Shown: piece after piece, positions 1 to 64,000 of the stretch
How positions within the stretch are numbered: the first letter of the stretch is position 1
Layout: every line of letters starts with the position of its first letter
NCBI GenBank assembly: GCA_002746975.1
Contig: NVXE01000003.1
Coordinates: 147,321-211,320 of the forward strand
From: Bacteroidota bacterium
GTDB lineage: Bacteria > Bacteroidota > Bacteroidia > Flavobacteriales_D > Sanyastnellaceae
Direction of reading: 5' to 3'
DNA length: 64,000 nt
Position numbers and translations under genes: made by a program
The notes under the pieces: generated by a model
Database searches by the model: none
What the model was told of the DNA's origin: nothing
What the model saw: only the letters and a program-made list of their open reading frames with translations

Positions 1-841
1 TGAAAATTTTTGCGAAGAAGATATTGTGATTATTCAACATTAAACCGAAGATTAATATTAGAATAAGAGGACTGAGGTGAAGAAGCTTTTGGACTGAATA
101 AATGAGAATTAATACGGCAATCGATAAGAACAACTTCACGGAACTTGTGATTTTCTGTAAAACGTATACAAGTAGATAGCTCACAATTATAGATATTAAA
201 AGCGAGGCCCCTAGGTTAATAGCAATTGCCTTCAGGACTTCACCTGTGCCAGTAGCTTGCTGATTTCCTAAAACTAGATAGAAAGCCATAATCCCCCAGA
301 TGTCTGAGAAAGTGCTTTCGTATACCATGAACTCCTTTTTTTCAAGGGCAAGCCCTCCTACAGAAGGGATTATTATCGCGCTACTCATAATTGATAGAGG
401 AATAGCATAAATCACAGACGTGAACCATTCTAAGCCTAAAGTAGCATTAAGTAGCCAGGCTATTGCGAGTGAACTAGCTATAAGTGAGAAAAGTGCTAAA
501 GAGGCGCTTTTAATAATAAGAGGAAGCTTTTCTTTTGAAAGTTCGAGATCTAAAGACGCCTCAAGAAGTATGAAAATCAACCCCACAGTGCCGAGAAGTT
601 CAAGCGCTAGATTTTCAAAAGGAATTTCGCTTACTCCTAAACTGGTTAATCCTTGACGAATAAGTATCCCCATTCCGATTAGTACAAGTACGGAAGGTAT
701 GTTCGTTTTCTTCGCAAGTAGGTTTGCGAAATAAGACAGAATAATTATAATGCTTCCGCCAATTACAAGCGAAAAAGCACCAATATCATCAATAGAAAAT
801 GAGTCAAAAATAGAGTTGAGCATAAGCCCAAGATAAAGCAT
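1..841 (-). CDS. Cation:proton antiporter (CPA2-like), C-terminus cut by window edge
   Basis: The reverse strand is open from an ATG at 841 to the window start, about 280 codons without a stop. The translation is a chain of hydrophobic helices with short polar turns. It includes segments such as VLVLIGMGILIRQGL and LLGTVGLIFILLEASLDL, the typical 'G-RP/LxLGML-GLxFLLFxxGL' style of monovalent cation:proton antiporter-2 family proteins (KefB/NhaA-like fold). The family exchanges Na+ or K+ for protons across the inner membrane. At least eight membrane segments are visible; any C-terminal TrkA domain would lie outside the window. The gene starts 12 bp after the rseP stop on the same strand and may be cotranscribed with it. 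Ion specificity cannot be told. Confidence 0.75.
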   Translation of the reverse strand, partial: MLYLGLMLNSIFDSFSIDDIGAFSLVIGGSIIIILSYFANLLAKKTNIPSVLVLIGMGILIRQGLTSLGVSEIPFENLALELLGTVGLIFILLEASLDLELSKEKLPLIIKSASLALFSLIASSLAIAWLLNATLGLEWFTSVIYAIPLSIMSSAIIIPSVGGLALEKKEFMVYESTFSDIWGIMAFYLVLGNQQATGTGEVLKAIAINLGASLLISIIVSYLLVYVLQKITSSVKLFLSIAVLILIYSVQKLLHLSPLILILIFGLMLNNHNIFFAKIF

Positions 842-853
842 TATTTTTTCAAC

Positions 854-2182
854 CTAGCTAAAGCCTCCTGTAAAGAGCCTCCAAAAATCATTACCCAATG
901 CAAACACCATAAGACCCAACAGAAGAGTGATTCCTATAACTTGAGCGTATTCCATTATTTTCTCGGGAGCAGGCTTTCCAACAATCATTTCATAGAGCAA
1001 GAAAACAACATGTCCACCATCCAAAGCAGGAATAGGGAGAAGGTTCATAAAGGCCAAAATTAATGAGAAGAAAGCGGTATTTCTCCAAAAGATTAACCAG
1101 TCCCACCCCCCGTCAAAGATGCTTCCAAAAGTTATTAATGAGCCGACTTGTGATGCTCCGGCCTTTGATGCCAAAAAGCGCATAGAAAGTGCGTAATCTT
1201 GGAGAGTTGATCCAGCTAAAAAGAATCCGTTAACAATAGCTCCTCCAAAGGAATATTTAATTTCTTTCTGAACGAAAAGGTCAGTAAATGAAGCCGGACT
1301 GGCGAATGAAAATCCAAGATGACCAGCCGTATCAGTCATTGCAGGAAGAGATAATTGTTGACCGTCCCTTTCAATGTGTAGTATGACAGCAGAACTAGGA
1401 GAGCTTTCAAGAGCTTTCACAGTAAGTAACTGCTTCCCAGTAGTTGTATTGCCTACTCCAGTAATCAAATCTCCTGCTTGTAGTCCCGCTGTTTCAGCTC
1501 TTGAATCTTTGTTTACAGACTGTACCACAGATGGGAGTTGAAGATAGAAAGGTCTGCGAATGCCTTGATTAACTAGGGTTTGGCCTAACTCATTGTCAAA
1601 CGAAAGCTCTACAGCCTTTCCGTTACGCATAACCGTGGCTTCAGTAACAGTCTCGAAGAAAGCGGTACTTCTAAGATCCTGGAATGTTTCGAGAGGTTCG
1701 CCATTGAACTCAACGATATGATCCCCGTTTTGGAAACCTAAAGTCTCAAGACGCGGGTCGACGTTTACGCTATATTCGTTAGGCAGTACAGTTTCTCCCC
1801 AAACAAGTAAAACCATGCTGTAAATAACAAACCCTACGAGTAGGTTCATGATGATTCCCCCGAGCATGATGATTAAACGTTGCCAAGCTGGCTTAGATCG
1901 GAATTCCCATGGTTGAGCAGGTTGTTTCATTTGCTCTTTATCCATGCTTTCATCAATCATTCCACTGATTTTGACGTAACCTCCAAGTGGAAGCCATCCG
2001 ATGCCCCATTCTGTTTCTCCAATTTGCTTCTTAAAAAGTGAGAAGCCTGGATTCATAAAGAGGTAGAATTTCTCTACTCTAGTTTTAAAATAACGAGCAG
2101 CTAAATAGTGGCCTAGTTCGTGTAATACGACTAGAATAGATAAGCTAAGCAGGAGTTGTAGTCCTTTGATAAGTGCGATCAT
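854..2182 (-). CDS. rseP: RIP metalloprotease RseP (site-2 protease)
   Basis: This is an intramembrane zinc protease that cleaves membrane-bound regulators such as anti-sigma factors and trims signal peptides. With the start at 2182 (442 aa) the protein opens with a hydrophobic helix carrying HELGH (H21, E22, H25), the zinc and catalytic site. One or two PDZ-like segments occupy the middle (about residues 150-300), and a C-terminal PIPALDGGH motif supplies the third zinc ligand (Asp). Upstream in-frame codons to 2242 would add 20 polar residues ahead of the first helix, unlike the family, so the internal ATG is preferred. It is divergent from the penicillin-binding protein gene; the 113 bp between them must hold both promoters. 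Confidence 0.93.
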   Translation of the reverse strand: MIALIKGLQLLLSLSILVVLHELGHYLAARYFKTRVEKFYLFMNPGFSLFKKQIGETEWGIGWLPLGGYVKISGMIDESMDKEQMKQPAQPWEFRSKPAWQRLIIMLGGIIMNLLVGFVIYSMVLLVWGETVLPNEYSVNVDPRLETLGFQNGDHIVEFNGEPLETFQDLRSTAFFETVTEATVMRNGKAVELSFDNELGQTLVNQGIRRPFYLQLPSVVQSVNKDSRAETAGLQAGDLITGVGNTTTGKQLLTVKALESSPSSAVILHIERDGQQLSLPAMTDTAGHLGFSFASPASFTDLFVQKEIKYSFGGAIVNGFFLAGSTLQDYALSMRFLASKAGASQVGSLITFGSIFDGGWDWLIFWRNTAFFSLILAFMNLLPIPALDGGHVVFLLYEMIVGKPAPEKIMEYAQVIGITLLLGLMVFALGNDFWRLFTGGFS

Positions 2183-2295
2183 GGCGGCAAAGATACTCTT
2201 TGAGTCTAATGCCCACACATTTCCACGCTGTGATGATGACAAAGGATGTGAAATTATTTAATAATAAGCCCTCTTGTGTGCATCTTGCACTCAGA

Positions 2296-4743
2296 ATGAC
2301 CGTAAAATCAAAACCTCGCACTACATTTTGGAAGGTGCTATTTTTTCTTGGTGGCCTAAGCCCTCTATTAGGAATCGCTGCCTTAGTGGGAATCGCTCTG
2401 TATGGCGCACTTCCTGATACAGAAGCTCTCGCAAATCCACGTACAGACTTAGCAACTAAGATATACACGATGGACGGGAAAGTCCTTGGCAGCTACTATA
2501 ACGAAAACAGAACAGATGCGAGATATGAAGAATTACCACAACATTTGGTCGACGCTCTAATCTCAACAGAGGATGTAAGGTTTTTCAGCCATGATGGAAT
2601 TGACTTTTATGGGTTAGGTCGTGCCATTGCGTATATGGGAAAAAGAGGAGGTGGATCAACGATTACTCAGCAACTTGCTAAGCTTCTCTTCACTGAAGAA
2701 TATGAATCTACTAGTTTTATTGAAAGAGCATTTTTACAAAAGCCCAAAGAGTGGATTATTGCCGCCAGACTAGAGGGACATTATACGAAAGGGGAAATTT
2801 TGACCATGTACTTAAATCGCTACGATTTCTTGAATCAAGCAGTCGGAATTAAAAGCGCTGCGAACATTTATTTCAATAAAGAGGTCGGAGAATTAAACGT
2901 ACAGGAGTCGGCGATGTTAGTGGGAATGTTAAAGAATAGCGCTCTATTTAATCCTTTACGAAGATTGGAAATGGTGACAAAACGACGAAATGTGGTTTTG
3001 GCACAAATGGAGAAATATAAATTTCTTACACCTGAAATAACAGATTCACTTCAAGAACTTCCGATTACCCTAAGCTATCAGCGAGTTAGCCATGCGGAAG
3101 GGCCTGCACCATATTTTCGTGAGAGACTGCGAGCAGAGTTGAAAAAGTTGTTTTCAGAAAAACAAGACGACGGGACCTATCTTATAAGTAAATCAGACGG
3201 TTCTAAATACAATATTTATCGCGATGGGCTTCAGGTGCATACCACTTTAGATAGTCGTATGCAGAAATATGCAGAAAATGCTGTAGCGGAACATCTAGGG
3301 GGGGAGTTACAAGCGGTTTTTGAGCAAGATTTGAAAAAGCGACCTAAAAAAGATTATCCGTTTTTTAAAGATATTAAACCCTCTGCAAAAAAGGCGATAC
3401 TAAACATTGCTATTCGCGATTCAGACCGTTATAAAAAGAGTAAAGGAAAGCTTTGTCCGGAATGTAATAGACCGGCATTCTATATTGTCGATCATTTGCT
3501 GGAAGGAGATAAGGAAGGGTTTAAGTGTGATCTCGAAAAAGGAGGGTGCGGACATATTTGGATGGGGTTGAGTTCAGAGGACTTTAAGAAATCACTTAAT
3601 GAGCCTGTAAAAATGAAGGTATTCAGTTACGATGGTCCGATAGACACAGTCTTAACACCAATGGACAGTATTATTTACAGAAAGAAGATTTTGCAGGCTG
3701 GTCTTTTGTCTATTCAGCCTTCTACAGGCCAAATTAAAGCTTGGGTAGGCGGTATCGATTACAGGTTTTTTCAATATGATAACGTTGATCAGAGTAAACG
3801 ACAAGTAGGGTCTACATTTAAGCCTTTCGTGTATGCAACGGCCCTTCGAATGGGGATGAATCCATGCGACGAACTACCGAATCAAGTTACCTGTATCGAT
3901 TTGCCGAAGGGATCTGACCCTCCTCGTTGGTGTCCGGACAATTCATCTGAAGATTACGGAGAGATTGTGACTCTCGAGTATGCTCTTGCGAACTCGATGA
4001 ATACTGTCACAGCGAAATTAATAAAGACTTTTGGTACAGACCGGGTAATTAAATTAGCTCATGCTTTAGGAATAGAAAGCTATATTCCAAGCGTACCTTC
4101 TATTGCACTAGGGGTTGCGGAACTTAGGTTGAAAGAGCTAGTTTCTGCAAATGCGGCACTTGTTAATGGTGGAGTTTATATAGAGCCTACGATTTTGGTT
4201 AGGATAGAAGACCGGTTTGGGAATACTATTTATGAGCCTAATCCAGAAGTTCGTCAGGGGCTTGACGAGCTAACTGCATATAGAGTGGTTAGGATGATGA
4301 AGGGAGTTGTGGATGGAGCTTGGAACGAGGAGTTGCAAAAACGAATGGGTACGGGGGTACGGTTGCGATACGACTCTGAACAGCGTGACTATGATGGGAT
4401 AACCGCTCCAATGGCGGGAAAGACGGGTACAACTCAGAATAATACAGACGGATGGTTTATGGGGCTTACACCTGACCTTGTTACTGGGGTTTGGGTTGGA
4501 GCACAAGACCCTACGGTACGATTTTCTACTACACATTATGGTCAAGGAGCAAATACGGCACTACCGATTTATGGGTTTTTTATGAAAGATACTTATGCAG
4601 ATGAGGAAATAGCGCTGTCGCAGGAAGATTTTTTCAGACCTGAATCATTAGGTGCAGATACTTTAAATTGCAAAGAACAAACAACTTTAAAAGGACATAC
4701 CTTCGACTCAGATGGATTCGATGATTCAGACCTTTTTAATTAA
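2296..4743 (+). CDS. mrcA: Class A penicillin-binding protein 1A (glycosyltransferase/transpeptidase)
   Basis: This enzyme polymerises and cross-links peptidoglycan in the periplasm. The start at 2296 (815 aa) puts a single membrane anchor at about residues 12-35; an upstream frame to 2173 overlaps rseP and looks non-coding. The GT51 domain follows, with EDVRFFSHDGID and GGSTITQQLAKLLF. The transpeptidase domain has the SxxK motif in GSTFKPF, SMN and KTGTTQN. Between the two lies an inserted segment with four cysteines (C387, C390, C411, C418) that resembles a zinc ribbon; I do not know this from textbook PBP1A. The CoA-transferase gene starts 7 bp after the stop, so the three genes may share a transcript. 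Confidence 0.93.
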   Translation: MTVKSKPRTTFWKVLFFLGGLSPLLGIAALVGIALYGALPDTEALANPRTDLATKIYTMDGKVLGSYYNENRTDARYEELPQHLVDALISTEDVRFFSHDGIDFYGLGRAIAYMGKRGGGSTITQQLAKLLFTEEYESTSFIERAFLQKPKEWIIAARLEGHYTKGEILTMYLNRYDFLNQAVGIKSAANIYFNKEVGELNVQESAMLVGMLKNSALFNPLRRLEMVTKRRNVVLAQMEKYKFLTPEITDSLQELPITLSYQRVSHAEGPAPYFRERLRAELKKLFSEKQDDGTYLISKSDGSKYNIYRDGLQVHTTLDSRMQKYAENAVAEHLGGELQAVFEQDLKKRPKKDYPFFKDIKPSAKKAILNIAIRDSDRYKKSKGKLCPECNRPAFYIVDHLLEGDKEGFKCDLEKGGCGHIWMGLSSEDFKKSLNEPVKMKVFSYDGPIDTVLTPMDSIIYRKKILQAGLLSIQPSTGQIKAWVGGIDYRFFQYDNVDQSKRQVGSTFKPFVYATALRMGMNPCDELPNQVTCIDLPKGSDPPRWCPDNSSEDYGEIVTLEYALANSMNTVTAKLIKTFGTDRVIKLAHALGIESYIPSVPSIALGVAELRLKELVSANAALVNGGVYIEPTILVRIEDRFGNTIYEPNPEVRQGLDELTAYRVVRMMKGVVDGAWNEELQKRMGTGVRLRYDSEQRDYDGITAPMAGKTGTTQNNTDGWFMGLTPDLVTGVWVGAQDPTVRFSTTHYGQGANTALPIYGFFMKDTYADEEIALSQEDFFRPESLGADTLNCKEQTTLKGHTFDSDGFDDSDLFN

Positions 4744-4750
4744 ATAAAAA

Positions 4751-5458
4751 ATGGCGATTTCTAAATTAGTTAGCGGAGTAGAGACAGCTTGCATGGGCGT
4801 TGAGGATGGAATGACGTTTATGCTTGGTGGGTTTGGGCTTTGTGGAATTCCTGAGAATTGTATTGAGGAATTAGTGAGGCTCGGAGTAAAAGATGTTACG
4901 TGCATTTCAAATAATGCCGGTGTAGATAATTTTGGACTAGGTAGGCTCCTGCAAGGTCATCAAATCCGCAAAATGATTTCTTCTTATGTGGGAGAGAATG
5001 ATGAGTTTGAACGCCAAATGCTTTCAGGCGAGTTAGAAGTAGATCTTATTCCTCAGGGATCACTAGCGGAACGGTGTAGAGCAGGAGGTGCGGGTATTCC
5101 GGCATTTTATACACCGGCTGGGTTCGGGACGGAGGTTGCGGAAGGTAAGGAAGTGAGGGATTTTGATGGAAAGCCGCACATATTAGAATCTGCTCTCACG
5201 AGTGATTTCGCTTTTGTGAAGGCGTGGAGGGGAGATGAAGCGGGGAATTTGGTCTTTAAAGCAACTGCAAGAAACTTCAACCCTATGATGGCGATGGCTG
5301 GAAAAATCACGGTAGCGGAAGTAGAAGAACTTGTCCCTCTGGGAACGCTTGACCCGAATGAAATTCACACTCCTGGCATTTTCGTACAACGAATTTTTCA
5401 AGGCGACTCATATGAAAAAAGGATTGAACAACGTACAGTAAGACCCCTCAATAACTAA
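4751..5458 (+). CDS. scoA: 3-oxoacid CoA-transferase subunit A
   Basis: This is the alpha subunit of succinyl-CoA:3-ketoacid CoA-transferase (SCOT), which moves CoA from succinyl-CoA to acetoacetate in ketone-body and butanoate metabolism. The family signature [13 protein letters not shown] lies at about residues 26-38. The length of 235 aa is normal for the free subunit. The subunit B gene begins 3 bp after the stop, which fits an A2B2 enzyme made from two linked genes. It starts 7 bp after the penicillin-binding protein gene and probably depends on its promoter, an unusual but plausible arrangement. Confidence 0.93.
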
Positions 5459-5461
5459 GCT

Positions 5462-6115
5462 ATGCTAGATAAAAACGGAATCGCAACGAGGATTGCTCAA
5501 GAAGTTCAAGATGGCCAATATGTGAATCTGGGGATAGGAATTCCTACTCTAGTGGCAAACCATATTCCCAATGGGATGAACGTGGAATTTCAGTCAGAAA
5601 ACGGAATTTTAGGGATGGGACCATTCCCATTCGAGGGTTCAGAGGATGCCGACCTAATAAACGCAGGTAAACAAACGATAACGGCGCTTCCTGGTGCAGT
5701 TTACTTCGATAGCGCGACATCGTTTGCGATGATACGAGGTCGTCACGTTCAACTTACCGTACTAGGAGCGATGGAGGTAAGCTCGACGGGAGATATTGCG
5801 AACTGGAAAATTCCGGGAAAAATGGTCAAAGGAATGGGTGGGGCGATGGATCTCGTAGCAAGTGCTGATAACATAGTCGTGGCGATGATGCACACAAATC
5901 GAGCAGGAGAGTCGAAACTACTCCCTCAATGTTCCCTCCCCTTGACTGGAGTGGCTTGTGTAAAAAGAGTGGTCACGAACTTGGCAGTTATCGACATAAA
6001 AGACGGAGCCTTTCATTTGGTCGAAAGAGCGCCTGGAGTATCTGTCGAGGATATCAAGTCCGCTACAGCAGGCAAGCTTATCATTCCGGATTCAGTACCT
6101 GAGATGAACCTCTAA
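5462..6115 (+). CDS. scoB: 3-oxoacid CoA-transferase subunit B
   Basis: This is the beta subunit of the SCOT-type CoA-transferase. It carries NLGIGIPTLV near the N-terminus and the active-site motif SENGILGMGPFP, whose glutamate forms the thioester with CoA in this family. At 217 aa it has the usual length. It lies 3 bp after scoA on the same strand and ends 5 bp before the stop of folB on the other strand, so the two transcription units converge. Confidence 0.93.
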   Translation: MLDKNGIATRIAQEVQDGQYVNLGIGIPTLVANHIPNGMNVEFQSENGILGMGPFPFEGSEDADLINAGKQTITALPGAVYFDSATSFAMIRGRHVQLTVLGAMEVSSTGDIANWKIPGKMVKGMGGAMDLVASADNIVVAMMHTNRAGESKLLPQCSLPLTGVACVKRVVTNLAVIDIKDGAFHLVERAPGVSVEDIKSATAGKLIIPDSVPEMNL

Positions 6116-6120
6116 TTGTA

Positions 6121-6486
6121 TTAAGCGTTCATTATTACGGCAACAGATTCGCAATCACCATCAATGGGTGGTGAGAACTTTGTTAGTTTTATTTCAATCG
6201 TTTTTGCAAGTGAAAGTTCGCTTTTCAACGACTCAACAATCCGTCTTCCGACATGCTCGATGAGTTTTGACGGAATTGCCATTTCTTTCTTTACGATTTT
6301 ATGTACGGCACAATAATCAACCGTGTCTGAAAGGCTGTCTGACTGTCCACTTTGTCTCATATCTACTACAAGTCGAACGTCAACTCGGTATTCACCTCCT
6401 ATTTTCGTCTCTTCTGCCATGCAACCGTGATAGGCGTGAAATCGAAGCCCACTAACTTCGATTATTTCAAACTTTTCGCTATTCAT
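6121..6486 (-). CDS. folB: Dihydroneopterin aldolase
   Basis: FolB converts 7,8-dihydroneopterin to 6-hydroxymethyl-dihydropterin and glycolaldehyde in folate synthesis. The 121-aa protein has the family pattern: FHAYHGCMAEE near the N-terminus with the conserved glutamate of the HG-x4-E motif, DTVDYCAVHKIV in the middle, LIEHVGRRI, and the conserved lysine in KLTKFSPP near the C-terminus. Its ATG overlaps the gltX stop by 4 bp, so it is translationally coupled to gltX. Confidence 0.9.
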   Translation of the reverse strand: MNSEKFEIIEVSGLRFHAYHGCMAEETKIGGEYRVDVRLVVDMRQSGQSDSLSDTVDYCAVHKIVKKEMAIPSKLIEHVGRRIVESLKSELSLAKTIEIKLTKFSPPIDGDCESVAVIMNA

Positions 6487-8024
6487 TCTGCTTTAAGTTT
6501 TGCTATTTCAAGGACACCACTTTCAAGTCTCGAGATTGTCTTTTCACGGCCAAGATACTCAGCAAAGTCAAACATAGAAGGTCCTCCTCCCTCTCCCGTT
6601 AGCGCTAGTCGTAGGGGTAATAGAACTTGCCCAAACCCCAGCTCTTTTTCTTCTAGGTGTGCTTTGAATTTTGACTCGATTTCTTCTGCCTCAAAGGGAC
6701 TAATTGAGAGAAACATTTCCTTTAAATCTGCCATGTAAAGAGGGGTTTCCGCTTTCCATTTCTTCCTCACCATTTTCGCATTGAAGTCATTATATTTTGG
6801 AGCTTCGAAGAGCCACTTCGCTTCAAAAATTTCGTGTAAAAACGAAACTCGTTCGAGCATCATTTTTAGGATAGATATAGCTTCGGTTGAATTAATATTA
6901 AGACCCCTTTCAGAAGCGAGCTCAATAAAGTCATTCGCAAGTGATGCGGGACTTTGAGACCTTAGGTACTGCTCGTTAAACCATTTGGCCTTATCGGGAC
7001 TGAATCTAGCTCCAGACTTGACAACTCTATCAAGAGTGAATGCTTGAGCCGCTTCTTCTAACGAAAATATTTCTCTCTCATCTCCGGGATTCCAGCCAAG
7101 CATTAAAAGCATATTTAAAAACGCTTGGGGGATATATCCCGCCTCTCTGTATCCGATAGAGATTTTACCAGTTTCAGGATCTTCCCACTCAGTCGGGAAT
7201 ACGGGAAAACCACCGGCATCACCATCTCTTTTGCTCAATTTTCCGTTACCTGTCGGTTTTAAGATTAAAGGTAGATGAGCAAACTTAGGAGAATCCCAAC
7301 CAAACGCCCTGTAAAGCATTATGTGTAATGGAGCGCTAGGAAGCCATTCTTCACCTCGAATTACATGGCTAATTTCCATAGCATGATCATCGACAACATT
7401 TGCAAGGTGGTATGTTGGAAGACCATCTGCTTTAACGAGAACTTTATCGTCAACCACAGCGCTTGAAATACACACCTCGCCACGAATTTCATCAGTAAAA
7501 ACGATATCTTCTGCCTCGTCCGGCGTCATAAAGCGAATGATGTATTGAGCTTCGGATTCGATAAGTTCCTCAACCTCGTCTGCATTTAAGGACAAACTAT
7601 TTTTACAACCTCCCCTCGTTTTCGCATCGTACTGAAAGACTTCTTTTTTCCCTTCGGCCTCCTTCCTCATAATGTCAAGTTCCTCAGGCGTATCAAATGC
7701 CATATAGGCATGTCCCGATTCTAACAGTTTTTCAACGGCCTCACGATAAAAGGAGTTTCTTTCACTTTGACGATATGGTCCGAAGTCTCCCCCTGCAACT
7801 ACTCCCTCATCAATTTCTATCCCACACCACTCTAAAGCTTCCCTAACGTACTCTTCAGCGCCTTCAACATATCGGGTTTGGTCTGTATCCTCTATCCTGA
7901 GCAGGAACTTACCGCCTTTAGACTTCGCGAACAAATAATTATAAAGAGCGGTTCTCACCCCTCCCATATGAAGAGGTCCTGTAGGGCTAGGGGCGAATCT
8001 TACGCGTACATTTTTAGATATCAT
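6483..8024 (-). CDS. gltX: Glutamate--tRNA ligase
   Basis: The enzyme charges tRNA-Glu with glutamate. The start at 8024 (513 aa) gives the canonical opening VRVRFAPSPTGPLHMGG, in which HMGG is the class I 'HIGH' motif. KLSKRDGD is the 'KMSKS' loop. The C-terminal anticodon-binding domain follows. An in-frame extension to 8102 adds 26 residues ahead of the catalytic fold and is unlikely. The length is normal for bacterial discriminating-type GluRS; whether it charges tRNA-Gln too cannot be told. FolB is coupled downstream. Confidence 0.95.
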   Translation of the reverse strand: MISKNVRVRFAPSPTGPLHMGGVRTALYNYLFAKSKGGKFLLRIEDTDQTRYVEGAEEYVREALEWCGIEIDEGVVAGGDFGPYRQSERNSFYREAVEKLLESGHAYMAFDTPEELDIMRKEAEGKKEVFQYDAKTRGGCKNSLSLNADEVEELIESEAQYIIRFMTPDEAEDIVFTDEIRGEVCISSAVVDDKVLVKADGLPTYHLANVVDDHAMEISHVIRGEEWLPSAPLHIMLYRAFGWDSPKFAHLPLILKPTGNGKLSKRDGDAGGFPVFPTEWEDPETGKISIGYREAGYIPQAFLNMLLMLGWNPGDEREIFSLEEAAQAFTLDRVVKSGARFSPDKAKWFNEQYLRSQSPASLANDFIELASERGLNINSTEAISILKMMLERVSFLHEIFEAKWLFEAPKYNDFNAKMVRKKWKAETPLYMADLKEMFLSISPFEAEEIESKFKAHLEEKELGFGQVLLPLRLALTGEGGGPSMFDFAEYLGREKTISRLESGVLEIAKLKAE

Positions 8025-8162
8025 GATGTTGCTTCTGTTGCAGGGTGCGAAGGTAATACCCCTTCTTCGAAACATGCGTAAACTCACCACCCTCAAATAC
8101 AAAGAGTCAAGATTTTAATAGAAAAAAGTATTGAGATTTGTCCCAGATAAAAACCTCATATT

Positions 8163-8510
8163 ATGAATGCATTACGCAACAAAGTCCAACTAATTGGCAG
8201 GCTTGGGAAGAATCCCGAGGTCATCACCTTTGACGATGGCAAATCAAAAGTTAACTTTTCAATGGCGACTAACGAATCGTATCGCAACGGCGAAGGCGAA
8301 CGAATAGAGCGAACCCAATGGCATGATATTGTCGCTTGGGGATCGCTTGGGGAAATCGTAAGTCAATATTTGAAAAAAGGCTCAGAGATTGCCCTCGAAG
8401 GCCGACTCATGTATAGAACCTACGAGGATAATGATGGGAAAACACGTTACGTCACAGAAGTGATAGCGAATGACCTATTAATGCTCGATAAGAAGCCCGT
8501 AGAAGCGTGA
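8163..8510 (+). CDS. ssb: Single-stranded DNA-binding protein (short form)
   Basis: This OB-fold protein coats single-stranded DNA in replication, repair and recombination. It opens with MNALRNKVQLIGRLGKNPE, followed by the typical RTQWHDIVAWG and LKKGSEIALEGRL strands. At 115 aa it is essentially the OB domain alone. The flexible tail and acidic DDDIPF-like tip that recruits partners in E. coli SSB are missing, as in several short Bacteroidota SSBs, so this may be a secondary paralogue. A strong hairpin terminator begins 8 bp after its stop. Confidence 0.92.
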   Translation: MNALRNKVQLIGRLGKNPEVITFDDGKSKVNFSMATNESYRNGEGERIERTQWHDIVAWGSLGEIVSQYLKKGSEIALEGRLMYRTYEDNDGKTRYVTEVIANDLLMLDKKPVEA

Positions 8511-8517
8511 TCGGACA

Positions 8518-8549
8518 GGAGGGCTCTGACAGGTGAGCCCTCCTTTTTT
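8518..8549 (+). terminator. Rho-independent terminator after ssb
   Basis: A perfect 9-bp GC-rich stem (GGAGGGCTC pairing with GAGCCCTCC, 8-base loop) is followed by six T. It begins 7 bases past the ssb stop and separates ssb from the sdh operon. Confidence 0.93.
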
Positions 8550-8569
8550 CTTGTTTCTGTACTCTAACG

Positions 8570-8600
8570 TTGGTCGACGAGATTCTCACGTGTACCTTTA
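8570..8600 (+). promoter_or_regulatory. Predicted Bacteroidota-type promoter of sdhCAB
   Basis: TTG at 8570-8572 and TACCTTTA at 8593-8600 are separated by 20 bases. This matches the Bacteroidota sigma-A consensus (TTG at -33, TAnnTTTG at -7) except for the last base. It lies just after the ssb terminator and about 20 bases before the sdhC start, so a short leader is expected. Confidence 0.6.
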
Positions 8601-8621
8601 TGCGCGATTATAGAAATAACC

Positions 8622-9314
8622 ATGAGCAAAACAGGAATTCTAAAGTCTTCTCTATCAAAGAAGTACGCAATGGCCTTTACAGGCCTCTTTCTCTGTCTCT
8701 TTTTAGTGGGACATCTTTTAGGAAACCTGCAGCTATTTGCATCTGGTCCCGAAGGACAATCCGCATTTAACGAATATGCAGAGTTTATGACGACAAATCC
8801 CCTTATTAAGGTGATGTCATACTTGACTTATGCAAGTATTTTGTTCCATGTTTTAGACGGCTTCGTCTTAACGTTGAACAATCGTAAAGCTCGTCCAGTT
8901 AAATATGTAGTTGAAAAAGGTAAACTTAACTCGAGCTGGGCAAGTCGCAATATGGCACTATTAGGGACTATACTTCTTGTGTTTATTGTTACCCATATGA
9001 ATAACTTTTGGTATGTAATGCATTTCGGCGAAATACCGATGGTGGATGGTTTGAAGGATTTGCACACAATTACATTAGCTTTCTTTAATCCACAAATTAA
9101 TAGCCTTGCTGCTGTTATGACTTTATTGTATGTTTTTGCAATGATTTCAATGGGTTTTCATTTGAATCATGGTTTCCAGAGTGCTTTTCAGTCTCTGGGA
9201 CTAAACCACCCTAAGTATACTCCTGTAATTAAATTCGCAGGAACAGCTTTTAGCGTGATAGTTCCAGCGGGATTTGCTTCTCTTCCTATTTACCTCTTCT
9301 TGATTCAATCTTAA
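8622..9314 (+). CDS. sdhC: Succinate dehydrogenase cytochrome b subunit
   Basis: This is the membrane anchor of complex II. The 230-aa protein has five hydrophobic helices with histidines placed for two b hemes (for instance in LFLVGHLLGN, ILFHVLDGF, FIVTHMNNF and GFHLNHGF). This is the single-anchor, diheme type B layout shared with Wolinella and Bacillus enzymes, so no separate sdhD is expected and none is present. It passes electrons from the iron-sulphur subunit to menaquinone. It is the first gene of sdhCAB, 11 bp ahead of sdhA. Confidence 0.93.
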   Translation: MSKTGILKSSLSKKYAMAFTGLFLCLFLVGHLLGNLQLFASGPEGQSAFNEYAEFMTTNPLIKVMSYLTYASILFHVLDGFVLTLNNRKARPVKYVVEKGKLNSSWASRNMALLGTILLVFIVTHMNNFWYVMHFGEIPMVDGLKDLHTITLAFFNPQINSLAAVMTLLYVFAMISMGFHLNHGFQSAFQSLGLNHPKYTPVIKFAGTAFSVIVPAGFASLPIYLFLIQS

Positions 9315-9325
9315 GCGAATAAGTC

Positions 9326-11323
9326 ATGTTAGATTCTAAAATCCCAGAAGGACCGTTAGCAGAAAAGTGGAGCAAGCATAAGGATAATATCCGACTTGTA
9401 AACCCAGCTAATAAAAGACACATTGATATTATTGTTGTAGGTACTGGCCTCGCTGGAGCTTCTGCAGCGGCCTCTCTTGCCGAGATGGGCTACAATGTAA
9501 AGTCACTTTGTTTTCAAGATTCACCCCGTAGAGCTCACTCGATTGCCGCTCAAGGTGGGATAAACGCCTCTAAGAATTATCAAAACGATGGTGATTCAGT
9601 TTATCGTCTTTTTTATGACACTGTAAAAGGAGGAGATTACAGATCTCGTGAAGCAAACGTTCATCGTTTGGCTGAGGTAAGTGGAAGCATAATAGACCAA
9701 TGTGTAGCTCAGGGAGTTCCATTTGCTCGAGAGTATGGAGGGCTTTTAGATAACCGATCATTTGGAGGGGTGCAGGTTTCTCGTACGTTTTATGCAAAAG
9801 GCCAAACCGGTCAACAACTTCTTCTCGGAGCGTATTCGGCTCTTTCTCGTCAAATTTCGAAGGGAAAAGTAGAGATGCTTAATCGTCATGAGATGATGGA
9901 CGTTGTGAAAATTGACGGCAAGGCGAGAGGAATTATCGCAAGGAATTTAATTACCGGTGAAATCGAGAGACATAGCGCTCACGCAGTAGTACTTTGTACT
10001 GGAGGATATGGAAATGCCTTTTATTTGAGTACAAACGCTATGGGGTCTAACGCATCGGCAGTTTGGAGAGCTCACAAAAAGGGATCATTCTTTGCAAACC
10101 CTTGCTTTACTCAAATCCATCCGACTTGTATTCCCGTAAGTGGCCATTATCAATCGAAATTAACTTTAATGTCTGAGTCATTGAGAAATGACGGAAGGAT
10201 TTGGGTTCCTAAATCTAAATCTGATGTAGAGGCTATTCGCAACGGTTCTAAGAAAGCGATCGACCTTAAGGAAGACGAGCGAGATTACTATTTGGAGCGC
10301 AGATACCCAGCGTTCGGGAATTTAGTTCCGCGTGACGTAGCATCTCGTGCGGCAAAAGAACGTTGCGATGCTGGTTACGGAGTTAATAAAACTGGTCAGG
10401 CAGTATATCTCGATTTTGCTAGTGCATTCGAACGTTACGGAAAGACAGAGGTACTTACCCAGGGAATTGAAAATCCGACTCATGAACAAATCATAAATTT
10501 GGGACGAGAAGTGGTCAAGTCTAAATACGGTAACCTGTTCGATATGTACAAGCAGATTACGGACGACAATCCATACGAAACCCCTATGATGATATATCCG
10601 GCGGTTCACTACACTATGGGTGGACTTTGGGTCGATTATAACCTAATGACGACAGTTCCCGGATTATTCGCAGCAGGAGAAGCTAACTTTTCCGACCACG
10701 GAGCAAATAGACTAGGAGCTTCGGCACTTATGCAAGGTCTTGCCGATGGTTACTTCGTTCTTCCATATACTATTGGCGACTATTTGGCTGACGATATCAG
10801 AACAGGAAAAATTCCGACAAACTCACCAGAGTTTGACGAAGCGGAAAAGCAAGTAAAGGATGAAATCTCAGCATTGATTAATAATAATGGAGATACTCCA
10901 GTGGATGATTTCCACAGACGATTAGGCCTTATAATGTGGAATAAGTGCGGCATGGCTCGTAACGAAAAGCATTTAAAGGAGGCTATAGTTGAAATTCAAG
11001 AGCTACGTAAAGAATTTTACGCGAAGGTTCGAGTTTCGGGTTCAGCCGATGACTTCAATCCTGAATTAGAAAAAGCTACACGACTTGCAGATTTTCTTGA
11101 ATTAGGAGAAGCGATGTGCCTAGACGCTTTAACAAGATCAGAAAGTTGTGGGGGTCACTTCCGTGATGAATCCCAAACAGAAGATGGTGAGGCTCTTCGC
11201 GATGACGAAAACTTCACTTTTGTTTCTGCATGGGAATACACAGGCGCACCTTCTGAGGCAAAACTTCATAAAGAACCCCTCGTTTACGATAACATTGAAC
11301 TTAAGCAGCGTAGCTACAAGTAA
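9326..11323 (+). CDS. sdhA: Succinate dehydrogenase flavoprotein subunit
   Basis: The catalytic subunit oxidises succinate to fumarate. At 665 aa it has the dinucleotide-binding motif [10 protein letters not shown] (from residue 39), the covalent-FAD histidine H71 in [11 protein letters not shown], and the active-site region HPTCIPVSG followed by further conserved Arg/His positions. [17 protein letters not shown]-type sequence ([17 protein letters not shown]) closes the FAD site. It lies between sdhC and sdhB, 15 bp from the latter. This is the long form typical of Bacteroidota and Epsilonproteobacteria. Confidence 0.95.
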
Positions 11324-11338
11324 ACCATCTTTCGAATC

Positions 11339-12088
11339 ATGAATATTACTCTAAAAGTTTGGCGTCAGAAAGGTCCTAATTCATTAGGAGCAATGGAAAC
11401 GCACAAGATGACAGAAGTTTCAGGAGACATGTCTTTCCTAGAGATGATGGACGTTCTGAATGATAGGTTAGTTCGAGAAGGAAAAGAGCCTTTTGCTTTC
11501 GATCACGATTGTCGTGAAGGAATCTGTGGTACTTGCTCTATGTTTATTAACGGAGAAGCACATGGACCTGGTCGTAATGTTACAACTTGTCAACTTCATA
11601 TGCGTTCGTTTAAGGATGGAGAAACGATTCACGTGGAGCCATGGCGTTCCGCAGCATTTCCAGTGATTAAAGATCTTACGGTCGATAGAAGTTCATTTGA
11701 CAGGATTATCCAAGCGGGTGGTTATGTGAGCGTAAATACGTCTGGAGATACTCAAGATGCTAATTCTATTCCTATCCCGAAGCATGATGCGGACGAGGCG
11801 TTTGACTCAGCGACCTGTATAGGTTGTGGGGCATGCGTGGCAACTTGTAAGAACTCATCTGCTATGTTATTTGTCTCAGCGAAGGTGAGCCAGCTTTCAC
11901 TTCTGCCTCAGGGTAAGACGGAGAGTAGTGAGCGTGTTCTTCGCATGGTAGACCAAATGGATATCGAAGGGTTTGGAAACTGTACGAATACTGGAGCGTG
12001 TGAAGTTGAGTGCCCTAAGGGTATCAGTTTGACTAATATCGCTAGGATGAATCGCGAATTTTTGTCTTCTACCTTGACGTCAAAATAA
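11339..12088 (+). CDS. sdhB: Succinate dehydrogenase iron-sulphur subunit
   Basis: SdhB carries electrons from FAD to the quinone site. The 249-aa protein has a plant-type [2Fe-2S] domain ([13 protein letters not shown] plus a later cysteine) and a C-terminal domain with two bacterial-type clusters, [13 protein letters not shown] and [14 protein letters not shown]. It is the last gene of sdhCAB. No clear terminator hairpin follows; the next gene begins about 80 bp on. Confidence 0.95.
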
Positions 12089-12167
12089 CCCTCGCTTTAA
12101 CGTTTCAGTACTCATAACAAATGTTATTCATGATTCAAGTGAAGGTTTCGTAGCTTAAACTTGTAAT

Positions 12168-12527
12168 ATGAATAAAGCACTATATATTGCCTTAAGTTTT
12201 TTGATTTCGACTTCTGTGTTTGGCCAAAAGAAAGCTGACGTAACATTCTCGGTTCGTGGAAATTGTGGAATGTGTGAGGAGAAGATTGAAGCGGCATACG
12301 ACGTGAAAGGAATCGTTTCTGCGGATTACGATTTAGAGCATGAAGAAATGCACGTAGTTTACAAGACGAAATACTTTAATTGTATCATGTGCGTACAAAG
12401 GCTCGCCGCTAATGTAGGTTATGACACTCAAGATGTGAAAGCTAATGACGATGTTTACAATGAGTTAGCGGATTGTTGTAAATACAGAACGTCTGAACAA
12501 AAGAAAAGCTGTTCTGGGAATCACTAG
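12168..12527 (+). CDS. Secreted heavy-metal-associated (HMA-like) domain protein
   Basis: A signal peptide (about residues 1-19, ending SVFGQ) precedes a small HMA-like ferredoxin fold with the metal-binding motif GNCGMCEEKI. A second CxxC (CIMC) and a Cys-Cys pair lie near the C-terminus. HMA domains bind copper, mercury or other soft metals, so a periplasmic metal carrier or sensor is likely. The TonB-dependent receptor gene follows by 16 bp; this pairing suggests that the two handle the same metal. Copper is a guess from the family. Confidence 0.75.
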   Translation: MNKALYIALSFLISTSVFGQKKADVTFSVRGNCGMCEEKIEAAYDVKGIVSADYDLEHEEMHVVYKTKYFNCIMCVQRLAANVGYDTQDVKANDDVYNELADCCKYRTSEQKKSCSGNH

Positions 12528-12543
12528 AGCTAAGCTTAAAACT

Positions 12544-14946
12544 ATGTTATCGTTAAATCAAGTTAGTGGGGTTAAAGCCCTGCTTGTCTTCGCGATTTTG
12601 TTTGGGCTAAGTCCGATAAATTCTTATGCCCAAAAGCAAATTCGGGGGAAGGTTTTTACTCCAGAAAGTCATTTAGGGCATAATCGCGAAGAGGGGGAGC
12701 ATCAGGGAGAAGCGGAGTATGTACCACTTCCTGGGGCAACTGTAGTTTGGAAGGGCACTACTGTAGGTACAATGACAGATCTATTCGGGTTTTTCAAACT
12801 CCCTGTTATGTCTGAAGGGGACACTTTGCAAATAAGTATGATAGGGTTTGAGACGGTAGGGATAGTTTATTCGGGTTGGGATTATATGGATATTCCACTT
12901 GAGCAAGGTGTAAGCCTGGAATCCGCTGTGGTGGAGGTTAAGCGATCAACAACCTCAATTTCTCTTCTCGACCCTTTGAATATCCAATCTTTAAATAGAA
13001 AAGAGCTTGCAAAAGCTGCTTGTTGTAATCTCAGCGAGGCATTCGAAACGAACGCTTCAGTTGACGCTTCTTTTACCGATGCGGTTACTGGGACTAAGCA
13101 GATTCGAATGCTAGGCCTCGATGGAAAATACACTCAAATTCTCGTAGACAACCTTCCCGGCCCTCGTGGTCTGAACGTGGTTCAGGGTCTCTCGTTTATT
13201 CCAGGACCATGGATTGATGGCATTGCAATTTCAAAAGGTACGGGCTCTGTTTCAGGGGGTTATGAGAGTATCACAGGCCAAATCAATGTTGCAATGCGCA
13301 ACCCTGAAAACGCCGAACCTCTCCACATTAACTTATATGGTAGTGGAGCTGGAAGGCTAGAGTGGAATCACGTTAGCAGCCACCGAGTTAATAGAAAGTG
13401 GAGTACGGCATTACTTTCCCATGCAGAGTTAGGTACTAGATTGAACGATAGGAATGATGACGGCTTTCTAGACACGCCTTTGAAGCGAGATTTGGTACTT
13501 AGAAATGAGTGGAAGTTGCGTGGTGATAGAGGCATGCGTGGAGAATATAGCATTTCGGGGGTTCATATGGATAGACTTGCAGGTCAAAAAGCTTCTTATG
13601 AAGGCACTTCAAAACCATTTGATATGTTGCCTCTGTTGTTAAACAGCATACTTCCTGACCCTAACCCATGGACTGCTGCCACTGAAATATTAAGGCTAGA
13701 AGCCTCAGCAAAAACGGGATATGTTTTTCCAGGGCAAGCTTGGAAATCTTTAGGTAGTCAATTTTATACTTCGACACACAATCAAAAACATAGATTCGGA
13801 AACCGGAGTTATGATGGGACGGAAAAATACTTCAGAGCGAATGTGTTATTCTCAAGTATAATTAACAATTCTGACCACAAGTTTACTACTGGTTTGAGCT
13901 ATGTATATGACAACTTTAACGAGATAGGTTCTTGGGCTGCGGCATCAGATGATTGGTCCGACACTAAAGACACCCTCGCTCGTACGGAAATAGTTCCCGG
14001 CGGATTTTTCGAATACACGTGGACTGCTGGAGAACGTCTCGTCGTAGTTGCTGGGCTTCGGGGGGACTTCCATAATATGTACGGAGCGTTCGCCTCTCCG
14101 AGAATTCACGCACGGTACTCGTTAGCGGAAGAAACGTCATTAAAAATCGTCGCGGGTAGAGGTTTTCGCACAGCGAATGTTATGATGGAACAACTTGGAA
14201 GTTGGGCGAGCAATAGAAAGTGGAACTTCATCGGAAATCTCCAACCAGAGATTGCTACGAACGTCGGCTTTAATCTCGTTTCGAAATTCAATATCAATTC
14301 TCGTGACGCTTCGATTTCATTAGATGGATATTGGACTGAATTCGAGAATAGAATTATTGTAGATCTTTGGTCTCCAAATGAGATTTATATTTCTAATAAC
14401 GAAAATCTGTCTTCATATTCAAAGACTTTACAACTAGAATTCGACTGGTCAGCCCATAGAAGACTAGACATTAGAGCTGCGTATAGGTGGGTTGATGCAC
14501 AGACAGATTATGTAGATTTCAACCCTGAGGGAGAAACTAGGCGAGATCCATTTGTTGCAACACACAGGGCTTTCACTCAATGGAGTTACGCCAGTCGTAT
14601 AGGTAAGGAGGGGCAACAGACTAGGGTGGATGCGACTCTTCAATGGATAGGAAGTCAATCTTTACCTGTGCCGTTTGTCAATGCTTCAGATTTGGATTAC
14701 CACCCCTCAGAATCGCCTGATTTTACTCAGTTAAACCTTCAGCTATCCCAAACTTTGCCTAACGCTCTTGAACTTTATTTAGGAGTTGAAAATCTTCTCA
14801 ACGTAAAACAGGATAATCCTATAGTTGGAGCAAATTACCCTGATGAATTCAATCAGACGTTCGATGCAAGCTTAGTATATGGTCCTATTTTCGGGAGAAT
14901 GACCTACGCGGGGTTAAGGTGGACACTAGGCGAGAAAAGGAGCTAG
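12544..14946 (+). CDS. TonB-dependent receptor, probably metal-related
   Basis: This is an outer-membrane active-transport barrel of 800 aa. A signal peptide (to about residue 30) leads into a carboxypeptidase-regulatory-like domain (GATVVWKGTTVGTMTD). The plug domain follows, containing CCNLSEAFETN and the loop DAVTGTKQIRMLGLDG, and then a long C-terminal beta-barrel. A cysteine pair in the plug of a receptor next to an HMA-domain gene suggests import of a soft metal or its chelate (inference). The stop overlaps the miaE stop on the other strand by 4 bp. Confidence 0.88.
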   Translation: MLSLNQVSGVKALLVFAILFGLSPINSYAQKQIRGKVFTPESHLGHNREEGEHQGEAEYVPLPGATVVWKGTTVGTMTDLFGFFKLPVMSEGDTLQISMIGFETVGIVYSGWDYMDIPLEQGVSLESAVVEVKRSTTSISLLDPLNIQSLNRKELAKAACCNLSEAFETNASVDASFTDAVTGTKQIRMLGLDGKYTQILVDNLPGPRGLNVVQGLSFIPGPWIDGIAISKGTGSVSGGYESITGQINVAMRNPENAEPLHINLYGSGAGRLEWNHVSSHRVNRKWSTALLSHAELGTRLNDRNDDGFLDTPLKRDLVLRNEWKLRGDRGMRGEYSISGVHMDRLAGQKASYEGTSKPFDMLPLLLNSILPDPNPWTAATEILRLEASAKTGYVFPGQAWKSLGSQFYTSTHNQKHRFGNRSYDGTEKYFRANVLFSSIINNSDHKFTTGLSYVYDNFNEIGSWAAASDDWSDTKDTLARTEIVPGGFFEYTWTAGERLVVVAGLRGDFHNMYGAFASPRIHARYSLAEETSLKIVAGRGFRTANVMMEQLGSWASNRKWNFIGNLQPEIATNVGFNLVSKFNINSRDASISLDGYWTEFENRIIVDLWSPNEIYISNNENLSSYSKTLQLEFDWSAHRRLDIRAAYRWVDAQTDYVDFNPEGETRRDPFVATHRAFTQWSYASRIGKEGQQTRVDATLQWIGSQSLPVPFVNASDLDYHPSESPDFTQLNLQLSQTLPNALELYLGVENLLNVKQDNPIVGANYPDEFNQTFDASLVYGPIFGRMTYAGLRWTLGEKRS

Positions 14947-15581
14947 CCGTGCATGGTCTCGACTATACCGTAGCGCTTTATTACCTCTCCTTCGAAATCT
15001 AGGAATTCTTGCCATCTAGTATCTACGTCTATTTTACCCCCGTATTTGCGCGCGAACTTAAGAAAGGTGGTGTAATGGTGGGCTTCCGAAATCATTAACT
15101 CTCGGTAAAATTTTACTAAATCGGGGTCAGTAAGTTTTTCGGTTAAGAGGCGAAATCGTTCACAACTGCGGGCTTCAATCATCGCTGAAAAAAGCATCCT
15201 ACTTACGAGTTGGTTTTCCTTCGAACCTCCTTCACTGAGCATATATTTATATAGCTCACCCACGTAGTTATCCTTGCATTCATATTGAAGTTTAACTCCC
15301 CTTTGCTTCATCTTTTCGAGCACCATCTCGAAATGCTCCATCTCTTCGATAGCAATCTTTGTTAGCGCTTCGACAAGGTCAGTATGCATAGGGAATTTTG
15401 TAATAACGCTAATTGCATTTGAAGCCGCTTTCTGCTCACACCAAGCGTGATCATTTAGAATCGCGTCAACATTATTTTCACAAAGAGAAGCCCAACGTTC
15501 GTCAGTTGAGAGCCTTAACCCTAGCAGTACTTTCTTTGCCTTTTCGTACTTCTCGACTTCTGATTTTTCGTGATTTGACAT
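14943..15581 (-). CDS. miaE: tRNA-(ms2io6A)-hydroxylase
   Basis: MiaE hydroxylates the isopentenyl group of ms2i6A37 in tRNAs that read codons starting with U. The 212-aa protein is a ferritin-like diiron four-helix bundle. The iron ligands are visible in EQKAASNA, EEMEHFEMVLEKM, SAMIEARSCERF and SEAHHYTTF, matching the E-ExxH-E-ExxH pattern. The length fits the family. It lies 3 bp downstream of the methyltransferase gene, so the two probably form a small RNA-modification operon. Confidence 0.9.
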   Translation of the reverse strand: MSNHEKSEVEKYEKAKKVLLGLRLSTDERWASLCENNVDAILNDHAWCEQKAASNAISVITKFPMHTDLVEALTKIAIEEMEHFEMVLEKMKQRGVKLQYECKDNYVGELYKYMLSEGGSKENQLVSRMLFSAMIEARSCERFRLLTEKLTDPDLVKFYRELMISEAHHYTTFLKFARKYGGKIDVDTRWQEFLDFEGEVIKRYGIVETMHG

Positions 15582-15584
15582 ATC

Positions 15585-16466
15585 TTATAATTCGACTCTG
15601 ATTAGTGAGCCTGTAGAAAGTAAATGACCATCCCTTCCTTGCAAACAAAGCTCCCCGCATTCAGTTGAAGCCTTTGGAAGGACTCTTCTCCAAAGTGTTT
15701 CTAGCGTTGAAGGAGGAAGCCCGGAATAGGTGTTCATTACGATAAACCCACCCGGCTCAACAACTTGTGAGACGAGTTCGACTATTTCAACTAAGCTGTG
15801 TTCTAGTTTCCACTTCTCGTTTTTAGGACCTAGGCCCCAAGTAGGAGGGTCTAGAACGACTCCCGTATATTTATTTCCACGCTTTACTTCTCGTCTCAGA
15901 AATTTCAAAGCATCCTCTACTACCCAACGGATTCCAGTTAGCCCACTCAATTCCATATTCTCTCTCGTCCAATTTATCACTTGCCTAATCGCATCGACGT
16001 GAGTTACGTCAGCCCCTGCACATTTTCCTGCCAAGCTTGCTCCTCCCGTATATGCAAATAAATTCAGCAACTTATCTCCCTCATTCAACCTGCTGGCTAA
16101 ATACTCCCAATTCGAGGCCTGTTCGGGAAAAATACCGACATGCTTAAATCGCGTCATTTCAAGCTTGAATTTCAAGCGTAGTCGAGGGTTTACAGGCGAT
16201 TTATACTCTAAATGCCATGTTTCTGCGACCTTTCCGTTCTTACGCCATAACCCAGCCGCCTTACTCGTTGACTCAAAACTAGCATTAGCCTCGTCCCACT
16301 TTTTATAACTCAGTTTTTTTGCCCAAACAGCGCTCGCCTCAGGCCTGTCCATAACTACCCCGCCAAATTTCTCAAGCTTAGACCCATCACCCGAATCTAT
16401 TAGCTCGTACCCTTTCGTTTCGCCCCAAGTGTCAGCGACAAATCGTTTTGTTTTATGTGATTCCAT
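15585..16466 (-). CDS. Class I SAM-dependent methyltransferase (RlmI-like)
   Basis: This 293-aa protein has a Rossmann-type methyltransferase domain with LLNLFAYTGGASLAG (motif I) and the catalytic DPPTWGLGPK, typical of COG1092-like RNA methyltransferases related to RlmI/RlmK. The N-terminal part (1-110) lacks a recognisable PUA domain of full-length RlmI. An rRNA substrate is therefore inferred from the family, not shown. It is cotranscribed with miaE and divergent from the RNase R gene. Confidence 0.8.
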   Translation of the reverse strand: MESHKTKRFVADTWGETKGYELIDSGDGSKLEKFGGVVMDRPEASAVWAKKLSYKKWDEANASFESTSKAAGLWRKNGKVAETWHLEYKSPVNPRLRLKFKLEMTRFKHVGIFPEQASNWEYLASRLNEGDKLLNLFAYTGGASLAGKCAGADVTHVDAIRQVINWTRENMELSGLTGIRWVVEDALKFLRREVKRGNKYTGVVLDPPTWGLGPKNEKWKLEHSLVEIVELVSQVVEPGGFIVMNTYSGLPPSTLETLWRRVLPKASTECGELCLQGRDGHLLSTGSLIRVEL

Positions 16467-16573
16467 ATGACCTCCAAAGGTCGGGATAACAACTCAAATA
16501 ATGTTCTAATAACGTTATCTTAATGTAGTTAACGGTGTAATTAAGAAATTTCCGCCTCATATTTGTTCTATAT

Positions 16574-18784
16574 ATGGGAAGGAAAAATAGAGACTGGCCT
16601 AAAGGAAATACGAAAAGGGGCAGCAAAGGACAAAGAGGTCAACACAGTTTATCAAGCACAAGTTCACCAAAAGACTTACGACGTACAATTCTTGATGTCT
16701 TTCGTAGACGTCCAGATAAACCGATGAATCACAAGCAAGTGGCGTCGGCATTAGGGGTTTTAAATCACGATGTGCGGAAATTGATAATGGAGTTATTGTC
16801 GGATATGGCGAGCAAGGGTAAGTTAGAAGATATCGGTCGAGGTAAATACCTCCTAACGAAGGAAGAAGTTGCAACAACGGAAGGCGTCATTCAAATTACT
16901 CGCTTCGGGCGTGGATTTGTTATGCAAGAAAACGGAGATGAGATTAAACTCACGAAAGGATTTACTGGAACAGCTTTTTGGGGAGATACAGTTGAAGTAG
17001 AATGGGCACATAGAGGACGTAGAGCAATTCCATACGTTTCTCGTATTGTAAAACGACAACGAGAGGTTTATGTCGTTACTATCGAACAAATAAAGGACTA
17101 CGCCTTCGGACACCCCTCGGACCAACGTCTTCATGTAAACTTTTTCATACCTCCTAGACATCTTGGGGGAGCGGTTAATGGAGATAAAGTACTTCTCGAA
17201 CTAGAGTCTTGGGATGATAAAGATGATGCTCCCTTAGGTAGAGTAGTTAAGGTGTTAGGCCAAGAGGGAGATAATGACGTGGAGATGCATGCTATTCTCG
17301 CAGAGTTTGGACTACCCCTTGAGTTTCCACCAGAAGTGATAGAAGAGGCGAAAGCTTTTATTCCGAGTTCAGAGTCTAAAGGGCTAGATGCGAAGGAGGT
17401 GAAGTCGCGTCGGGATATGCGTGATGTTCTTACTATGACGATAGACCCTGCCGATGCGAAAGATTTCGATGACGCGCTAAGTTTAAAAAAGCTTGAGAAC
17501 GGTAATTTCGAGGTAGGGGTTCATATAGCGGACGTATCTTATTACGTAAAGCCAGGTAGTGCTATCGACGCTGAAGCGACTCAAAGGGCGACCTCTGTTT
17601 ATCTCGTTGATCGTACGATACCTATGCTACCCGAAGTTCTATCTAACGACCTTTGCTCACTACGCCCTAACGAAGATAAGTTCGCTTTTAGCGCCGTTTT
17701 CGAAATGGACTCCGAAGCGAATGTGGTAAAGGAGTGGTTTGGTCGTACCGTTATACACTCCGACCGAAGATTTGCGTACGAGGATGCTCAAGTTCGTCTC
17801 GAAACAGGAGAAGGCGACTACTCTGACGAGCTTGCTCAACTATTTAAAATGGCGACACAACTCCGAAAGAAACGCTTCGAAAATGGTGGGATCGACTTCA
17901 ACACAGAGGAAGTCCGCTTCGAGCTTGACGAGACGGGTAAGCCCTTACGAGTAGTCATTAAAACTATGAAAGAGTCGAACAAACTCATTGAGGACTTCAT
18001 GCTACTTGCGAATGTTCGAGTAGCCCGATTCCTCGCAAAAGTTCACCCGGAAAAGAATACCCCTACCCGCACGAGCATATATAGAGTTCACGATAATCCC
18101 AACCCAGAAAAGCTGCAAGCCCTGCGCGTATTTGTAAAAAGGTTTGGTCATATAATGCCTAAACCTAACCCGGGCAATTCAGAATCTCTCATTCGTGACC
18201 TTCTTAAAGCTACTGAGGGGACTCCTGAGGAGGGTACTGTAAAGACGATGGCTATTCGCTCTATGGCAAAAGCGGAGTACTCTACTACGAATATAGGACA
18301 CTACGGACTTTCGTTCCCATTTTACACCCACTTTACCTCTCCGATTCGCCGATACCCCGATGTAATAGTGCATCGACTTCTACAACGATACCTCGATGGA
18401 GGGAAGGACGCAGACACTGGTGAGCTCGACTCTCGCTGTCATCATAGCGGAATTATGGAAAAACGCTCCGCAGAAGCCGAGCGCGCCAGTATCAAATATA
18501 AGCAAGTCGAATATCTAATGACCCGTATCGGCGAAACATATAAAGGACTAGTTTCGGGTGCTGTACCTCGAGGCCTTTTCGTTGAAGTTCAGGAAAACAA
18601 ATGCGAGGGCTTCGTCCCGAAAGACGCGCTACCAAACGATAATTGGGTTTATGATGACGAACGAATAGGCTTCGAAGGCATGCGTTCAGGACGCTTAATT
18701 GCGCTTGGAGATGAGGTCACAGTAAGGGTAGTTTCGGCTGACCTTGCAAAACGTCAGCTAGAGTTTGAAGTTCTAGCAAAATAA
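16574..18784 (+). CDS. rnr: Ribonuclease R
   Basis: RNase R is a 3'-5' exoribonuclease that degrades structured RNA. The 736-aa protein has a basic N-terminal tail and a winged-helix segment (about 30-100). Cold-shock-type domains follow, then the RNB catalytic domain with DPADAKDFDDALS, which carries the magnesium-binding aspartates, and TSPIRRYPDV. An S1 domain closes the protein. There is no extended lysine-rich tail. A tRNA promoter overlaps the end of this gene. Confidence 0.95.
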   Translation: MGRKNRDWPKGNTKRGSKGQRGQHSLSSTSSPKDLRRTILDVFRRRPDKPMNHKQVASALGVLNHDVRKLIMELLSDMASKGKLEDIGRGKYLLTKEEVATTEGVIQITRFGRGFVMQENGDEIKLTKGFTGTAFWGDTVEVEWAHRGRRAIPYVSRIVKRQREVYVVTIEQIKDYAFGHPSDQRLHVNFFIPPRHLGGAVNGDKVLLELESWDDKDDAPLGRVVKVLGQEGDNDVEMHAILAEFGLPLEFPPEVIEEAKAFIPSSESKGLDAKEVKSRRDMRDVLTMTIDPADAKDFDDALSLKKLENGNFEVGVHIADVSYYVKPGSAIDAEATQRATSVYLVDRTIPMLPEVLSNDLCSLRPNEDKFAFSAVFEMDSEANVVKEWFGRTVIHSDRRFAYEDAQVRLETGEGDYSDELAQLFKMATQLRKKRFENGGIDFNTEEVRFELDETGKPLRVVIKTMKESNKLIEDFMLLANVRVARFLAKVHPEKNTPTRTSIYRVHDNPNPEKLQALRVFVKRFGHIMPKPNPGNSESLIRDLLKATEGTPEEGTVKTMAIRSMAKAEYSTTNIGHYGLSFPFYTHFTSPIRRYPDVIVHRLLQRYLDGGKDADTGELDSRCHHSGIMEKRSAEAERASIKYKQVEYLMTRIGETYKGLVSGAVPRGLFVEVQENKCEGFVPKDALPNDNWVYDDERIGFEGMRSGRLIALGDEVTVRVVSADLAKRQLEFEVLAK

Positions 18785-18796
18785 ACACTAAATTTG
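18765..18796 (+). promoter_or_regulatory. Promoter of the tRNA pair (Bacteroidota consensus)
   Basis: TTG at 18765-18767 and a perfect TAAATTTG (TAnnTTTG) at 18789-18796 are 21 bases apart. The first transcribed base would fall at about 18803, four bases ahead of the tRNA 5' end. The -33 element sits inside the last codons of rnr. Confidence 0.8.
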
Positions 18797-18806
18797 CACC
18801 CTGTTT

Positions 18807-18879
18807 GCGCTTGTAGCTCAGTGGTTAGAGCAGTGGACTCATAATCCATTGGTCGTAGGTTCAAGTCCTACCAGGCGCA
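18807..18879 (+). tRNA. tRNA with CAT anticodon (Ile2 or elongator Met)
   Basis: The 73-base cloverleaf has a 7-bp acceptor stem (GCGCTTG with CAGGCGC), anticodon loop CTCATAA and T-arm GGTTCAAGTCC. No CCA is encoded. The anticodon stem/loop and variable loop resemble lysidine-modified tRNA-Ile(CAT), but elongator tRNA-Met shares the anticodon and I cannot separate the two by eye. Confidence 0.93.
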
Positions 18880-18889
18880 CACTATGAGG

Positions 18890-18925
18890 CGCCGCTGAGA
18901 TTTATCTCTCGGCGGCGTTTTTTTT
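18890..18925 (+). terminator. Hairpin terminator between the two tRNA genes
   Basis: A GC-rich stem (CGCCGC..GAGA with TCTC..GGCGGCG) with a TTTA loop is followed by eight T. The next tRNA starts directly after the T run, so the Arg tRNA needs read-through or its own promoter. Confidence 0.85.
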
Positions 18926-18997
18926 GGCCCCGTAGTTCAATGGATAGAATAGGACTTTCCTAAAGTTTAGATGCAGGTTCGATTCCTGCCGGGGCTA
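18926..18997 (+). tRNA. tRNA-Arg (anticodon CCT)
   Basis: The 72-base cloverleaf has acceptor stem GGCCCCG with CGGGGCT, anticodon loop TTCCTAA (CCT at its centre) and T-arm GGTTCGATTCC. No CCA is encoded. Its 3' end is repeated at 19171-19194, consistent with use as an integration site. Confidence 0.93.
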
Positions 18998-19194
18998 CGA
19001 ACGAAGTGAAACATACACGACACAGTCGTGGCAGCTTAGAAGTCAGACGCAAGCAAAGCTTGCTTTAGGTTGTGGATGACGCATTTGCTGAGACTCGCGA
19101 AGCGAGATGTTTCGGTTCCCAGTGAGTGCTCTAAACGGAACACCGAGCCGAGCGAAGCGAGCGCGAAGGTATTCCTGCCGGGGCTACGAACGAA
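18982..19194 (+). repeat. Direct repeat of the tRNA-Arg 3' end (possible att sites)
   Basis: The last 16 bases of tRNA-Arg plus 8 following bases (18982-19005) recur without mismatch at 19171-19194. Behind each copy stands a similar block: a CACGAC-type hairpin, then a GCAAGC/GCTTGC hairpin with a T run (19011-19065 and 19203-19258). Short palindromes around CGAAGCGAG fill the gap. This suggests one or more integration/excision events at the tRNA. No integrase gene is visible in the window. Confidence 0.75.
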
Positions 19195-19228
19195 ATTAAT
19201 CATCCACGACGAAGACGTGGCACACTTG

Positions 19229-19258
19229 AAGCAAGCTAAACAAATAGCTTGCTTTTTT
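19229..19258 (+). terminator. Hairpin terminator at the edge of the accessory region
   Basis: A 10-bp perfect stem (AAGCAAGCTA with TAGCTTGCTT, 6-base loop) runs into T residues. It belongs to the second copy of the tRNA-tail block. Confidence 0.75.
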
Positions 19259-19350
19259 GGGATCAAGACCAATTGTTGGGGACTAGGCATATATCTGAGT
19301 TAATCTGAAAAGAAAAAACTCTTTATTTCTCCCCGCCTAAGTTGCATTCT

Positions 19351-19516
19351 GAAGGCGAAATAATCGATTTTTAAGTGGATAGAGACCTGGTATAATAGAA
19401 ACCGAAGACATTCCGCCTTAAATTACAAAACAATCAATGAGCTTGAATTAGAAATCAATTACAAAAAGCTTGCAGCATGATCTTAACTCAGTGTCCATTT
19501 TTTTATTGCAAGTCCA
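19351..19516 (+). pseudogene. IS3-family orfB 3' remnant with terminal inverted repeat
   Basis: This encodes only the last 42 or so residues of an IS3-type transposase (WIETWYNRNRRHSA...LAA), with a 1-base insertion near 19359-19362. It closely matches the C-terminus of the full element at 45023-46302. After the stop at 19480 the IS terminal repeat follows (TCTTAACTCAGTGTCCA, then TTGCAAGTCCA). The 5' part of the element is gone. Its 3' end faces the 12-gene operon. Confidence 0.88.
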
Positions 19517-19530
19517 CTAATCACATTCTA

Positions 19531-19620
19531 CTTAGAGCTAATAACGAGTTCAAGGATAAGACCACATATGTTCACCAGACGTGGCAAACAGACTTTACAT
19601 ACTTCAAAGTAGAAGGATGG
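19531..19620 (+). pseudogene. Fragment of a second integrase-core transposase
   Basis: About 30 codons read NEFKDKTTYVHQTWQTDFTYFK and onward to VEGWG, the start of an rve (DDE) integrase core as in IS3-like transposases; the first catalytic Asp is in QTDFTY. It differs from the neighbouring IS3 remnant and is cut on both sides. No function is expected. Confidence 0.6.
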
Positions 19621-19695
19621 GGAGCATTACACCAATTAACGGGTCGGTCATTTCCAACACAGAGCCTCATAACTATCTTTACACCAGACTTAACA

Positions 19696-20460
19696 TTACT
19701 CATAAAGATCAATCCCAGCAGATTCAGCTAGCTCAATAAACTTATCAATTTTACTAGCAAAATTAATACCTTGAAATTCTTCTTGCATCGCCAATTCAGC
19801 AATTCCTATTACTTCTTCAGTTTCACTCAGTATTATCGGTCCACCACTATTTCCAGGATACACATTACAATCAAGCTGAATTAAATCTAGTTCGTTATTG
19901 GGGAGCTGTAATAAAGTATTACTAATTTTCCCTTCAGTAACTGAAAATAGACCCTTTGGATATCCAATAGCTTTTACTTCATCTCCAATTTCTATGTCTG
20001 CTGAGCTTCCTAATGTGAAATAAGGCATGTCCTCTGATAATACTGAGGCATCAATCAATTTCAAAACGGCAAAATCCGTAACCTCATCTAATGGGTTACT
20101 ATTATCTATCCACACTACTCTGGCACTAGTGCTGATCTCCGGATCAGTCTTTTTGAATATTATTCCAACTTCATCACCTATTTGTACTCCCTCAATTACG
20201 TGTCTAGCAGTTAACAATGTTCTACTACCAGTTAAAAAAGCACTGCCTGTAGCAATGTCACTATAAACAAATGCAACGGGTGAAGTTATGGATGAAGCGT
20301 TCACCGGCTGTGTAAAATCACTAAAGGGTTTTTCCATTACCCCGATGGAAATAAAAATAGTGAGAAGCATCATAATAAAGATAATCTTCTTCTTTTTTAA
20401 AGTTTCTTGAAGCCCTGATTTATACTTTGACTTTTCTATTTGTCCTATTGGTAATTTCAT
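19696..20460 (-). CDS. Membrane-anchored trypsin-like serine protease
   Basis: The 254-aa protein has a basic cytoplasmic N-terminus, one membrane helix (about 25-43) and an S1-type protease domain. The catalytic triad is visible: H87 in LTARHVIEG, D129 in VTDFAVLKL and S205 in YPGNSGGPI. Unlike DegP/HtrA there is no PDZ domain. It should act in the periplasm, tethered to the inner membrane. It is the last gene of the 12-gene operon, 11 bp after the tubulin-like gene, so it may process or regulate the partners (inference). Confidence 0.85.
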   Translation of the reverse strand: MKLPIGQIEKSKYKSGLQETLKKKKIIFIMMLLTIFISIGVMEKPFSDFTQPVNASSITSPVAFVYSDIATGSAFLTGSRTLLTARHVIEGVQIGDEVGIIFKKTDPEISTSARVVWIDNSNPLDEVTDFAVLKLIDASVLSEDMPYFTLGSSADIEIGDEVKAIGYPKGLFSVTEGKISNTLLQLPNNELDLIQLDCNVYPGNSGGPIILSETEEVIGIAELAMQEEFQGINFASKIDKFIELAESAGIDLYE

Positions 20461-20471
20461 TGCTTCTAAAT

Positions 20472-22931
20472 TTAAAGTAAATCGGTTTTAACCTGTTTAG
20501 TATTAAAATAAGGGACTCTTTCTGAAATAAACTCATCAGTAAACATACCGTCTACAATAAATTGGCTTTTAGTCTTTTTTAAAGACGAAAAATCCCGTGT
20601 AGGTAATAATGATTTTTCTAATACATTTTGATTTGCATTTCCACCAAAATACCCATAACTTTTAAACACAGCAATAGAGTTTTGTAGGTAATTAACATCC
20701 ACAAAGGATTGGTTATCTACATCATCATTTACTTGATTGGCTTTGCTTCGAATAGAGTTTCGAATTAAATTAAACTGTGATTCATCTTTATATAAGTATA
20801 TAGTTTTCAAGAAACTCGAATCCTGAAAAACAGATCTTGAGTCTATATCCCTATCCAGTTTCATTAAAGCTGGGGGAGCATATTGCAAGTCCGTTTTATC
20901 AACTTTAATAAGATTAGCAACATCTGGGTTTGGATAGTTTTGAATAAGATTGTCTATTGATATTCCACTGTTAGAGATTGATGATCTAACCGACTGAACT
21001 ATTGGCGATAAAATTTCAAAATACAAACCATTTGTACTGGACATAAACTCCCAAAGATTTTTACTTCCAAGTATCAGCTTCGAAGAAATAACCTTTTTTA
21101 AATCTACACTTGATTTAAGGGATTGTACTTCACTTTTAAAGTTGCCTTGAGGGTACATGTTGTAAATCATGCCATAGGAAACACTCATGCCTTCAATAAT
21201 AGAAGATCTTTTGTTAAATGAAATTGTATTTGGGATGGTGTTTTCAATTACATTTTTCAAATCATTTTGGCAACTGGATAGTTTGCTAATAGAAGGTAAA
21301 ACATAATTATTATCAGTAGTTTTTAGCGGATTATCTGGGTTTGCTAAATGCGATTTTATAACTTTAATTTCATCAATGAGCAGATGCAATTTCATTAAAG
21401 TTGTAATATTTTGAAGCTGTTCTATATAATACTCCTTTTCAATAGCATATAAATGATACTTCCCATTTTCTTTATCAAGTCTTTTAATACTTTGTCCTAA
21501 TATGGTATTCCAATTCGCACCGGTATCATCGACCTTGTATTCCTTTAACCAAAATTCAAACAAGAGGCTAAGGTGATTATCTAAACTTTCAATATAATGT
21601 TTTGCAATGGGTATATTGGGTATATTCAAAATTAACTTATCAAATCGCTTTGAAATTTGTTTAATAAACCCATCACGAGCCACGAAAAGTTTGTTTTTCA
21701 CTTGTCTATACACATTGGTATCACTATCGAACTTAAAGGAATTAAACACCATTTCGTTCATAGAGTTGTAAGGCTCAAATTGCTTTTTTGTTATGCGAGT
21801 AGCCAACGATTCTATATAAGTGACAATAGAGTTTGAGCCTTCGTGTGAAATATCATTTAATTCATTTTCTATGGCATAGTTTATAGCATCTTCCGCATCC
21901 TTTGAGGCCATGTTTTTTACCCTAACTTCTTTATCCTTAAATTTATCTGAACTAATCCATTCATTGATAATTTCACGAGAATATCCTAATGCTATAAATT
22001 CTTCAAGAATAGCCTTTGGATATTGTAGTAAGGATAGGCCAACAGTTATAAAATTAGTCACATGCTGGGCACCACCTGCACCGTCAATCCACCTTGCTGA
22101 GGAAACATTTTTAAGGCCTCTAATTTTATCCCCACCTAATAAAGATACATATAGCCCCATTGTTTTAAACATTGGAGTAAGATCATTATAATCGCACATG
22201 TGGGTGTTATTTATCCCACTTTGATGAAAATAATCTGGCGAAACAACCACATTTATGTCATATGGCGCTTTAGGGCCTATAGAATTTGGTAACGGAGTTC
22301 CATCTGGCCAAGTCACTGAATAAGTATTATTCGGTACTGAATAATACTCTAAAGCTTTAATGGCAAAATAAGAGTTTATAAAAAAGTTCGAGGTATTCTG
22401 GCTCAAATCAGATTCCTTAGGAATCATCAAAAGAGAAAAGAGTTTGGCATTTGCAATTAATTGTCTAATTAAATAAGCTAGATCAATAAAAATTCCCGAT
22501 CCTGTACCTCCAGTTAAAGACCCAACGATATATACAGAGTCAAAACCTCCTGAAACTTGGTTAAGTGCTAGAATTTTATTTTTAACCGCACTAAAATTCG
22601 CCCATAAAGATAACCTACCATAAGATGATTTGCCACCAGCCCCAGATGTTCCCAACGCTAAGGTTGCATTAGGAATCCAATCAGAGTCGATATTAGGGTC
22701 ACTTCTAAACTGACTTATTGGAAATGACATTTGGTCTAAACAAAGCTCTACGCCCAGAATGTCATTTGTTCCTAAAGGTGTTTTTCTAGGTGTATTACTT
22801 AAATCCGTTTCAAGATATAAGTACTGAACATCATCTGGCTTATTCTTGCCTGTAAACTCATAGTTAAACTGTTGAGCCTCCTCCAAAACTCTAAGACCAC
22901 TTGATCCAATTCCAATATATAACGTAGCCAT
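20472..22931 (-). CDS. Tubulin/FtsZ-like GTPase (Tubulin_2-type)
   Basis: The 819-aa protein opens with a Rossmann-like GTPase fold: ATLYIGIGSSGLRVL at the N-terminus, GTSGAGGKSSYGR near residue 95-106, and the tubulin signature SLTGGTGSG at 138-146, which binds the nucleotide phosphates. It is not FtsZ: it is twice as long, and beyond about residue 330 it continues as a large, mostly helical region I cannot assign. Such divergent tubulin relatives have been described in bacteria as predicted membrane-remodelling proteins. No membrane segment is visible, so it should be cytoplasmic and polymerise under the operon's membrane proteins (inference). It follows the 129-aa membrane protein gene by 3 bp. 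Confidence 0.85.
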   Translation of the reverse strand: MATLYIGIGSSGLRVLEEAQQFNYEFTGKNKPDDVQYLYLETDLSNTPRKTPLGTNDILGVELCLDQMSFPISQFRSDPNIDSDWIPNATLALGTSGAGGKSSYGRLSLWANFSAVKNKILALNQVSGGFDSVYIVGSLTGGTGSGIFIDLAYLIRQLIANAKLFSLLMIPKESDLSQNTSNFFINSYFAIKALEYYSVPNNTYSVTWPDGTPLPNSIGPKAPYDINVVVSPDYFHQSGINNTHMCDYNDLTPMFKTMGLYVSLLGGDKIRGLKNVSSARWIDGAGGAQHVTNFITVGLSLLQYPKAILEEFIALGYSREIINEWISSDKFKDKEVRVKNMASKDAEDAINYAIENELNDISHEGSNSIVTYIESLATRITKKQFEPYNSMNEMVFNSFKFDSDTNVYRQVKNKLFVARDGFIKQISKRFDKLILNIPNIPIAKHYIESLDNHLSLLFEFWLKEYKVDDTGANWNTILGQSIKRLDKENGKYHLYAIEKEYYIEQLQNITTLMKLHLLIDEIKVIKSHLANPDNPLKTTDNNYVLPSISKLSSCQNDLKNVIENTIPNTISFNKRSSIIEGMSVSYGMIYNMYPQGNFKSEVQSLKSSVDLKKVISSKLILGSKNLWEFMSSTNGLYFEILSPIVQSVRSSISNSGISIDNLIQNYPNPDVANLIKVDKTDLQYAPPALMKLDRDIDSRSVFQDSSFLKTIYLYKDESQFNLIRNSIRSKANQVNDDVDNQSFVDVNYLQNSIAVFKSYGYFGGNANQNVLEKSLLPTRDFSSLKKTKSQFIVDGMFTDEFISERVPYFNTKQVKTDLL

Positions 22932-22934
22932 ATT

Positions 22935-23324
22935 TTATTTTTTTAAAAGTTGTGTCATTTTATTATACTCATTATAAAATAATGAAACTGCTAGAACAAA
23001 GATGATGATTTGGGGTAATAGACGTAAATATGTGTTCGAAGAATCCCATTCAAAGGCTAACCATTGAAAACTATGGGTACCATTGAAAAGATAAAGGATC
23101 GCAACATAAACGGCTAGCAGTAGCAAAACAATACCAAGCCCAGTAAGTTGAATCATTTTTAGCCTAATACCAATACTTAGGTTGCTATTCCTTTTTCTAA
23201 TAAACCCTATCAATTTAAAGCTCCACAACAAAAAAAGCATAATTATTATTAAGCCAGCTAACTCCATTGCTAAATCAGGTAAACCAAAATATTCTGTACT
23301 TATAAAAAGATCATACATAGTCAT
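22935..23324 (-). CDS. Small three-helix membrane protein of the tubulin operon
   Basis: The 129-aa protein has three strong membrane helices (about residues 18-40, 57-81 and 103-119) joined by a short basic loop (FIRKRNSN) and a polar loop. I recognise no family. It is encoded 3 bp ahead of the tubulin-like GTPase and 6 bp after the 384-aa vWA-like protein, so it is a good candidate for the membrane anchor of the GTPase (inference). The second methionine (residue 3) is an equally good start. Confidence 0.7.
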   Translation of the reverse strand: MTMYDLFISTEYFGLPDLAMELAGLIIIMLFLLWSFKLIGFIRKRNSNLSIGIRLKMIQLTGLGIVLLLLAVYVAILYLFNGTHSFQWLAFEWDSSNTYLRLLPQIIIFVLAVSLFYNEYNKMTQLLKK

Positions 23325-23330
23325 TATTTA

Positions 23331-24485
23331 TTAATACAACGAATCATTATCATCCGTTGATGTTGTTTTATTTTCTTTGCCTTTATTCCACCAACCAAAA
23401 GGATCATTCTTTTTAACGTATAAGGCACCTGCCCCAATCGCTAAAATAACTAGAAGAAAAAACAGGCTTCCATACGATGTTTCGCCTATTACTTCAACAT
23501 ACTGGTTATTATTCTGGCAAGCAGAAATGCCATTTCCTCGTATGGTTATTTTGTACAATCCAGGCTCCAGTTTCATTAATACATTATTACAATCAATACA
23601 AGTTAGAGTTTTAGATTTTTTCGTGTCTAAATTCATGGCTTTAACCGTATACTTAGTATTGTCTTTGGCGCCTAACCCTATCCAAGAAACAGCTATATTT
23701 TGACCTTCATTTACAGACTTATATTTAGATTTAGTTCCAATAGGAGTAACAAAACGTAATGAGCTATTATTTATATTCTGGTTTTGAATAATACCTTTAC
23801 TGCCACTTGTATTATTGTTACCCGATAATATTTTTATATTAACTATCTTCACGCTAACACTTAGGGGCTTGTTATTAAGCCTAAATAAACCAGAAGACTC
23901 AATAATGGCAGAGCTTTCGTAATTGTCAATTAATTGTTGTTGACTACTACTTAGCCCGTTGCTTCCTGTTTGATCTCCACTTAAGCCGCCTATCTCAATT
24001 AAATAATACGTTTTTATATTGGCATCAATTGCAATATCTGCCGCTTTAGCATGTGCTAAATTAACAAAAGTAAGCTGGTCGGTATAAGACAGGTTATTTG
24101 AATAATCGATAGCCTGTTTTAGAGATACAGATGCAGAATTATTTTGAAAAATTTTGAATTTTTTATACGTGTTCTGATTTCCGTAAGGAATTACTGTAAT
24201 GCTGTTAATATTATTCAAAACAGAAGAATTAGACCCTGAATATGCCTCTTTTACAAACCCATCTAATCCGCTAGGTATCCAGTCATAAAACTCGTTTTTT
24301 GATATATTTCCCAATATTAATTGATTACATAGCTTAATAGCACTGCTCCGATTATCACTCGAAATTTTGTTGTCAGATTGCAATGGGTTTCCTGAAACAT
24401 CTATTAAAATAAAAATATCATTTTGAGCCATTGAAATAAGGGCTGTAACAATAAATATAAATAGAATGGATATTTTTTTCATCAT
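23331..24485 (-). CDS. Periplasmic vWA-like protein with decayed metal site and C-terminal anchor
   Basis: A signal peptide (about 1-20) is followed at once by IFILIDVSGNP, the position and form of a von Willebrand A strand with a MIDAS-like motif. The third MIDAS residue is Asn (D29, S31, N33). A later domain is rich in beta-strand and has paired cysteines (CIDC). A single membrane helix (about 338-358) and a short charged tail, which should be cytoplasmic, end the 384-aa protein. It begins 2 bp after the 422-aa vWA gene. Whether it binds metal is doubtful. Confidence 0.7.
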   Translation of the reverse strand: MMKKISILFIFIVTALISMAQNDIFILIDVSGNPLQSDNKISSDNRSSAIKLCNQLILGNISKNEFYDWIPSGLDGFVKEAYSGSNSSVLNNINSITVIPYGNQNTYKKFKIFQNNSASVSLKQAIDYSNNLSYTDQLTFVNLAHAKAADIAIDANIKTYYLIEIGGLSGDQTGSNGLSSSQQQLIDNYESSAIIESSGLFRLNNKPLSVSVKIVNIKILSGNNNTSGSKGIIQNQNINNSSLRFVTPIGTKSKYKSVNEGQNIAVSWIGLGAKDNTKYTVKAMNLDTKKSKTLTCIDCNNVLMKLEPGLYKITIRGNGISACQNNNQYVEVIGETSYGSLFFLLVILAIGAGALYVKKNDPFGWWNKGKENKTTSTDDNDSLY

Positions 24486-24487
24486 TT

Positions 24488-25756
24488 TTAATTCTTTGAT
24501 TCAAATTTTGGGTTTATTGACGACATAAACACTAATACACATGTCAAAATAACAATAAACGAAATCACATATATAAAACACCAATTTCGTTTTTGAATAT
24601 TTTTAATAGCGTACAATAAAGAATTTACGTAAGATTCTTTGTCATATCCATCAAGTAATTCAACAGAAGACTGCTTGATTTCTTCAAATAAGTATTGATC
24701 ATATAAATCACCGATGTTAATAATAGAAATATCATTGTAATAGTCCTCCATAGATTGTTGGGAGGTAGTTTCTACTATTGTAAAGATATCGAACCCATTG
24801 GGTACTTTGGTGGGGGAAGTTTCAGAATATAGATTCCCTGCACCATCCGTTATAATAATAAAAATCTTTTTGTCTTTTGTAACTAAATTCTCTTTGTCTG
24901 TAGTGAACAAGAAATTAGCCCAAATTGTTTCAATTAATGGAGACCCTAGACAAGATGTTTCAATAGGTGTATTCTGAATAAAAGAGGTTGCCGCACCAGT
25001 GTTGCTAAAATGATAGTTAACTCCAAGCAAGTTCTCATGCCTTAGCTCGGAGATTACCTCATTAACGTCCTTTTTTAACTTTCGAATATACCTTTCACAT
25101 TGGTTCTCATTATAATTTGGGAAATAAGAAATATTAAAAGTTGTATTGTCAACGGTGGTTCGCATCGCCTGTGCTAAATAGTTTCTGCTTTCGTTAATAG
25201 ATTCATCAGTACTACCACTATTATCTATTAGTATGGAAACTTCGGCCTTAGTTTCTGTAATAGATTGCATAAGCAACACGACAAACGGTAGTGTCAATAA
25301 TACTAAGATAAAAAGCTTAGCCTTTTGGAATTTAGAAATTAGTAACCTTGTAACTTGTGCTTTCTTTATTAAACTAAGCTGTGGCCTGATAAATGTATTA
25401 ATGTTATCACGTCCTTTAGTATGATTAAATAGTTTAATTAGTAGGGTTGAACTAATTAACGCGATTACAACAATTAGATCTAATGCAAAATTTTCGTCAA
25501 CAATAAATTCTTGGTAAAAGAAAATGAAAACAACATTAGCACACAATAAGACAATAAATAGGAGGTAAGAGGTTAGTTTTATGGATTGTAAAGATGTGAT
25601 AAAATGTAAACTTTCTTGCGAATTTATTGTTTTACTTGTTAAATTAACAAACAAAGCATTGAACAACAGGAATGATAAAACAATACCCACCCAAGCTTCA
25701 ATAGTTAGTCCGAAACCAATAGCTGAAAGGTCGTTAATGTAATGCGCCCACTCCAT
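24488..25756 (-). CDS. Multi-pass membrane protein with vWA domain
   Basis: With the start at 25756 (422 aa) the ATG overlaps the permease stop as TAATG; an extension to 25807 would overlap that gene by 52 bp. Four membrane helices fill the first 165 residues. A vWA domain follows with an intact MIDAS motif, LIDNSGSTDES (D178, S180, S182), and a later ITDGAG. A last helix lies at the C-terminus. The plan recalls BatA/BatB-like vWA membrane proteins, but no MoxR ATPase is nearby. The vWA domain is probably periplasmic and binds a divalent metal and a protein partner (family knowledge). Confidence 0.8.
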   Translation of the reverse strand: MEWAHYINDLSAIGFGLTIEAWVGIVLSFLLFNALFVNLTSKTINSQESLHFITSLQSIKLTSYLLFIVLLCANVVFIFFYQEFIVDENFALDLIVVIALISSTLLIKLFNHTKGRDNINTFIRPQLSLIKKAQVTRLLISKFQKAKLFILVLLTLPFVVLLMQSITETKAEVSILIDNSGSTDESINESRNYLAQAMRTTVDNTTFNISYFPNYNENQCERYIRKLKKDVNEVISELRHENLLGVNYHFSNTGAATSFIQNTPIETSCLGSPLIETIWANFLFTTDKENLVTKDKKIFIIITDGAGNLYSETSPTKVPNGFDIFTIVETTSQQSMEDYYNDISIINIGDLYDQYLFEEIKQSSVELLDGYDKESYVNSLLYAIKNIQKRNWCFIYVISFIVILTCVLVFMSSINPKFESKN

Positions 25757-27195
25757 TATCGACCATAAATTAAATCTCCTGGTGTACTGTTTCGTAATCT
25801 TCTCCACAGTCTATAATAAACCGATATAATAGGGATTAGAATGAACGAAACAATTAACCAAGGTAATTGAACATTGGTATAAATAATGTTTTGGTCAACA
25901 CCAATATTTGCCACTGAGATTAAAAAATCTAAAATCATCCCTCCAAGAAAAAATGAGAGTAAGTGGGCAATTATGAATGCTATTGAAACAATAATAATGG
26001 AAATGAAAACATAAATAGCAATAACGGTTTTATTTGCTAGTCCAAATGCCTTTAAGGTCCCTAAACTTAATTTATTGTTGTCTAAATGATTTATTATTAA
26101 GTGTGTTGTAAATATAAAGATGCTAAAAATACTAAAGAAAATTAAACTTAAAGAAAGAAGATTCGATAATTTATTAAAGAAATCAAAATTTTTCTTAGAC
26201 TCAATAGTATTCATATCCACTTTTAAGCCAAAAGTATGATCCAAATATTTACTAAAAGACGAAATACTATCTAGATGATTAAATGAAAATGAAATATGAT
26301 CAGGTTTATTAACATACTCATCTGTTATTGAAGTTGGGTTTTTTGCATAATCATATAAACGAATAGCACCAGGATAATTATTTGCCAAGTTTGATATTTC
26401 CACACCATTGAAGGATCCTTTCTTTTCAATGATTATACCCGATGAAGTTACTAAATTATAATCTCCTATAATTGAGTATCCAGAAGACATTAAATCTTTT
26501 GGAATTTTGTTAACATTTGGGATATAAAACTGAAGATACCCATTATGGAAACCAGAATTAACATCTAACCGTCCATCCTCTGAAATTGCATTGAAGAATT
26601 CTTTACTAATTAACATATCAGCGTAATCAGGTAACTGAGAAACAATCCCAGATATCTGGATAGGAATAGTGTCACTCGTACGATAATTTAAATAATATAT
26701 AAACGATACATTTCCAAGTGAATATCCCATTTCAGTTAAAAATTCCTCCGTAACGATGCACCCAAATTTCTCATCTTCCAGATACATCTCCGTTTTTGAG
26801 ATTTCAGGATCTGTTTTAATAAAATTATAAAACACACTGGATTCCCTAATTAATCTTACGGTAACTTCGAATTCACCATGTGTGGGAGATACCATCGTAA
26901 GCCTATTAAACTTAACTGGCTCAATTGTAGAGTAGCCATAATGAGTTTTTAAGTTTATTGAGTCTAAAATATTTACATCAATTTTGTTAGAGTAATCGAT
27001 TGTAACATTTAAGAACTTAATAAATGGATTGTCCATTTTTTTCTTTAAATATAGTGTCGCACTATTTCCGAGTCCAATTGCAATTATTGAGATGAAAATT
27101 ATCAATGTCAACGCAATAAGATTCTTGAATTTAGACCCAGTAATAGATTTAAATTCGGGAAATCCAAAATAAACTATAAAGTCAAATTTTCTCAT
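25756..27195 (-). CDS. FtsX/MacB-type ABC transporter permease
   Basis: The 479-aa protein has one membrane helix near the N-terminus (about 24-45), a large extracytoplasmic domain (50-340) and three helices at the C-terminus (about 345-465). This is the 1+3 topology of FtsX, LolC/E and MacB permeases, which do mechanical work on periplasmic partners or lipoproteins rather than classical transport. Its start overlaps the ATPase stop by 4 bp, so the two form one ABC unit. The substrate is unknown. Confidence 0.85.
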   Translation of the reverse strand: MRKFDFIVYFGFPEFKSITGSKFKNLIALTLIIFISIIAIGLGNSATLYLKKKMDNPFIKFLNVTIDYSNKIDVNILDSINLKTHYGYSTIEPVKFNRLTMVSPTHGEFEVTVRLIRESSVFYNFIKTDPEISKTEMYLEDEKFGCIVTEEFLTEMGYSLGNVSFIYYLNYRTSDTIPIQISGIVSQLPDYADMLISKEFFNAISEDGRLDVNSGFHNGYLQFYIPNVNKIPKDLMSSGYSIIGDYNLVTSSGIIIEKKGSFNGVEISNLANNYPGAIRLYDYAKNPTSITDEYVNKPDHISFSFNHLDSISSFSKYLDHTFGLKVDMNTIESKKNFDFFNKLSNLLSLSLIFFSIFSIFIFTTHLIINHLDNNKLSLGTLKAFGLANKTVIAIYVFISIIIVSIAFIIAHLLSFFLGGMILDFLISVANIGVDQNIIYTNVQLPWLIVSFILIPIISVYYRLWRRLRNSTPGDLIYGR

Positions 27196-28049
27196 TTTGA
27201 ATTATGGTTGAAAATTTCAGTTTTAAATTTTTGAGATATCTCATTACTAGAATAACGTTTATTAAACCCAGTCCATTCGTTATTCCCAACTCGTAGAAAG
27301 ATTGATTGTTCATCAATTAAACCGTGAGAATTTGTATTTTCATCGTTTCGTATTAAAACAATTTTTGTTGCGAATTTTACAGCTAAATCAATATCATGAG
27401 TCACTATAATAGATGTCTTTGATTCGACATTTTCTATTAAAATCTTCATTAATTTTTCAGCATTTCCCACATCCAAATTACCTGTAGGTTCATCTGCAAA
27501 TAACACCGAGTAATCTGATACAATTGCTCTAGCAAATGCAATTCTTTGCCTTTGCCCTCCAGAAAGTTCAGTAATTGGTTTATCAATAGTTACGTCAGGT
27601 AAAATATTCTGAATAATATTTTTAGTTCTTTTAACTGCCTCAGCTTTTGATTTACCCTGTAATATTGCTGAGATTATAATATTATCAAATGCAGATAAAC
27701 TCTTAAACAAATTAGTGTTTTGAAAAATAAAGCTTAAATGTTTGTTTCGAAATGCAGCAATATTTTGTTCTTTCTGATTCCATAATTCATGAATATGGAT
27801 AGACTCATTTTTAGTATTTGTAAAAGTAAATAGCGTGTTATTCTCTGTCGAATTATAAATGGTGTTATTCATTAACCCTAACGTTTCTAGGATAGTACTT
27901 TTCCCAACTCCAGATGGACCTATAAAGAACGTATTAGACCCCCTCTCTATACATAATTTATCTATTACTAAAACGGGTGATAGATTAGAGGGATACTTAC
28001 ATTTAAGCCGTACTATTTCAAATACATTATTCATTTCCTGGGAATTCAT
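27192..28049 (-). CDS. LolD/MacB-type ABC transporter ATP-binding protein
   Basis: This is the motor ATPase for the adjacent permease. Motifs are intact: Walker A GPSGVGKST (from residue 44), Q-loop FIFQN (Q110), signature LSGGQRQR (162-169), Walker B VLFADEP (182-188) and the switch histidine in IIVTHDID. About 30 extra residues sit between Walker A and the Q-loop compared with typical LolD. An alternative start at 28034 (residue 6) reduces the overlap with the preceding vWA gene from 23 to 8 bp. Confidence 0.9.
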   Translation of the reverse strand: MNSQEMNNVFEIVRLKCKYPSNLSPVLVIDKLCIERGSNTFFIGPSGVGKSTILETLGLMNNTIYNSTENNTLFTFTNTKNESIHIHELWNQKEQNIAAFRNKHLSFIFQNTNLFKSLSAFDNIIISAILQGKSKAEAVKRTKNIIQNILPDVTIDKPITELSGGQRQRIAFARAIVSDYSVLFADEPTGNLDVGNAEKLMKILIENVESKTSIIVTHDIDLAVKFATKIVLIRNDENTNSHGLIDEQSIFLRVGNNEWTGFNKRYSSNEISQKFKTEIFNHNSK

Positions 28050-30444
28050 TTAATGGTATCCAATAAAATGTTTGTCCTGCTAATTCAAACTTTGAAGAAG
28101 TAAACGCGTTTTTGCGGAAATTATCAGCCTGTATTTTAAAAGTCTTGAAAAAAGAATAAAATACCTGGTCCTCTAACTTATCCATATCACGTAATTTCAT
28201 TTTTGCTATCTTATTATTCCCTTTGAACGGAACACCTAAAATAATATCCCAAACCTCGTTCATTGTCATTTCAATCACAACTTCCTCAGGTGCTCCAAGC
28301 ATTTGCATTGTTTGTTGAAGTATTGCATTTTTAAATTCTTTTTTCTTTGCTGAGCCAGAGCCATAACGACCAAGTTTGCTTAATGTTTGGTCAATTTGTA
28401 TTTTCTCATTATATGATAAAAAGACAACGGGGTAAAAACTAACTTCGGATTTACCAAAGAATTTAGTAGAAGTATAGCCCTTTGCTGATATATCCCCCAT
28501 GCTCTTAAGTAACTTTATTTGGTCATCAGTAAACCCCATTCTTTTTAAATATAAAATAAACTCAGTAGTAAAAATTTCGCTAGCATTTGAATTACTTCCT
28601 TCAGTAGATGATTCAAGAAGTTGGATTTCTTTTTTAGTTTTTAAAAGGTATTCGTTGGTTGCTTCATTTATATTTTTTTCTAAAATATCTGTATCCATAG
28701 GTTTGTTACCTGATGCGTATGTATATCGACCAAACATTTTAAATGAATTAGAATCTTCATTATATTTTACCATATATGAATTTTTATCACTTATTTTTTC
28801 AAGTTTTACATCCTGCTTTTCTTCAACATAATTCCTGGCAGTCTCACGAAGAAACGATCTTGTGTCATAGTTAAACTGAAAATAACTATCGTAATCACCA
28901 GAAATTACTTGAAAAGCAATTAAGCTAATTCTCCCCCCAATTAATTTCTCAATCACCATTTCTTTAGTAAACTTCTTAGGGTCTGGGTAGTGGTTGCCAG
29001 CATCTCCAATCAGTACCAAAACGTTACTATGTCCAGTAACAAAACCAGCTTGGTCAATTCCGTTTATAAGGCCTTGGTATTGGGCTTCCGGACGATCATT
29101 ATCATTACTTTTACAAATAGTTGATTTAGCTGCTGAAATTACTTTATCATAATCTGATGTTAATGGTATGATTTCAAAAGTTCCATCAGCATCAGCATAA
29201 TCTCTATATATGGCTAAACCAAATCTTAGTTTAGTTCCGCTACCGTTTGTTTGTTGGTTTTTAATAACTCTTTCAATGCTATTGGCAATTGAAGAAAAAT
29301 AGGCGGACATACTTTGCGTAGCATCGACAACAAAAAAAATGTCTACATTATTAATAGATGTTTGGAGTTTTTTAATTTTCTGTTTTATTGTCGCAATATC
29401 CTCATCTTTTTTCTTATTAGATCGTAAACTGGCAATGGTTGCTACTTTCTTGATTTCACCTGTGTTGAATTCATCTTTATAAGTTTCTAATATTGGCATT
29501 CTCATTATATATGGATTTTGCCTTTTCTTAGTTACCTCAATCTTTTTTATGATTTTGTCTTTTGACGTAGTCATGTCATTAAGCTCTAGAAAATCCAAAA
29601 TATATTTTACGTCATCATTAAAAATGGGTAGTTCATAGTTTTGATACTCTGACAATGCACGTGATCCATAATTCGGTTCCAGGCATACTCTATGATCCCA
29701 GTTTGTAACATTAATTTTGGGAATCCAACCAACTACTCTTTCTTTTAATTGAATTTGACCACCGTTTAGTTTGTCGGTACTTGAAAGTAATATCATACTG
29801 CCCTTTTCTTTCAAAACGTAGTATATTTTAAATTTATTTGCGCTTTTCCCGTTCCTGTTTATTAAGCTATTACTCGGAGAGTTATAAAAATATTTTTGTT
29901 GTAATTCTTCTTCGTATTCATTCATTTTAGATGGATCTAAGTTGCTTACCGTAATTAGGATCATTGCTTTACGTGTAGAAGATTTTTTATTGAGTACAGC
30001 AGCATAATTGGATAGTATAAGGTTCTCGGCACTTATCCACCCTCTTTCGGTGTAAGGGGCTTCTTTTCTTTTATAGTTTTCTTTCATTGAAGCAACTAGC
30101 AACATTTTACCTTCAGCTTTTAACACAAATAATCTTTCCATATAGGATAGTGTTTCTGATTTCTTAGATATTTTAGAGGGGGATAAAAATAATGTGTTTT
30201 TATCTCTGTCACTAAATACTACCCAGTCACTTTGATTAGTTGATTCTAAGGCTCCCAAATTAACATTACCACTATATACGTTTTCTAAGTATGATTGCTT
30301 ACTATAAGTTGTAAACACATCAGGCGTTGTCATAAAACCATTCTCACTCGTTTTAGGATTTATTAATGCACCACTAATCGATATTATAGAAACCGATATA
30401 ATAATGATTTGACAAACTGTTTTATTAAAAAAAGATGATTTCAT
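28027..30444 (-). CDS. Large secreted vWA protein with SH3-like segments (TssR-like?)
   Basis: The 805-aa protein has an N-terminal hydrophobic signal or anchor (about 9-27). Two SH3b-like modules with a GWI core follow (near 134-144 and 236-246). A vWA domain has the MIDAS variant VVDATQSMS (D374, T376, S378) and a second conserved Asp in GLAIYRDYAD. The C-terminal 250 residues are helical and charged. The order and length recall, from memory, TssR of the Bacteroidota type VI secretion system, yet no tube, sheath or VgrG gene is present here. It lies between the 193-aa protein (20-bp overlap) and the ABC ATPase. Function unknown. Confidence 0.72.
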   Translation of the reverse strand: MKSSFFNKTVCQIIIISVSIISISGALINPKTSENGFMTTPDVFTTYSKQSYLENVYSGNVNLGALESTNQSDWVVFSDRDKNTLFLSPSKISKKSETLSYMERLFVLKAEGKMLLVASMKENYKRKEAPYTERGWISAENLILSNYAAVLNKKSSTRKAMILITVSNLDPSKMNEYEEELQQKYFYNSPSNSLINRNGKSANKFKIYYVLKEKGSMILLSSTDKLNGGQIQLKERVVGWIPKINVTNWDHRVCLEPNYGSRALSEYQNYELPIFNDDVKYILDFLELNDMTTSKDKIIKKIEVTKKRQNPYIMRMPILETYKDEFNTGEIKKVATIASLRSNKKKDEDIATIKQKIKKLQTSINNVDIFFVVDATQSMSAYFSSIANSIERVIKNQQTNGSGTKLRFGLAIYRDYADADGTFEIIPLTSDYDKVISAAKSTICKSNDNDRPEAQYQGLINGIDQAGFVTGHSNVLVLIGDAGNHYPDPKKFTKEMVIEKLIGGRISLIAFQVISGDYDSYFQFNYDTRSFLRETARNYVEEKQDVKLEKISDKNSYMVKYNEDSNSFKMFGRYTYASGNKPMDTDILEKNINEATNEYLLKTKKEIQLLESSTEGSNSNASEIFTTEFILYLKRMGFTDDQIKLLKSMGDISAKGYTSTKFFGKSEVSFYPVVFLSYNEKIQIDQTLSKLGRYGSGSAKKKEFKNAILQQTMQMLGAPEEVVIEMTMNEVWDIILGVPFKGNNKIAKMKLRDMDKLEDQVFYSFFKTFKIQADNFRKNAFTSSKFELAGQTFYWIPLNEFPGNE

Positions 30445-31006
30445 AACCTTGCTTCTTGTATATATTTGAAATTATTGACTTTTCTTCTTGCTTGAAATTG
30501 TCATTATAATAAGCTGTAACATTTAGGCCTTTTACAAGTCCAGGCTCAAATTTTAATCGGTTAGATAAAAGGACCTTATTTATCAATGTTTTTGTTTGAT
30601 CGTATTCAATAGAGTGGGTTAAATCAAAAATGAAATACATGTTTATTTCTTCCGATAAAGTTGAATCATAATTTCGTGATTGAATATCTGGAAAATATGT
30701 TTCTAGAGTTTCAGAAATCATATTGACTTCGAACAAAACCTGAGGAGAAGAAGGCGAAATACTATATAGTTGTTTTAAATCTTGTGATAATGACTCTAAA
30801 CTATTTAGAATAATAGGAGACTTATCATTACTAATATACACAATAAAATTATCATAGTTGCTTGCCCTAATAATGTCTTCGGTTTGTTTTATAACTTTAT
30901 CAATGTCTCTTATATTACTATTATCAATGTAGATGAAAGTTTTGCTTGCATGCAAATTAACGCCAAATTGAAGTAGAAAAACCATTGTTAATAGATATCT
31001 CATCAC
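30425..31006 (-). CDS. Secreted protein, possible decayed vWA domain
   Basis: The 193-aa protein has a signal peptide (about 1-20, ending LHAS), then TFIYIDNSNIRD, which occupies the place of a first vWA strand and MIDAS loop. A second hydrophobic strand MYFIFDLTHS and alternating helix and strand pattern follow. The metal motif is incomplete (D-x-N/S-x-x), so it may be a vWA fold without metal. It overlaps the zinc-ribbon gene by 4 bp and the large vWA gene by 20 bp. I do not recognise a family. Confidence 0.6.
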   Translation of the reverse strand: MMRYLLTMVFLLQFGVNLHASKTFIYIDNSNIRDIDKVIKQTEDIIRASNYDNFIVYISNDKSPIILNSLESLSQDLKQLYSISPSSPQVLFEVNMISETLETYFPDIQSRNYDSTLSEEINMYFIFDLTHSIEYDQTKTLINKVLLSNRLKFEPGLVKGLNVTAYYNDNFKQEEKSIISNIYKKQGYEIIFF

Positions 31007-32070
31007 TTAATTTTAAAATTAACCGTTACGCTTTCTCCATTTTTGCTAAAAGTAGTAATTGCTTCGTATGTTATTTCCTCATTCCAATAATCATTATCTA
31101 ATTTATTAGCCAAATCTTGAAGATCATCTTGCTTTATACCATTTACTAAAACAACCCCTTTGCCATCAATTACTTTTTTGAATTGGAAGAAAAGACCTCT
31201 ATTGGCTGGGTCGGCACCATATTTTTTCGCCGCAGAAATAATTTTGTCTTTATCCAATGGATTGCAACCAAGTGCTCTCCCTGTGCTACCATTGATAGGG
31301 GCTATTGTATCATTAGAAAGGGGATCTATTCCCCAGACATCATAGTTTTTGTCATTCTTGGTAAATGCCCACTTTAATCCTGTTTTATATTCTCCCTTCT
31401 TCCCTGTTACTGATATTAAAACTTCATTTTTTGGGTATAATTCTTCATAATTTGAATGAACTTCAATGGAACAGTTACCCACATTTTTAACTGTAAGACT
31501 TAATGGTTCATTACAATATGATGATTCGTTCCTTATAGCCCCGTTTTTAAATTCGAAAGAAGCTACAGATTGGTTTTTAGACCATTTATTATTCTTATTC
31601 CGGTTTAGATCATCCAAGGTCCAAGTAATGGTAATTTGCCCGTTAGAACAAGGGTATATTTTACCCTTTTTAATATTCGTTGGTACAGAACCTTCTGAAA
31701 AGGCTTTAAAATTACAACGTGCAAAAAGTAGTGTATCATCATTAAACGTTATCCTTTTTTTCCCTTCTCCCTCTTTACATATAAAATATACTAATATATG
31801 ATCTTTTTTGTTTTCGAAATATAATATGAACTCTTTACAATTTGTTTCAGAACAAAGATTTATTTTCATGTATAACCCACTGGCTACTATCAGTAAAACC
31901 AATATTGAGATAAGTCTATTTTCTAAAAAAAAGTATTTGACCTTTTCTATTAATGATTCTTCATGAACATTAATCAAATCGTCCTTTCCACAACTTGAGC
32001 AGCTGAAAGTATATTCATCTCCCAGAAACTCATTCGAACAAGTGTTACATTTATATTTATTAGTTGCCAT
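31003..32070 (-). CDS. Zinc-ribbon, single-pass membrane protein
   Basis: The N-terminus is a CxxC-x12-CxxC zinc ribbon (C8, C11, C24, C27). One membrane helix (about 52-70) follows, then about 280 residues that should lie in the periplasm. The last 90 residues contain AAKKYGADPANRGLFFQFKKV and a KNGESVTVNFKIK end, and the middle part has scattered cysteines. The ribbon would be cytoplasmic, so the protein could link a cytoplasmic partner, perhaps the tubulin-like GTPase, to the envelope (inference). It begins 2 bp after the barrel gene. Confidence 0.7.
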   Translation of the reverse strand: MATNKYKCNTCSNEFLGDEYTFSCSSCGKDDLINVHEESLIEKVKYFFLENRLISILVLLIVASGLYMKINLCSETNCKEFILYFENKKDHILVYFICKEGEGKKRITFNDDTLLFARCNFKAFSEGSVPTNIKKGKIYPCSNGQITITWTLDDLNRNKNNKWSKNQSVASFEFKNGAIRNESSYCNEPLSLTVKNVGNCSIEVHSNYEELYPKNEVLISVTGKKGEYKTGLKWAFTKNDKNYDVWGIDPLSNDTIAPINGSTGRALGCNPLDKDKIISAAKKYGADPANRGLFFQFKKVIDGKGVVLVNGIKQDDLQDLANKLDNDYWNEEITYEAITTFSKNGESVTVNFKIK

Positions 32071-32072
32071 AA

Positions 32073-33638
32073 TTAAAAATTGTAATTTATTCTGAAATTA
32101 ATTGTCATATCATTAATCGTATAAGAAGTTGAAAGATTTGTTAAACTATTAACTGTATTAAAGTCATCACTCAAGCCTTTTATATTTTCTTCAAATATAT
32201 CATTAAGTCCTTTGACGTAAGAGAAATTTAATGATAACGCCATTCTTCTATTAAGCTTTCTTCCAAAACCACCAGAACCATATAATGAAAATATATTTTC
32301 AACAGGGGTGAGTGAGCCTTCACCTGAAATATCAAAATATCCAAAGTCATAAACTCCATTTTCTGCTAATGTTATTTGGTATAGCGAATCGTAGAACCCA
32401 GAATAAAAACCTTTTCCTGCTGACTTATATGAAGAACTAGTAGAAATGCTCCAAATTCCACCAAATTCTATTGAAATGAAATTTTTAGGCTTCCCCAACA
32501 TGAAGTTTTTTTGAATTGCTAACGGAAAACTTATATATTGTAGAGTTACTGCCTCTTCGATATTGCTAATACTATTAGTACGCCAATAAAGGGAGTTGTC
32601 AGGATCTATTGCGTTTTGGGAATACGTGTAATTGTTAACTGACATCATAAATCCTAAACGCTTAAAATGTACTCCTGATTTTATAAATAAATAAATTTTT
32701 GGTACAATTACGAAGCCAATATTTATACCTGCATTTTGAGTTGTGTTATTAATCAATTCAGGGCTATAATTTGTTCCTTCAAATGTAATTGGACTAGTTT
32801 GAAATGGGTTAATTCCAAACTCAAATTCTGTGTAGAAAAGAGGTCTCCTAAAGACTATTACTTTAGAGTTTGGATCATTGTTTCCTGCAGGCTCAAGTTT
32901 CTTATCGTATGAACTGGTGATTGTATATTTAGGAATTAAACTCACAAACATGGATTCAATAACAATTTCAGTACTATCAGTAATATTTCGTAATAGGAAA
33001 TTCCCATCAGGATTAACGGGTTTAGCCTCTCCATTTATTATTAAAGTGTCGCCTGCGTATGAAGATGTTTTAGTTAAACCGTCCTTTCTTAGAATTACTA
33101 AGTTGCAATATTTTCCATATTCTTTGCGAGCAATAATTGAAGATATTTTATAATATTCTAGTTCCTTATTAAATTTAACTGTTATATCAATGTCAAATGT
33201 GTCCGAATAGATAACCTTATTTTTTGTTTGAATAGAAATTACTTTTTTAGCATAAACAGTAATAAGTCCATAATTATCCTTTGTTTTTTGGATAGGGCTA
33301 ATTTCATATGGTCTTATTACAACCTCTAGCGTGTTAGGTTCGTAGTAAGAGTCTATTTTTCTTATATATTCATTTGGAGTTATTTTTGAGTTTAATTGAT
33401 TATCAGGCATTATATCGTTAAAAATCAAAATCTCATTATTTTCAAAGAGAATTTCAAATCTATCTAAGTCTCTTGAATTCCTAAAATTAAGGGATACTTG
33501 ATGCTCATCAATTAGGTTTAAAACCTGTAAATTAATTCTTTGTTGACGAATGTCTTCCCTCTGTTTTTGGGCAATAGTTGAAATGCTAAAAAGTCCAAAA
33601 AATATCAAGCCGAATATTTTAATAATAAAAAATCTCAT
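32073..33638 (-). CDS. Outer-membrane beta-barrel protein with N-terminal periplasmic region
   Basis: The 521-aa protein has a signal peptide (about 1-23, ending STIAQ). About 230 residues of beta-rich soluble sequence follow. The C-terminal half shows alternating amphipathic strands (GINIGFVIVPKIYLFIKSG, SFPLAIQKNF, MALSLNFSYVKG) and ends in INYNF, an aromatic last residue as in outer-membrane barrels. It resembles PorT/OmpA-like small barrels of Bacteroidota. It overlaps the T9SS cargo gene by 4 bp, so it may hold that protein at the surface (inference). Confidence 0.72.
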   Translation of the reverse strand: MRFFIIKIFGLIFFGLFSISTIAQKQREDIRQQRINLQVLNLIDEHQVSLNFRNSRDLDRFEILFENNEILIFNDIMPDNQLNSKITPNEYIRKIDSYYEPNTLEVVIRPYEISPIQKTKDNYGLITVYAKKVISIQTKNKVIYSDTFDIDITVKFNKELEYYKISSIIARKEYGKYCNLVILRKDGLTKTSSYAGDTLIINGEAKPVNPDGNFLLRNITDSTEIVIESMFVSLIPKYTITSSYDKKLEPAGNNDPNSKVIVFRRPLFYTEFEFGINPFQTSPITFEGTNYSPELINNTTQNAGINIGFVIVPKIYLFIKSGVHFKRLGFMMSVNNYTYSQNAIDPDNSLYWRTNSISNIEEAVTLQYISFPLAIQKNFMLGKPKNFISIEFGGIWSISTSSSYKSAGKGFYSGFYDSLYQITLAENGVYDFGYFDISGEGSLTPVENIFSLYGSGGFGRKLNRRMALSLNFSYVKGLNDIFEENIKGLSDDFNTVNSLTNLSTSYTINDMTINFRINYNF

Positions 33639-35617
33639 CGGTTCAACATTATTTTACGGGTGAATACTGTAGCATTATTTATTATCGAAATAAAATAAAT
33701 ACCATTAGGAATGTCATCACCAAATCGTATTGAATTGCCTGCTCGATTTATTGAGTATCTTACTATTGATCCTTTTAAATCAAAAATATTAATTATTGAT
33801 TTCTCTAGATCCACGCCAGCAATATTAAGATCTCTCATTGATGGATTTGGATATACAATAAAAGTGTTATTAATGGATAATTCGTTCGTTGATGCAATTA
33901 TAGGTAGTGGATTAAAGTACGATTTTGTTTCACAACTTATTGTACTTGAATAAGTATAAAAGGTCTGTACCCAATACTTATAGAGCATTGTATCAATCGC
34001 GTGAGGTAATTGAACATACCGTAAATCTGCTCCAATAATTATTTCGGTATTCCCATTTGTCCGAATATCATACCCCCATTGATATTGAATGTTTTGCGTT
34101 GAATCATTACAAACTAAAATATTACTGTTAGGTTTATGAATTATACTAGTTTTATTTGGCGCAACTGACCCTTCAATCTGAACTTCAATACCCTCGGTAA
34201 TAGAACATCCTGTTGACGTTATAGTTTGTTCTAGAAATAATGTATCACTGTCTAAAGGACTGTTGTCCCAGTTAATAATAACAGTTGATAGGGTTTGACT
34301 ACCAACAACAGTGCCTTTAGCTAGGGTCCAGTTGTATGCATATCCAAAATATACACTATCAATAGCATATGCTACATCTTTTTGATTTGCACAGACCTGT
34401 TGATCACCAATAATTAAAGCATTGTTCGGAAGTGGGTTAATAACCATAACTAATGTATCTGTATTAACAACACCACATCCATCGTTCGAAGTCGTTAACA
34501 TTCTATACATTGTGTTTTCAAATAGTGGAATAGTCTCTTGATAAATATAATTATTATTACCTACATTATTCCAAATCAATCCAGAAAATGGTTTCCGTTG
34601 CCATTGGTACATATAAGGTGTTCTTCCACCGGCAAAACCCGTAGCAGTTAGTTCTGTTGGTATGGTGTTGTAACAAATGGTATCAATACCTATTACAGTC
34701 CCTCCAATAAATTGATCGGCAACATTCACCTCGGCAATAGCAGTTGTGTCTTCAATACCACACCCACTGTTTACTCGAACTCGGTAGTCATGACTACCTA
34801 ATAAAAGTTCAGTAGTATAGCTTGTAGAGTTAGTTGCACCTGTTGCATTAGACCAAGAGTTAGCCCCTGCAAGAGATTCTTCCCAAACATATACATAGTT
34901 ACTGTCACCACCAACAGTGTTGTTTAAGGTTAATGGGGTAGAAGTATTGTAACAAATTTGAATAAATGCAGGGGTGATATTCCCCGCAGAGATATCCTCA
35001 CGAACAAAGACATCAATAATGTTGGAGTATTTTGTTACGGAACATAATGAGTTTAATACTTTAACTCTAAACCAACGTTGAGCTGTTAGCAAGCCAGGAG
35101 AATAAGTCAAACCACTTTGACCAGTACTTGTCCAACCTGAAGTTCCGTTAGCTGACCATTCCCAATCATAAGTAAAGGTGCTGTCAGCACCAACGGCATC
35201 AGTTCTGGTTAAATCAAGTGGTGCAGTATTATAACATATAACTTGGGCTGAATTTATTGAGGATGGTATTATGGAATCTAAGACATAAATATAGACCCAA
35301 GCTGAATCAGAATTAACGGTATCTGAAACAACTAATGATACCAACTGTATTCCAGAGGTGTTATAATTAACGGTTTCTTGATTAAACACGGAACTATTAG
35401 GGCTCCCATTACTAAACGTCCAGTCATAGCTTGGTGAAAAGAACCCATTTGTATCAGAATTAAATAGTAATGATTCACCGAAACAAATGTTTATAGTATC
35501 TCCGTCATTTTTGAGGACTCCGCCAACTTTTATTTGAGTTGTTTGACTGTATATGCTAGTATTGAGTATTGAAAAAGTGGCAAAAAATAAAATTGACTTA
35601 TTGAAAAGATGGTACAT
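33635..35617 (-). CDS. Secreted Ig/PKD-repeat protein with T9SS sorting domain
   Basis: The 660-aa protein has a signal peptide (about 1-24). A PKD-like domain follows (YDWTFSNGSPNSS, with VSLVVSD), then three similar Ig-like modules, each opening with a [V/I]CYNT-[A/S/I]-P motif, and a T9SS type A C-terminal domain (VYPNPSMRDLNI ... NGIYFISI ... RKIMLNR). It should be exported by the type IX system and displayed on or released from the cell surface, perhaps as an adhesin. It is the first gene of the 12-gene operon. Its ATG lies only 42 bp from an IS3 terminal repeat, so the promoter must be in that gap or in the IS remnant. Confidence 0.85.
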   Translation of the reverse strand: MYHLFNKSILFFATFSILNTSIYSQTTQIKVGGVLKNDGDTINICFGESLLFNSDTNGFFSPSYDWTFSNGSPNSSVFNQETVNYNTSGIQLVSLVVSDTVNSDSAWVYIYVLDSIIPSSINSAQVICYNTAPLDLTRTDAVGADSTFTYDWEWSANGTSGWTSTGQSGLTYSPGLLTAQRWFRVKVLNSLCSVTKYSNIIDVFVREDISAGNITPAFIQICYNTSTPLTLNNTVGGDSNYVYVWEESLAGANSWSNATGATNSTSYTTELLLGSHDYRVRVNSGCGIEDTTAIAEVNVADQFIGGTVIGIDTICYNTIPTELTATGFAGGRTPYMYQWQRKPFSGLIWNNVGNNNYIYQETIPLFENTMYRMLTTSNDGCGVVNTDTLVMVINPLPNNALIIGDQQVCANQKDVAYAIDSVYFGYAYNWTLAKGTVVGSQTLSTVIINWDNSPLDSDTLFLEQTITSTGCSITEGIEVQIEGSVAPNKTSIIHKPNSNILVCNDSTQNIQYQWGYDIRTNGNTEIIIGADLRYVQLPHAIDTMLYKYWVQTFYTYSSTISCETKSYFNPLPIIASTNELSINNTFIVYPNPSMRDLNIAGVDLEKSIINIFDLKGSIVRYSINRAGNSIRFGDDIPNGIYFISIINNATVFTRKIMLNR

Positions 35618-35659
35618 ATTAGCTTGACGTATGAGAGGTAAAAGTAATATTAATAGAGT

Positions 35660-35798
35660 TGGAATTGCTACACTAGAATGGACAGTAAGTTAAGATCATG
35701 CAGCTAGTTTTTTGTAATTTAAGGCAGAATGTCTTCGGTTTCTGTAATACCAGGTCTCAATCCACTGAAAAATGGATATTTCGGCATCAGAATACAGC
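35660..35798 (-). pseudogene. IS3-family orfB 3' remnant with terminal inverted repeat
   Basis: On the reverse strand about 30 codons match the transposase C-terminus (WIETWYYRNRRHSA ... LAA), with a 45-base in-frame deletion just before the end compared with the copy at 45 kb. The IS terminal repeat lies at 35660-35690 (GCTACACTAG, ATGGACAGTAAGTTAAGAT). The 5' part is missing. Its 3' end faces the operon, the mirror image of the remnant at 19351-19516. Confidence 0.88.
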
Positions 35799-35833
35799 AT
35801 TGATTATAAAAGGGGAGAAATAACTTTAGAATA

Positions 35834-35962
35834 ATGAGAAAAACTGTTTACCTATTCTTATCCAATATTTTTGTGTTATTGTTTATTTCCGATGAATCAA
35901 AAACAAACGAAAATTTGATAAAAACAGTGTGGAATACAATTTTTATGGTTTTAAGCCGTTAA
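35834..35962 (+). CDS. Short hydrophobic ORF, doubtful
   Basis: A 42-codon frame begins MRKTVYLFLSNIFVLLFIS, like a signal peptide, and soon stops. It sits between the IS3 remnant and the CBS-HEPN gene and has no recognisable homology. It is more likely the stump of a truncated secreted-protein gene than a real gene. Nothing else is visible in 35799-35993. Confidence 0.2.
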   Translation: MRKTVYLFLSNIFVLLFISDESKTNENLIKTVWNTIFMVLSR

Positions 35963-35993
35963 ATGTCCTCATACCTCTCAGATCGGCTTGATC

Positions 35994-36710
35994 TTAACTT
36001 TTAAAAAATTCTGTTAACTCTTTAGCGGCTTCAAGGCCATTGTCATTTTCCTTTGCCTTTTTAAAGTGCATTAATCTATTTCGATATTGTAACGCGCTGT
36101 TTAATAGTTTAATTCCTCTCTGTTTATCTAAACTTCCCAAACCCAGTTCATTCCATTTTTGAGACAAGACCGTAACATATTGACCAAACTCTAAGTCTTC
36201 TGGTTTTACAGGAATTGATTTATTGAGCCCAGTACAATCTATTTCATTTAATATATTATTACTTTCTAAAATTCTATTACGTATTGCTAGTTCCAAATTT
36301 TCAAAAATCATAAATCGAGCTGAATAAACCTCTAGTGCATCTGCAATTACCCTTGGGGTAATTATTTTACTATACTTGTTATCAATTTTAACAAGCATTG
36401 CTTTTTTAGTTTTTACAGCAACCATTGTGTCTTCAAGTGTTGTGCATATATCAGCTTCTGGAAGTGGCGGCTCTTGAAAACGGTTCTTGGGTATTTCGTC
36501 GATGGATTTACCTTGATTCAAAATAAACCACTTAAATAAAGTTTTTCTTCTATAAACCCCTACGTTTACTTTTCTATTATGGTTAATAATTGGGACATAA
36601 GAAACCTGTTTAGTATACATTATGGTGTATACTTTTTTTAATGATGCAGAACTTTCTACACTAACTAAATCTTTAGAGTAGTCAAGAAAAAAATCAATAT
36701 TTTGAGGCAT
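35994..36710 (-). CDS. CBS-domain protein with C-terminal HEPN-like (candidate RNase) domain
   Basis: The 238-aa protein starts with one pair of CBS-like motifs (residues about 5-125): KVYTIMYTKQVSYVPIIN then VGVYRRKTLFKWF, and a second unit ending near IITPRVIADAL. CBS pairs bind adenine nucleotides. The C-terminal 110 residues are helical: RFMIFENLELAIRNRI, then a long helix ending in RNRLMH (R210, H215), the Rx4-6H motif of HEPN RNases and Swt1-like HEPN domains. A nucleotide-gated RNase toxin or defence effector is plausible (inference). It stands alone with no antitoxin-like neighbour. Confidence 0.65.
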   Translation of the reverse strand: MPQNIDFFLDYSKDLVSVESSASLKKVYTIMYTKQVSYVPIINHNRKVNVGVYRRKTLFKWFILNQGKSIDEIPKNRFQEPPLPEADICTTLEDTMVAVKTKKAMLVKIDNKYSKIITPRVIADALEVYSARFMIFENLELAIRNRILESNNILNEIDCTGLNKSIPVKPEDLEFGQYVTVLSQKWNELGLGSLDKQRGIKLLNSALQYRNRLMHFKKAKENDNGLEAAKELTEFFKS

Positions 36711-36759
36711 AATTATTAAATGTTATAAGTACAAATTACAAGTGTAACTCGATGACGAT

Positions 36760-36885
36760 AAAACAGGATTAGCGATCCCCACTTGTCGGTTAATCGATTA
36801 AATCCGTGTTACTATGCAAAAACATAATCAATAAACCTGAGCGCAAGTTACTGTAACATCAGTTTATACAAGACAATGTTATGTC
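36760..36885 (+). pseudogene. IS30-family 5' remnant
   Basis: About 125 bases match the 5' end of the IS30 pseudogene at 38574-39436 in reverse-complement orientation: the end repeat (CCCCACTTGTCGGTTAATCG), the leader CGTGTTACTATG and the first codons (MQKHNQ, then a stop). It is badly decayed. With the second copy it brackets 37.0-38.5 kb as inverted repeats. Confidence 0.8.
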
Positions 36886-37006
36886 TCACCCAAAAACTAG
36901 ACAGTGAACTAAGATTAAAAACACACCTGACGTCCTCCCGATATTTAGGACAATTTAGAAATAGAAAGTTCGGCAATAAATATTTACATTACACAATATT
37001 TTTGTT

Positions 37007-37330
37007 ATGAAAAAATCAAAATTTGAACTAAACGAAAAATTAAAGGAATTTATCGAAAATCAAGAATGGATTTTTGCTAAAACATATGCCAAAACTTGGC
37101 CTCACGAATATATTGTTCAAGAAAGAGTAGACAACGAATTATTTATGGAACTTGCAAATCAGATAGACAATTTTGGCTATGAAGATTATTTCTATAAAAC
37201 TAAACAAATCTATTTTGAGTATAATGGTTTCACTTATTGGCATATGGAAAATATAATAAATCGTTGTGTTTCAGAAGATACATTTCACGAAAGAGAAAAA
37301 AGCGGAAGATTACCAGAAAACTTTAAATGA
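37007..37330 (+). CDS. Uncharacterised small protein
   Basis: The 107-aa protein is soluble, charged and rich in aromatic residues (AKTYAKTWPHEYIVQE, FTYWHMENIINRC). It has no signal peptide or membrane segment. Proteins of this kind (TW-PHEYIV, YWHME-IINR) are, as I recall, common on bacterial genomic islands as unnamed hypotheticals, but I can name no family or function. It lies inside the interval bracketed by IS30 remnants. Confidence 0.65.
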   Translation: MKKSKFELNEKLKEFIENQEWIFAKTYAKTWPHEYIVQERVDNELFMELANQIDNFGYEDYFYKTKQIYFEYNGFTYWHMENIINRCVSEDTFHEREKSGRLPENFK

Positions 37331-37467
37331 TAATTGAAGAAATAACTAAAACTAAAAGCTTGTATAAATCATCGGCCAACAAGTTATTAAACTAAAGTTA
37401 GTGTTGATAAATGCCCAATAAAATACACAGAACGTTACCTGTAACTGAGTAAAAAATCTATCATCAA

Positions 37468-38544
37468 ATGATAAAAGAACTTAAATATATTTCGTTAATT
37501 TTAATTGTTCTGTTCACTTCTTCTTGTAAAGGTCAAATTCAAAATAAGTCACAATTTAATAATGAACCTGATAAAGAGAGCACACATAAATATGGTGCAG
37601 GAGATGTTGTCAATAGGGGTTACTTGGATAAATCAGGGAACATTTGGTTTACAACATTGAGGGAAGGTGTATTTAAGTATGATGGCAAAATATTCACGAA
37701 TTTTTCCGTTAAAGATGGTCTTTGTTCTAATACAGTAAACGCAGTAGTAGAGGACGATAAAGGAATAATGTGGTTTGGTACAGCCAAAGGATTATGTAGT
37801 TATGATGGCACGAACTTTATTAATATTCCATTACCTCAAGATGATTCTCAAAGTGTTTCACCAGAAACAGGATTACCAAGTAGACAAACAGAAACCATTT
37901 TATCATTAATTCAAGCCAGCAATGGTGACTTTTGGATAGGGACAGATGCAAAGGGTGCATATCGTTATGATGGCAAAACATTCACCTCGTTTTTAAAATT
38001 CAAAGGAAAAATTCAACCAGAGGATTATGTTTATAATAATTGTATCACAAGTATAATCGAAGACAAGAATGGGCATATTTGGATATGTTCATTTACGCAC
38101 GGAGGATTAAATGAATTCGATGGAAACACGATGATTCATCACGCTTTAAAAGACGGGTATGGAGATGGTATGATTTCTACAAGCTCTATGGATAAAAATG
38201 GCAACTTATGGTTTGGGACAAGAAATGGAGGTATTTACAAGTATGATTACAAGAATTTTGAAAATATAGCTGATACAAAAACAGGAGAACAAATAGCTAT
38301 GGCATCTGTATTAGAAGACAGAAATAGTACTTTTTGGATTGCAAGTTTTGCAAGAAAAGGGGCATATAAATATGATGGCGAATCATTTATTCCACTAGAT
38401 GTTGAAGGGAGTGAGAAATTAAATGACATCAAATTTATTTCAGAGGACAAGGATGGAAATATCTGGTTCGGAGGTAGGTATGGACTTCTATGGAGATATG
38501 ATGGCGAAGTATTAAAAGATTTTACCCAGCTAAAAAGAAACTAA
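37468..38544 (+). CDS. Two-component-regulator-propeller lipoprotein
   Basis: The 358-aa protein opens with a lipoprotein signal (LIVLFTSSCKGQ, lipobox Cys at about 20). It then repeats a propeller unit of about 45-50 residues: 'D..G.IWFGT..GL..YDG..F', seen at least six times (IWFTTLREGVFKYDGK, MWFGTAKGLCSYDG, FWIGTDAKGAYRYDGK, LWFGTRNGGIYKYD). Such Reg_prop propellers form the sensor part of Bacteroidota hybrid kinases, but no kinase part is fused here. It should sit on a membrane facing the periplasm or the surface. The ligand is unknown. Confidence 0.82.
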   Translation: MIKELKYISLILIVLFTSSCKGQIQNKSQFNNEPDKESTHKYGAGDVVNRGYLDKSGNIWFTTLREGVFKYDGKIFTNFSVKDGLCSNTVNAVVEDDKGIMWFGTAKGLCSYDGTNFINIPLPQDDSQSVSPETGLPSRQTETILSLIQASNGDFWIGTDAKGAYRYDGKTFTSFLKFKGKIQPEDYVYNNCITSIIEDKNGHIWICSFTHGGLNEFDGNTMIHHALKDGYGDGMISTSSMDKNGNLWFGTRNGGIYKYDYKNFENIADTKTGEQIAMASVLEDRNSTFWIASFARKGAYKYDGESFIPLDVEGSEKLNDIKFISEDKDGNIWFGGRYGLLWRYDGEVLKDFTQLKRN

Positions 38545-38573
38545 TAAAAAGACTACTGATAACGCTGCTGTGT

Positions 38574-39380
38574 TCAAGTAGCAATTGCAACAAGCTTGGT
38601 TTTTAATTTCTGATTAGGACTAAGGTAGATAAATTTTCTTACAGGACGGTTGTTTATTGTTGTTTCCACCCATTTGATTTCATCATCGCTGATATCTCTG
38701 AGATCTGTTTTCTTTGGAAAGAAGCGTCTGATTACTCCTATTCTGTTTTCTACAGTGCCTTTATCTTGAGAAGTGTAAGGTCTCGTAAAGTAGGTTTTTA
38801 CGTTTAGAGCCCATCATTAGATCTACTTCTACGTCTCCTATGCGTTGGTGAAGGTTTACACACTCTGGCCTTTCACTTATTGGAACGGTGTTTTTGATTG
38901 CGCCTCGAGTGCTGTGATAGTTGCCACGTTTACGCCGCCGTCGCCCATGTCTGAGAGCTAGATAGAGCATATTGTCACTAACCAAAATTCTGTGTTTGCT
39001 CTTTTTTGCTTCCCAAATCCAGGTGTATAGCGTTTCATGACTCACTCCATCTACTCCCAGCTTCCTCCATCTTGCTGCTATCAGTTCTGGGCTTAGTTTT
39101 TCCTTCCTAAGCCACAAACGAGCATCCCTCTTTAAGGAATCAGTTAGTCTAAAGAGTTTGGGCTTATTGACTTGCCTCACTTTTGCTCTTCTAAAAGCGT
39201 TCTTGGCACAATATGAATTTGCGCCTATTCCTCGCTTTCCTACATTTCTTTTTAACTCTCTAGAAAAGTACTTCGATGTACTCCGAGAATTCGTGCGATT
39301 TCTGTTTGAGATTTCTTGTCTTGGATAAGCTGCGGGATACAATACCTTGCGCTTAGGTTTAGATGATTATATTTTTGCAT
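38574..39380 (-). pseudogene. IS30-family transposase, frameshifted and internally deleted
   Basis: The reading frame starts at 39380 (MQKYNHLNLSARYCIPQLIQ...EIARIL) and shifts by one base near 39270-39280 within ST-F-SREL. It then runs through the helix-turn-helix and the first catalytic region (RIGDVEVDLMMG). After GSKRK it jumps directly to TYFTRPYTSQDKGTVENR, so the middle of the DDE domain with the second Asp is deleted and the frame changes again. It ends KTKLVAIAT at 38574. The protein cannot be active. Confidence 0.88.
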
Positions 39381-39407
39381 AGTAACACGAATTTAATCGA
39401 CTAACCG

Positions 39408-39436
39408 ACAGGTGGGGTTCGCTCCACCTGTTTTTT
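39408..39436 (+). repeat. IS30 end hairpin, terminator-like
   Basis: ACAGGTGG pairs with CCACCTGT around an 8-base loop and runs into six T. It sits at the 5' end of the IS30 remnant; a decayed counterpart is at 36763-36787. It could stop transcription entering from the left before the NUDIX gene. Confidence 0.65.
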
Positions 39437-39519
39437 AGTCTTTCGTGTTGCACTTATGACTTGAACTTACAAAAGATTAAAATGACTATCTTGAATATTT
39501 GAGAAAATTTAAGTAAACA

Positions 39520-39915
39520 ATGAAAAAGATTGAAGTGGTTGCTGGAATAATTTATTGTAAGAATCAGATTCTATGTGTTCAAAGACCCAAAAACAAACTT
39601 CATTATATTTCTGAGAAATTTGAATTCCCAGGTGGGAAAATTGAAGAGGGTGAAACCAAAAAGGAGGCTTTGCATCGTGAATTACTTGAAGAATTGAATA
39701 TCTCAACAAAGATCAAATCCTTGTTCATGACAGTTGTTCATGAATATCCGGATTTTGAATTAACGATGCACACTTTTATTTGTGAAGTAGAAACGAAAGA
39801 ACTCACATTGGTGGAACATATAGATCAAAAGTGGTTAACAACCGAGGAACTTAAAACACTGGATTGGGCTGCAGCTGACATCCCAATAGTGAACAAATTG
39901 GAGTCGAATGGATAA
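39520..39915 (+). CDS. NUDIX hydrolase (MutT-like)
   Basis: The 131-aa protein has a complete NUDIX box (G39-x5-E45-x7-R53-E54-x2-E57-E58), which binds magnesium and hydrolyses nucleoside diphosphate-X bonds. The N-terminal EVVAGIIYCKNQILCVQRP is typical of MutT-type (8-oxo-dGTP or dCTP) pyrophosphohydrolases. The helicase gene starts 8 bp before its stop in another frame, so the two are translationally coupled. The exact substrate is unknown; a modified or invading nucleotide is suggested by the context. Confidence 0.88.
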   Translation: MKKIEVVAGIIYCKNQILCVQRPKNKLHYISEKFEFPGGKIEEGETKKEALHRELLEELNISTKIKSLFMTVVHEYPDFELTMHTFICEVETKELTLVEHIDQKWLTTEELKTLDWAAADIPIVNKLESNG

Positions 39916-42760
39916 CCTCATAAGCGTTTTCAATAGCAGCTTACAGACAGGTTATGTCGATAAATCTGTTTTGTCGAATGCTGCGTACCAACCTGAACTT
40001 CTAATCAATCAAAAGAATCCGCCAATAAAGGTTCTTTCTACAATTCTACAAGAACTTGAGAATTGTGATCAGTTTTTCATATCCGTGGCATTTGTCACTA
40101 CTGAGGGTGTTGCTACACTCATTAACAAGTTAAAAGAACTCGAAAGCAGGGGGGTCAAGGGAAAGATTATAGTCTCACAATATTTAAACTTCACGCAACC
40201 TGAAGCGCTAAAAAGATTGGCCCAATTTAAAAATATAGAGCTAAGAATTGCCACAAAAGGAAATGCGCATGCAAAAGGGTACATTTTTAAAAACAAAGAA
40301 CATTACAATCTAATTGTAGGCAGCAGTAATCTAACAGCATCTGCTTTGTCTACAAACAAGGAATGGAATATTAAAGTATCCGCATTAAATGAAAGTGGGC
40401 TTATTGAACAAGTCCTTAAAGAATTTGAATCAGATTTTGACAAAGGGAAACCCGTAACTGAAAAATATATTTCATTCTATGAAGAAATATATCAGTTGCA
40501 ATTTCTTGTAAAGAAGGCTCACAACCTTCAAAGCTTAATTGACCCTGACATTGTTATAACACCAAATTCAATGCAACTTCAAGCATTGGAAAACCTTGAG
40601 GAATTACGGGCAGACAAAAAGAACAAAGCACTCATCATATCTGCAACGGGAACCGGCAAGACCTATTTGTCCGCATTCGATGCAAAAGCGTTTAACCCGA
40701 AAAAGATGTTGTTTGTGGTTCACAGATTGACCATTGCAAATGATGCATTAAATACCTTTCGAAAGGTCTTTGGGCAGAAGAAAACAATGGGCCTGTACTC
40801 TGGCAATAAACGAGAAATTGATTGTGAATTCGTTTTTGCTACAATTCAAACGATATCAAAGTCCAAGCACTTAAATAAGTTCTCGAGAGACCATTTTGAT
40901 TACATCATTATCGATGAAACCCACAGATCAGGAGCCGATTCATATTTGCAATTTATAGACCACTTTGAACCTCAGTTTCTTCTAGGGATGACAGCCACTC
41001 CCGAGAGAACAGATGGGAATGACATCTTTAAATTATTTGACCACAACATTGCTTATGAAATAAGATTAAACAGGGCCATGGAGGAGGGAATGCTTAGTTC
41101 ATTTCATTATTATGGAGTAAGTGATTTGTGTATTAATGACGATGTGATTGATGACAAATCCGATTTCAATCTGTTAACCTCAAATGAAAGAGTAGACCGA
41201 ATCATTGAGCAGGCAGAATTCTACGGAAGCGATAACGGAATCACTAGAGGCCTGATATTTTGTTCTAGAAAGAAAGAAGCCATTCAACTCGCCCATTTAT
41301 TTAACTTAAAAGGGTATAAATCCGTTGCCTTAACCGGTGACAGCTCCGAAGAAGAAAGAGCACAATCCATCGAACGATTAGAATCAGAAAATCTGCTTGA
41401 AAAACTGGACTATATTTTTACGGTGGATATTTTTAATGAGGGGATTGATATTCCGAAGATCAATCAAATTGTGATGCTTCGACCTACAAATTCAGCCATC
41501 ATTTTTATTCAGCAATTAGGCAGAGGGCTTAGAAAAGTGGATGGAAAAGGATATTTAACCGTGATTGATTTCATTGGAAACCATGAAAACAATTACCTAA
41601 TACCTATCGCACTGTATGGGGACACATCATACAACAAAGACTCCTTGAGGAAATTAATCACCGAAGGCAGCAGAATGCTCCCTGGGACTTCGACTATTAA
41701 TTTTGATGAAATCACAAAAGAAAGGATCTTCCAATCTATTGATTCCGCAAATATGCAGTTGTTAAGAGATTTGAAGAAGGATTACAACCTTTTAAAATTC
41801 AAGTTAGGCAGAATCCCAATGATGATGGGTTTCATTCAACATGGCTCTAGAGATCCTTATTTATATGTGGAATATTCTCGTTCACATTACAACTTCATTG
41901 TCAAAGTTGAGAAAGATCACAACTTAGAATTATCCAAACAACAGGTTGAACTTTTGGAGCTGTTTTCAAAAGAAATAAACAACTCAAAAAGGGTTGAAGA
42001 AAGTTTAATTTTAGAAGCCTTGACACTCAACAATAAACTGAATATTCCTGAATTTAAAAAGAAAATATCTGACCTCTTTAACTACACTCCAACCGATGCT
42101 ACCATTGAGTCTTGCATTACAAACATCAACTTTTTATTCATCCGGAAGGAGAAGAGAATCATCAGTAAGAAAGGAGATACGTTAAAATTCCATCCAGAAT
42201 TCTTAGAAACGTTAAGCAATACCATTTTTAGGGATTTTTTATTAGATTCCATCAATTATTCCATTACAACTTTTAAAAATTCATTCAAGGAAGAATATTA
42301 CAAAGACGGTTTAATTCTTTACAAAAAATACAGTCGCAAAGATGTATGCAGGTTGTTGAATTGGGAAAAAGACATTAGTAGTACCATTTACGGATATCGT
42401 ACAAATTCAGGTGCGACTCCATGTTTTGTTACATATCACAAATCTGATGAGATAGAGAGTACGATTAATTACAATGACTACTTTATTAACCCATCAACGT
42501 TTGCATGGGAATCTAGGTCAAATAGAAAACTAGAAAGCAATGAGATAAAAGAGGTGATCAATTCTAATCGCATTTTACTATTTGTAAAAAAGAAGGATGG
42601 AGAAGGTAAAGATTTCTATTTCATGGGGGATGTTAATATCGTACCTGACTCTATAGAACAAAGTGTTATGACTAACTCAAAATCACCTGTAGTACATTTT
42701 AAATTTAAACTTAAACAACCCGTAATCAGTAGTATTTACGACTATATCACTTCTGACTAG
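39908..42760 (+). CDS. PLD-like nuclease / SF2 helicase / DUF3427 protein
   Basis: The 950-aa protein has three parts. Residues 30-180 form a single phospholipase D-like domain with HAKGYIF (H121, K123) and GSSNLT. Residues 215-570 form an SF2 DEAD/DEAH-like helicase with ATGTGKT (246-252), DETH (336-339), a GMTATPERTD motif and QLGRGLRK (motif VI). The remaining 350 residues match the layout of DUF3427. Such fusions occur in defence islands and next to NUDIX genes. It probably remodels and cuts nucleic acid. Its stop lies 10 bp from that of the opposing DUF2075 gene. Confidence 0.85.
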   Translation: MDNLISVFNSSLQTGYVDKSVLSNAAYQPELLINQKNPPIKVLSTILQELENCDQFFISVAFVTTEGVATLINKLKELESRGVKGKIIVSQYLNFTQPEALKRLAQFKNIELRIATKGNAHAKGYIFKNKEHYNLIVGSSNLTASALSTNKEWNIKVSALNESGLIEQVLKEFESDFDKGKPVTEKYISFYEEIYQLQFLVKKAHNLQSLIDPDIVITPNSMQLQALENLEELRADKKNKALIISATGTGKTYLSAFDAKAFNPKKMLFVVHRLTIANDALNTFRKVFGQKKTMGLYSGNKREIDCEFVFATIQTISKSKHLNKFSRDHFDYIIIDETHRSGADSYLQFIDHFEPQFLLGMTATPERTDGNDIFKLFDHNIAYEIRLNRAMEEGMLSSFHYYGVSDLCINDDVIDDKSDFNLLTSNERVDRIIEQAEFYGSDNGITRGLIFCSRKKEAIQLAHLFNLKGYKSVALTGDSSEEERAQSIERLESENLLEKLDYIFTVDIFNEGIDIPKINQIVMLRPTNSAIIFIQQLGRGLRKVDGKGYLTVIDFIGNHENNYLIPIALYGDTSYNKDSLRKLITEGSRMLPGTSTINFDEITKERIFQSIDSANMQLLRDLKKDYNLLKFKLGRIPMMMGFIQHGSRDPYLYVEYSRSHYNFIVKVEKDHNLELSKQQVELLELFSKEINNSKRVEESLILEALTLNNKLNIPEFKKKISDLFNYTPTDATIESCITNINFLFIRKEKRIISKKGDTLKFHPEFLETLSNTIFRDFLLDSINYSITTFKNSFKEEYYKDGLILYKKYSRKDVCRLLNWEKDISSTIYGYRTNSGATPCFVTYHKSDEIESTINYNDYFINPSTFAWESRSNRKLESNEIKEVINSNRILLFVKKKDGEGKDFYFMGDVNIVPDSIEQSVMTNSKSPVVHFKFKLKQPVISSIYDYITSD

Positions 42761-42770
42761 AAGGTTACTA

Positions 42771-44600
42771 CTAAGGAACAAAATAAACATAACACCCCTT
42801 CATGCCCCTTGTCATTAACGTTCTATAGGTGTTCTTAATTATTGCATCAAGGTGAGCTTTCGTCTGCTCTGGGTTCTCACGCATTCTTGTTTTCCAACCC
42901 CGTATTGAGTAGTCATTTTTAGATCTCTTTTCTGGGTGGGTGGTCACACTGCCATCTAAATTGATACGAATATCCGGCCCTATAATTACACCTATGTAAT
43001 CACATTCAAGCCCCTGACACGTGTGAATACAACCAATTTGGTCAATAGAATCCGGCTTCATAATCCACAATCCACCATCCTCGCTTAGATTCCATTTTCT
43101 TTGGAAATTTTCTTCCGGAAAATCAAAGTCAAAAGCTTCATACTCTCGCTTACTTACCCAATCCCAACAATAACCGGCTACTATTCTAGACTTCCCATTT
43201 TCTGCATTCTTGTTTCTGATCCAGGAGTCAAGCTCCGTTAGAGACGAAGCTATTCTAAAGTCGTAGTCAACATCCTTTAAATCGGAAATCGCTGTCTCAC
43301 GAATCCCTAGGTAGTTATCTAACCAAGCAATGTACCCATCAGAACCATTACATCTAAATTGAGACGGCAAATCAAGACACAACACCTCTGCTCCTGCCAG
43401 TAAAGCATAACGTTTAATTTCCTCCTCAGAACCAATGTCTTTTATATGAATTCGCTGATCTTCATCAAGAAAAAACACCGTGCATTTAGCGGCGTTGATG
43501 AGCTCTTTAATTTGGTTTTCACCGAGATTAGAATAAAGGCCGGATTTTTCATTTAATCTATGCGCCTCATCTACAAGGATTGCATCAAAACTATCTGTCT
43601 CAGAAGTTGTAAACCCACCCGAACCTTTGAAAAGAGATGAGTAGGCTGAACGCGTTAGAACGCCTGTTAATTTGCTTTCATAAACTGCTCTTGGAGCAGA
43701 ATTTTTCGTGACGTAAAGAGCATTAAACTCTTCACCCAGTGCTTCAACTAATAAGTTTATGGCTACCACTGATTTACCTGTACCAGGTCCTCCCCTTATG
43801 ACAATGACTTGTTTTCCCGATTGAGAGACTGAAGATTTTCTAATCGCCGACATCCCCAATTCATAAACAACTTTTTGCTCATCGATCATAATGAACTCTT
43901 TTTGTTTATTCAACATAGCCGCAAGACTGTCAGCAAGAGATTTAGAAGGTCGGATCTTTCCATGGTCAATTGAGTACATCAACTTTCCACAATCTCCTTT
44001 CTTAACATATTTCTCTAAAAACTCTTTAAGCTTGACTGTATCCTCTTTGAAAAAGAGAGGAGCCTCTGAGGTGTATGTTGAATACCTCTGATCACTTAAC
44101 GTCCCTGTATCTGTACAATTATGTAAATATGCACAAGGGAGTAAATCAATGTTTTCTTTTTCGACTACCTCATTAAATCCTTCTAAATATTTGGCATAAC
44201 TCCAAGCCTGATACGAAGGATGACTGGTCTCTCGTATTCTTCCGCCTAACCAGGTTCTTACCAAACCATCATGGGGAGAGATTTCTGCTTCAGACCACTG
44301 CTTTAATTCCACAATGACAACTCTAGATTTCCCATTCTCATCATAACCTGAAAGAATGAAATCTATACGCTTACTCGTCATAGGAAGCTGACATTCTATA
44401 GAGACACCTGCATCATCAGGAATTGTTGACCTTGACAAGGCCAGAGCTACTCTAGAAAGAGAATTACCCCAACTTGCAAGCTCACTCTCCCCTACTTGTA
44501 TATTGAGGCGGTCATTCACTCTAGCATTAACTATCGTATCGATCTGACCAGAAGAAGAGTCGGATAAAAATTGGCTGAATTTTTCTGCGTAAACAAGCAT
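42771..44600 (-). CDS. DUF2075 (Schlafen-group-3-like) ATPase with N-terminal nuclease-like domain
   Basis: The 609-aa protein has an N-terminal PD-(D/E)XK-like region (D80 in KRIDFIL, E98 and K100 in VIVELKQW). A P-loop ATPase follows with GGPGTGKS (270-277), DEAH (344-347), a QFRCNGSDGYI motif and a late HTCQGLECDYIGV motif. This is the DUF2075 family, described as a DNA/RNA helicase-like domain in prokaryotic Schlafen-like proteins. The combination suggests ATP-driven nucleic-acid cleavage in defence. The MazG-like gene lies 3 bp upstream in the same operon. Confidence 0.85.
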   Translation of the reverse strand: MLVYAEKFSQFLSDSSSGQIDTIVNARVNDRLNIQVGESELASWGNSLSRVALALSRSTIPDDAGVSIECQLPMTSKRIDFILSGYDENGKSRVVIVELKQWSEAEISPHDGLVRTWLGGRIRETSHPSYQAWSYAKYLEGFNEVVEKENIDLLPCAYLHNCTDTGTLSDQRYSTYTSEAPLFFKEDTVKLKEFLEKYVKKGDCGKLMYSIDHGKIRPSKSLADSLAAMLNKQKEFIMIDEQKVVYELGMSAIRKSSVSQSGKQVIVIRGGPGTGKSVVAINLLVEALGEEFNALYVTKNSAPRAVYESKLTGVLTRSAYSSLFKGSGGFTTSETDSFDAILVDEAHRLNEKSGLYSNLGENQIKELINAAKCTVFFLDEDQRIHIKDIGSEEEIKRYALLAGAEVLCLDLPSQFRCNGSDGYIAWLDNYLGIRETAISDLKDVDYDFRIASSLTELDSWIRNKNAENGKSRIVAGYCWDWVSKREYEAFDFDFPEENFQRKWNLSEDGGLWIMKPDSIDQIGCIHTCQGLECDYIGVIIGPDIRINLDGSVTTHPEKRSKNDYSIRGWKTRMRENPEQTKAHLDAIIKNTYRTLMTRGMKGCYVYFVP

Positions 44601-44603
44601 GCC

Positions 44604-44942
44604 TTACAAGTCTGAATATTTTGTTGCCACTCCTTTCGCTTTATCGACTGGATATTTAGCCGCGTTCTTTTTCACCTTTTCAAGGACTATTTCATCAGGG
44701 TCTAGACCAAACTCATTTGCCAACAACAATCCATAAGCAAAAACATCCGCTAACTCCTCCCTCACTCGTTCAAGATCAACTTCACGGGACTCCTCAGTAG
44801 TTTTCCAAAGAAACACTTCGTTTAACTCCGCAGCTTCAATTGAAAGGGCCGTTGCAAGGTTTTTCGGGTCGTGAAATTGTTTCCAATCTCGTTCATCACG
44901 AAATTTCAGAAGTGCGGATAGGGTCGGATTATTTGTTTTCAT
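44604..44942 (-). CDS. MazG-like nucleotide pyrophosphohydrolase
   Basis: The 112-aa all-helical protein has the EAAEL-NE motif (E36, E39, E42) and EELADVF (E63, D66). Together these are the ExxE(12-28)ExxD magnesium site of the MazG/dCTPase (RS21-C6) family. It removes pyrophosphate from (d)NTPs, often non-canonical ones. It is the first gene of the two-gene operon with the DUF2075 protein. Together with the NUDIX enzyme across the locus, it gives two nucleotide-cleaning enzymes next to two helicase-like ATPases. Confidence 0.88.
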   Translation of the reverse strand: MKTNNPTLSALLKFRDERDWKQFHDPKNLATALSIEAAELNEVFLWKTTEESREVDLERVREELADVFAYGLLLANEFGLDPDEIVLEKVKKNAAKYPVDKAKGVATKYSDL

Positions 44943-45058
44943 GATGAAATGTAGTGCTCTCCATCTTTCGAAAGAAAATTTATTTCGTTAAAGTTAGTTC
45001 GATTTAGTTGACAAATAAATAATGGACTTGCAATAAAAAAATGGACACTGAGTTAAGA

Positions 45059-45928
45059 TTATGCGGCTATTGGTTTGTAATTAATTTCTAATTCGAGCTC
45101 ATTGATTGTTTTGTAATTTATGGCGGAATGTCTTCGGTTTCTGTTATACCAGGTTTCTATCCACTTAAAAATCGATATTTCGGCATCAGAATACACCTCG
45201 TAATGCTTTTTATAGACCCATTCTGTCTTAAGACTTTTGAAAAAACTTTCTGCAACAGCATTGTCCCAACAATTACCTTTTCTTGACATACTTTGTTTCA
45301 CATATTTCTTATGGCTTTTTAGAATCTGCCTAAAAGTTAAACTTGCGTACTGTGAACCTCTGTCAGAGTGGAAAGTCAGAGTATTACTGATGGGCCTGTT
45401 ATCTACGGCTGTATACCAAGCCTTAATTATCGTGTTTTCAGTAGTTAAATCTTCGCTCAAAGACCACCCAATAACCTTGCGATCAAATAAGTCAATTATT
45501 ACTGTTAGATAAACCCAACCTTTAGTGGTTTCTATGTACGTGATGTCCGACACCCAAACCTGATTAAGTCTATCTACTGAGAAATTTTGATTCAACAGGT
45601 TGGGTGATATTGGATAATTATGACCCGAATCCGTAGTGTTTTTGAACTTCCGCTTTCTTCTCGCGACTATTCCTAAGGCTTTCATTATTCTAGCGGTTCG
45701 GGGTCTCGAAACCTTGTGTCCACGCTTTTACAATTCTACCTTCATTCTAGGAGAACCATAACTTTGATGGCTTTCTTCGAAAATATTCTCAATAAGCTCA
45801 ATGACTTTTCGAGTCTCAAGACATCGATTAGATGGACCAGATCGCAACCAGTTGTAATAACCGCTTTTACTCACTTCGAGTACTTTAGACATCAACTCAA
45901 CAGGGTATTTAAATTTATGTTGTTTCAT
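45059..45928 (-). pseudogene. IS3-family transposase orfB with an in-frame stop
   Basis: The frame starts at 45928 (MKQHKFKYPVELMSKVLEVS). A TAA at 45728-45730 interrupts it after RMKVEL, and the same frame continues KRGHKVSRPRTARIMKAL. The DDE core is complete downstream: WVSDITYIE, FHSDRGSQYAS and NAVAESFFKSLK supply the D-D-E. A single base change (for example CAA to TAA) explains the stop. Without read-through the element cannot move. Confidence 0.9.
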
Positions 45929-46239
45929 AAATCTGAATTTTTGCTGTCGTTCGCGGAGAAGATGCCTATCGCTTTTTTTAATATTTCAGTTCCAAGTTTT
46001 GCCTCTAGTAACTCTTTCTTTAATCGAGCTATCTCACGACCTTCATCTGTAAGCTTCGCTTTTCCGTGACCTGGAAAACTATTATGCTTAAACTCGTCAT
46101 GTTCTTTTTTCCAGCGATGGATTAATTGCGAGCCGATACCCAATTCCCTGGCTACTTTCGCTACATTACCTTTTTCTGCAGACAACTTTACAGCATTGCG
46201 CTTATAGTCCGCAGTGTAAATTCTTTTCTTTTTTGACAT
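45925..46239 (-). CDS. IS3-family orfA (helix-turn-helix subunit)
   Basis: The 104-aa protein has the HTH_Tnp_1 form: YTADYKRNAVKLSAEKGNVA, ELGIGSQLIHRWKKE, then a leucine-zipper-like helix (EIARLKKELLEAKL). It binds the IS ends. Its stop overlaps the orfB start (ATGA), and a run of five A lies shortly before, where programmed frameshifting could fuse the two products, as in this family. Confidence 0.88.
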   Translation of the reverse strand: MSKKKRIYTADYKRNAVKLSAEKGNVAKVARELGIGSQLIHRWKKEHDEFKHNSFPGHGKAKLTDEGREIARLKKELLEAKLGTEILKKAIGIFSANDSKNSDL

Positions 46240-46302
46240 ATTGATAAATTTATTTTAGCAACAATATCTTAACTTAGTGTCCATTATTGTGTAGCATGTC
46301 CA

Positions 46303-46856
46303 TTTTCTTAAAGTTGAGTTAAAGAATAGAGAACAAGAGATATTAAAAATAATAAAACAATAAGTCACGAACAGCTAACAAAGTGTAAAAATAATAGCCG
46401 AAATAGTAGTAAATAGAAATTTCCACTTCCAAAATCGGCTACTATTCTTATACAAATAGTTACCAACTAAAAGAACTCTACGAAAAATTTAAAAGTGCAA
46501 TTGAAAATTTAGACAATCTTGAAATTAAACCAAAGAAAAAAGAATTGCTTCTGGGTTAACTATCGTACATTAGTTTGGAAATGAAAAACTTACCTCGCCA
46601 GATTACAATTCTGAGTCTTCTGATATTTGTTTTATTTAGCTCGACAATGTTAGGCCAAAGAATTTTGGGAAGACCATAAGGAATAACAGTATGTTTTATT
46701 AAGACTAGGCTGTTAGAGTTTTATCCTTGTATTTTATAAACAATAGATTGCTATTTCAAATGCCTTTTGTACATTGGTCAAGAGGTAGTCGAAAGCGGTT
46801 TCGCAATTGCCTACTCCCACTAGGTTAGATTACACTTTTCAAAAACACACACAACG
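46303..46856 (+). other. Gap with decayed coding fragments
   Basis: No complete gene is seen. A frame open from about 46413 to a stop at 46559 reads TNSYQLKELYEKFKSAIENL and on to KKKELLLG; it looks like the C-terminus of some helical protein whose start is lost. A signal-peptide-like stub follows at 46581-46679. The last 170 bases contain nothing I can assign but must hold the promoter of the porin operon. Confidence 0.5.
46581..46679 (+). pseudogene. Truncated secreted-protein stub
   Basis: A 32-codon frame begins MKNLPRQITILSLLIFVLFS and stops soon after STMLGQ. It is a complete signal peptide with cleavage-like end and almost no mature protein, so it is probably the remains of a disrupted gene at the right edge of the accessory region. 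Confidence 0.3.
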
Positions 46857-47909
46857 ATGTATAAATATTTATTATTTACAACAGGGATTATTAGTTGCTT
46901 TTTGACAGAGATTAATGCTCAGGAGTTAAGTAAAAACTTTGGAGACCTAGCTTCGTTTACAGAAATACACGCTTATGTTGCTGTAGATATTTCGAAGCGA
47001 CAGGGGTTAAATTCTGAATTTGATCCACATGAGTTATATCTAAACGCAAGCTCAAGAATTTCTCAAAACATTAAAGCAGTAGCAGAATTTGAAATTGAGC
47101 ACGGAGGTCAGTTGTTGAAGATGACAAAGTTGTTTTCTGAATGGAATTTAGATGAAAAATTCAATCTTAAAGTAGGACTTGACTTTGCACCCTTTTCTGT
47201 GCAAGATCAAGTGTACTATTCTCCACTTAGGCTGAGGAAATTCTCTAGTCACGCGACCTCTACAAGAGAAATATTACCTACTGCGTGGCGTGAAACAGGG
47301 CTTTTTGTGTTTGGGACTTTTGGTGATCAACAGAAAATCCATCTTAAATATGATGTGGGTGTATTTAATGGACTAGGAAGTGAGGCGTTTAATAATGTCC
47401 GCGACGCAAAACAGTCGTTAGATAACAATAACAACAAGATGATAGCAGGGCGTGTTTCCTTAAACTATTCAAAACACCTACAAGTAGGAGCTTCATACAG
47501 CATGGGTAAGTATGATGATTTAGATCAACTAGACTTAAAAATGTGGGCATCTCATATTATTATACAGAAGAATAAATTTGACCTTATAGGAGAGTATATT
47601 TCAAGCCAGACCACTGATTCTGTACGAACGAAAACTAAGTCAGGTGGTTATGTGATGATGGGATATCGATTTTTTGAAAACTTGTTGAGTGATAAAATCA
47701 ATTATATAGAACCAATAATTCGGTTACAAATCATGGAGTCAGATTTGAACGTTCAGGATGCAAATGACTTTATAGGATATGCTTTTGGGTTTAATTATTC
47801 TCCTGCGGAACATTATAAATTTGTACTTGAGTATGAAGTTTTAAAGGAACGGTTTGGACAACAAATTGATAATAATTTGGTCTCATTAGAAATGGTAATA
47901 GACTTTTGA
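46857..47909 (+). CDS. Outer-membrane porin-like protein
   Basis: The 350-aa protein has a signal peptide (about 1-21, ending INAQ). Alternating barrel strands follow throughout (IKAVAEFEIEHGGQ, NLKVGLDFAPFSV, LQVGASYSMGKYDD, YKFVLEYEVLKERFG), and it ends in VIDF with a C-terminal Phe. The layout recalls phosphate-selective porin O/P-type 16-strand barrels of Bacteroidota. Its stop overlaps the start of the next gene (TGATG), so it heads a three-gene operon with a sensor kinase. Confidence 0.75.
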   Translation: MYKYLLFTTGIISCFLTEINAQELSKNFGDLASFTEIHAYVAVDISKRQGLNSEFDPHELYLNASSRISQNIKAVAEFEIEHGGQLLKMTKLFSEWNLDEKFNLKVGLDFAPFSVQDQVYYSPLRLRKFSSHATSTREILPTAWRETGLFVFGTFGDQQKIHLKYDVGVFNGLGSEAFNNVRDAKQSLDNNNNKMIAGRVSLNYSKHLQVGASYSMGKYDDLDQLDLKMWASHIIIQKNKFDLIGEYISSQTTDSVRTKTKSGGYVMMGYRFFENLLSDKINYIEPIIRLQIMESDLNVQDANDFIGYAFGFNYSPAEHYKFVLEYEVLKERFGQQIDNNLVSLEMVIDF

Positions 47910-48490
47910 TGCGACTAATATTAAGCCATAGAATACTGTTTTTGTGTATTTTTATGTGCAATTCGATTAGTGTTTTTTCTCAACTTAGAAGTGAGTTAAA
48001 GGTTGCTCCGGATAAGGTGTTTTCTGCTATGATTAAATATGCGGAAAAGGAAGATTCTGTTAATCTCATCAAGTCGATGAAGCACATAGACCCATTGCTT
48101 ATTAGATTTCAACAACAATACGACCGTGATTTTAAATTAATAATTAAAGAAGATTTAAAAGAGGGTAGCTCATCCGATGTTTTAATCGTTATTAACGATT
48201 TAATTTACACAGATATTATCGATATCCTTAATGGAGTGAAAAATGGTGAAATTGAAACAAATAAGGGGGTTTGGATAAAAATAGCTTACAAAGATTACGT
48301 TCTGATTTCACCCTATGTCGTTTCTGTTGACAACGGATTTGAGCAAGACAGGTTGTTGAAGAATAACTTTCATAAGCTGATGTCCATTCATAGTAGCGAG
48401 AGTGGGTATCTATCAAACGGTGAAAACAGTAATATAAATAGTGATTTATTGACCATTATGATAGAGTTGCTCAGAAAATGCATGTCTTGA
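47909..48490 (+). CDS. Secreted protein of unknown function, partner of the sensor kinase
   Basis: The 193-aa protein has a signal peptide (about 1-24, ending VFSQ). A periplasmic domain follows with DRDFKLIIKEDLKE, SDVLIVINDLIYTD and KIAYKDYVLISPYV. The pattern and place recall YfiR-like periplasmic inputs for membrane kinases or cyclases, but the similarity is not firm. The ATG at 47909 overlaps the porin stop; a TTG one codon earlier is less likely. The kinase gene starts 13 bp before its stop. Confidence 0.6.
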   Translation: MRLILSHRILFLCIFMCNSISVFSQLRSELKVAPDKVFSAMIKYAEKEDSVNLIKSMKHIDPLLIRFQQQYDRDFKLIIKEDLKEGSSSDVLIVINDLIYTDIIDILNGVKNGEIETNKGVWIKIAYKDYVLISPYVVSVDNGFEQDRLLKNNFHKLMSIHSSESGYLSNGENSNINSDLLTIMIELLRKCMS

Positions 48491-50364
48491 AAAGCTTGAG
48501 CATAAGGTATAAGATGATGATCCCCATCCTCTTGATTTTGGTAGTGCTAGGTAGCGTTTTGGTTTTCGTATTTCAGTATAAAACACTGTGGCTAGTAAAT
48601 GAGCAGCTTAGACTTAAGGGAGAGACTACATTAAACGCTCTAATAAGTTCAGGACGTGAAGGAGTAGTAAACGAGAACCTTTTCGGTTCTTTAGATAGGC
48701 TAGTTATTAACAGCTTACACGATAGAGAGATAGAAAGCTTAGTTATAATGGATAAGAACATGTCCGTATTAGCAAGCAGTATTAATACAAAAAACTGGAA
48801 TCCAAGAAATATAATCTCTAAGGATAACCTTAGCATTGTAGATGGTCCTGATGACATAACATTTTCCTCACCAATAGAGCTTGATAGTGGAGATAAGTTA
48901 GAAGATATGGACAATCGAATAGGGTATATTTATTTGGTATTTTCTAAAAAAATTATGCAACAGGAGATAGGTGGAATCACGAAAACAATGACACAAGTGA
49001 TTTTTGTAGCACTATTCCTTACTGCTGTTTTCGTGTTGATGATTACTAATATTCTGATAAAGCCTATTTTGACCTTAACAAATAGTTCAAAGAAGATAGA
49101 GAAAGGCCATTACGATGAGGAGATTCCTGTATCAGGACATGATGAGATAGGCGAGCTTTCACGAGCGTTTGAGGTCATGCGCCAACAGATAAATGTAAAA
49201 ATGATTGAAACCACTCGTGCTAAAGAAGAAGCGGTTCAACTTGCGAAGTTTAGAGAAACGTTTTTGGCCAATATGAGTCATGAAATAAGGACTCCTATGA
49301 ATGGGGTTATAGGGATTATTGAATTGCTCACGCTCAACACCAAACTAGATGCAACACAAAAAGAGTATGTGGAGATAATCAAGAATTCGTCTCATGATTT
49401 ATTGGCTATACTTAACGACATATTAGATTTATCTAAGTTGGAGGCTGGGGAAATGAATATTGCACCGAAAATATTTAATTATAAATCTTTAATTCATAAA
49501 GTAAAAAGCTTATTTATCGGTAAGGCGGATGAAAAAGGATTGAAAATTACTTCCGAATACGGTAATGATTTTCCAGAGTATGTATTAGCGGATAGCAATA
49601 GAATTACTCAGATTCTTTCTAATTTTGTGAGCAATGCGATTAAGTTTACAGATACGGGGTCAGTGAACATATCAAGTACTTGGAAGCAGAAAGAGTTAGG
49701 GAAAATCATTATTAGAATTGAAGTGATTGACACTGGAGTGGGTATAGATGAAAAGGGGCAGAAAGTTGCTTTTGAAGAGTTTAAGCAACTAGACGAAGGG
49801 TCTACTAAAGCTTTCAAGGGAACTGGTTTGGGACTAGCGATTTGCTCTAAACTGACAAATTTAATGGGAGGTGAAATAGGAGTGGATAGTGAAAAGGGTA
49901 AGGGAAGTACTTTTTGGTTCACTTTCGAATCAGATGAAATAGAGGCGGGCTCTTTCAAAGATTCCCAGTCGAACAAATCTAAGGAGGTGATGGAGTCTTT
50001 TGATGCCAATGTTCTATTAGTTGACGATGAAAAGATCAATATAATAGTTGCAAAATTGATGCTTGAAGGAATGGGCTGTAAAGTGACGACTGCAGAGAAT
50101 GGTTTGGAAGCGGTAAATAAATATGAAGACGGAAAATTCGATGTTATTTTAATGGATATGCAAATGCCGGTGATGGATGGCATAGAAGCTACTAATAATA
50201 TTAAAGAATCGTTTAATAATGTACCACCCATTATAGGTCTCAGTGCTAATGCAATGGTAGGAGATGCAGAAAAGTTTATTGCTCAAGGTCTTGATGATTA
50301 TTTAAGTAAGCCGACAACAATAGCTGCTCTTAAGGAAAAATTAAACCTTTACTGTAGGAGTTAA
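48478..50364 (+). CDS. Hybrid sensor histidine kinase/response regulator
   Basis: The 628-aa protein has two membrane helices (about 11-33 and 171-195) enclosing a 135-residue periplasmic sensor. HAMP (195-250) and HisKA with the phospho-accepting H268 in NMSHEIRTPMNG follow. HATPase_c has N386, DTGVGI and GTGLGLAI. A REC domain has the phospho-acceptor D560 (LMDMQMP). It belongs to the ArcB/BarA-like hybrid group, with no HPt domain on the protein. The porin and secreted protein upstream are probably its input or target (inference). Confidence 0.93.
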   Translation: MHVLKSLSIRYKMMIPILLILVVLGSVLVFVFQYKTLWLVNEQLRLKGETTLNALISSGREGVVNENLFGSLDRLVINSLHDREIESLVIMDKNMSVLASSINTKNWNPRNIISKDNLSIVDGPDDITFSSPIELDSGDKLEDMDNRIGYIYLVFSKKIMQQEIGGITKTMTQVIFVALFLTAVFVLMITNILIKPILTLTNSSKKIEKGHYDEEIPVSGHDEIGELSRAFEVMRQQINVKMIETTRAKEEAVQLAKFRETFLANMSHEIRTPMNGVIGIIELLTLNTKLDATQKEYVEIIKNSSHDLLAILNDILDLSKLEAGEMNIAPKIFNYKSLIHKVKSLFIGKADEKGLKITSEYGNDFPEYVLADSNRITQILSNFVSNAIKFTDTGSVNISSTWKQKELGKIIIRIEVIDTGVGIDEKGQKVAFEEFKQLDEGSTKAFKGTGLGLAICSKLTNLMGGEIGVDSEKGKGSTFWFTFESDEIEAGSFKDSQSNKSKEVMESFDANVLLVDDEKINIIVAKLMLEGMGCKVTTAENGLEAVNKYEDGKFDVILMDMQMPVMDGIEATNNIKESFNNVPPIIGLSANAMVGDAEKFIAQGLDDYLSKPTTIAALKEKLNLYCRS

Positions 50365-50394
50365 TTATTGATACTGAACACAAGATTTCTTTTT

Positions 50395-51213
50395 ATGAAG
50401 AAGATTAAAATTCCAGATGCGCCAAATTCTATTCAAAAGGGGGTGCCTCTAAAGAACTTACTGGGTGAAGAGGCTGTAGTTCAATTAGGGAAGAATATAA
50501 GGTGCGTATATCCTGAGTTTGAGAGTTCTGCGTTTGTAAAGGCAAGTCTTGAGGATATTGAGCCTTTAGGGATAATGGATAGGGGTAGACATATCGCCAT
50601 AAAAATGCGAGACTATCTTCCGAAAAACTATTCTGATGCTATAGCGATTCTTTTAAAATCGTTAACACCTCCTCTTGAAAAAACGGAGGATAACGGACTA
50701 GCAGGGTTATTTTATATGCCACATAATAGCTTTGTATCTGAGTTTGGACTGGATGATTTCGAAACTTCGATTAAAGCGCAATATGAATTAACGAAGCGTT
50801 TTACGTGCGAGTACCCCATTCGCCCTTTCATTAAAAAATATGAGAAGAGAACTATGGAAACACTGTATTCTTGGATGTACGATGAGGATCCTCATGTTCG
50901 AAGACTTTGCTCTGAAGGCACAAGACCTAGGCTTCCATGGTCCACTAAGATAGATGCGTTCGTAAAAGACCCTACGCCCTCAATTCAAATATTGGAACAC
51001 CTAAAAAACGACCCCGATTTGTATGTTAGGAGAAGCGTAGCAAATCATGTGGGAGATATAGCGAAGGATCACCTAGACCTAGCTTTAGACCTGTGCGAAA
51101 ACTGGCTCGATGGAGCTTCTGCCGAATTAAAATGGGTGATTCGTCATGCTGTTAGAAACCCGATCAAAAAAGGGAATGAAAGAGCAGTAGAACTAAGATT
51201 TAAAGCCAAGTAG
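50395..51213 (+). CDS. DNA alkylation repair protein (AlkC/AlkD-like HEAT glycosylase)
   Basis: The 272-aa protein (ATG at 50395; a TTG at 50368 would add nine residues) is built of HEAT-like helical repeats. It contains EGTRPRLPW, RRLCSEG and LYVRRSVANHVGDIAKDH, motifs of the AlkC/AlkD family that removes N3- and N7-alkylated bases without flipping them. The opening (KNLLGEEAVVQLGKNI, FVKASLEDIEPL) fits the AlkC branch. It lies 30 bp after the hybrid kinase gene and converges on the next gene with no gap. Confidence 0.82.
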   Translation: MKKIKIPDAPNSIQKGVPLKNLLGEEAVVQLGKNIRCVYPEFESSAFVKASLEDIEPLGIMDRGRHIAIKMRDYLPKNYSDAIAILLKSLTPPLEKTEDNGLAGLFYMPHNSFVSEFGLDDFETSIKAQYELTKRFTCEYPIRPFIKKYEKRTMETLYSWMYDEDPHVRRLCSEGTRPRLPWSTKIDAFVKDPTPSIQILEHLKNDPDLYVRRSVANHVGDIAKDHLDLALDLCENWLDGASAELKWVIRHAVRNPIKKGNERAVELRFKAK

Positions 51214-52668
51214 CTATTTAATTAGCTTGAACGACATCGATTTAGTTCCGTTATTAACATGCAAGATTCGCGAGATTTCTTTATTGCGCCCATTAAACCC
51301 CTTACTGATAGACATATTCTCATAAAACTCGCCTGAATCTAGCATTCTACCATTTAAATCGAATAAAGTAAAGGAAGTATGCTCGCTAATAGAAGATGTT
51401 ATAAGCCATTCAGAAGGGGTTGAGGATAAAGTCCAAACCTCATTTCCTTCATCTAAACGCTCAATATTAGAAGTCCCAGAAATCACGCCCTTCAAGTAGT
51501 GAGTAGTTCCCGAAGCAGTGTTCTTGTAAACTAAGTGGATGAATTCTCCGTCATATACAACAGAGGGGTTTCTGTTATGACCACTTAACTCCTCCGTAAC
51601 ATTAAAGATAGAGTTCGATAGCGCGCTGGGGCCTATATCTGAGACGGAAACCATTACATCGTATCCGCTTGAATTACGCTCCCAAGCTGCTACTAGCCAG
51701 TCTCCACTTGCTGAAAGAGAGGGGTGGTTTTCTGTTGAGTTGTTTAGGGGGTCGATGCGTGCCGATTCAATTAACGTAAATGTCGAGAGGTCAACAGAAG
51801 ACCAATAAACCCTACTTCCGTCGGGAGCATTCATAAAGGCAGAAACTAAAGTACCGTCGCTTAGGATGGCCGAAGACGCTCCCGAAGCAGGGCAGCTACT
51901 GATATACCAATCTGCTGGGTCGATGTCGATAGCTTCGCCCCAATTGACTCCATCTGGGGACTTGAGAAGCCAAAAGTCGCGAATGTTCGAGTTGTTATTT
52001 CTCACTACGTCATAGAAAATGCCGTCATAGAAAAAGGGGTTCGAAGGACAACACTCGCAAACAGGCTGACCTGCTGTCGCGATTCCCGCGTTTAGGGCGG
52101 GCTCGAATGAGTCCGTGTCGGAATTAAAAAGGTGGACTCCTTCGTAGGTCGGAGTGGTCCTCCATTTGAGGGCAGCCCAAGGTTGAGAATTCCCGTCGAA
52201 TGCTATGTTAGGCATGAAATGATCTTCTGTCGCAAGGGGAGCTAGAGGGTACGGAATTCCCCAAGTTAGGCCGCTATCTTCGGAAATAACTACGTATGCA
52301 CCAGTATCCCACTGGCCGGAAATTTGATAGCTGACAGCCACACGATTCCCGGAAACGGCTATACGAGGGCCTTCGGACTCACTTAAGTAGATATTAGTTT
52401 CTTCTGTAACTTGTATGGGAGCTCCGAAAGAGAGACCATCCCAAATAGATAAATATAGCCCCGCATTATTCCCGGACTTTCCATGTAAAACCATAGGATT
52501 ACCAGATGAGTTCAAAACTATACGAGAACATTTATTCCCGAAGTCTTGGGTAGAAACTTCAATTACACTATCCCAAACAATACTAGGTTGAGCATGATTT
52601 GTTCTCGGAACAAAACTCATAAAACACACACAAAAAGTGAGTATAAAAAACGCAGGTAAATCTTTCAT
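51214..52668 (-). CDS. Secreted sialidase-like (BNR-repeat) protein with T9SS-like tail
   Basis: The 484-aa protein has a signal peptide (about 1-26, ending NHAQ). A six-bladed propeller follows with Asp-box-like turns (SEDSGLTWGIP, SPDGVNWGEA). The last 65 residues resemble a T9SS sorting domain (FTLFDLNGRMLDSGEF ... MSFKLIK). The Asp boxes recall exo-sialidases, but the catalytic Arg triad and Tyr cannot be assigned by eye, so enzymatic activity is uncertain. It is divergent from the fatty-acid hydroxylase gene. Confidence 0.7.
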   Translation of the reverse strand: MKDLPAFFILTFCVCFMSFVPRTNHAQPSIVWDSVIEVSTQDFGNKCSRIVLNSSGNPMVLHGKSGNNAGLYLSIWDGLSFGAPIQVTEETNIYLSESEGPRIAVSGNRVAVSYQISGQWDTGAYVVISEDSGLTWGIPYPLAPLATEDHFMPNIAFDGNSQPWAALKWRTTPTYEGVHLFNSDTDSFEPALNAGIATAGQPVCECCPSNPFFYDGIFYDVVRNNNSNIRDFWLLKSPDGVNWGEAIDIDPADWYISSCPASGASSAILSDGTLVSAFMNAPDGSRVYWSSVDLSTFTLIESARIDPLNNSTENHPSLSASGDWLVAAWERNSSGYDVMVSVSDIGPSALSNSIFNVTEELSGHNRNPSVVYDGEFIHLVYKNTASGTTHYLKGVISGTSNIERLDEGNEVWTLSSTPSEWLITSSISEHTSFTLFDLNGRMLDSGEFYENMSISKGFNGRNKEISRILHVNNGTKSMSFKLIK

Positions 52669-52696
52669 GTTTGTAATTTACAGTAAATTAGCCCTT

Positions 52697-53521
52697 ATGG
52701 AAGAAATGATTTCGTTTTTTGATGATTTACAATCATGGCAAAAGCTTTTCTGGATTGTAGTTTGTCTTTCTGCAGCGTTGGGTGTTGAGAATATTAAGCC
52801 ACTATTTAAGGGAGGGTTCAGATCTTGGAAACACACTAAAACGAACTTGGTTTTTTTAGCGACTCTTATTCTAATAAATGTGATTTTTGGGATGATTACT
52901 GTCGGACTTTTTCAGTGGATTGATGAAACAGGATGGGGTTTGATTAATACGATAGAACTCCCTCTCGCGGCCGAGTTGTTTCTGACAATTCTAGCTTTTG
53001 ATTTCATTGCTCAATATGTGGCTCACATTACAGTTCACAGAGTAAAGTTTCTTTGGAGAATACATTTGGTACACCACAGTGACACTCATGTAGATGCTAC
53101 TACAGGCACGAGGCTTCACCCATTAGATTTTATTTCACGAGAATCTTTCGCTGTCCTAGCGGTTTTTATTACAGGCGCTCCGTTCGCCTTTTACATGTTA
53201 TATAGAATCCTCACAATCGCATTTACATACTTTAACCACTCGAATGTTAGTCTCCCTTTAAAATTAGACAAGGCCATAAGCTGGGTCATTATTTCGCCTA
53301 ACACACACAAGTTCCACCATCACTTTGAAGAGCCTTGGACAGATAGAAATTTCGGTAACATATTCTCTATTTGGGACAGGATTTTCGGGACGTTTGCATA
53401 CGGTGATGTAAACAAAATTAAGTATGGGTTAGATGTGACGGATGATTCGAAGTCAGATGATTTGGCATACCAAATGATGCTTCCAATAAGGAATAACGGC
53501 CGAGTAAAAATTAATAATTAA
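52697..53521 (+). CDS. Sterol desaturase/fatty-acid hydroxylase family membrane protein
   Basis: The 274-aa protein (ATG at 52697; 52637 would overlap the divergent gene) has about four membrane helices and the three histidine clusters of the diiron family: HITVH, HLVHH and HKFHHHF. Such enzymes hydroxylate or desaturate lipids, such as sterols, fatty acids or carotenoids, using O2. The substrate is unknown. The thioesterase gene follows by 20 bp, hinting at acyl-chain chemistry. Confidence 0.88.
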   Translation: MEEMISFFDDLQSWQKLFWIVVCLSAALGVENIKPLFKGGFRSWKHTKTNLVFLATLILINVIFGMITVGLFQWIDETGWGLINTIELPLAAELFLTILAFDFIAQYVAHITVHRVKFLWRIHLVHHSDTHVDATTGTRLHPLDFISRESFAVLAVFITGAPFAFYMLYRILTIAFTYFNHSNVSLPLKLDKAISWVIISPNTHKFHHHFEEPWTDRNFGNIFSIWDRIFGTFAYGDVNKIKYGLDVTDDSKSDDLAYQMMLPIRNNGRVKINN

Positions 53522-53541
53522 GGAAGTAAAAACTAAGCAAT

Positions 53542-53937
53542 ATGAAATTACTCGCAACGAAAGTTTGTAAGAAACACGACTTAGGAGTTCACAATAATTT
53601 ATTCGGCGGAACCATGCTTAGCTGGGTGGACGAGTCCGCGGTGGCATTTGTTAATGAAGTCTGCCACTGTCCTAACATGGTGACTCTTAAAATGGAAGAA
53701 GTACTTTTTACATCGCCCGTTAAAGAGAACAACCTTATAAAAATCTATGGGGAAATTGTAAGCATAGGAAATAAGAGCATCACCGTTCAGGTAAACGCTA
53801 GAAAATTCAACGTTTATAGTCACGAAGAAGCAGACGTATGTACAACTCGCCTAATTTTTGTTCGACTCGACGATGACGGAACGTCAATACCTATAGCTAA
53901 CCACGTAAAGGAAAAGAACCCAGATAAAGTTGCTTAA
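53542..53937 (+). CDS. Acyl-CoA thioesterase (hotdog fold, YciA-like)
   Basis: The 131-aa protein has the hotdog pattern with NNLFGGTMLSWVDESA (active-site loop and helix), VTLKMEEVLFTSPV and KSITVQVNA. It hydrolyses acyl-CoA to the free acid and CoA in the cytoplasm. It is probably cotranscribed with the hydroxylase gene and converges on the LVIVD-repeat protein gene with a 3-bp gap. Confidence 0.88.
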   Translation: MKLLATKVCKKHDLGVHNNLFGGTMLSWVDESAVAFVNEVCHCPNMVTLKMEEVLFTSPVKENNLIKIYGEIVSIGNKSITVQVNARKFNVYSHEEADVCTTRLIFVRLDDDGTSIPIANHVKEKNPDKVA

Positions 53938-53940
53938 CTC

Positions 53941-56265
53941 TTAACAAGGGCTTCCGAAAACACTCAGGAACTCAAGAACGTCTGCTACTGTAACTGATCC
54001 ATCTCCGTTTACATCAGAGCTACATCCTGACGTGCATCCGAAATCACTTAAAATAAGAAGTAAGTCAGATACAGTAAGAGTACCATCACCGTTAACATCT
54101 GCAGGGCATGTGAGTATTTCGGCTCCACTTACAGTGCCATCGCAATTGTTGTCAAGACCTGCTCCTGTGCCTATAGCACCAGGGTATATCGTATTTGATG
54201 TATCATCACAATCTGTATTGTTTGCTGAATAGCCAAGAGTAATGGGAGCACAAATAGCTACTGCAGGGCCAAATCCGAATCCATCATTATCATTATCTAG
54301 ATATGCAGTGACCGTGTATTGACAAGCACCACTATCTACAGTAGCTGTGGGGTCGAAATTACAAGCTGTAGTATCTGTGCAACCGGGTATAGATGTAGGG
54401 ATACAAAACTGATGTGTGGCAAGAGTACCAAAGGCTGATCCGGCAACGATTTGGGCCAAAACAGTGCCGGTAGCATCCTCTGTTAAGGAGTAAGACCCTT
54501 GAACTCCACCCCACGCCATTCCGTCTCCGTATGCATCGTGAACGCTTAAAGTGTAACATCCGTTTTCTAGACAAGCAGAAGTTGTGTAAAGCGTTTGGGT
54601 TGCAGGATATGGTCCGCCTGAAAGTACGATTATTCCAGTAGCATCTGATATATCCCAAGTCGTTTCACCAGGGTAATTATCTGTAGTTAGTGAGAATGTG
54701 ATATTCGTACAAGGATATGTGCATGAACCATCGTCTAATGTTGCGGAAGGGTTATAGTTAAGGGCTGTTGAGTCAATGCATCCAAGAATATCATTTATAC
54801 AATCAAAGACTGTAACTCCAATAGTTCCTTCACCAGTAGCTCCTGCAGCATCAGTACCTGTAACAGTAATACTGTAAGAGGTTAGTGCACCTTGTGGAAA
54901 TCCAGTAACAGAAATTAAAGTAGTACCGTCAGCTTGTATAGAGCTTGTGTAAGTTGCTCCGATAGGTAACCCAGAGACTGTAAATGACGTTCCCGCCCCT
55001 AGAGATTGTGCATCAACTTGTATGGCTGCAACTTCGTTATAGCAAATAAAATCATTAGCTATGGAAACATTGAAGAAGTTGGGTTTTAGTAAGAATAGAC
55101 CTTGCTCAATATGACTCACAGCGACTACTCCGGACGAGAAGTATGGGTAGTTAGACCAAGACCCGTTAAACAATGCTGCATCGCTCGAAGGGTACACATC
55201 GAAGTATCCCACCTCAGTCATAGTTCCACTAGCGAGATTGTCAAGATTAGTGATGCGCAGTCCTGCTCTGTAATTTGACTGGTAGCATAGATTTCCTTTT
55301 ATGTAAAGGTTGTGATCTATTGCCGGTGTCGTAGAGACGTATGTCCCGACTAGAAAAGGTGCGTTTAGGTCTGATACATCCCAAATAAAGGTTGTAGTAT
55401 TTACCCCTGTATAGTACTCATCGAGCTCATCATTACTCAAAAAGTATCTGTGATCTTCAGTAAGCCAACCTTGGTGTGTATATTGTGAAGAAGCATAAGT
55501 AGTTCTACTTAACTGTATTGCATCTGTAGGAATTGTAACATCAACAATAGTGACGGAGTTCTCATTGCAGGCGAATGCTATTTCACGTCCAACATAAGCT
55601 GCGTCAGGGCCATTGTAATTTACAACTTGCGCATCGTGAGTGTAACCATCTAATGCAAAATCACCCATTATTACTGGAGCAAGAGGGTTTGAAATATCTA
55701 CGATATGAAGTCCGCCACTTGACGTGTTAGTCCCTACTCCATAAGCCCGATTGCTCGCTTCGTTTATAACCACATTATGAGCGTTGCCCCAACCACTGTA
55801 ATGTGCGTCTTCAGTAAATATTACAGGAGGAGATAGTACGTCTCTCAACTTTGTAAGATCGAAAATTTGCATTCCGTGACCACTAGCTTCGGAAACGATA
55901 TAAGCATAATTCCCATCAACTTTAATATCCCTCCAAATAGAACTAGCTCCACTCGCAGGTAAATCACCGACATAAACAGGATTTACGGGATCAGAAATAT
56001 CAACAAACGAAGTACCAGAAGCTCGTCCGATAATAACGTATTCTGTTCCATCGAGAGGATCAGTCCACCCCCAGATGTCATTCATTTCCCCTCCTCCAAT
56101 TTGAGTTCCTGGCATGAAAGATAGGAAATCAACATTTTGGCACGGATAGCCAGCTGCAGAGCCGTTAACACAAGGGGTTTGGCCTAAGGCTAGAGAAGAA
56201 AATAAGATGCTTAGAGCAAATGCCCCTGTGAAAGCGAGGGGAGAGAAAGTGTTGAAAAACTTCAT
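53941..56265 (-). CDS. Secreted LVIVD-repeat ('choice-of-anchor B') protein with dockerin-like tail
   Basis: With the start at 56265 (774 aa) a clear signal peptide leads the protein (ending LALGQ). The first 400 residues repeat 'V-D-I-S-[D/N]-P' units (FVDISDPVNPVYVGDL, HIVDISNPLAPVIMGDF, FIWDVSDLNAPFLVGTY), the LVIVD propeller. Then come 'GC-DSTALNYNP-DDGSC' modules, a MopE-like metal-binding unit (DNDNDGFGFG, NNCDG), and a C-terminal pair of EF-hand-like loops (DVNGDGTLTVSDLLLIL, DVNGDGSVTVADVLEFL) ending in Cys. A 36-residue upstream extension is unlikely. Confidence 0.85.
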   Translation of the reverse strand: MKFFNTFSPLAFTGAFALSILFSSLALGQTPCVNGSAAGYPCQNVDFLSFMPGTQIGGGEMNDIWGWTDPLDGTEYVIIGRASGTSFVDISDPVNPVYVGDLPASGASSIWRDIKVDGNYAYIVSEASGHGMQIFDLTKLRDVLSPPVIFTEDAHYSGWGNAHNVVINEASNRAYGVGTNTSSGGLHIVDISNPLAPVIMGDFALDGYTHDAQVVNYNGPDAAYVGREIAFACNENSVTIVDVTIPTDAIQLSRTTYASSQYTHQGWLTEDHRYFLSNDELDEYYTGVNTTTFIWDVSDLNAPFLVGTYVSTTPAIDHNLYIKGNLCYQSNYRAGLRITNLDNLASGTMTEVGYFDVYPSSDAALFNGSWSNYPYFSSGVVAVSHIEQGLFLLKPNFFNVSIANDFICYNEVAAIQVDAQSLGAGTSFTVSGLPIGATYTSSIQADGTTLISVTGFPQGALTSYSITVTGTDAAGATGEGTIGVTVFDCINDILGCIDSTALNYNPSATLDDGSCTYPCTNITFSLTTDNYPGETTWDISDATGIIVLSGGPYPATQTLYTTSACLENGCYTLSVHDAYGDGMAWGGVQGSYSLTEDATGTVLAQIVAGSAFGTLATHQFCIPTSIPGCTDTTACNFDPTATVDSGACQYTVTAYLDNDNDGFGFGPAVAICAPITLGYSANNTDCDDTSNTIYPGAIGTGAGLDNNCDGTVSGAEILTCPADVNGDGTLTVSDLLLILSDFGCTSGCSSDVNGDGSVTVADVLEFLSVFGSPC

Positions 56266-56341
56266 ATTGTCAGAGTTAGTGTCTGAAGAAAGACGTATAG
56301 TATTGAAAACCGTTGCATGAAGATACGGGAGGGAGTGATAT

Positions 56342-57778
56342 TTAGCATACGTCCCCGAAAGCGGCGAGCACATCTAGGATGTCAGCAACACCGACAATAC
56401 CGTCAAGATTTAGATCGTATAAACATCCAGACGAACAGCCAAACTCGCTTAATACAGCTAGTAAATCGGATACTGTAACGACCCCGTCATTATCTACGTC
56501 TTGGGGGCAGCCTACTACAACAGATGCTTCTATGTAGATCATTTGCAAATAATCAACAGAGTTCCCACAATCGTCTGATGCGGTAATAGTTCGGTGAACT
56601 TCGTATGCCAAAGGACAAGGCCCCCCCACTAGGACCACGTTTGCAGTTATATTTACTTGAGAGCAGTTATCCGTAGCGAGAGCCACTCCTAAAGGAGGTA
56701 ATTCACTATCGCATGTAATCGTAATATCTGGAGGCACTGTTGTGAAAACAGGCGGGGTGCTATCAGTAAAAACTATTGTTTGAGTGAAAGTACTAACGTT
56801 CCCACACCCATCTTGAGATGTATATGTCCGAGTAATATCTCCTCCTCCACATCCTACTCCAGTGCTTACGTCTGAAAATGTGGTAGTTATGGGCGTACAG
56901 GGATCAGAAGGACTAGCTGAAATATTATCGAAAGCTGCGGTGTTACCGCACTCAACAGAAACAGTAGCGGGTGTACCAGTAAAGTCTGGCCCCTGTATGT
57001 CATTTCCTCCCGCTACCCATAGCCATGCGTCATAAACAAGGTTTGGGTAGTCGATATAAGGATTTCTCGTCCCTTGCTGCGAAGCCACTTTCGTGTTGCG
57101 ATCAATCTCAGTTGCATCGGCTGGGTCTTGAAGATGCCATTGATATAAGATATCAGTAGGTCCCATTTCAGTTATAGCTCCTGCCGCATTAGGGTACATC
57201 GTGTAGAAGTAGAACACGGCTCGTGCTACGTCGCCCTTTTTATTTTCCTGTGGTTCCCATTCCCATCCAGATGTTTCAGACCAAAAATCAGCATCGCTAG
57301 GTATTGAGCTTTGAGAAGTATAAGTATTTCCTATGGTTCCATACCATTGCGCTTGGCTATCAGCAATTTCATTAAAGGGCTTATTACTTCGCGCGCTATT
57401 TGCTTGCCCTTGACATGGTTTGAGAATGTGGATATCAGACTTCATAGGCTCGGAAGACCCGAAAAAACTTTGAGGGACTAGATGTTCCGCGTTTATGGGG
57501 TTTGGATAAGTGACATAGCCTCCTGATTGAGTAAAACCGGTATAAACACACTCAATTTGGCCTCCTGAAATGTCTATATATCCATACATCTGCCTCCTAG
57601 CCTCATTATAGCCCAAACTATTATGTATCCCATCATACCAATTCGTCTTGAGCCAAGACTGTAACTCAGTGAGGTGGATATTTGAAGGGGGAGCAGGTTG
57701 ACTCCAAAAATACGTGGTTTGAACGAGGGAGAAAAAAGCGAGTGATATCGCTAGAACGCGGAATAAATGTTTAATCAT
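56342..57778 (-). CDS. Secreted endonuclease I with dockerin-like tail
   Basis: The start at 57778 (478 aa) gives a clean signal peptide. The endonuclease I domain (EndA/NucM type) has NAEHLVPQSFF, with the catalytic His, and SDIHILKP, plus the structural Trp/Tyr-rich WYDGIHNSLGYNEARRQMYGY. Two Ig-like (HYR-type) segments with cysteine pairs follow. The tail has two EF-hand-like loops (DVDNDGVVTVSDLLAVL, DLNLDGIVGVADILDVL) and a final Cys, nearly the same as in the neighbouring LVIVD protein. It probably degrades extracellular DNA for nutrients. Confidence 0.88.
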   Translation of the reverse strand: MIKHLFRVLAISLAFFSLVQTTYFWSQPAPPSNIHLTELQSWLKTNWYDGIHNSLGYNEARRQMYGYIDISGGQIECVYTGFTQSGGYVTYPNPINAEHLVPQSFFGSSEPMKSDIHILKPCQGQANSARSNKPFNEIADSQAQWYGTIGNTYTSQSSIPSDADFWSETSGWEWEPQENKKGDVARAVFYFYTMYPNAAGAITEMGPTDILYQWHLQDPADATEIDRNTKVASQQGTRNPYIDYPNLVYDAWLWVAGGNDIQGPDFTGTPATVSVECGNTAAFDNISASPSDPCTPITTTFSDVSTGVGCGGGDITRTYTSQDGCGNVSTFTQTIVFTDSTPPVFTTVPPDITITCDSELPPLGVALATDNCSQVNITANVVLVGGPCPLAYEVHRTITASDDCGNSVDYLQMIYIEASVVVGCPQDVDNDGVVTVSDLLAVLSEFGCSSGCLYDLNLDGIVGVADILDVLAAFGDVC

Positions 57779-57880
57779 AGAAATAATGTACATAACTCAA
57801 TAATATAATTAAATCGCAGGTAATATCCTAACTAAATCACAATGTATTTGGTTGCGTAGGAAATATTAAAAACAATTTAT

Positions 57881-59842
57881 CTATTGACAAATTGTTCCCC
57901 ACTCGATAAGTAAAATAAGAAGGTCGTCGGTCGAAATAGTGCCGTCAGAGTTTAAGTCGTTAGGGCAGCTTGAGTTATCGCACTGGTCGAAAATGCATGA
58001 GCCGTCATCAATGTTATTTGCGGGGTTGAAATTTAAAGCGTTTAGGTAAGTACACCCGAAGCTTGAAGTGGTCAGACATAAAGTATTGTCGGAGATGGAG
58101 TAGGGGTTGAAATCTATAAAATCGGGGTCAGAACATCCGTAGCAAGGATAGACGCTATTAAAACAAACGACCTCTAGAGATAAAGGGCCCTCAACGAAAA
58201 TATTTCTGTCGATAATTTCGTCAACTCCAGCGCCATTTATAAAGTGATACGGAAAATCACCTGTCGGGATTAGTAAATCGAATCGCCACACCCCGAAATT
58301 TACATGCGTTCCTTCTACTATTCCGAGGTCAGTAAATAGCATTACTCCTCCTTCATTTCCGAAGATGTCGATATTTAGTTCTATATGAAAAACGCACGAA
58401 CCATCTTCGTCAGTAGCTTCAGGATTGAAATTTGACGCTGTTGAATTTGTACATCCCGGGATGAAGATAAAATCCTCACCATCACAGTCTTGGTCAATAC
58501 CGTCGTTCGGGATTTCTGTTGCCCCCAGATAAATAGAGGCATCGCTATCATCACAATCTCCTTCTGAATCTAGCATCCCATCTCCATCATTATCGACACC
58601 GAAATAGCAAGACCCATTATCGACCAAAACTCCTCCATCATAGTTTAAAGCAAACTCATCTCTACATCCTAGAACCTCACTTTCAGGAAACTTCCTCGCC
58701 CTGTAAACGGTAAAATAAGGTCCCATTTCAATCTCCCAGACTATCTCTTCCTCCTGATTTATTTCCGTGATAACAGTTCCTGTTCCTTGGCTAGAATTCG
58801 CATTACCCCATGCTATCAAGGTGTTCCCGTTATCAAGCCTTTCGACACTTCCCTGCGCTGGAGTATAGAATTCTTGAGGGTGTGAATAAGACCAAACCTT
58901 ACTTGCAGTCATCCCCACGGTATCGATCTCATACTCTACCACTCTAGAGTGCCCGGGCTGAGATTGTGAAGTAATACTATTATCGAACAGTAAAAAATGT
59001 CCGTTTCCTATATCGTTTATATCGTGCTGGTTGTGAAACACTCCCCAACCTTCGTCCTGAATAATGAAGTCATTCCCGGCTCCCCCTAGCTCCCAATCAA
59101 CGGACCAGTCATCGGGGTTAAGTCTGACTACAGAACTAATGCTTCGAAAACTCATTAATATTCCTCCAAGGGAGTCAATATCAAAAGCGTTCCAATGTAG
59201 ATAGTCAACTATTTGGAAAGTTAATCCTAGCCCCACAGAAATGGGGAAGTGGTCTAGCCCATGCCATTCTCGTATAAGCTCGCCCTCAGCTGTCATGTGT
59301 CTAAGAACAGGCTCTATAACATCTGCGTTTTCAACACCTCCAAACGATGTTAAGTCCATAGTCACGTATTCGTTATTCACGAATAAATATGATCCATCCT
59401 CATACCGATGTACATCGTGATAATCAGTTTCGCTTAATAAATTAACACCTAACGTATCTGTAGGGTGCAAATCACTATCTACCACAACCCAATTTCTTAT
59501 AGAGTAGTCATAGAAAACAAACTCATCGTCCCCCCACGGTTCAAAAATAAACCCCTTAACCGGCGAATGTGATGAGAATACGGGTTCAGCAGCTTCATTA
59601 AAGGCACTTAAATAAATCTGGTTAGCCGATTGAATAGAAGAAAACATTATTACTCCAGGACTGACACCGTCATCAACTGTAAGAACAGAATAAGGAGGGG
59701 TTTGGGATAAAAAGTCAGAATATAATAGCCCAAACCACAGAGAAAACAGGACAGTTAAAAGTCTATAGTTGAAGTAATTTAAATAACTAATTTTAAGGCC
59801 TTTATATGGTTGGTTTGCTCTCACGAAGATAAAAATACGCAT
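57881..59842 (-). CDS. Secreted arylsulfotransferase-like protein with Ca-binding repeats
   Basis: The 653-aa protein has a late signal-like helix (about 28-46). A propeller of the arylsulfotransferase (ASST) family follows, with QHDINDIGNGHFLLFDN, SRVVEYEID and VERLDNGNTLIAWG. Then come a MopE-like unit (DNDGDGMLDSEGDCDD ... DQDCDG), three 'GC-N.-ATDEDGSC' modules and a single EF-hand-like loop (DLNSDGTISTDDLL) at the end. Whether it transfers sulphate is uncertain. It is the third gene in a row with this tail type. Confidence 0.75.
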   Translation of the reverse strand: MRIFIFVRANQPYKGLKISYLNYFNYRLLTVLFSLWFGLLYSDFLSQTPPYSVLTVDDGVSPGVIMFSSIQSANQIYLSAFNEAAEPVFSSHSPVKGFIFEPWGDDEFVFYDYSIRNWVVVDSDLHPTDTLGVNLLSETDYHDVHRYEDGSYLFVNNEYVTMDLTSFGGVENADVIEPVLRHMTAEGELIREWHGLDHFPISVGLGLTFQIVDYLHWNAFDIDSLGGILMSFRSISSVVRLNPDDWSVDWELGGAGNDFIIQDEGWGVFHNQHDINDIGNGHFLLFDNSITSQSQPGHSRVVEYEIDTVGMTASKVWSYSHPQEFYTPAQGSVERLDNGNTLIAWGNANSSQGTGTVITEINQEEEIVWEIEMGPYFTVYRARKFPESEVLGCRDEFALNYDGGVLVDNGSCYFGVDNDGDGMLDSEGDCDDSDASIYLGATEIPNDGIDQDCDGEDFIFIPGCTNSTASNFNPEATDEDGSCVFHIELNIDIFGNEGGVMLFTDLGIVEGTHVNFGVWRFDLLIPTGDFPYHFINGAGVDEIIDRNIFVEGPLSLEVVCFNSVYPCYGCSDPDFIDFNPYSISDNTLCLTTSSFGCTYLNALNFNPANNIDDGSCIFDQCDNSSCPNDLNSDGTISTDDLLILLIEWGTICQ

Positions 59843-59921
59843 TATTACTTACATCCCGACAAATTGACGGTACGGTTAAATAATAACTTAGGTGGAATAG
59901 GAGGGTTATTTGGAAAGAAAT

Positions 59922-60893
59922 CTACTGTAAGGAGAGACGATTCTCATTTATCCATCGTCCTATTTCTAATGTGACCTCTTTTGCGGAGCCTCTAGTTAGG
60001 TGATTACCATCGGTATAGCTGTAAGGGTTGGGGACGGTGTTGAAGTCGAGATATCCGTCTGACATAGAAATAGCACTTGCAATTCTATCGTCAAAATCGT
60101 GCATGTACTCATTCTCGATTTCCCGCATGGTATCGTGTACGGGGAGTCGTACGATATAGACATCGCCATGAGTTTTAAGGAATTCGACAGTGCGATATAG
60201 GTATTGTATTCGAAAATCTGAGGCTGTCCTTTTTAATGATTTCTCTTTGTAAGTCTTAAAACGCGCTACCTCTTTTTTCTTTACAAAGTCACTGTCTAAA
60301 GAAGTGTAAACCTCTAGCCACCCATCTTTATCGAGCAAACTGAAAGACCCATTAACAGATGAATTAAGTTCGTTATTGTACTTTTTTAGAATCGACTTCT
60401 CAACCCTATTTAATAAAATCCGCCCCCATCCATGAGGATATTGATTGATTAGATATGAAAAATTAGGCGTAGAAGTAAAATCATTTATACCAAACAACAC
60501 ACTCGAAGTATCTGGTGTCTTTCCGATCTCGGATTTCACTTCGCTAATGCTCCAGGGATCTACGGTAACGATAAAGCACCCTCCTTTAGATTCGGGAGTG
60601 ACTTTTTTCATTATCGCATCTAAGTAAACTTTGCCGAAGGGCGAACTTTTAAGCGTAAAGGCGAAATTGAAGAATCGAATAGGATTTTCTTCTGTTTGGA
60701 TAGAAGATGATAATACCGAAGGGATAATCCCTTGGAGGGCTCGAGAGGTGCCGAGAATTAAAGAGCTTTGGTCTTTACTAGCGAATTTTAAATAGTAATC
60801 ATCAGTCGTTCCGTCAGCAGTATATGCAAGGGCTAGGTGAAGCACGGAAATAATAGCTAGAATTAGAGCGATATGTTTCAGAAACACTTTCAC
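59922..60893 (-). CDS. SGNH-like (AlgX/DltD-type) acylation partner of the MBOAT protein
   Basis: The 323-aa protein has an N-terminal membrane helix (about 5-23). LILGTSRALQGI follows, in the place of the SGNH block I (catalytic Ser in GTSR). A late DGNHLTRGSA supplies the Asp and His of block V. Such proteins work with MBOAT acyltransferases to put acetyl groups on periplasmic or secreted polysaccharides. It starts 2 bp after the MBOAT gene. Sequence similarity outside the motifs is weak. Confidence 0.72.
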   Translation of the reverse strand: MKVFLKHIALILAIISVLHLALAYTADGTTDDYYLKFASKDQSSLILGTSRALQGIIPSVLSSSIQTEENPIRFFNFAFTLKSSPFGKVYLDAIMKKVTPESKGGCFIVTVDPWSISEVKSEIGKTPDTSSVLFGINDFTSTPNFSYLINQYPHGWGRILLNRVEKSILKKYNNELNSSVNGSFSLLDKDGWLEVYTSLDSDFVKKKEVARFKTYKEKSLKRTASDFRIQYLYRTVEFLKTHGDVYIVRLPVHDTMREIENEYMHDFDDRIASAISMSDGYLDFNTVPNPYSYTDGNHLTRGSAKEVTLEIGRWINENRLSLQ

Positions 60894-60895
60894 GA

Positions 60896-62344
60896 TTAGA
60901 ATTGAAAATAAATAAATTCCGATTCGCTAAACTGCCCAAACGTTATGATAACGTATATCACAACGGTATAAACCATCCATCTAACCGGTCTTTTCAGATG
61001 TCCTATGCTTAGTGCGAATTTTTTATCTCGTTGCAACCACTCGATTACTACGAAAAGTAAAATCAGGAGGTAGGTGTATAGCATAAAGACCTTAGGGGTG
61101 AAAAAGTCGGGCGTTGTAAAAAGCGACAAAGAAAAAATCCCGTTTAGATATTGAATAGAATCCCCCACGGTGTCAGCACGGAAAAAAACCCAAGCGATAA
61201 CTGTAATGAAAAAAGTTCCCCCTATGCTTAACACTTCCTTGAACGTCGGGAATACCATACCTTCTGCTACGATATTTAAATGAGTTCTATTTTTCTTAGC
61301 TAACATTAAAGGGAGGAAGTAAAGAGCGTTAAGCCCACCCCAAATAATGAAGTTCCAACTCGCCCCGTGCCACAATCCACTGACTAGAAATATAATAAAG
61401 ACATTCCTCACCCTATTCCACGCCCCTCCTTTAGAACCTCCTAATGGGATATATAGATAATCCCTGAACCATGTCGAAAGTGAAATATGCCACCTTCTCC
61501 AAAACTCTCCTATGTTGCGTGAAAAGTAAGGGTATGCAAAATTTTGTTTGAGCTTAATACCAAACAACCGAGACGTCCCTATCGCAATATCAGAATACCC
61601 GGAAAAATCACAGTAAATCTGGAACGCAAAAAGTACGGCCCCCATAAGTAAAGTACTTCCACTTAGACTCCCCGACTGATCGAAGATTTGGTTTACATAG
61701 ATGGCGCAATTATCTGCTATCACGACCTTTTTAAAGAAGCCCCACAAAATTTGGCGCATGCCCTCTGAAGCTTGCTCGTAACTGAATTTACGATCTTTTA
61801 AAAACTGGGGTAGAAGGTTTGTGGCTCTTTCTATGGGACCAGCTACAAGTTGAGGGAAGAAGCATACAAAAGCAGAAAAGGCGAAGAAGTCATCTGTATG
61901 CTTGAGCTTTCCTCTGTACACATCGATGGAGTAGCTCAGGGTTTGGAAGGTATAAAAACTAATTCCTACAGGGAGGATGATATTTAATGACCCCGCTGAT
62001 ATATCGAAGCCGAAAAAAGAGAAAGCTGAGATGAAGTTTGAGACGAAAAAATCGTAGTATTTAAACACTCCCAAGAAACCTAGATTAACAGCGATGCTAG
62101 TATATAGCAGAAGTTTTCGATTAAGCTCAGATTGCACCTTCTCCAGTCCCCTCCCGATGAAGAAATCGAGTACGGTACTAAAAACTATAAGCCCTAAAAA
62201 TCTCCAATCCCACCAGCCATAAAACACATAACTCGCAGCTACGACAAGCAGGTTTTGGTACTTAAGACTTTTTGAAAAGACGAACCAATAGAGAATAAAA
62301 ACGATAGGTAAGAAGACGGCAAAATCTATCGAGTTGAAGAGCAT
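60896..62344 (-). CDS. MBOAT family O-acyltransferase (AlgI-like)
   Basis: The 482-aa protein has about 11 membrane helices. It carries the family hallmarks QIYCDFSGYSDIAIG, FWRRWHISLSTWFRDYLYIPLGG (H286) and SGLWHGASWNF (H326, the catalytic His). It passes acyl groups from a cytoplasmic donor across the inner membrane to a polysaccharide. The length matches AlgI/PatA/DltB-like enzymes. It is paired with the SGNH-like protein gene 2 bp downstream. The polysaccharide is unknown; no biosynthetic cluster lies nearby. Confidence 0.92.
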   Translation of the reverse strand: MLFNSIDFAVFLPIVFILYWFVFSKSLKYQNLLVVAASYVFYGWWDWRFLGLIVFSTVLDFFIGRGLEKVQSELNRKLLLYTSIAVNLGFLGVFKYYDFFVSNFISAFSFFGFDISAGSLNIILPVGISFYTFQTLSYSIDVYRGKLKHTDDFFAFSAFVCFFPQLVAGPIERATNLLPQFLKDRKFSYEQASEGMRQILWGFFKKVVIADNCAIYVNQIFDQSGSLSGSTLLMGAVLFAFQIYCDFSGYSDIAIGTSRLFGIKLKQNFAYPYFSRNIGEFWRRWHISLSTWFRDYLYIPLGGSKGGAWNRVRNVFIIFLVSGLWHGASWNFIIWGGLNALYFLPLMLAKKNRTHLNIVAEGMVFPTFKEVLSIGGTFFITVIAWVFFRADTVGDSIQYLNGIFSLSLFTTPDFFTPKVFMLYTYLLILLFVVIEWLQRDKKFALSIGHLKRPVRWMVYTVVIYVIITFGQFSESEFIYFQF

Positions 62345-62352
62345 TTTTTGCG

Positions 62353-63282
62353 CTAGTTAAAGCAGTTTATCGTTTTTGTAAAGATATTACCTGAGCCGTC
62401 AGATACAACGATAAGAAAAACACCTTCCTGGTCTAAAGTCAACTCTTCAGAAAAGGTATTGAATGACTTAATTAGTTTACCGGAAAGGTCGAAGGCTTTT
62501 ATTGAAAATTCAGGATCAAACCTGTCAATTTCTTGTGGCAAAACCACTCTAAAAGTTCCGTTAGAAGGGTTCGGATAAAGAATCAACTCTGTTTCAGCAC
62601 TATACTCAACAACGTTTATCCCAGTAACTACAGTGTAGCAAACCTCTATTTCTGGATGTAATTCACTGTTCGGATGATCGCTCGAAGCAAAAAGCAGCCC
62701 TCGGTACGGATTTAATTCATCAGTCATACTCATCATGAACCCCCAATTCCCTTGAGTTTGCATGTCAGAAACCAAATTTGTGACGTCTAGGTTTATATAA
62801 TTTGCGTTGTCTGAAGAGCTTTGTGGTAGAGAAACATGATTTTCTAATGTAGTAGAAGGCTGATAGCCCCAAGTAATTTGGTTGACATCCCATTCTGAAG
62901 TTACTCTCATTATTTTGGAGTCATTTATGCCAAAGTGGGTATCGAAGCTCTCCAATTCGTCGGTGGGATTAAAAAACAGAGAAACGTATGCTTCCGTCAC
63001 TAGGGACTGGCTTTGCATAAAGCTCAAATCGAAGGTAAAATAAAAACGCTTTAACGCTAACCCCCCACCATTAGTCCAAGTAAATGTTGTTAAAGACTCC
63101 CCTTCAGCGTAATTACTATCTTCGTTAAAGCTACTAACCACAACATCGTATAAGCATCCTCGAATAGATTTACAATCTACGGAGTCGGTACGTTCTGTTG
63201 AGGTTTGACTTAAAACTAAGTTGCTTGAGAGAAGTAAAATCGAAGTAAAAAAGCAGGTCGTGATTAATCTAGTCATATCCAA
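62353..63282 (-). CDS. Secreted DNRLRE-domain protein with T9SS sorting domain
   Basis: The 309-aa protein has a signal peptide (about 1-25, ending LVLSQ). A DNRLRE-type domain follows (FYFTFDLSFMQSQSLVTEA, WDVNQITWGYQP, YINLDVTNLVSDM), common in Bacteroidota surface proteins. A T9SS type A tail ends it (LYPNPSNGTFRVVLP ... FDLSGKLIKSF ... GNIFTKTINCF). It is exported by the type IX system. It lies 8 bp upstream of the MBOAT gene on the same strand and may be cotranscribed. Confidence 0.85.
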   Translation of the reverse strand: MDMTRLITTCFFTSILLLSSNLVLSQTSTERTDSVDCKSIRGCLYDVVVSSFNEDSNYAEGESLTTFTWTNGGGLALKRFYFTFDLSFMQSQSLVTEAYVSLFFNPTDELESFDTHFGINDSKIMRVTSEWDVNQITWGYQPSTTLENHVSLPQSSSDNANYINLDVTNLVSDMQTQGNWGFMMSMTDELNPYRGLLFASSDHPNSELHPEIEVCYTVVTGINVVEYSAETELILYPNPSNGTFRVVLPQEIDRFDPEFSIKAFDLSGKLIKSFNTFSEELTLDQEGVFLIVVSDGSGNIFTKTINCFN

Positions 63283-63436
63283 ATATAGCTTAATTCTACA
63301 TCACTTGAATTTCCCACATTGTAAGCCCAAGTCAAGCATCCCTAAAATAACCCTCAAATAATCATTTAGTGTATTCCCCAAACATCAAACACTTCTTAGC
63401 GCAGAATAATAAGCTCTAAACCCTGCTCGGTCAAGC

Positions 63437-63472
63437 CCTTAACTTACGGTCCAATCTAGTGTAGCATGTCCA
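63437..63472 (-). mobile_element. IS3-family terminal repeat fragment
   Basis: Read on the reverse strand, TGGACATGCTACACTAG followed by TTGGACCGTAAGTTAAG matches the ends at 46302 and 35660. No transposase sequence follows, so this is a lone end left by deletion. The rest of 63283-63524 shows nothing else. Confidence 0.7.
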
Positions 63473-63524
63473 CAAATTAGAAATGGATTATCTTTAAATC
63501 AAAACCTATAATTTCACCTAACTG

Positions 63525-64000
63525 ATGATCAAAGTATTTAAAAAAATACGATACAATCTAATAACGGAAAATAGACCGAGAAAGTATTTTAAGTATGCAA
63601 TTGGAGAAATTGTTCTTGTCACAATTGGAATATTAATTGCATTAGCGATAAACAATTGGAATGAAAAGAACAGAGAGAAATTATATTTATTCTTTAATAG
63701 AGGATTTAAAAATTGATACAGCAAAATTATCCATTTTAATAAAAATATACGAGAATAAAGAATTTGAAATAGATACTGTGTTAAGTATGTACAGCAAGCT
63801 ATATGAATCCTATAATGACACATTATGGAGAAACCTTCCTTCAGTTACTCAATTCCCAGATTTTACTTATACTGACAGAACTATGCAGCAATTAAAAAAT
63901 TCTGGCGGGATGCAAAAAATCACTAATACAAATGCTCTAAATGGAATTATTGAATATGATTTATCGGTGAAGCACCTAATGGAATCTTACATACCGGATT
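63525..64000 (+). pseudogene. DUF6090-type membrane protein, frameshifted, cut by window edge
   Basis: The first 50 or so codons read MIKVFKKIRYNLITENRPRK and IGEIVLVTIGILIALAINNW, the characteristic start of the small Bacteroidota DUF6090 family with one membrane helix. The frame then runs into a stop at 63714-63716. The next frame continues the family (from YSLIEDLKIDTAKLS at 63688 to the window end), so one base was gained or lost near 63670-63685. A sequencing error is possible. Function unknown. Confidence 0.75.

What the first reader, a model, noticed from the sequence alone, without database searches (positions are those of the whole stretch)
19696..35617. Twelve-gene operon joining a tubulin-like GTPase, vWA proteins, an ABC pump and surface proteins
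Seen: twelve genes on one strand over 16 kb with gaps of 11 bp or less or overlaps of 4-23 bp, so one transcript and probably one machine. Parts in order of transcription: T9SS Ig-repeat cargo, outer-membrane barrel, zinc-ribbon membrane protein, 193-aa secreted protein, 805-aa vWA protein, LolD-like ATPase, FtsX-like permease, multi-pass vWA protein, anchored vWA-like protein, three-helix membrane protein, tubulin-like GTPase, anchored protease. Known: divergent bacterial tubulins occur with membrane and vWA proteins in predicted membrane-remodelling loci. Inference: an envelope-spanning system in which a cytoplasmic filament and an ABC motor act on surface proteins, for adhesion, secretion, predation or defence. 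I know of no described system with this set.
Basis: partly seen in the sequence, partly recalled or inferred. Interest (0 to 1): 0.93.

Follow-up and report, generated by a model that had tools for sequence, protein, structure and literature searches.

The report
Envelope machine with swappable control modules
A probably mobile stretch of this Bacteroidota genome carries what looks like a membrane-spanning machine built on a relative of a weapon-anchoring protein and an ATP-driven membrane pair, here coupled to a tubulin-like protein, while relatives couple the same core to kinases, other GTPases or a real injection weapon; it may help to show where such weapons got their anchor and their trigger.

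Summary
The twelve-gene array is real, but its conserved core is not the tubulin. The 805-aa protein is a homologue of TssR, a subunit of the Bacteroidota T6SSiii membrane complex. TssR, a LolD-like ATPase and an FtsX-like permease form a fixed triad: in 40 distinct loci found with the ATPase alone, TssR lies directly upstream in 38 of 38 testable and FtsX directly downstream in 35 of 36. An OmpA-type barrel, zinc-ribbon anchor, small vWA-fold protein and T9SS-secreted PKD protein often accompany it. The rest is exchangeable: tubulin (window, L111, L124; one TssR clade), kinase/PP2C/FHA, DO-GTPase-like, SrfB/SrfC, or T6SSiii genes. TssR homologues (N-terminal barrel not covered) also sit beside ABC/permease pairs in Gammaproteobacteria, with tubulin or SrfBC. 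TssC was not found in the window's genome. The operon lies in a region absent from two genus relatives at a tRNA-Arg site, with a type IV restriction gene. Best reading: a TagQRST-like trans-envelope relay that senses contact or damage, with tubulin as output. Gene content and linkage are shown; the function is inferred.

The parts
19696..20460 (-). membrane-anchored trypsin-like serine protease, 254 aa
   Evidence: Pfam Trypsin_2 2.2e-21; hydrophobic segment 21-39 after a Lys-rich N-terminus; homologue in L124 1e-17
20472..22931 (-). tubulin-like GTPase, 819 aa
   Evidence: Pfam Tubulin_2 1.4e-28; GSLTGGTGSG loop invariant in window, L111 and L124
22935..23324 (-). three-segment membrane protein, 129 aa
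   Evidence: three hydrophobic segments; L111 (126 aa) and L124 (132 aa) have a hydrophobic protein at the same position, no sequence hit
23331..24485 (-). 384-aa protein with N-terminal and C-terminal hydrophobic segments and MIDAS-like DVSGN; vWA-like by motif only
   Evidence: no Pfam hit; no hit in L111 or L124
24488..25807 (-). multi-pass membrane protein with vWA motif, 439 aa
   Evidence: 28% identical to L111 protein, DxSxS conserved; profile hit in L111 2e-25; no Pfam hit
25756..27195 (-). FtsX-like permease, 479 aa (core)
   Evidence: Pfam FtsX 8.3e-8; hydrophobic segments at 20-50 and 342-464
27192..28049 (-). LolD-like ABC ATPase, 285 aa (core)
   Evidence: ABC_tran 1.4e-21; below NCBIfam LolD, FtsE and MacB cut-offs
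28027..30444 (-). TssR homologue, 805 aa (core)
   Evidence: TssR_VWA 4.1e-17 and TssR barrel 1.4e-11; tree
30425..31006 (-). small secreted-looking protein, predicted vWA fold, 193 aa
   Evidence: AlphaFold2 pLDDT 80.3; Foldseek best E 4.8e-5; VIA Z 9.9 to integrin I domain, rmsd 3.8 over 150
31003..32070 (-). zinc-ribbon-like (4 Cys), single-span protein, 355 aa
   Evidence: Cys 8/11/24/27 and hydrophobic segment 44-67; homologue in L124 1e-14; no significant Pfam hit
32073..33638 (-). outer-membrane protein: NTF2-like domain plus 8-strand OmpA-type barrel, 521 aa
   Evidence: AlphaFold2 pLDDT 74.9, residues 175-264 poor; VIA Z 18.2 to OprF, 2.3 A over 132; NTF2-like region Z 14.2
33635..35617 (-). 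PKD-domain surface protein with T9SS sorting tail, 660 aa
   Evidence: Por_Secre_tail 1.4e-8, PKD_6 4.4e-6
18807..18998 (+). tRNA-Met and tRNA-Arg, insertion hotspot
   Evidence: ARAGORN; the same pair is followed by other contents in genus relatives
18999..52600 (.). region absent from two genus relatives, carrying the operon (one or several insertions)
   Evidence: in G548 and G643 the homologue of 52598-53518 follows the tRNAs directly; mean GC 0.344 vs 0.429 and 0.404 outside, though 50-52 kb is 0.405

Best explanation
A trans-envelope relay that works like TagQRST-PpkA of Pseudomonas but is built on TssR. The ABC ATPase and FtsX-like permease sit in the inner membrane and couple ATP use to movement of a large periplasmic domain. 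TssR (barrel plus vWA), the small vWA protein and the zinc-ribbon anchor bridge the periplasm to an OmpA-type barrel with an NTF2-like domain; a T9SS-exported PKD protein lies at the surface. An outside event (contact, attack, outer-membrane damage) is passed inward to an exchangeable output module, here a tubulin-like GTPase with vWA membrane proteins and an anchored trypsin; in relatives a Ser/Thr kinase/PP2C/FHA set, DO-GTPase-like proteins, SrfB/SrfC, or a T6SSiii. Shown: gene content, order, homologies, linkage, exchangeability of neighbours, absence of the region from two relatives. Inferred: protein contacts and topology, direction of signalling, and use in conflict with other bacteria or phage.
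For: Triad linkage 38/38 and 35/36. Kinase, PP2C and/or FHA(-trypsin) genes near the triad in 11 of the 40 loci, the protein classes of PpkA/PppA/Fha (Pfam on L104). T6SSiii genes beside it in L123, L138 and G433. PAAR and Tle1-like genes in L054, PAAR and eCIS_core in L146. Gammaproteobacterial loci: TssR homologue (hhalign 98.7%, E 4e-16, 527 columns, TssR positions 171-784), ABC, permease, FGE-type protein (the class recalled for TagR), and in L147 a tubulin and a glycine-zipper lipoprotein. Printed precedent: srfABC with tagQ and ppkA, mostly also tagR/S/T, mostly without T6SS (PMC3608642 section 16); TagQRST-PpkA senses outer-membrane damage (PMC11881912 passages). Zinc ribbon and membrane span fused to the TssR homologue in L147. 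Three of the 14 genus genomes have a full-length TssR match, each with a different recognised partner set.
Against: The window operon has no FGE/TagR-like, glycine-zipper or kinase gene. The gamma ABCs score no higher against the Bacteroidota ABC profile than unrelated ABCs do (148.7 vs 148.8 bits at best), and the permease link is moderate (90.2%; one generic control 0.1%), so orthology with TagTS is not shown; no authentic TagT/TagS was compared. No tubulin, kinase/PP2C/FHA, Srf or T6SS structural set was recognised in 24 of the 40 loci, many of them on short contigs. No experiment; nothing shows which way information or material flows.
Confidence: 0.45

Rival explanations
1. An export or surface-display machine: the TssR-based periplasmic scaffold is a conduit through which the ABC/FtsX pair pushes the PKD protein or an effector, as the T6SSiii membrane complex does for the tail tube.
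For: TssR is a subunit of the T6SSiii membrane complex (PMC10781749 passages and section 11). PKD/Por-type genes hit in 16 of 35 loci with at least 7 kb upstream, OMP genes in 20 of 35. T6SSiii or toxin-type genes adjoin some copies.
Against: The PKD protein has its own T9SS tail, hence another route. An 8-strand OmpA barrel is too narrow for protein export (family knowledge). No TolC-like gene was identified in the operon. LolD/FtsX-type pairs are not known to export large folded proteins (family knowledge).
Confidence: 0.2
2. An anti-phage or abortive defence system in which the envelope core detects injection or envelope damage and the tubulin/trypsin module kills or arrests the cell.
For: Same region holds a type IV restriction gene (mREase_IV 3.5e-235). 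Exchangeable NTPase, protease and kinase/PP2C neighbours, and TIR and nSTAND genes beside L139 and L146, echo the conflict systems of PMC7159879 (passages and section 29). Patchy within the genus (3 of 14).
Against: PADLOC gives only generic protease or ATPase hits in the operon, no system. Linkage of the core to surface and T6SSiii genes is unusual for defence.
Confidence: 0.17
3. An adhesion, gliding or predation organelle whose surface PKD protein is moved or stabilised by the envelope core, the tubulin giving polarity.
For: PKD surface protein, OM barrel and ATPase in one array.
Against: The core also occurs with kinases, SrfBC and T6SSiii; no motility family was hit in the operon.
Confidence: 0.1
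4. An ordinary Lol/MacB/FtsEX-type transporter with unrelated neighbours.
For: The ABC is LolD-like by best hit.
Against: Scores 132 vs 308 (LolD), 122 vs 265 (FtsE) and 107 vs 966 (MacB) cut-off bits; fixed TssR linkage.
Confidence: 0.03

Closest known systems
T6SSiii membrane complex of Bacteroidota (TssN-TssQ-TssO-TssP-TssR; PMC10781749, passages and section 11 read)
   Same: TssR homologue with barrel and vWA domains; TssP homologues in ABC-linked loci L051, L132 and L138; T6SSiii genes next to the module in L123, L138 and G433
   Different: window genome has no detectable TssC; none of the 12 proteins matches the TssP profile; ABC/FtsX pair, OM barrel and PKD protein are added. [quoted passage not shown]
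TagQRST-PpkA-PppA-Fha relay of Pseudomonas H1-T6SS (PMC11881912 and PMC10482370, passages)
   Same: ABC/permease pair linked to periplasmic and outer-membrane partners; kinase/PP2C/FHA-type partners in 11 of 40 relatives
   Different: no TagR-, TagQ- or PpkA-type gene in the window operon; TssR-type scaffold; tubulin as output
FtsZl1 loci (Makarova and Koonin 2010, PMC2875224, parts 1-2 of 5 read)
   Same: Tubulin_2 protein with vWA and membrane proteins
   Different: no TssR, ABC/FtsX pair or T9SS cargo mentioned in the parts read; the OmpA link there is a peptidoglycan-binding domain, not hit here
GAP1-N2 DO-GTPase conflict systems (Kaur et al. 2020, PMC7159879, passages and section 29 read)
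   Same: tubulin with vWA membrane protein, or kinase/PP2C/vWA, as alternative modules
   Different: no GAP1 or DO-GTPase hit in the window operon; the find for TssR, FtsX and ABC transporter gave 0; those tubulin systems are in Firmicutes and Actinobacteria
srfABC-tag neighbourhoods of host-associated Deltaproteobacteria (PMC3608642, passages and section 16 read)
   Same: SrfBC with a TagT/TagS ABC pair, resembling the Pseudomonas loci here
   Different: no tubulin and no TssR relation mentioned in that section

Membership tests
T6SSiii | TssR | tested here: met
   Pfam TssR_VWA 4.1e-17, TssR 1.4e-11
T6SSiii | TssC sheath gene in the genome | tested here: not met
   TssC protein search: no match in G000 (95% complete); present in 10 of 10 control genomes with TssR and no ABC link, one of which supplied the query
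T6SSiii | TssP in the operon | tested here: not met
   profile from 10 canonical TssP hits none of the 12 proteins at E<=1 but hits L051 2e-41
T6SSiii | TssQ/TssO | tested here: inconclusive
   hhalign of the 193-aa family vs TssQ 0.4%, vs TssO 0.2%; predicted fold is vWA
T6SSiii | TssN, TssK, TssF, TssG, VgrG in the genome | not tested
   only VipB (uninformative) and TssC were searched genome-wide
TagQRST-PpkA relay | LolD-like ATPase plus FtsX-like permease | tested here: met
   at class level only
TagQRST-PpkA relay | orthology of ATPase to TagT | tested here: inconclusive
   gamma ABCs beside FGE-type genes score no higher than generic ABCs; no authentic TagT was fetched
TagQRST-PpkA relay | TagR (FGE-type, recalled) and PpkA kinase in the operon | tested here: not met
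   no such Pfam hit in the twelve
LolCDE / FtsEX / MacB | curated equivalog score of the ATPase | tested here: not met
   132/308, 122/265 and 107/966 bits
FtsZl1 | Tubulin_2 N-terminal domain (equated with FtsZl1 from memory) | tested here: met
   1.4e-28
FtsZl1 | extended coiled coil after the GTPase domain | not tested
   no coiled-coil prediction was run; the protein is 819 aa
GAP1-N2 systems | DO-GTPase and GAP1 | tested here: not met
   no hit in the operon; weak DO-GTPase2 hits, under Pfam's cut-off, only in relatives L047 (2e-5) and L046 (0.005)
Known anti-phage systems (PADLOC) | match beyond generic domains | tested here: not met
   protease and ATPase parts, and one weak hit of the 805-aa protein (0.012)
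T9SS cargo (660-aa protein) | Por secretion tail | tested here: met
   1.4e-8

The most novel reading that the evidence does not exclude
The TssR-ABC-FtsX machine is the non-contractile sister or ancestor of the T6SSiii membrane complex, and it can take a tubulin, kinase, SrfB/SrfC or contractile module as its cytoplasmic engine; the window's version would be a bacterial tubulin filament coupled through the envelope to surface proteins.
Probability: 0.3. Interest if true: 0.95.

Novelty: new variant of a known kind. Interest (0 to 1): 0.8.

Why it matters
[quoted passage not shown] Here ABC-linked TssR occurs in genomes where TssC is not detectable (8 of the 11 ABC-linked genomes tested, five of the eight at least 92% complete), and three ABC-linked loci also hold TssP. 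That is not a complete complex, but it names a candidate source system that can be tested. It also ties three lines that are discussed apart (bacterial tubulins with vWA proteins, SrfABC, and the TagQRST trigger) to one envelope core, and gives a concrete setting for what a divergent bacterial tubulin might do.

Tried and rejected
T6SS by Pfam VipB: no match over the cut-off in the 16 genomes, ten of which have TssC, so the negative was discarded and a TssC protein used instead.

Nesting of canonical T6SSiii TssR within the ABC-linked ones: the quick tree rooted on gammaproteobacterial homologues showed it, but the AU test found a better tree (29 log units) with the ABC-linked rows as one clade, p 0.895 (unfinished, finished). 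The direction of descent is therefore unresolved. Five rows were dropped before that tree (L118_5900, L113_7579, L121_7013, L082, L054); the tree kept them.

Zinc-ribbon protein as TssP: hhalign 0.9%; not supported by sequence. A PpkA-like further relative of the gamma TssR homologue: none in the four genomes searched. Tubulin on plasmids: three distant Thermus/Meiothermus-type matches only. PDB by sequence for the window TssR, a T6SSiii TssR and TssP, and the tubulin: no informative match (weak tubulin/FtsZ hit 0.038; PKD-domain hits for TssP). NCBIfam: no named family for the non-ABC core proteins.

Labels: the partner table contains self-hits where a locus supplied the reference, so I recomputed it with references from other loci only: all 11 kinase/PP2C/FHA loci, both tubulin loci, L118, L123, L138 and L097 keep at least two partner hits. 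L123 also has a PP2C gene but is counted under T6SSiii. The TssK proteins tested had no Pfam hit; the TssK label rests on position and resemblance. In one search the 45 loci include five records already fetched under other ids (L117, L119, L129, L135, L144), hence 40. L125, the one FtsX miss, has its ATPase ORF split in two frames and an FtsX ORF behind it; among the five dropped records L135 missed only by my overlap limit.

Print: the listings showed no paper joining TssR with ABC/FtsX or with tubulin; only the listed rows were seen, and subscription papers are mostly missing. The TagTS paper (PMC3467343) is not held.
Full report
What is there. One search confirms twelve minus-strand ORFs between 19696 and 35617; the spacings are 11, 3, 6, 2, -52, -4, -23, -20, -4, 2 and -4 bp. 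Pfam recognises the trypsin, the Tubulin_2 protein, the ABC ATPase, the FtsX-like permease and the T9SS-tailed PKD protein. The largest envelope protein (805 aa) is a TssR homologue, with both the TssR vWA domain (4.1e-17) and the TssR N-terminal barrel (1.4e-11). In Bacteroides fragilis TssR is a lipoprotein of the T6SSiii membrane complex and its deletion ablates T6SS-dependent competition (PMC10781749, passages).

Folds. The 193-aa protein, modelled from 17 sequences, has mean pLDDT 80.3. Its best PDB matches are mostly vWA/I-domain proteins (Foldseek best E 4.8e-5; VIA Z 9.9, rmsd 3.8 over 150 residues). The 521-aa protein (24 sequences, pLDDT 74.9, residues 175-264 poor) splits into an NTF2-like domain (3rob Z 14.2; 3cnx, titled NTF2-like, Z 13.0) and an 8-strand barrel closest to OprF/OmpA (Z 18.2, 2.3 A over 132). 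MIDAS-like motifs lie in the 439-, 384- and 805-aa proteins, so up to four operon proteins may carry vWA-type domains. The 384-aa protein is vWA-like by motif only.

The core. A scan of the genome collection (84,980 species by the tool's description) used only the N-terminal part of the ATPase. The 45 best loci (E<=1e-10), 40 after removing records I already held, have TssR directly upstream in 38 of 38 testable cases and FtsX directly downstream in 35 of 36. Their titles name Prevotella, Alistipes, Bacteroides, Paramuribaculum, Saprospiraceae, Prolixibacteraceae and others, nearly all metagenome bins, and one a Caldiserica bin; the Portibacter isolates were among the five records already held. 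With at least 7 kb upstream, OMP-type genes were hit in 20 of 35 and PKD/Por-type genes in 16 of 35. Of the remaining 33 weaker loci, 18 had a scored ATPase and 8 of these had a TssR-like gene upstream, all with gammaproteobacterial titles; a ninth TssR-like hit is L162.

Exchangeable modules. Profiles from window genes find 8 of the 12 genes in L111 (Sphingobacteriaceae bin, whose contig ends in the tubulin gene) and 7 in L124 (Bacteroidetes bin), including the tubulin and, in L124, the trypsin. The three TssR proteins form one clade (support 97). Kinase, PP2C and/or FHA(-trypsin) genes lie in 11 of the 40 loci (Pfam on L104). SrfB/SrfC lie in one (L118). T6SSiii genes lie in two (L123, L138; TssN and TssC of L138 by Pfam, the rest by resemblance), and a T6SSiii locus lies on the same contig as the module in G433. 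Weak DO-GTPase2 hits lie beside it in L046 and L047. In 24 of 40 none of these sets was recognised, often on short contigs. In the window's genus 3 of 14 genomes have a full-length TssR match, each with a different partner set: tubulin, GTPase plus subtilase, none recognised.

Beyond the phylum. In seven Pseudomonas records, a Succinivibrionaceae bin and a Methylococcaceae bin, a vWA protein precedes an ABC/permease pair and an FGE-type protein (Pfam on L147 and L148). Profile comparison relates this vWA protein to TssR over 527 columns (98.7%, E 4e-16; TssR positions 171-784, so not the N-terminal barrel), and the permeases to the window family (90.2%; one generic permease gave 0.1%), while the ATPases are no closer than other ABCs. 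The partner is SrfB/SrfC in Pseudomonas and Succinivibrionaceae and a Tubulin_2 protein in Methylococcaceae. A tubulin beside such a set in another phylum hints that the pairing is functional. In that locus the zinc ribbon and membrane span are fused to the TssR homologue, which suggests that the window's separate zinc-ribbon protein contacts TssR.

T6SS in the genome. A T6SSiii TssC protein finds TssC in 10 of 10 control genomes (one supplied the query). It finds none in the window's genome or in seven others with ABC-linked TssR (G578, G548, G647, G685, G158, G064, G039); five of these eight are at least 92% complete, the other three 64-83%. It finds TssC in three (G576, G484, G433). [quoted passage not shown] ABC-linked TssR is an exception for that one subunit. 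TssP was found in ABC-linked loci L051, L132 and L138 but not in the window; the genome of L051 (G576) has TssC. Whether T6SSiii TssR arose from the ABC-linked form could not be settled: a quick rooted tree suggested nesting and the AU test did not support it.

Setting. The operon lies behind tRNA-Met/tRNA-Arg. In genus relatives G548 and G643 the homologue of window gene 52598-53518 follows the same tRNAs directly; G578 and G568 have other contents there. The 3' 17 bases of the tRNA-Arg recur at 19171, and 19.0-52.6 kb has mean GC 0.344 against 0.429 and 0.404 on either side, although 50-52 kb alone is 0.405, so more than one insertion is possible. The region also holds a type IV restriction gene.

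Tubulin is not the hallmark. Tubulin_2 occurs in 13 of 395 Bacteroidota genomes; around the twelve others no TssR or FtsX was found on the fetched stretches, some of them short, and L015 alone has an ABC hit. A profile of the window-type tubulin finds one full-length match, the window's own, in 399 genomes of the order, plus three weak ones whose loci lack the core.

How it probably works. The closest mechanism in print is TagQRST-PpkA: an outer-membrane lipoprotein, a periplasmic protein and the TagTS pair pass outer-membrane damage to a kinase that triggers T6SS assembly (PMC11881912 and PMC10482370, passages). srfABC clusters with tagQ and ppkA, and mostly tagR/S/T, in host-associated Deltaproteobacteria, only one of which has T6SS machinery genes (PMC3608642 section 16). 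The kinase versions of the present core use the same protein classes. I therefore favour a sensor relay with exchangeable output, tubulin in this genome. The assignment of FGE-type proteins to the TagR class is from memory. An export conduit, a phage defence and an adhesion organelle remain possible.

Novelty. Parts have precedents (FtsZl1 loci, PMC2875224 parts 1-2; GAP1-N2 systems, PMC7159879 section 29). The core triad and its link to T6SSiii TssR and to tubulin were not seen in the searches listed under Tried and rejected.

Noticed in passing
window 39908-42760: 950-aa type IV methyl-directed restriction enzyme (PADLOC mREase_IV 3.5e-235) in the same region
   Followed up: partly
window 42771-44942: 609-aa protein with PDC-S41, Nhi and AbiO hits next to a MazG-like 112-aa ORF (by eye)
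   Followed up: no
window 38761-39342 and 45059-46239: transposase-looking ORFs (by eye), apparently broken
   Followed up: no
window 19171-19187: 17-base repeat of the tRNA-Arg 3' end, a possible attachment-site trace
   Followed up: partly
window 35994-36710: CBS-domain protein (weak) just upstream of the operon on the same strand after a 376-bp gap; possible regulator
   Followed up: no
L147 1742-12451: Methylococcaceae bin: tubulin, zinc-ribbon TssR homologue, ABC, permease, FGE-type protein and a glycine-zipper protein in one array
   Followed up: partly
L148, L151, L153, L158-L160, L164 and L162: Pseudomonas and Succinivibrionaceae srfB-srfC arrays continue into a TssR homologue, ABC, permease and FGE-type protein
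   Followed up: partly
L146 12886-20272: TssR-ABC-FtsX followed by nSTAND1, PAAR and eCIS_core-domain genes
   Followed up: partly
L139 15946-20261: TIR protein and nSTAND1-WD40 protein downstream of the core
   Followed up: no
Pfam PF05943 on Bacteroidota: the VipB model misses T6SSiii TssC; PF17541 is the fitting family
   Followed up: yes
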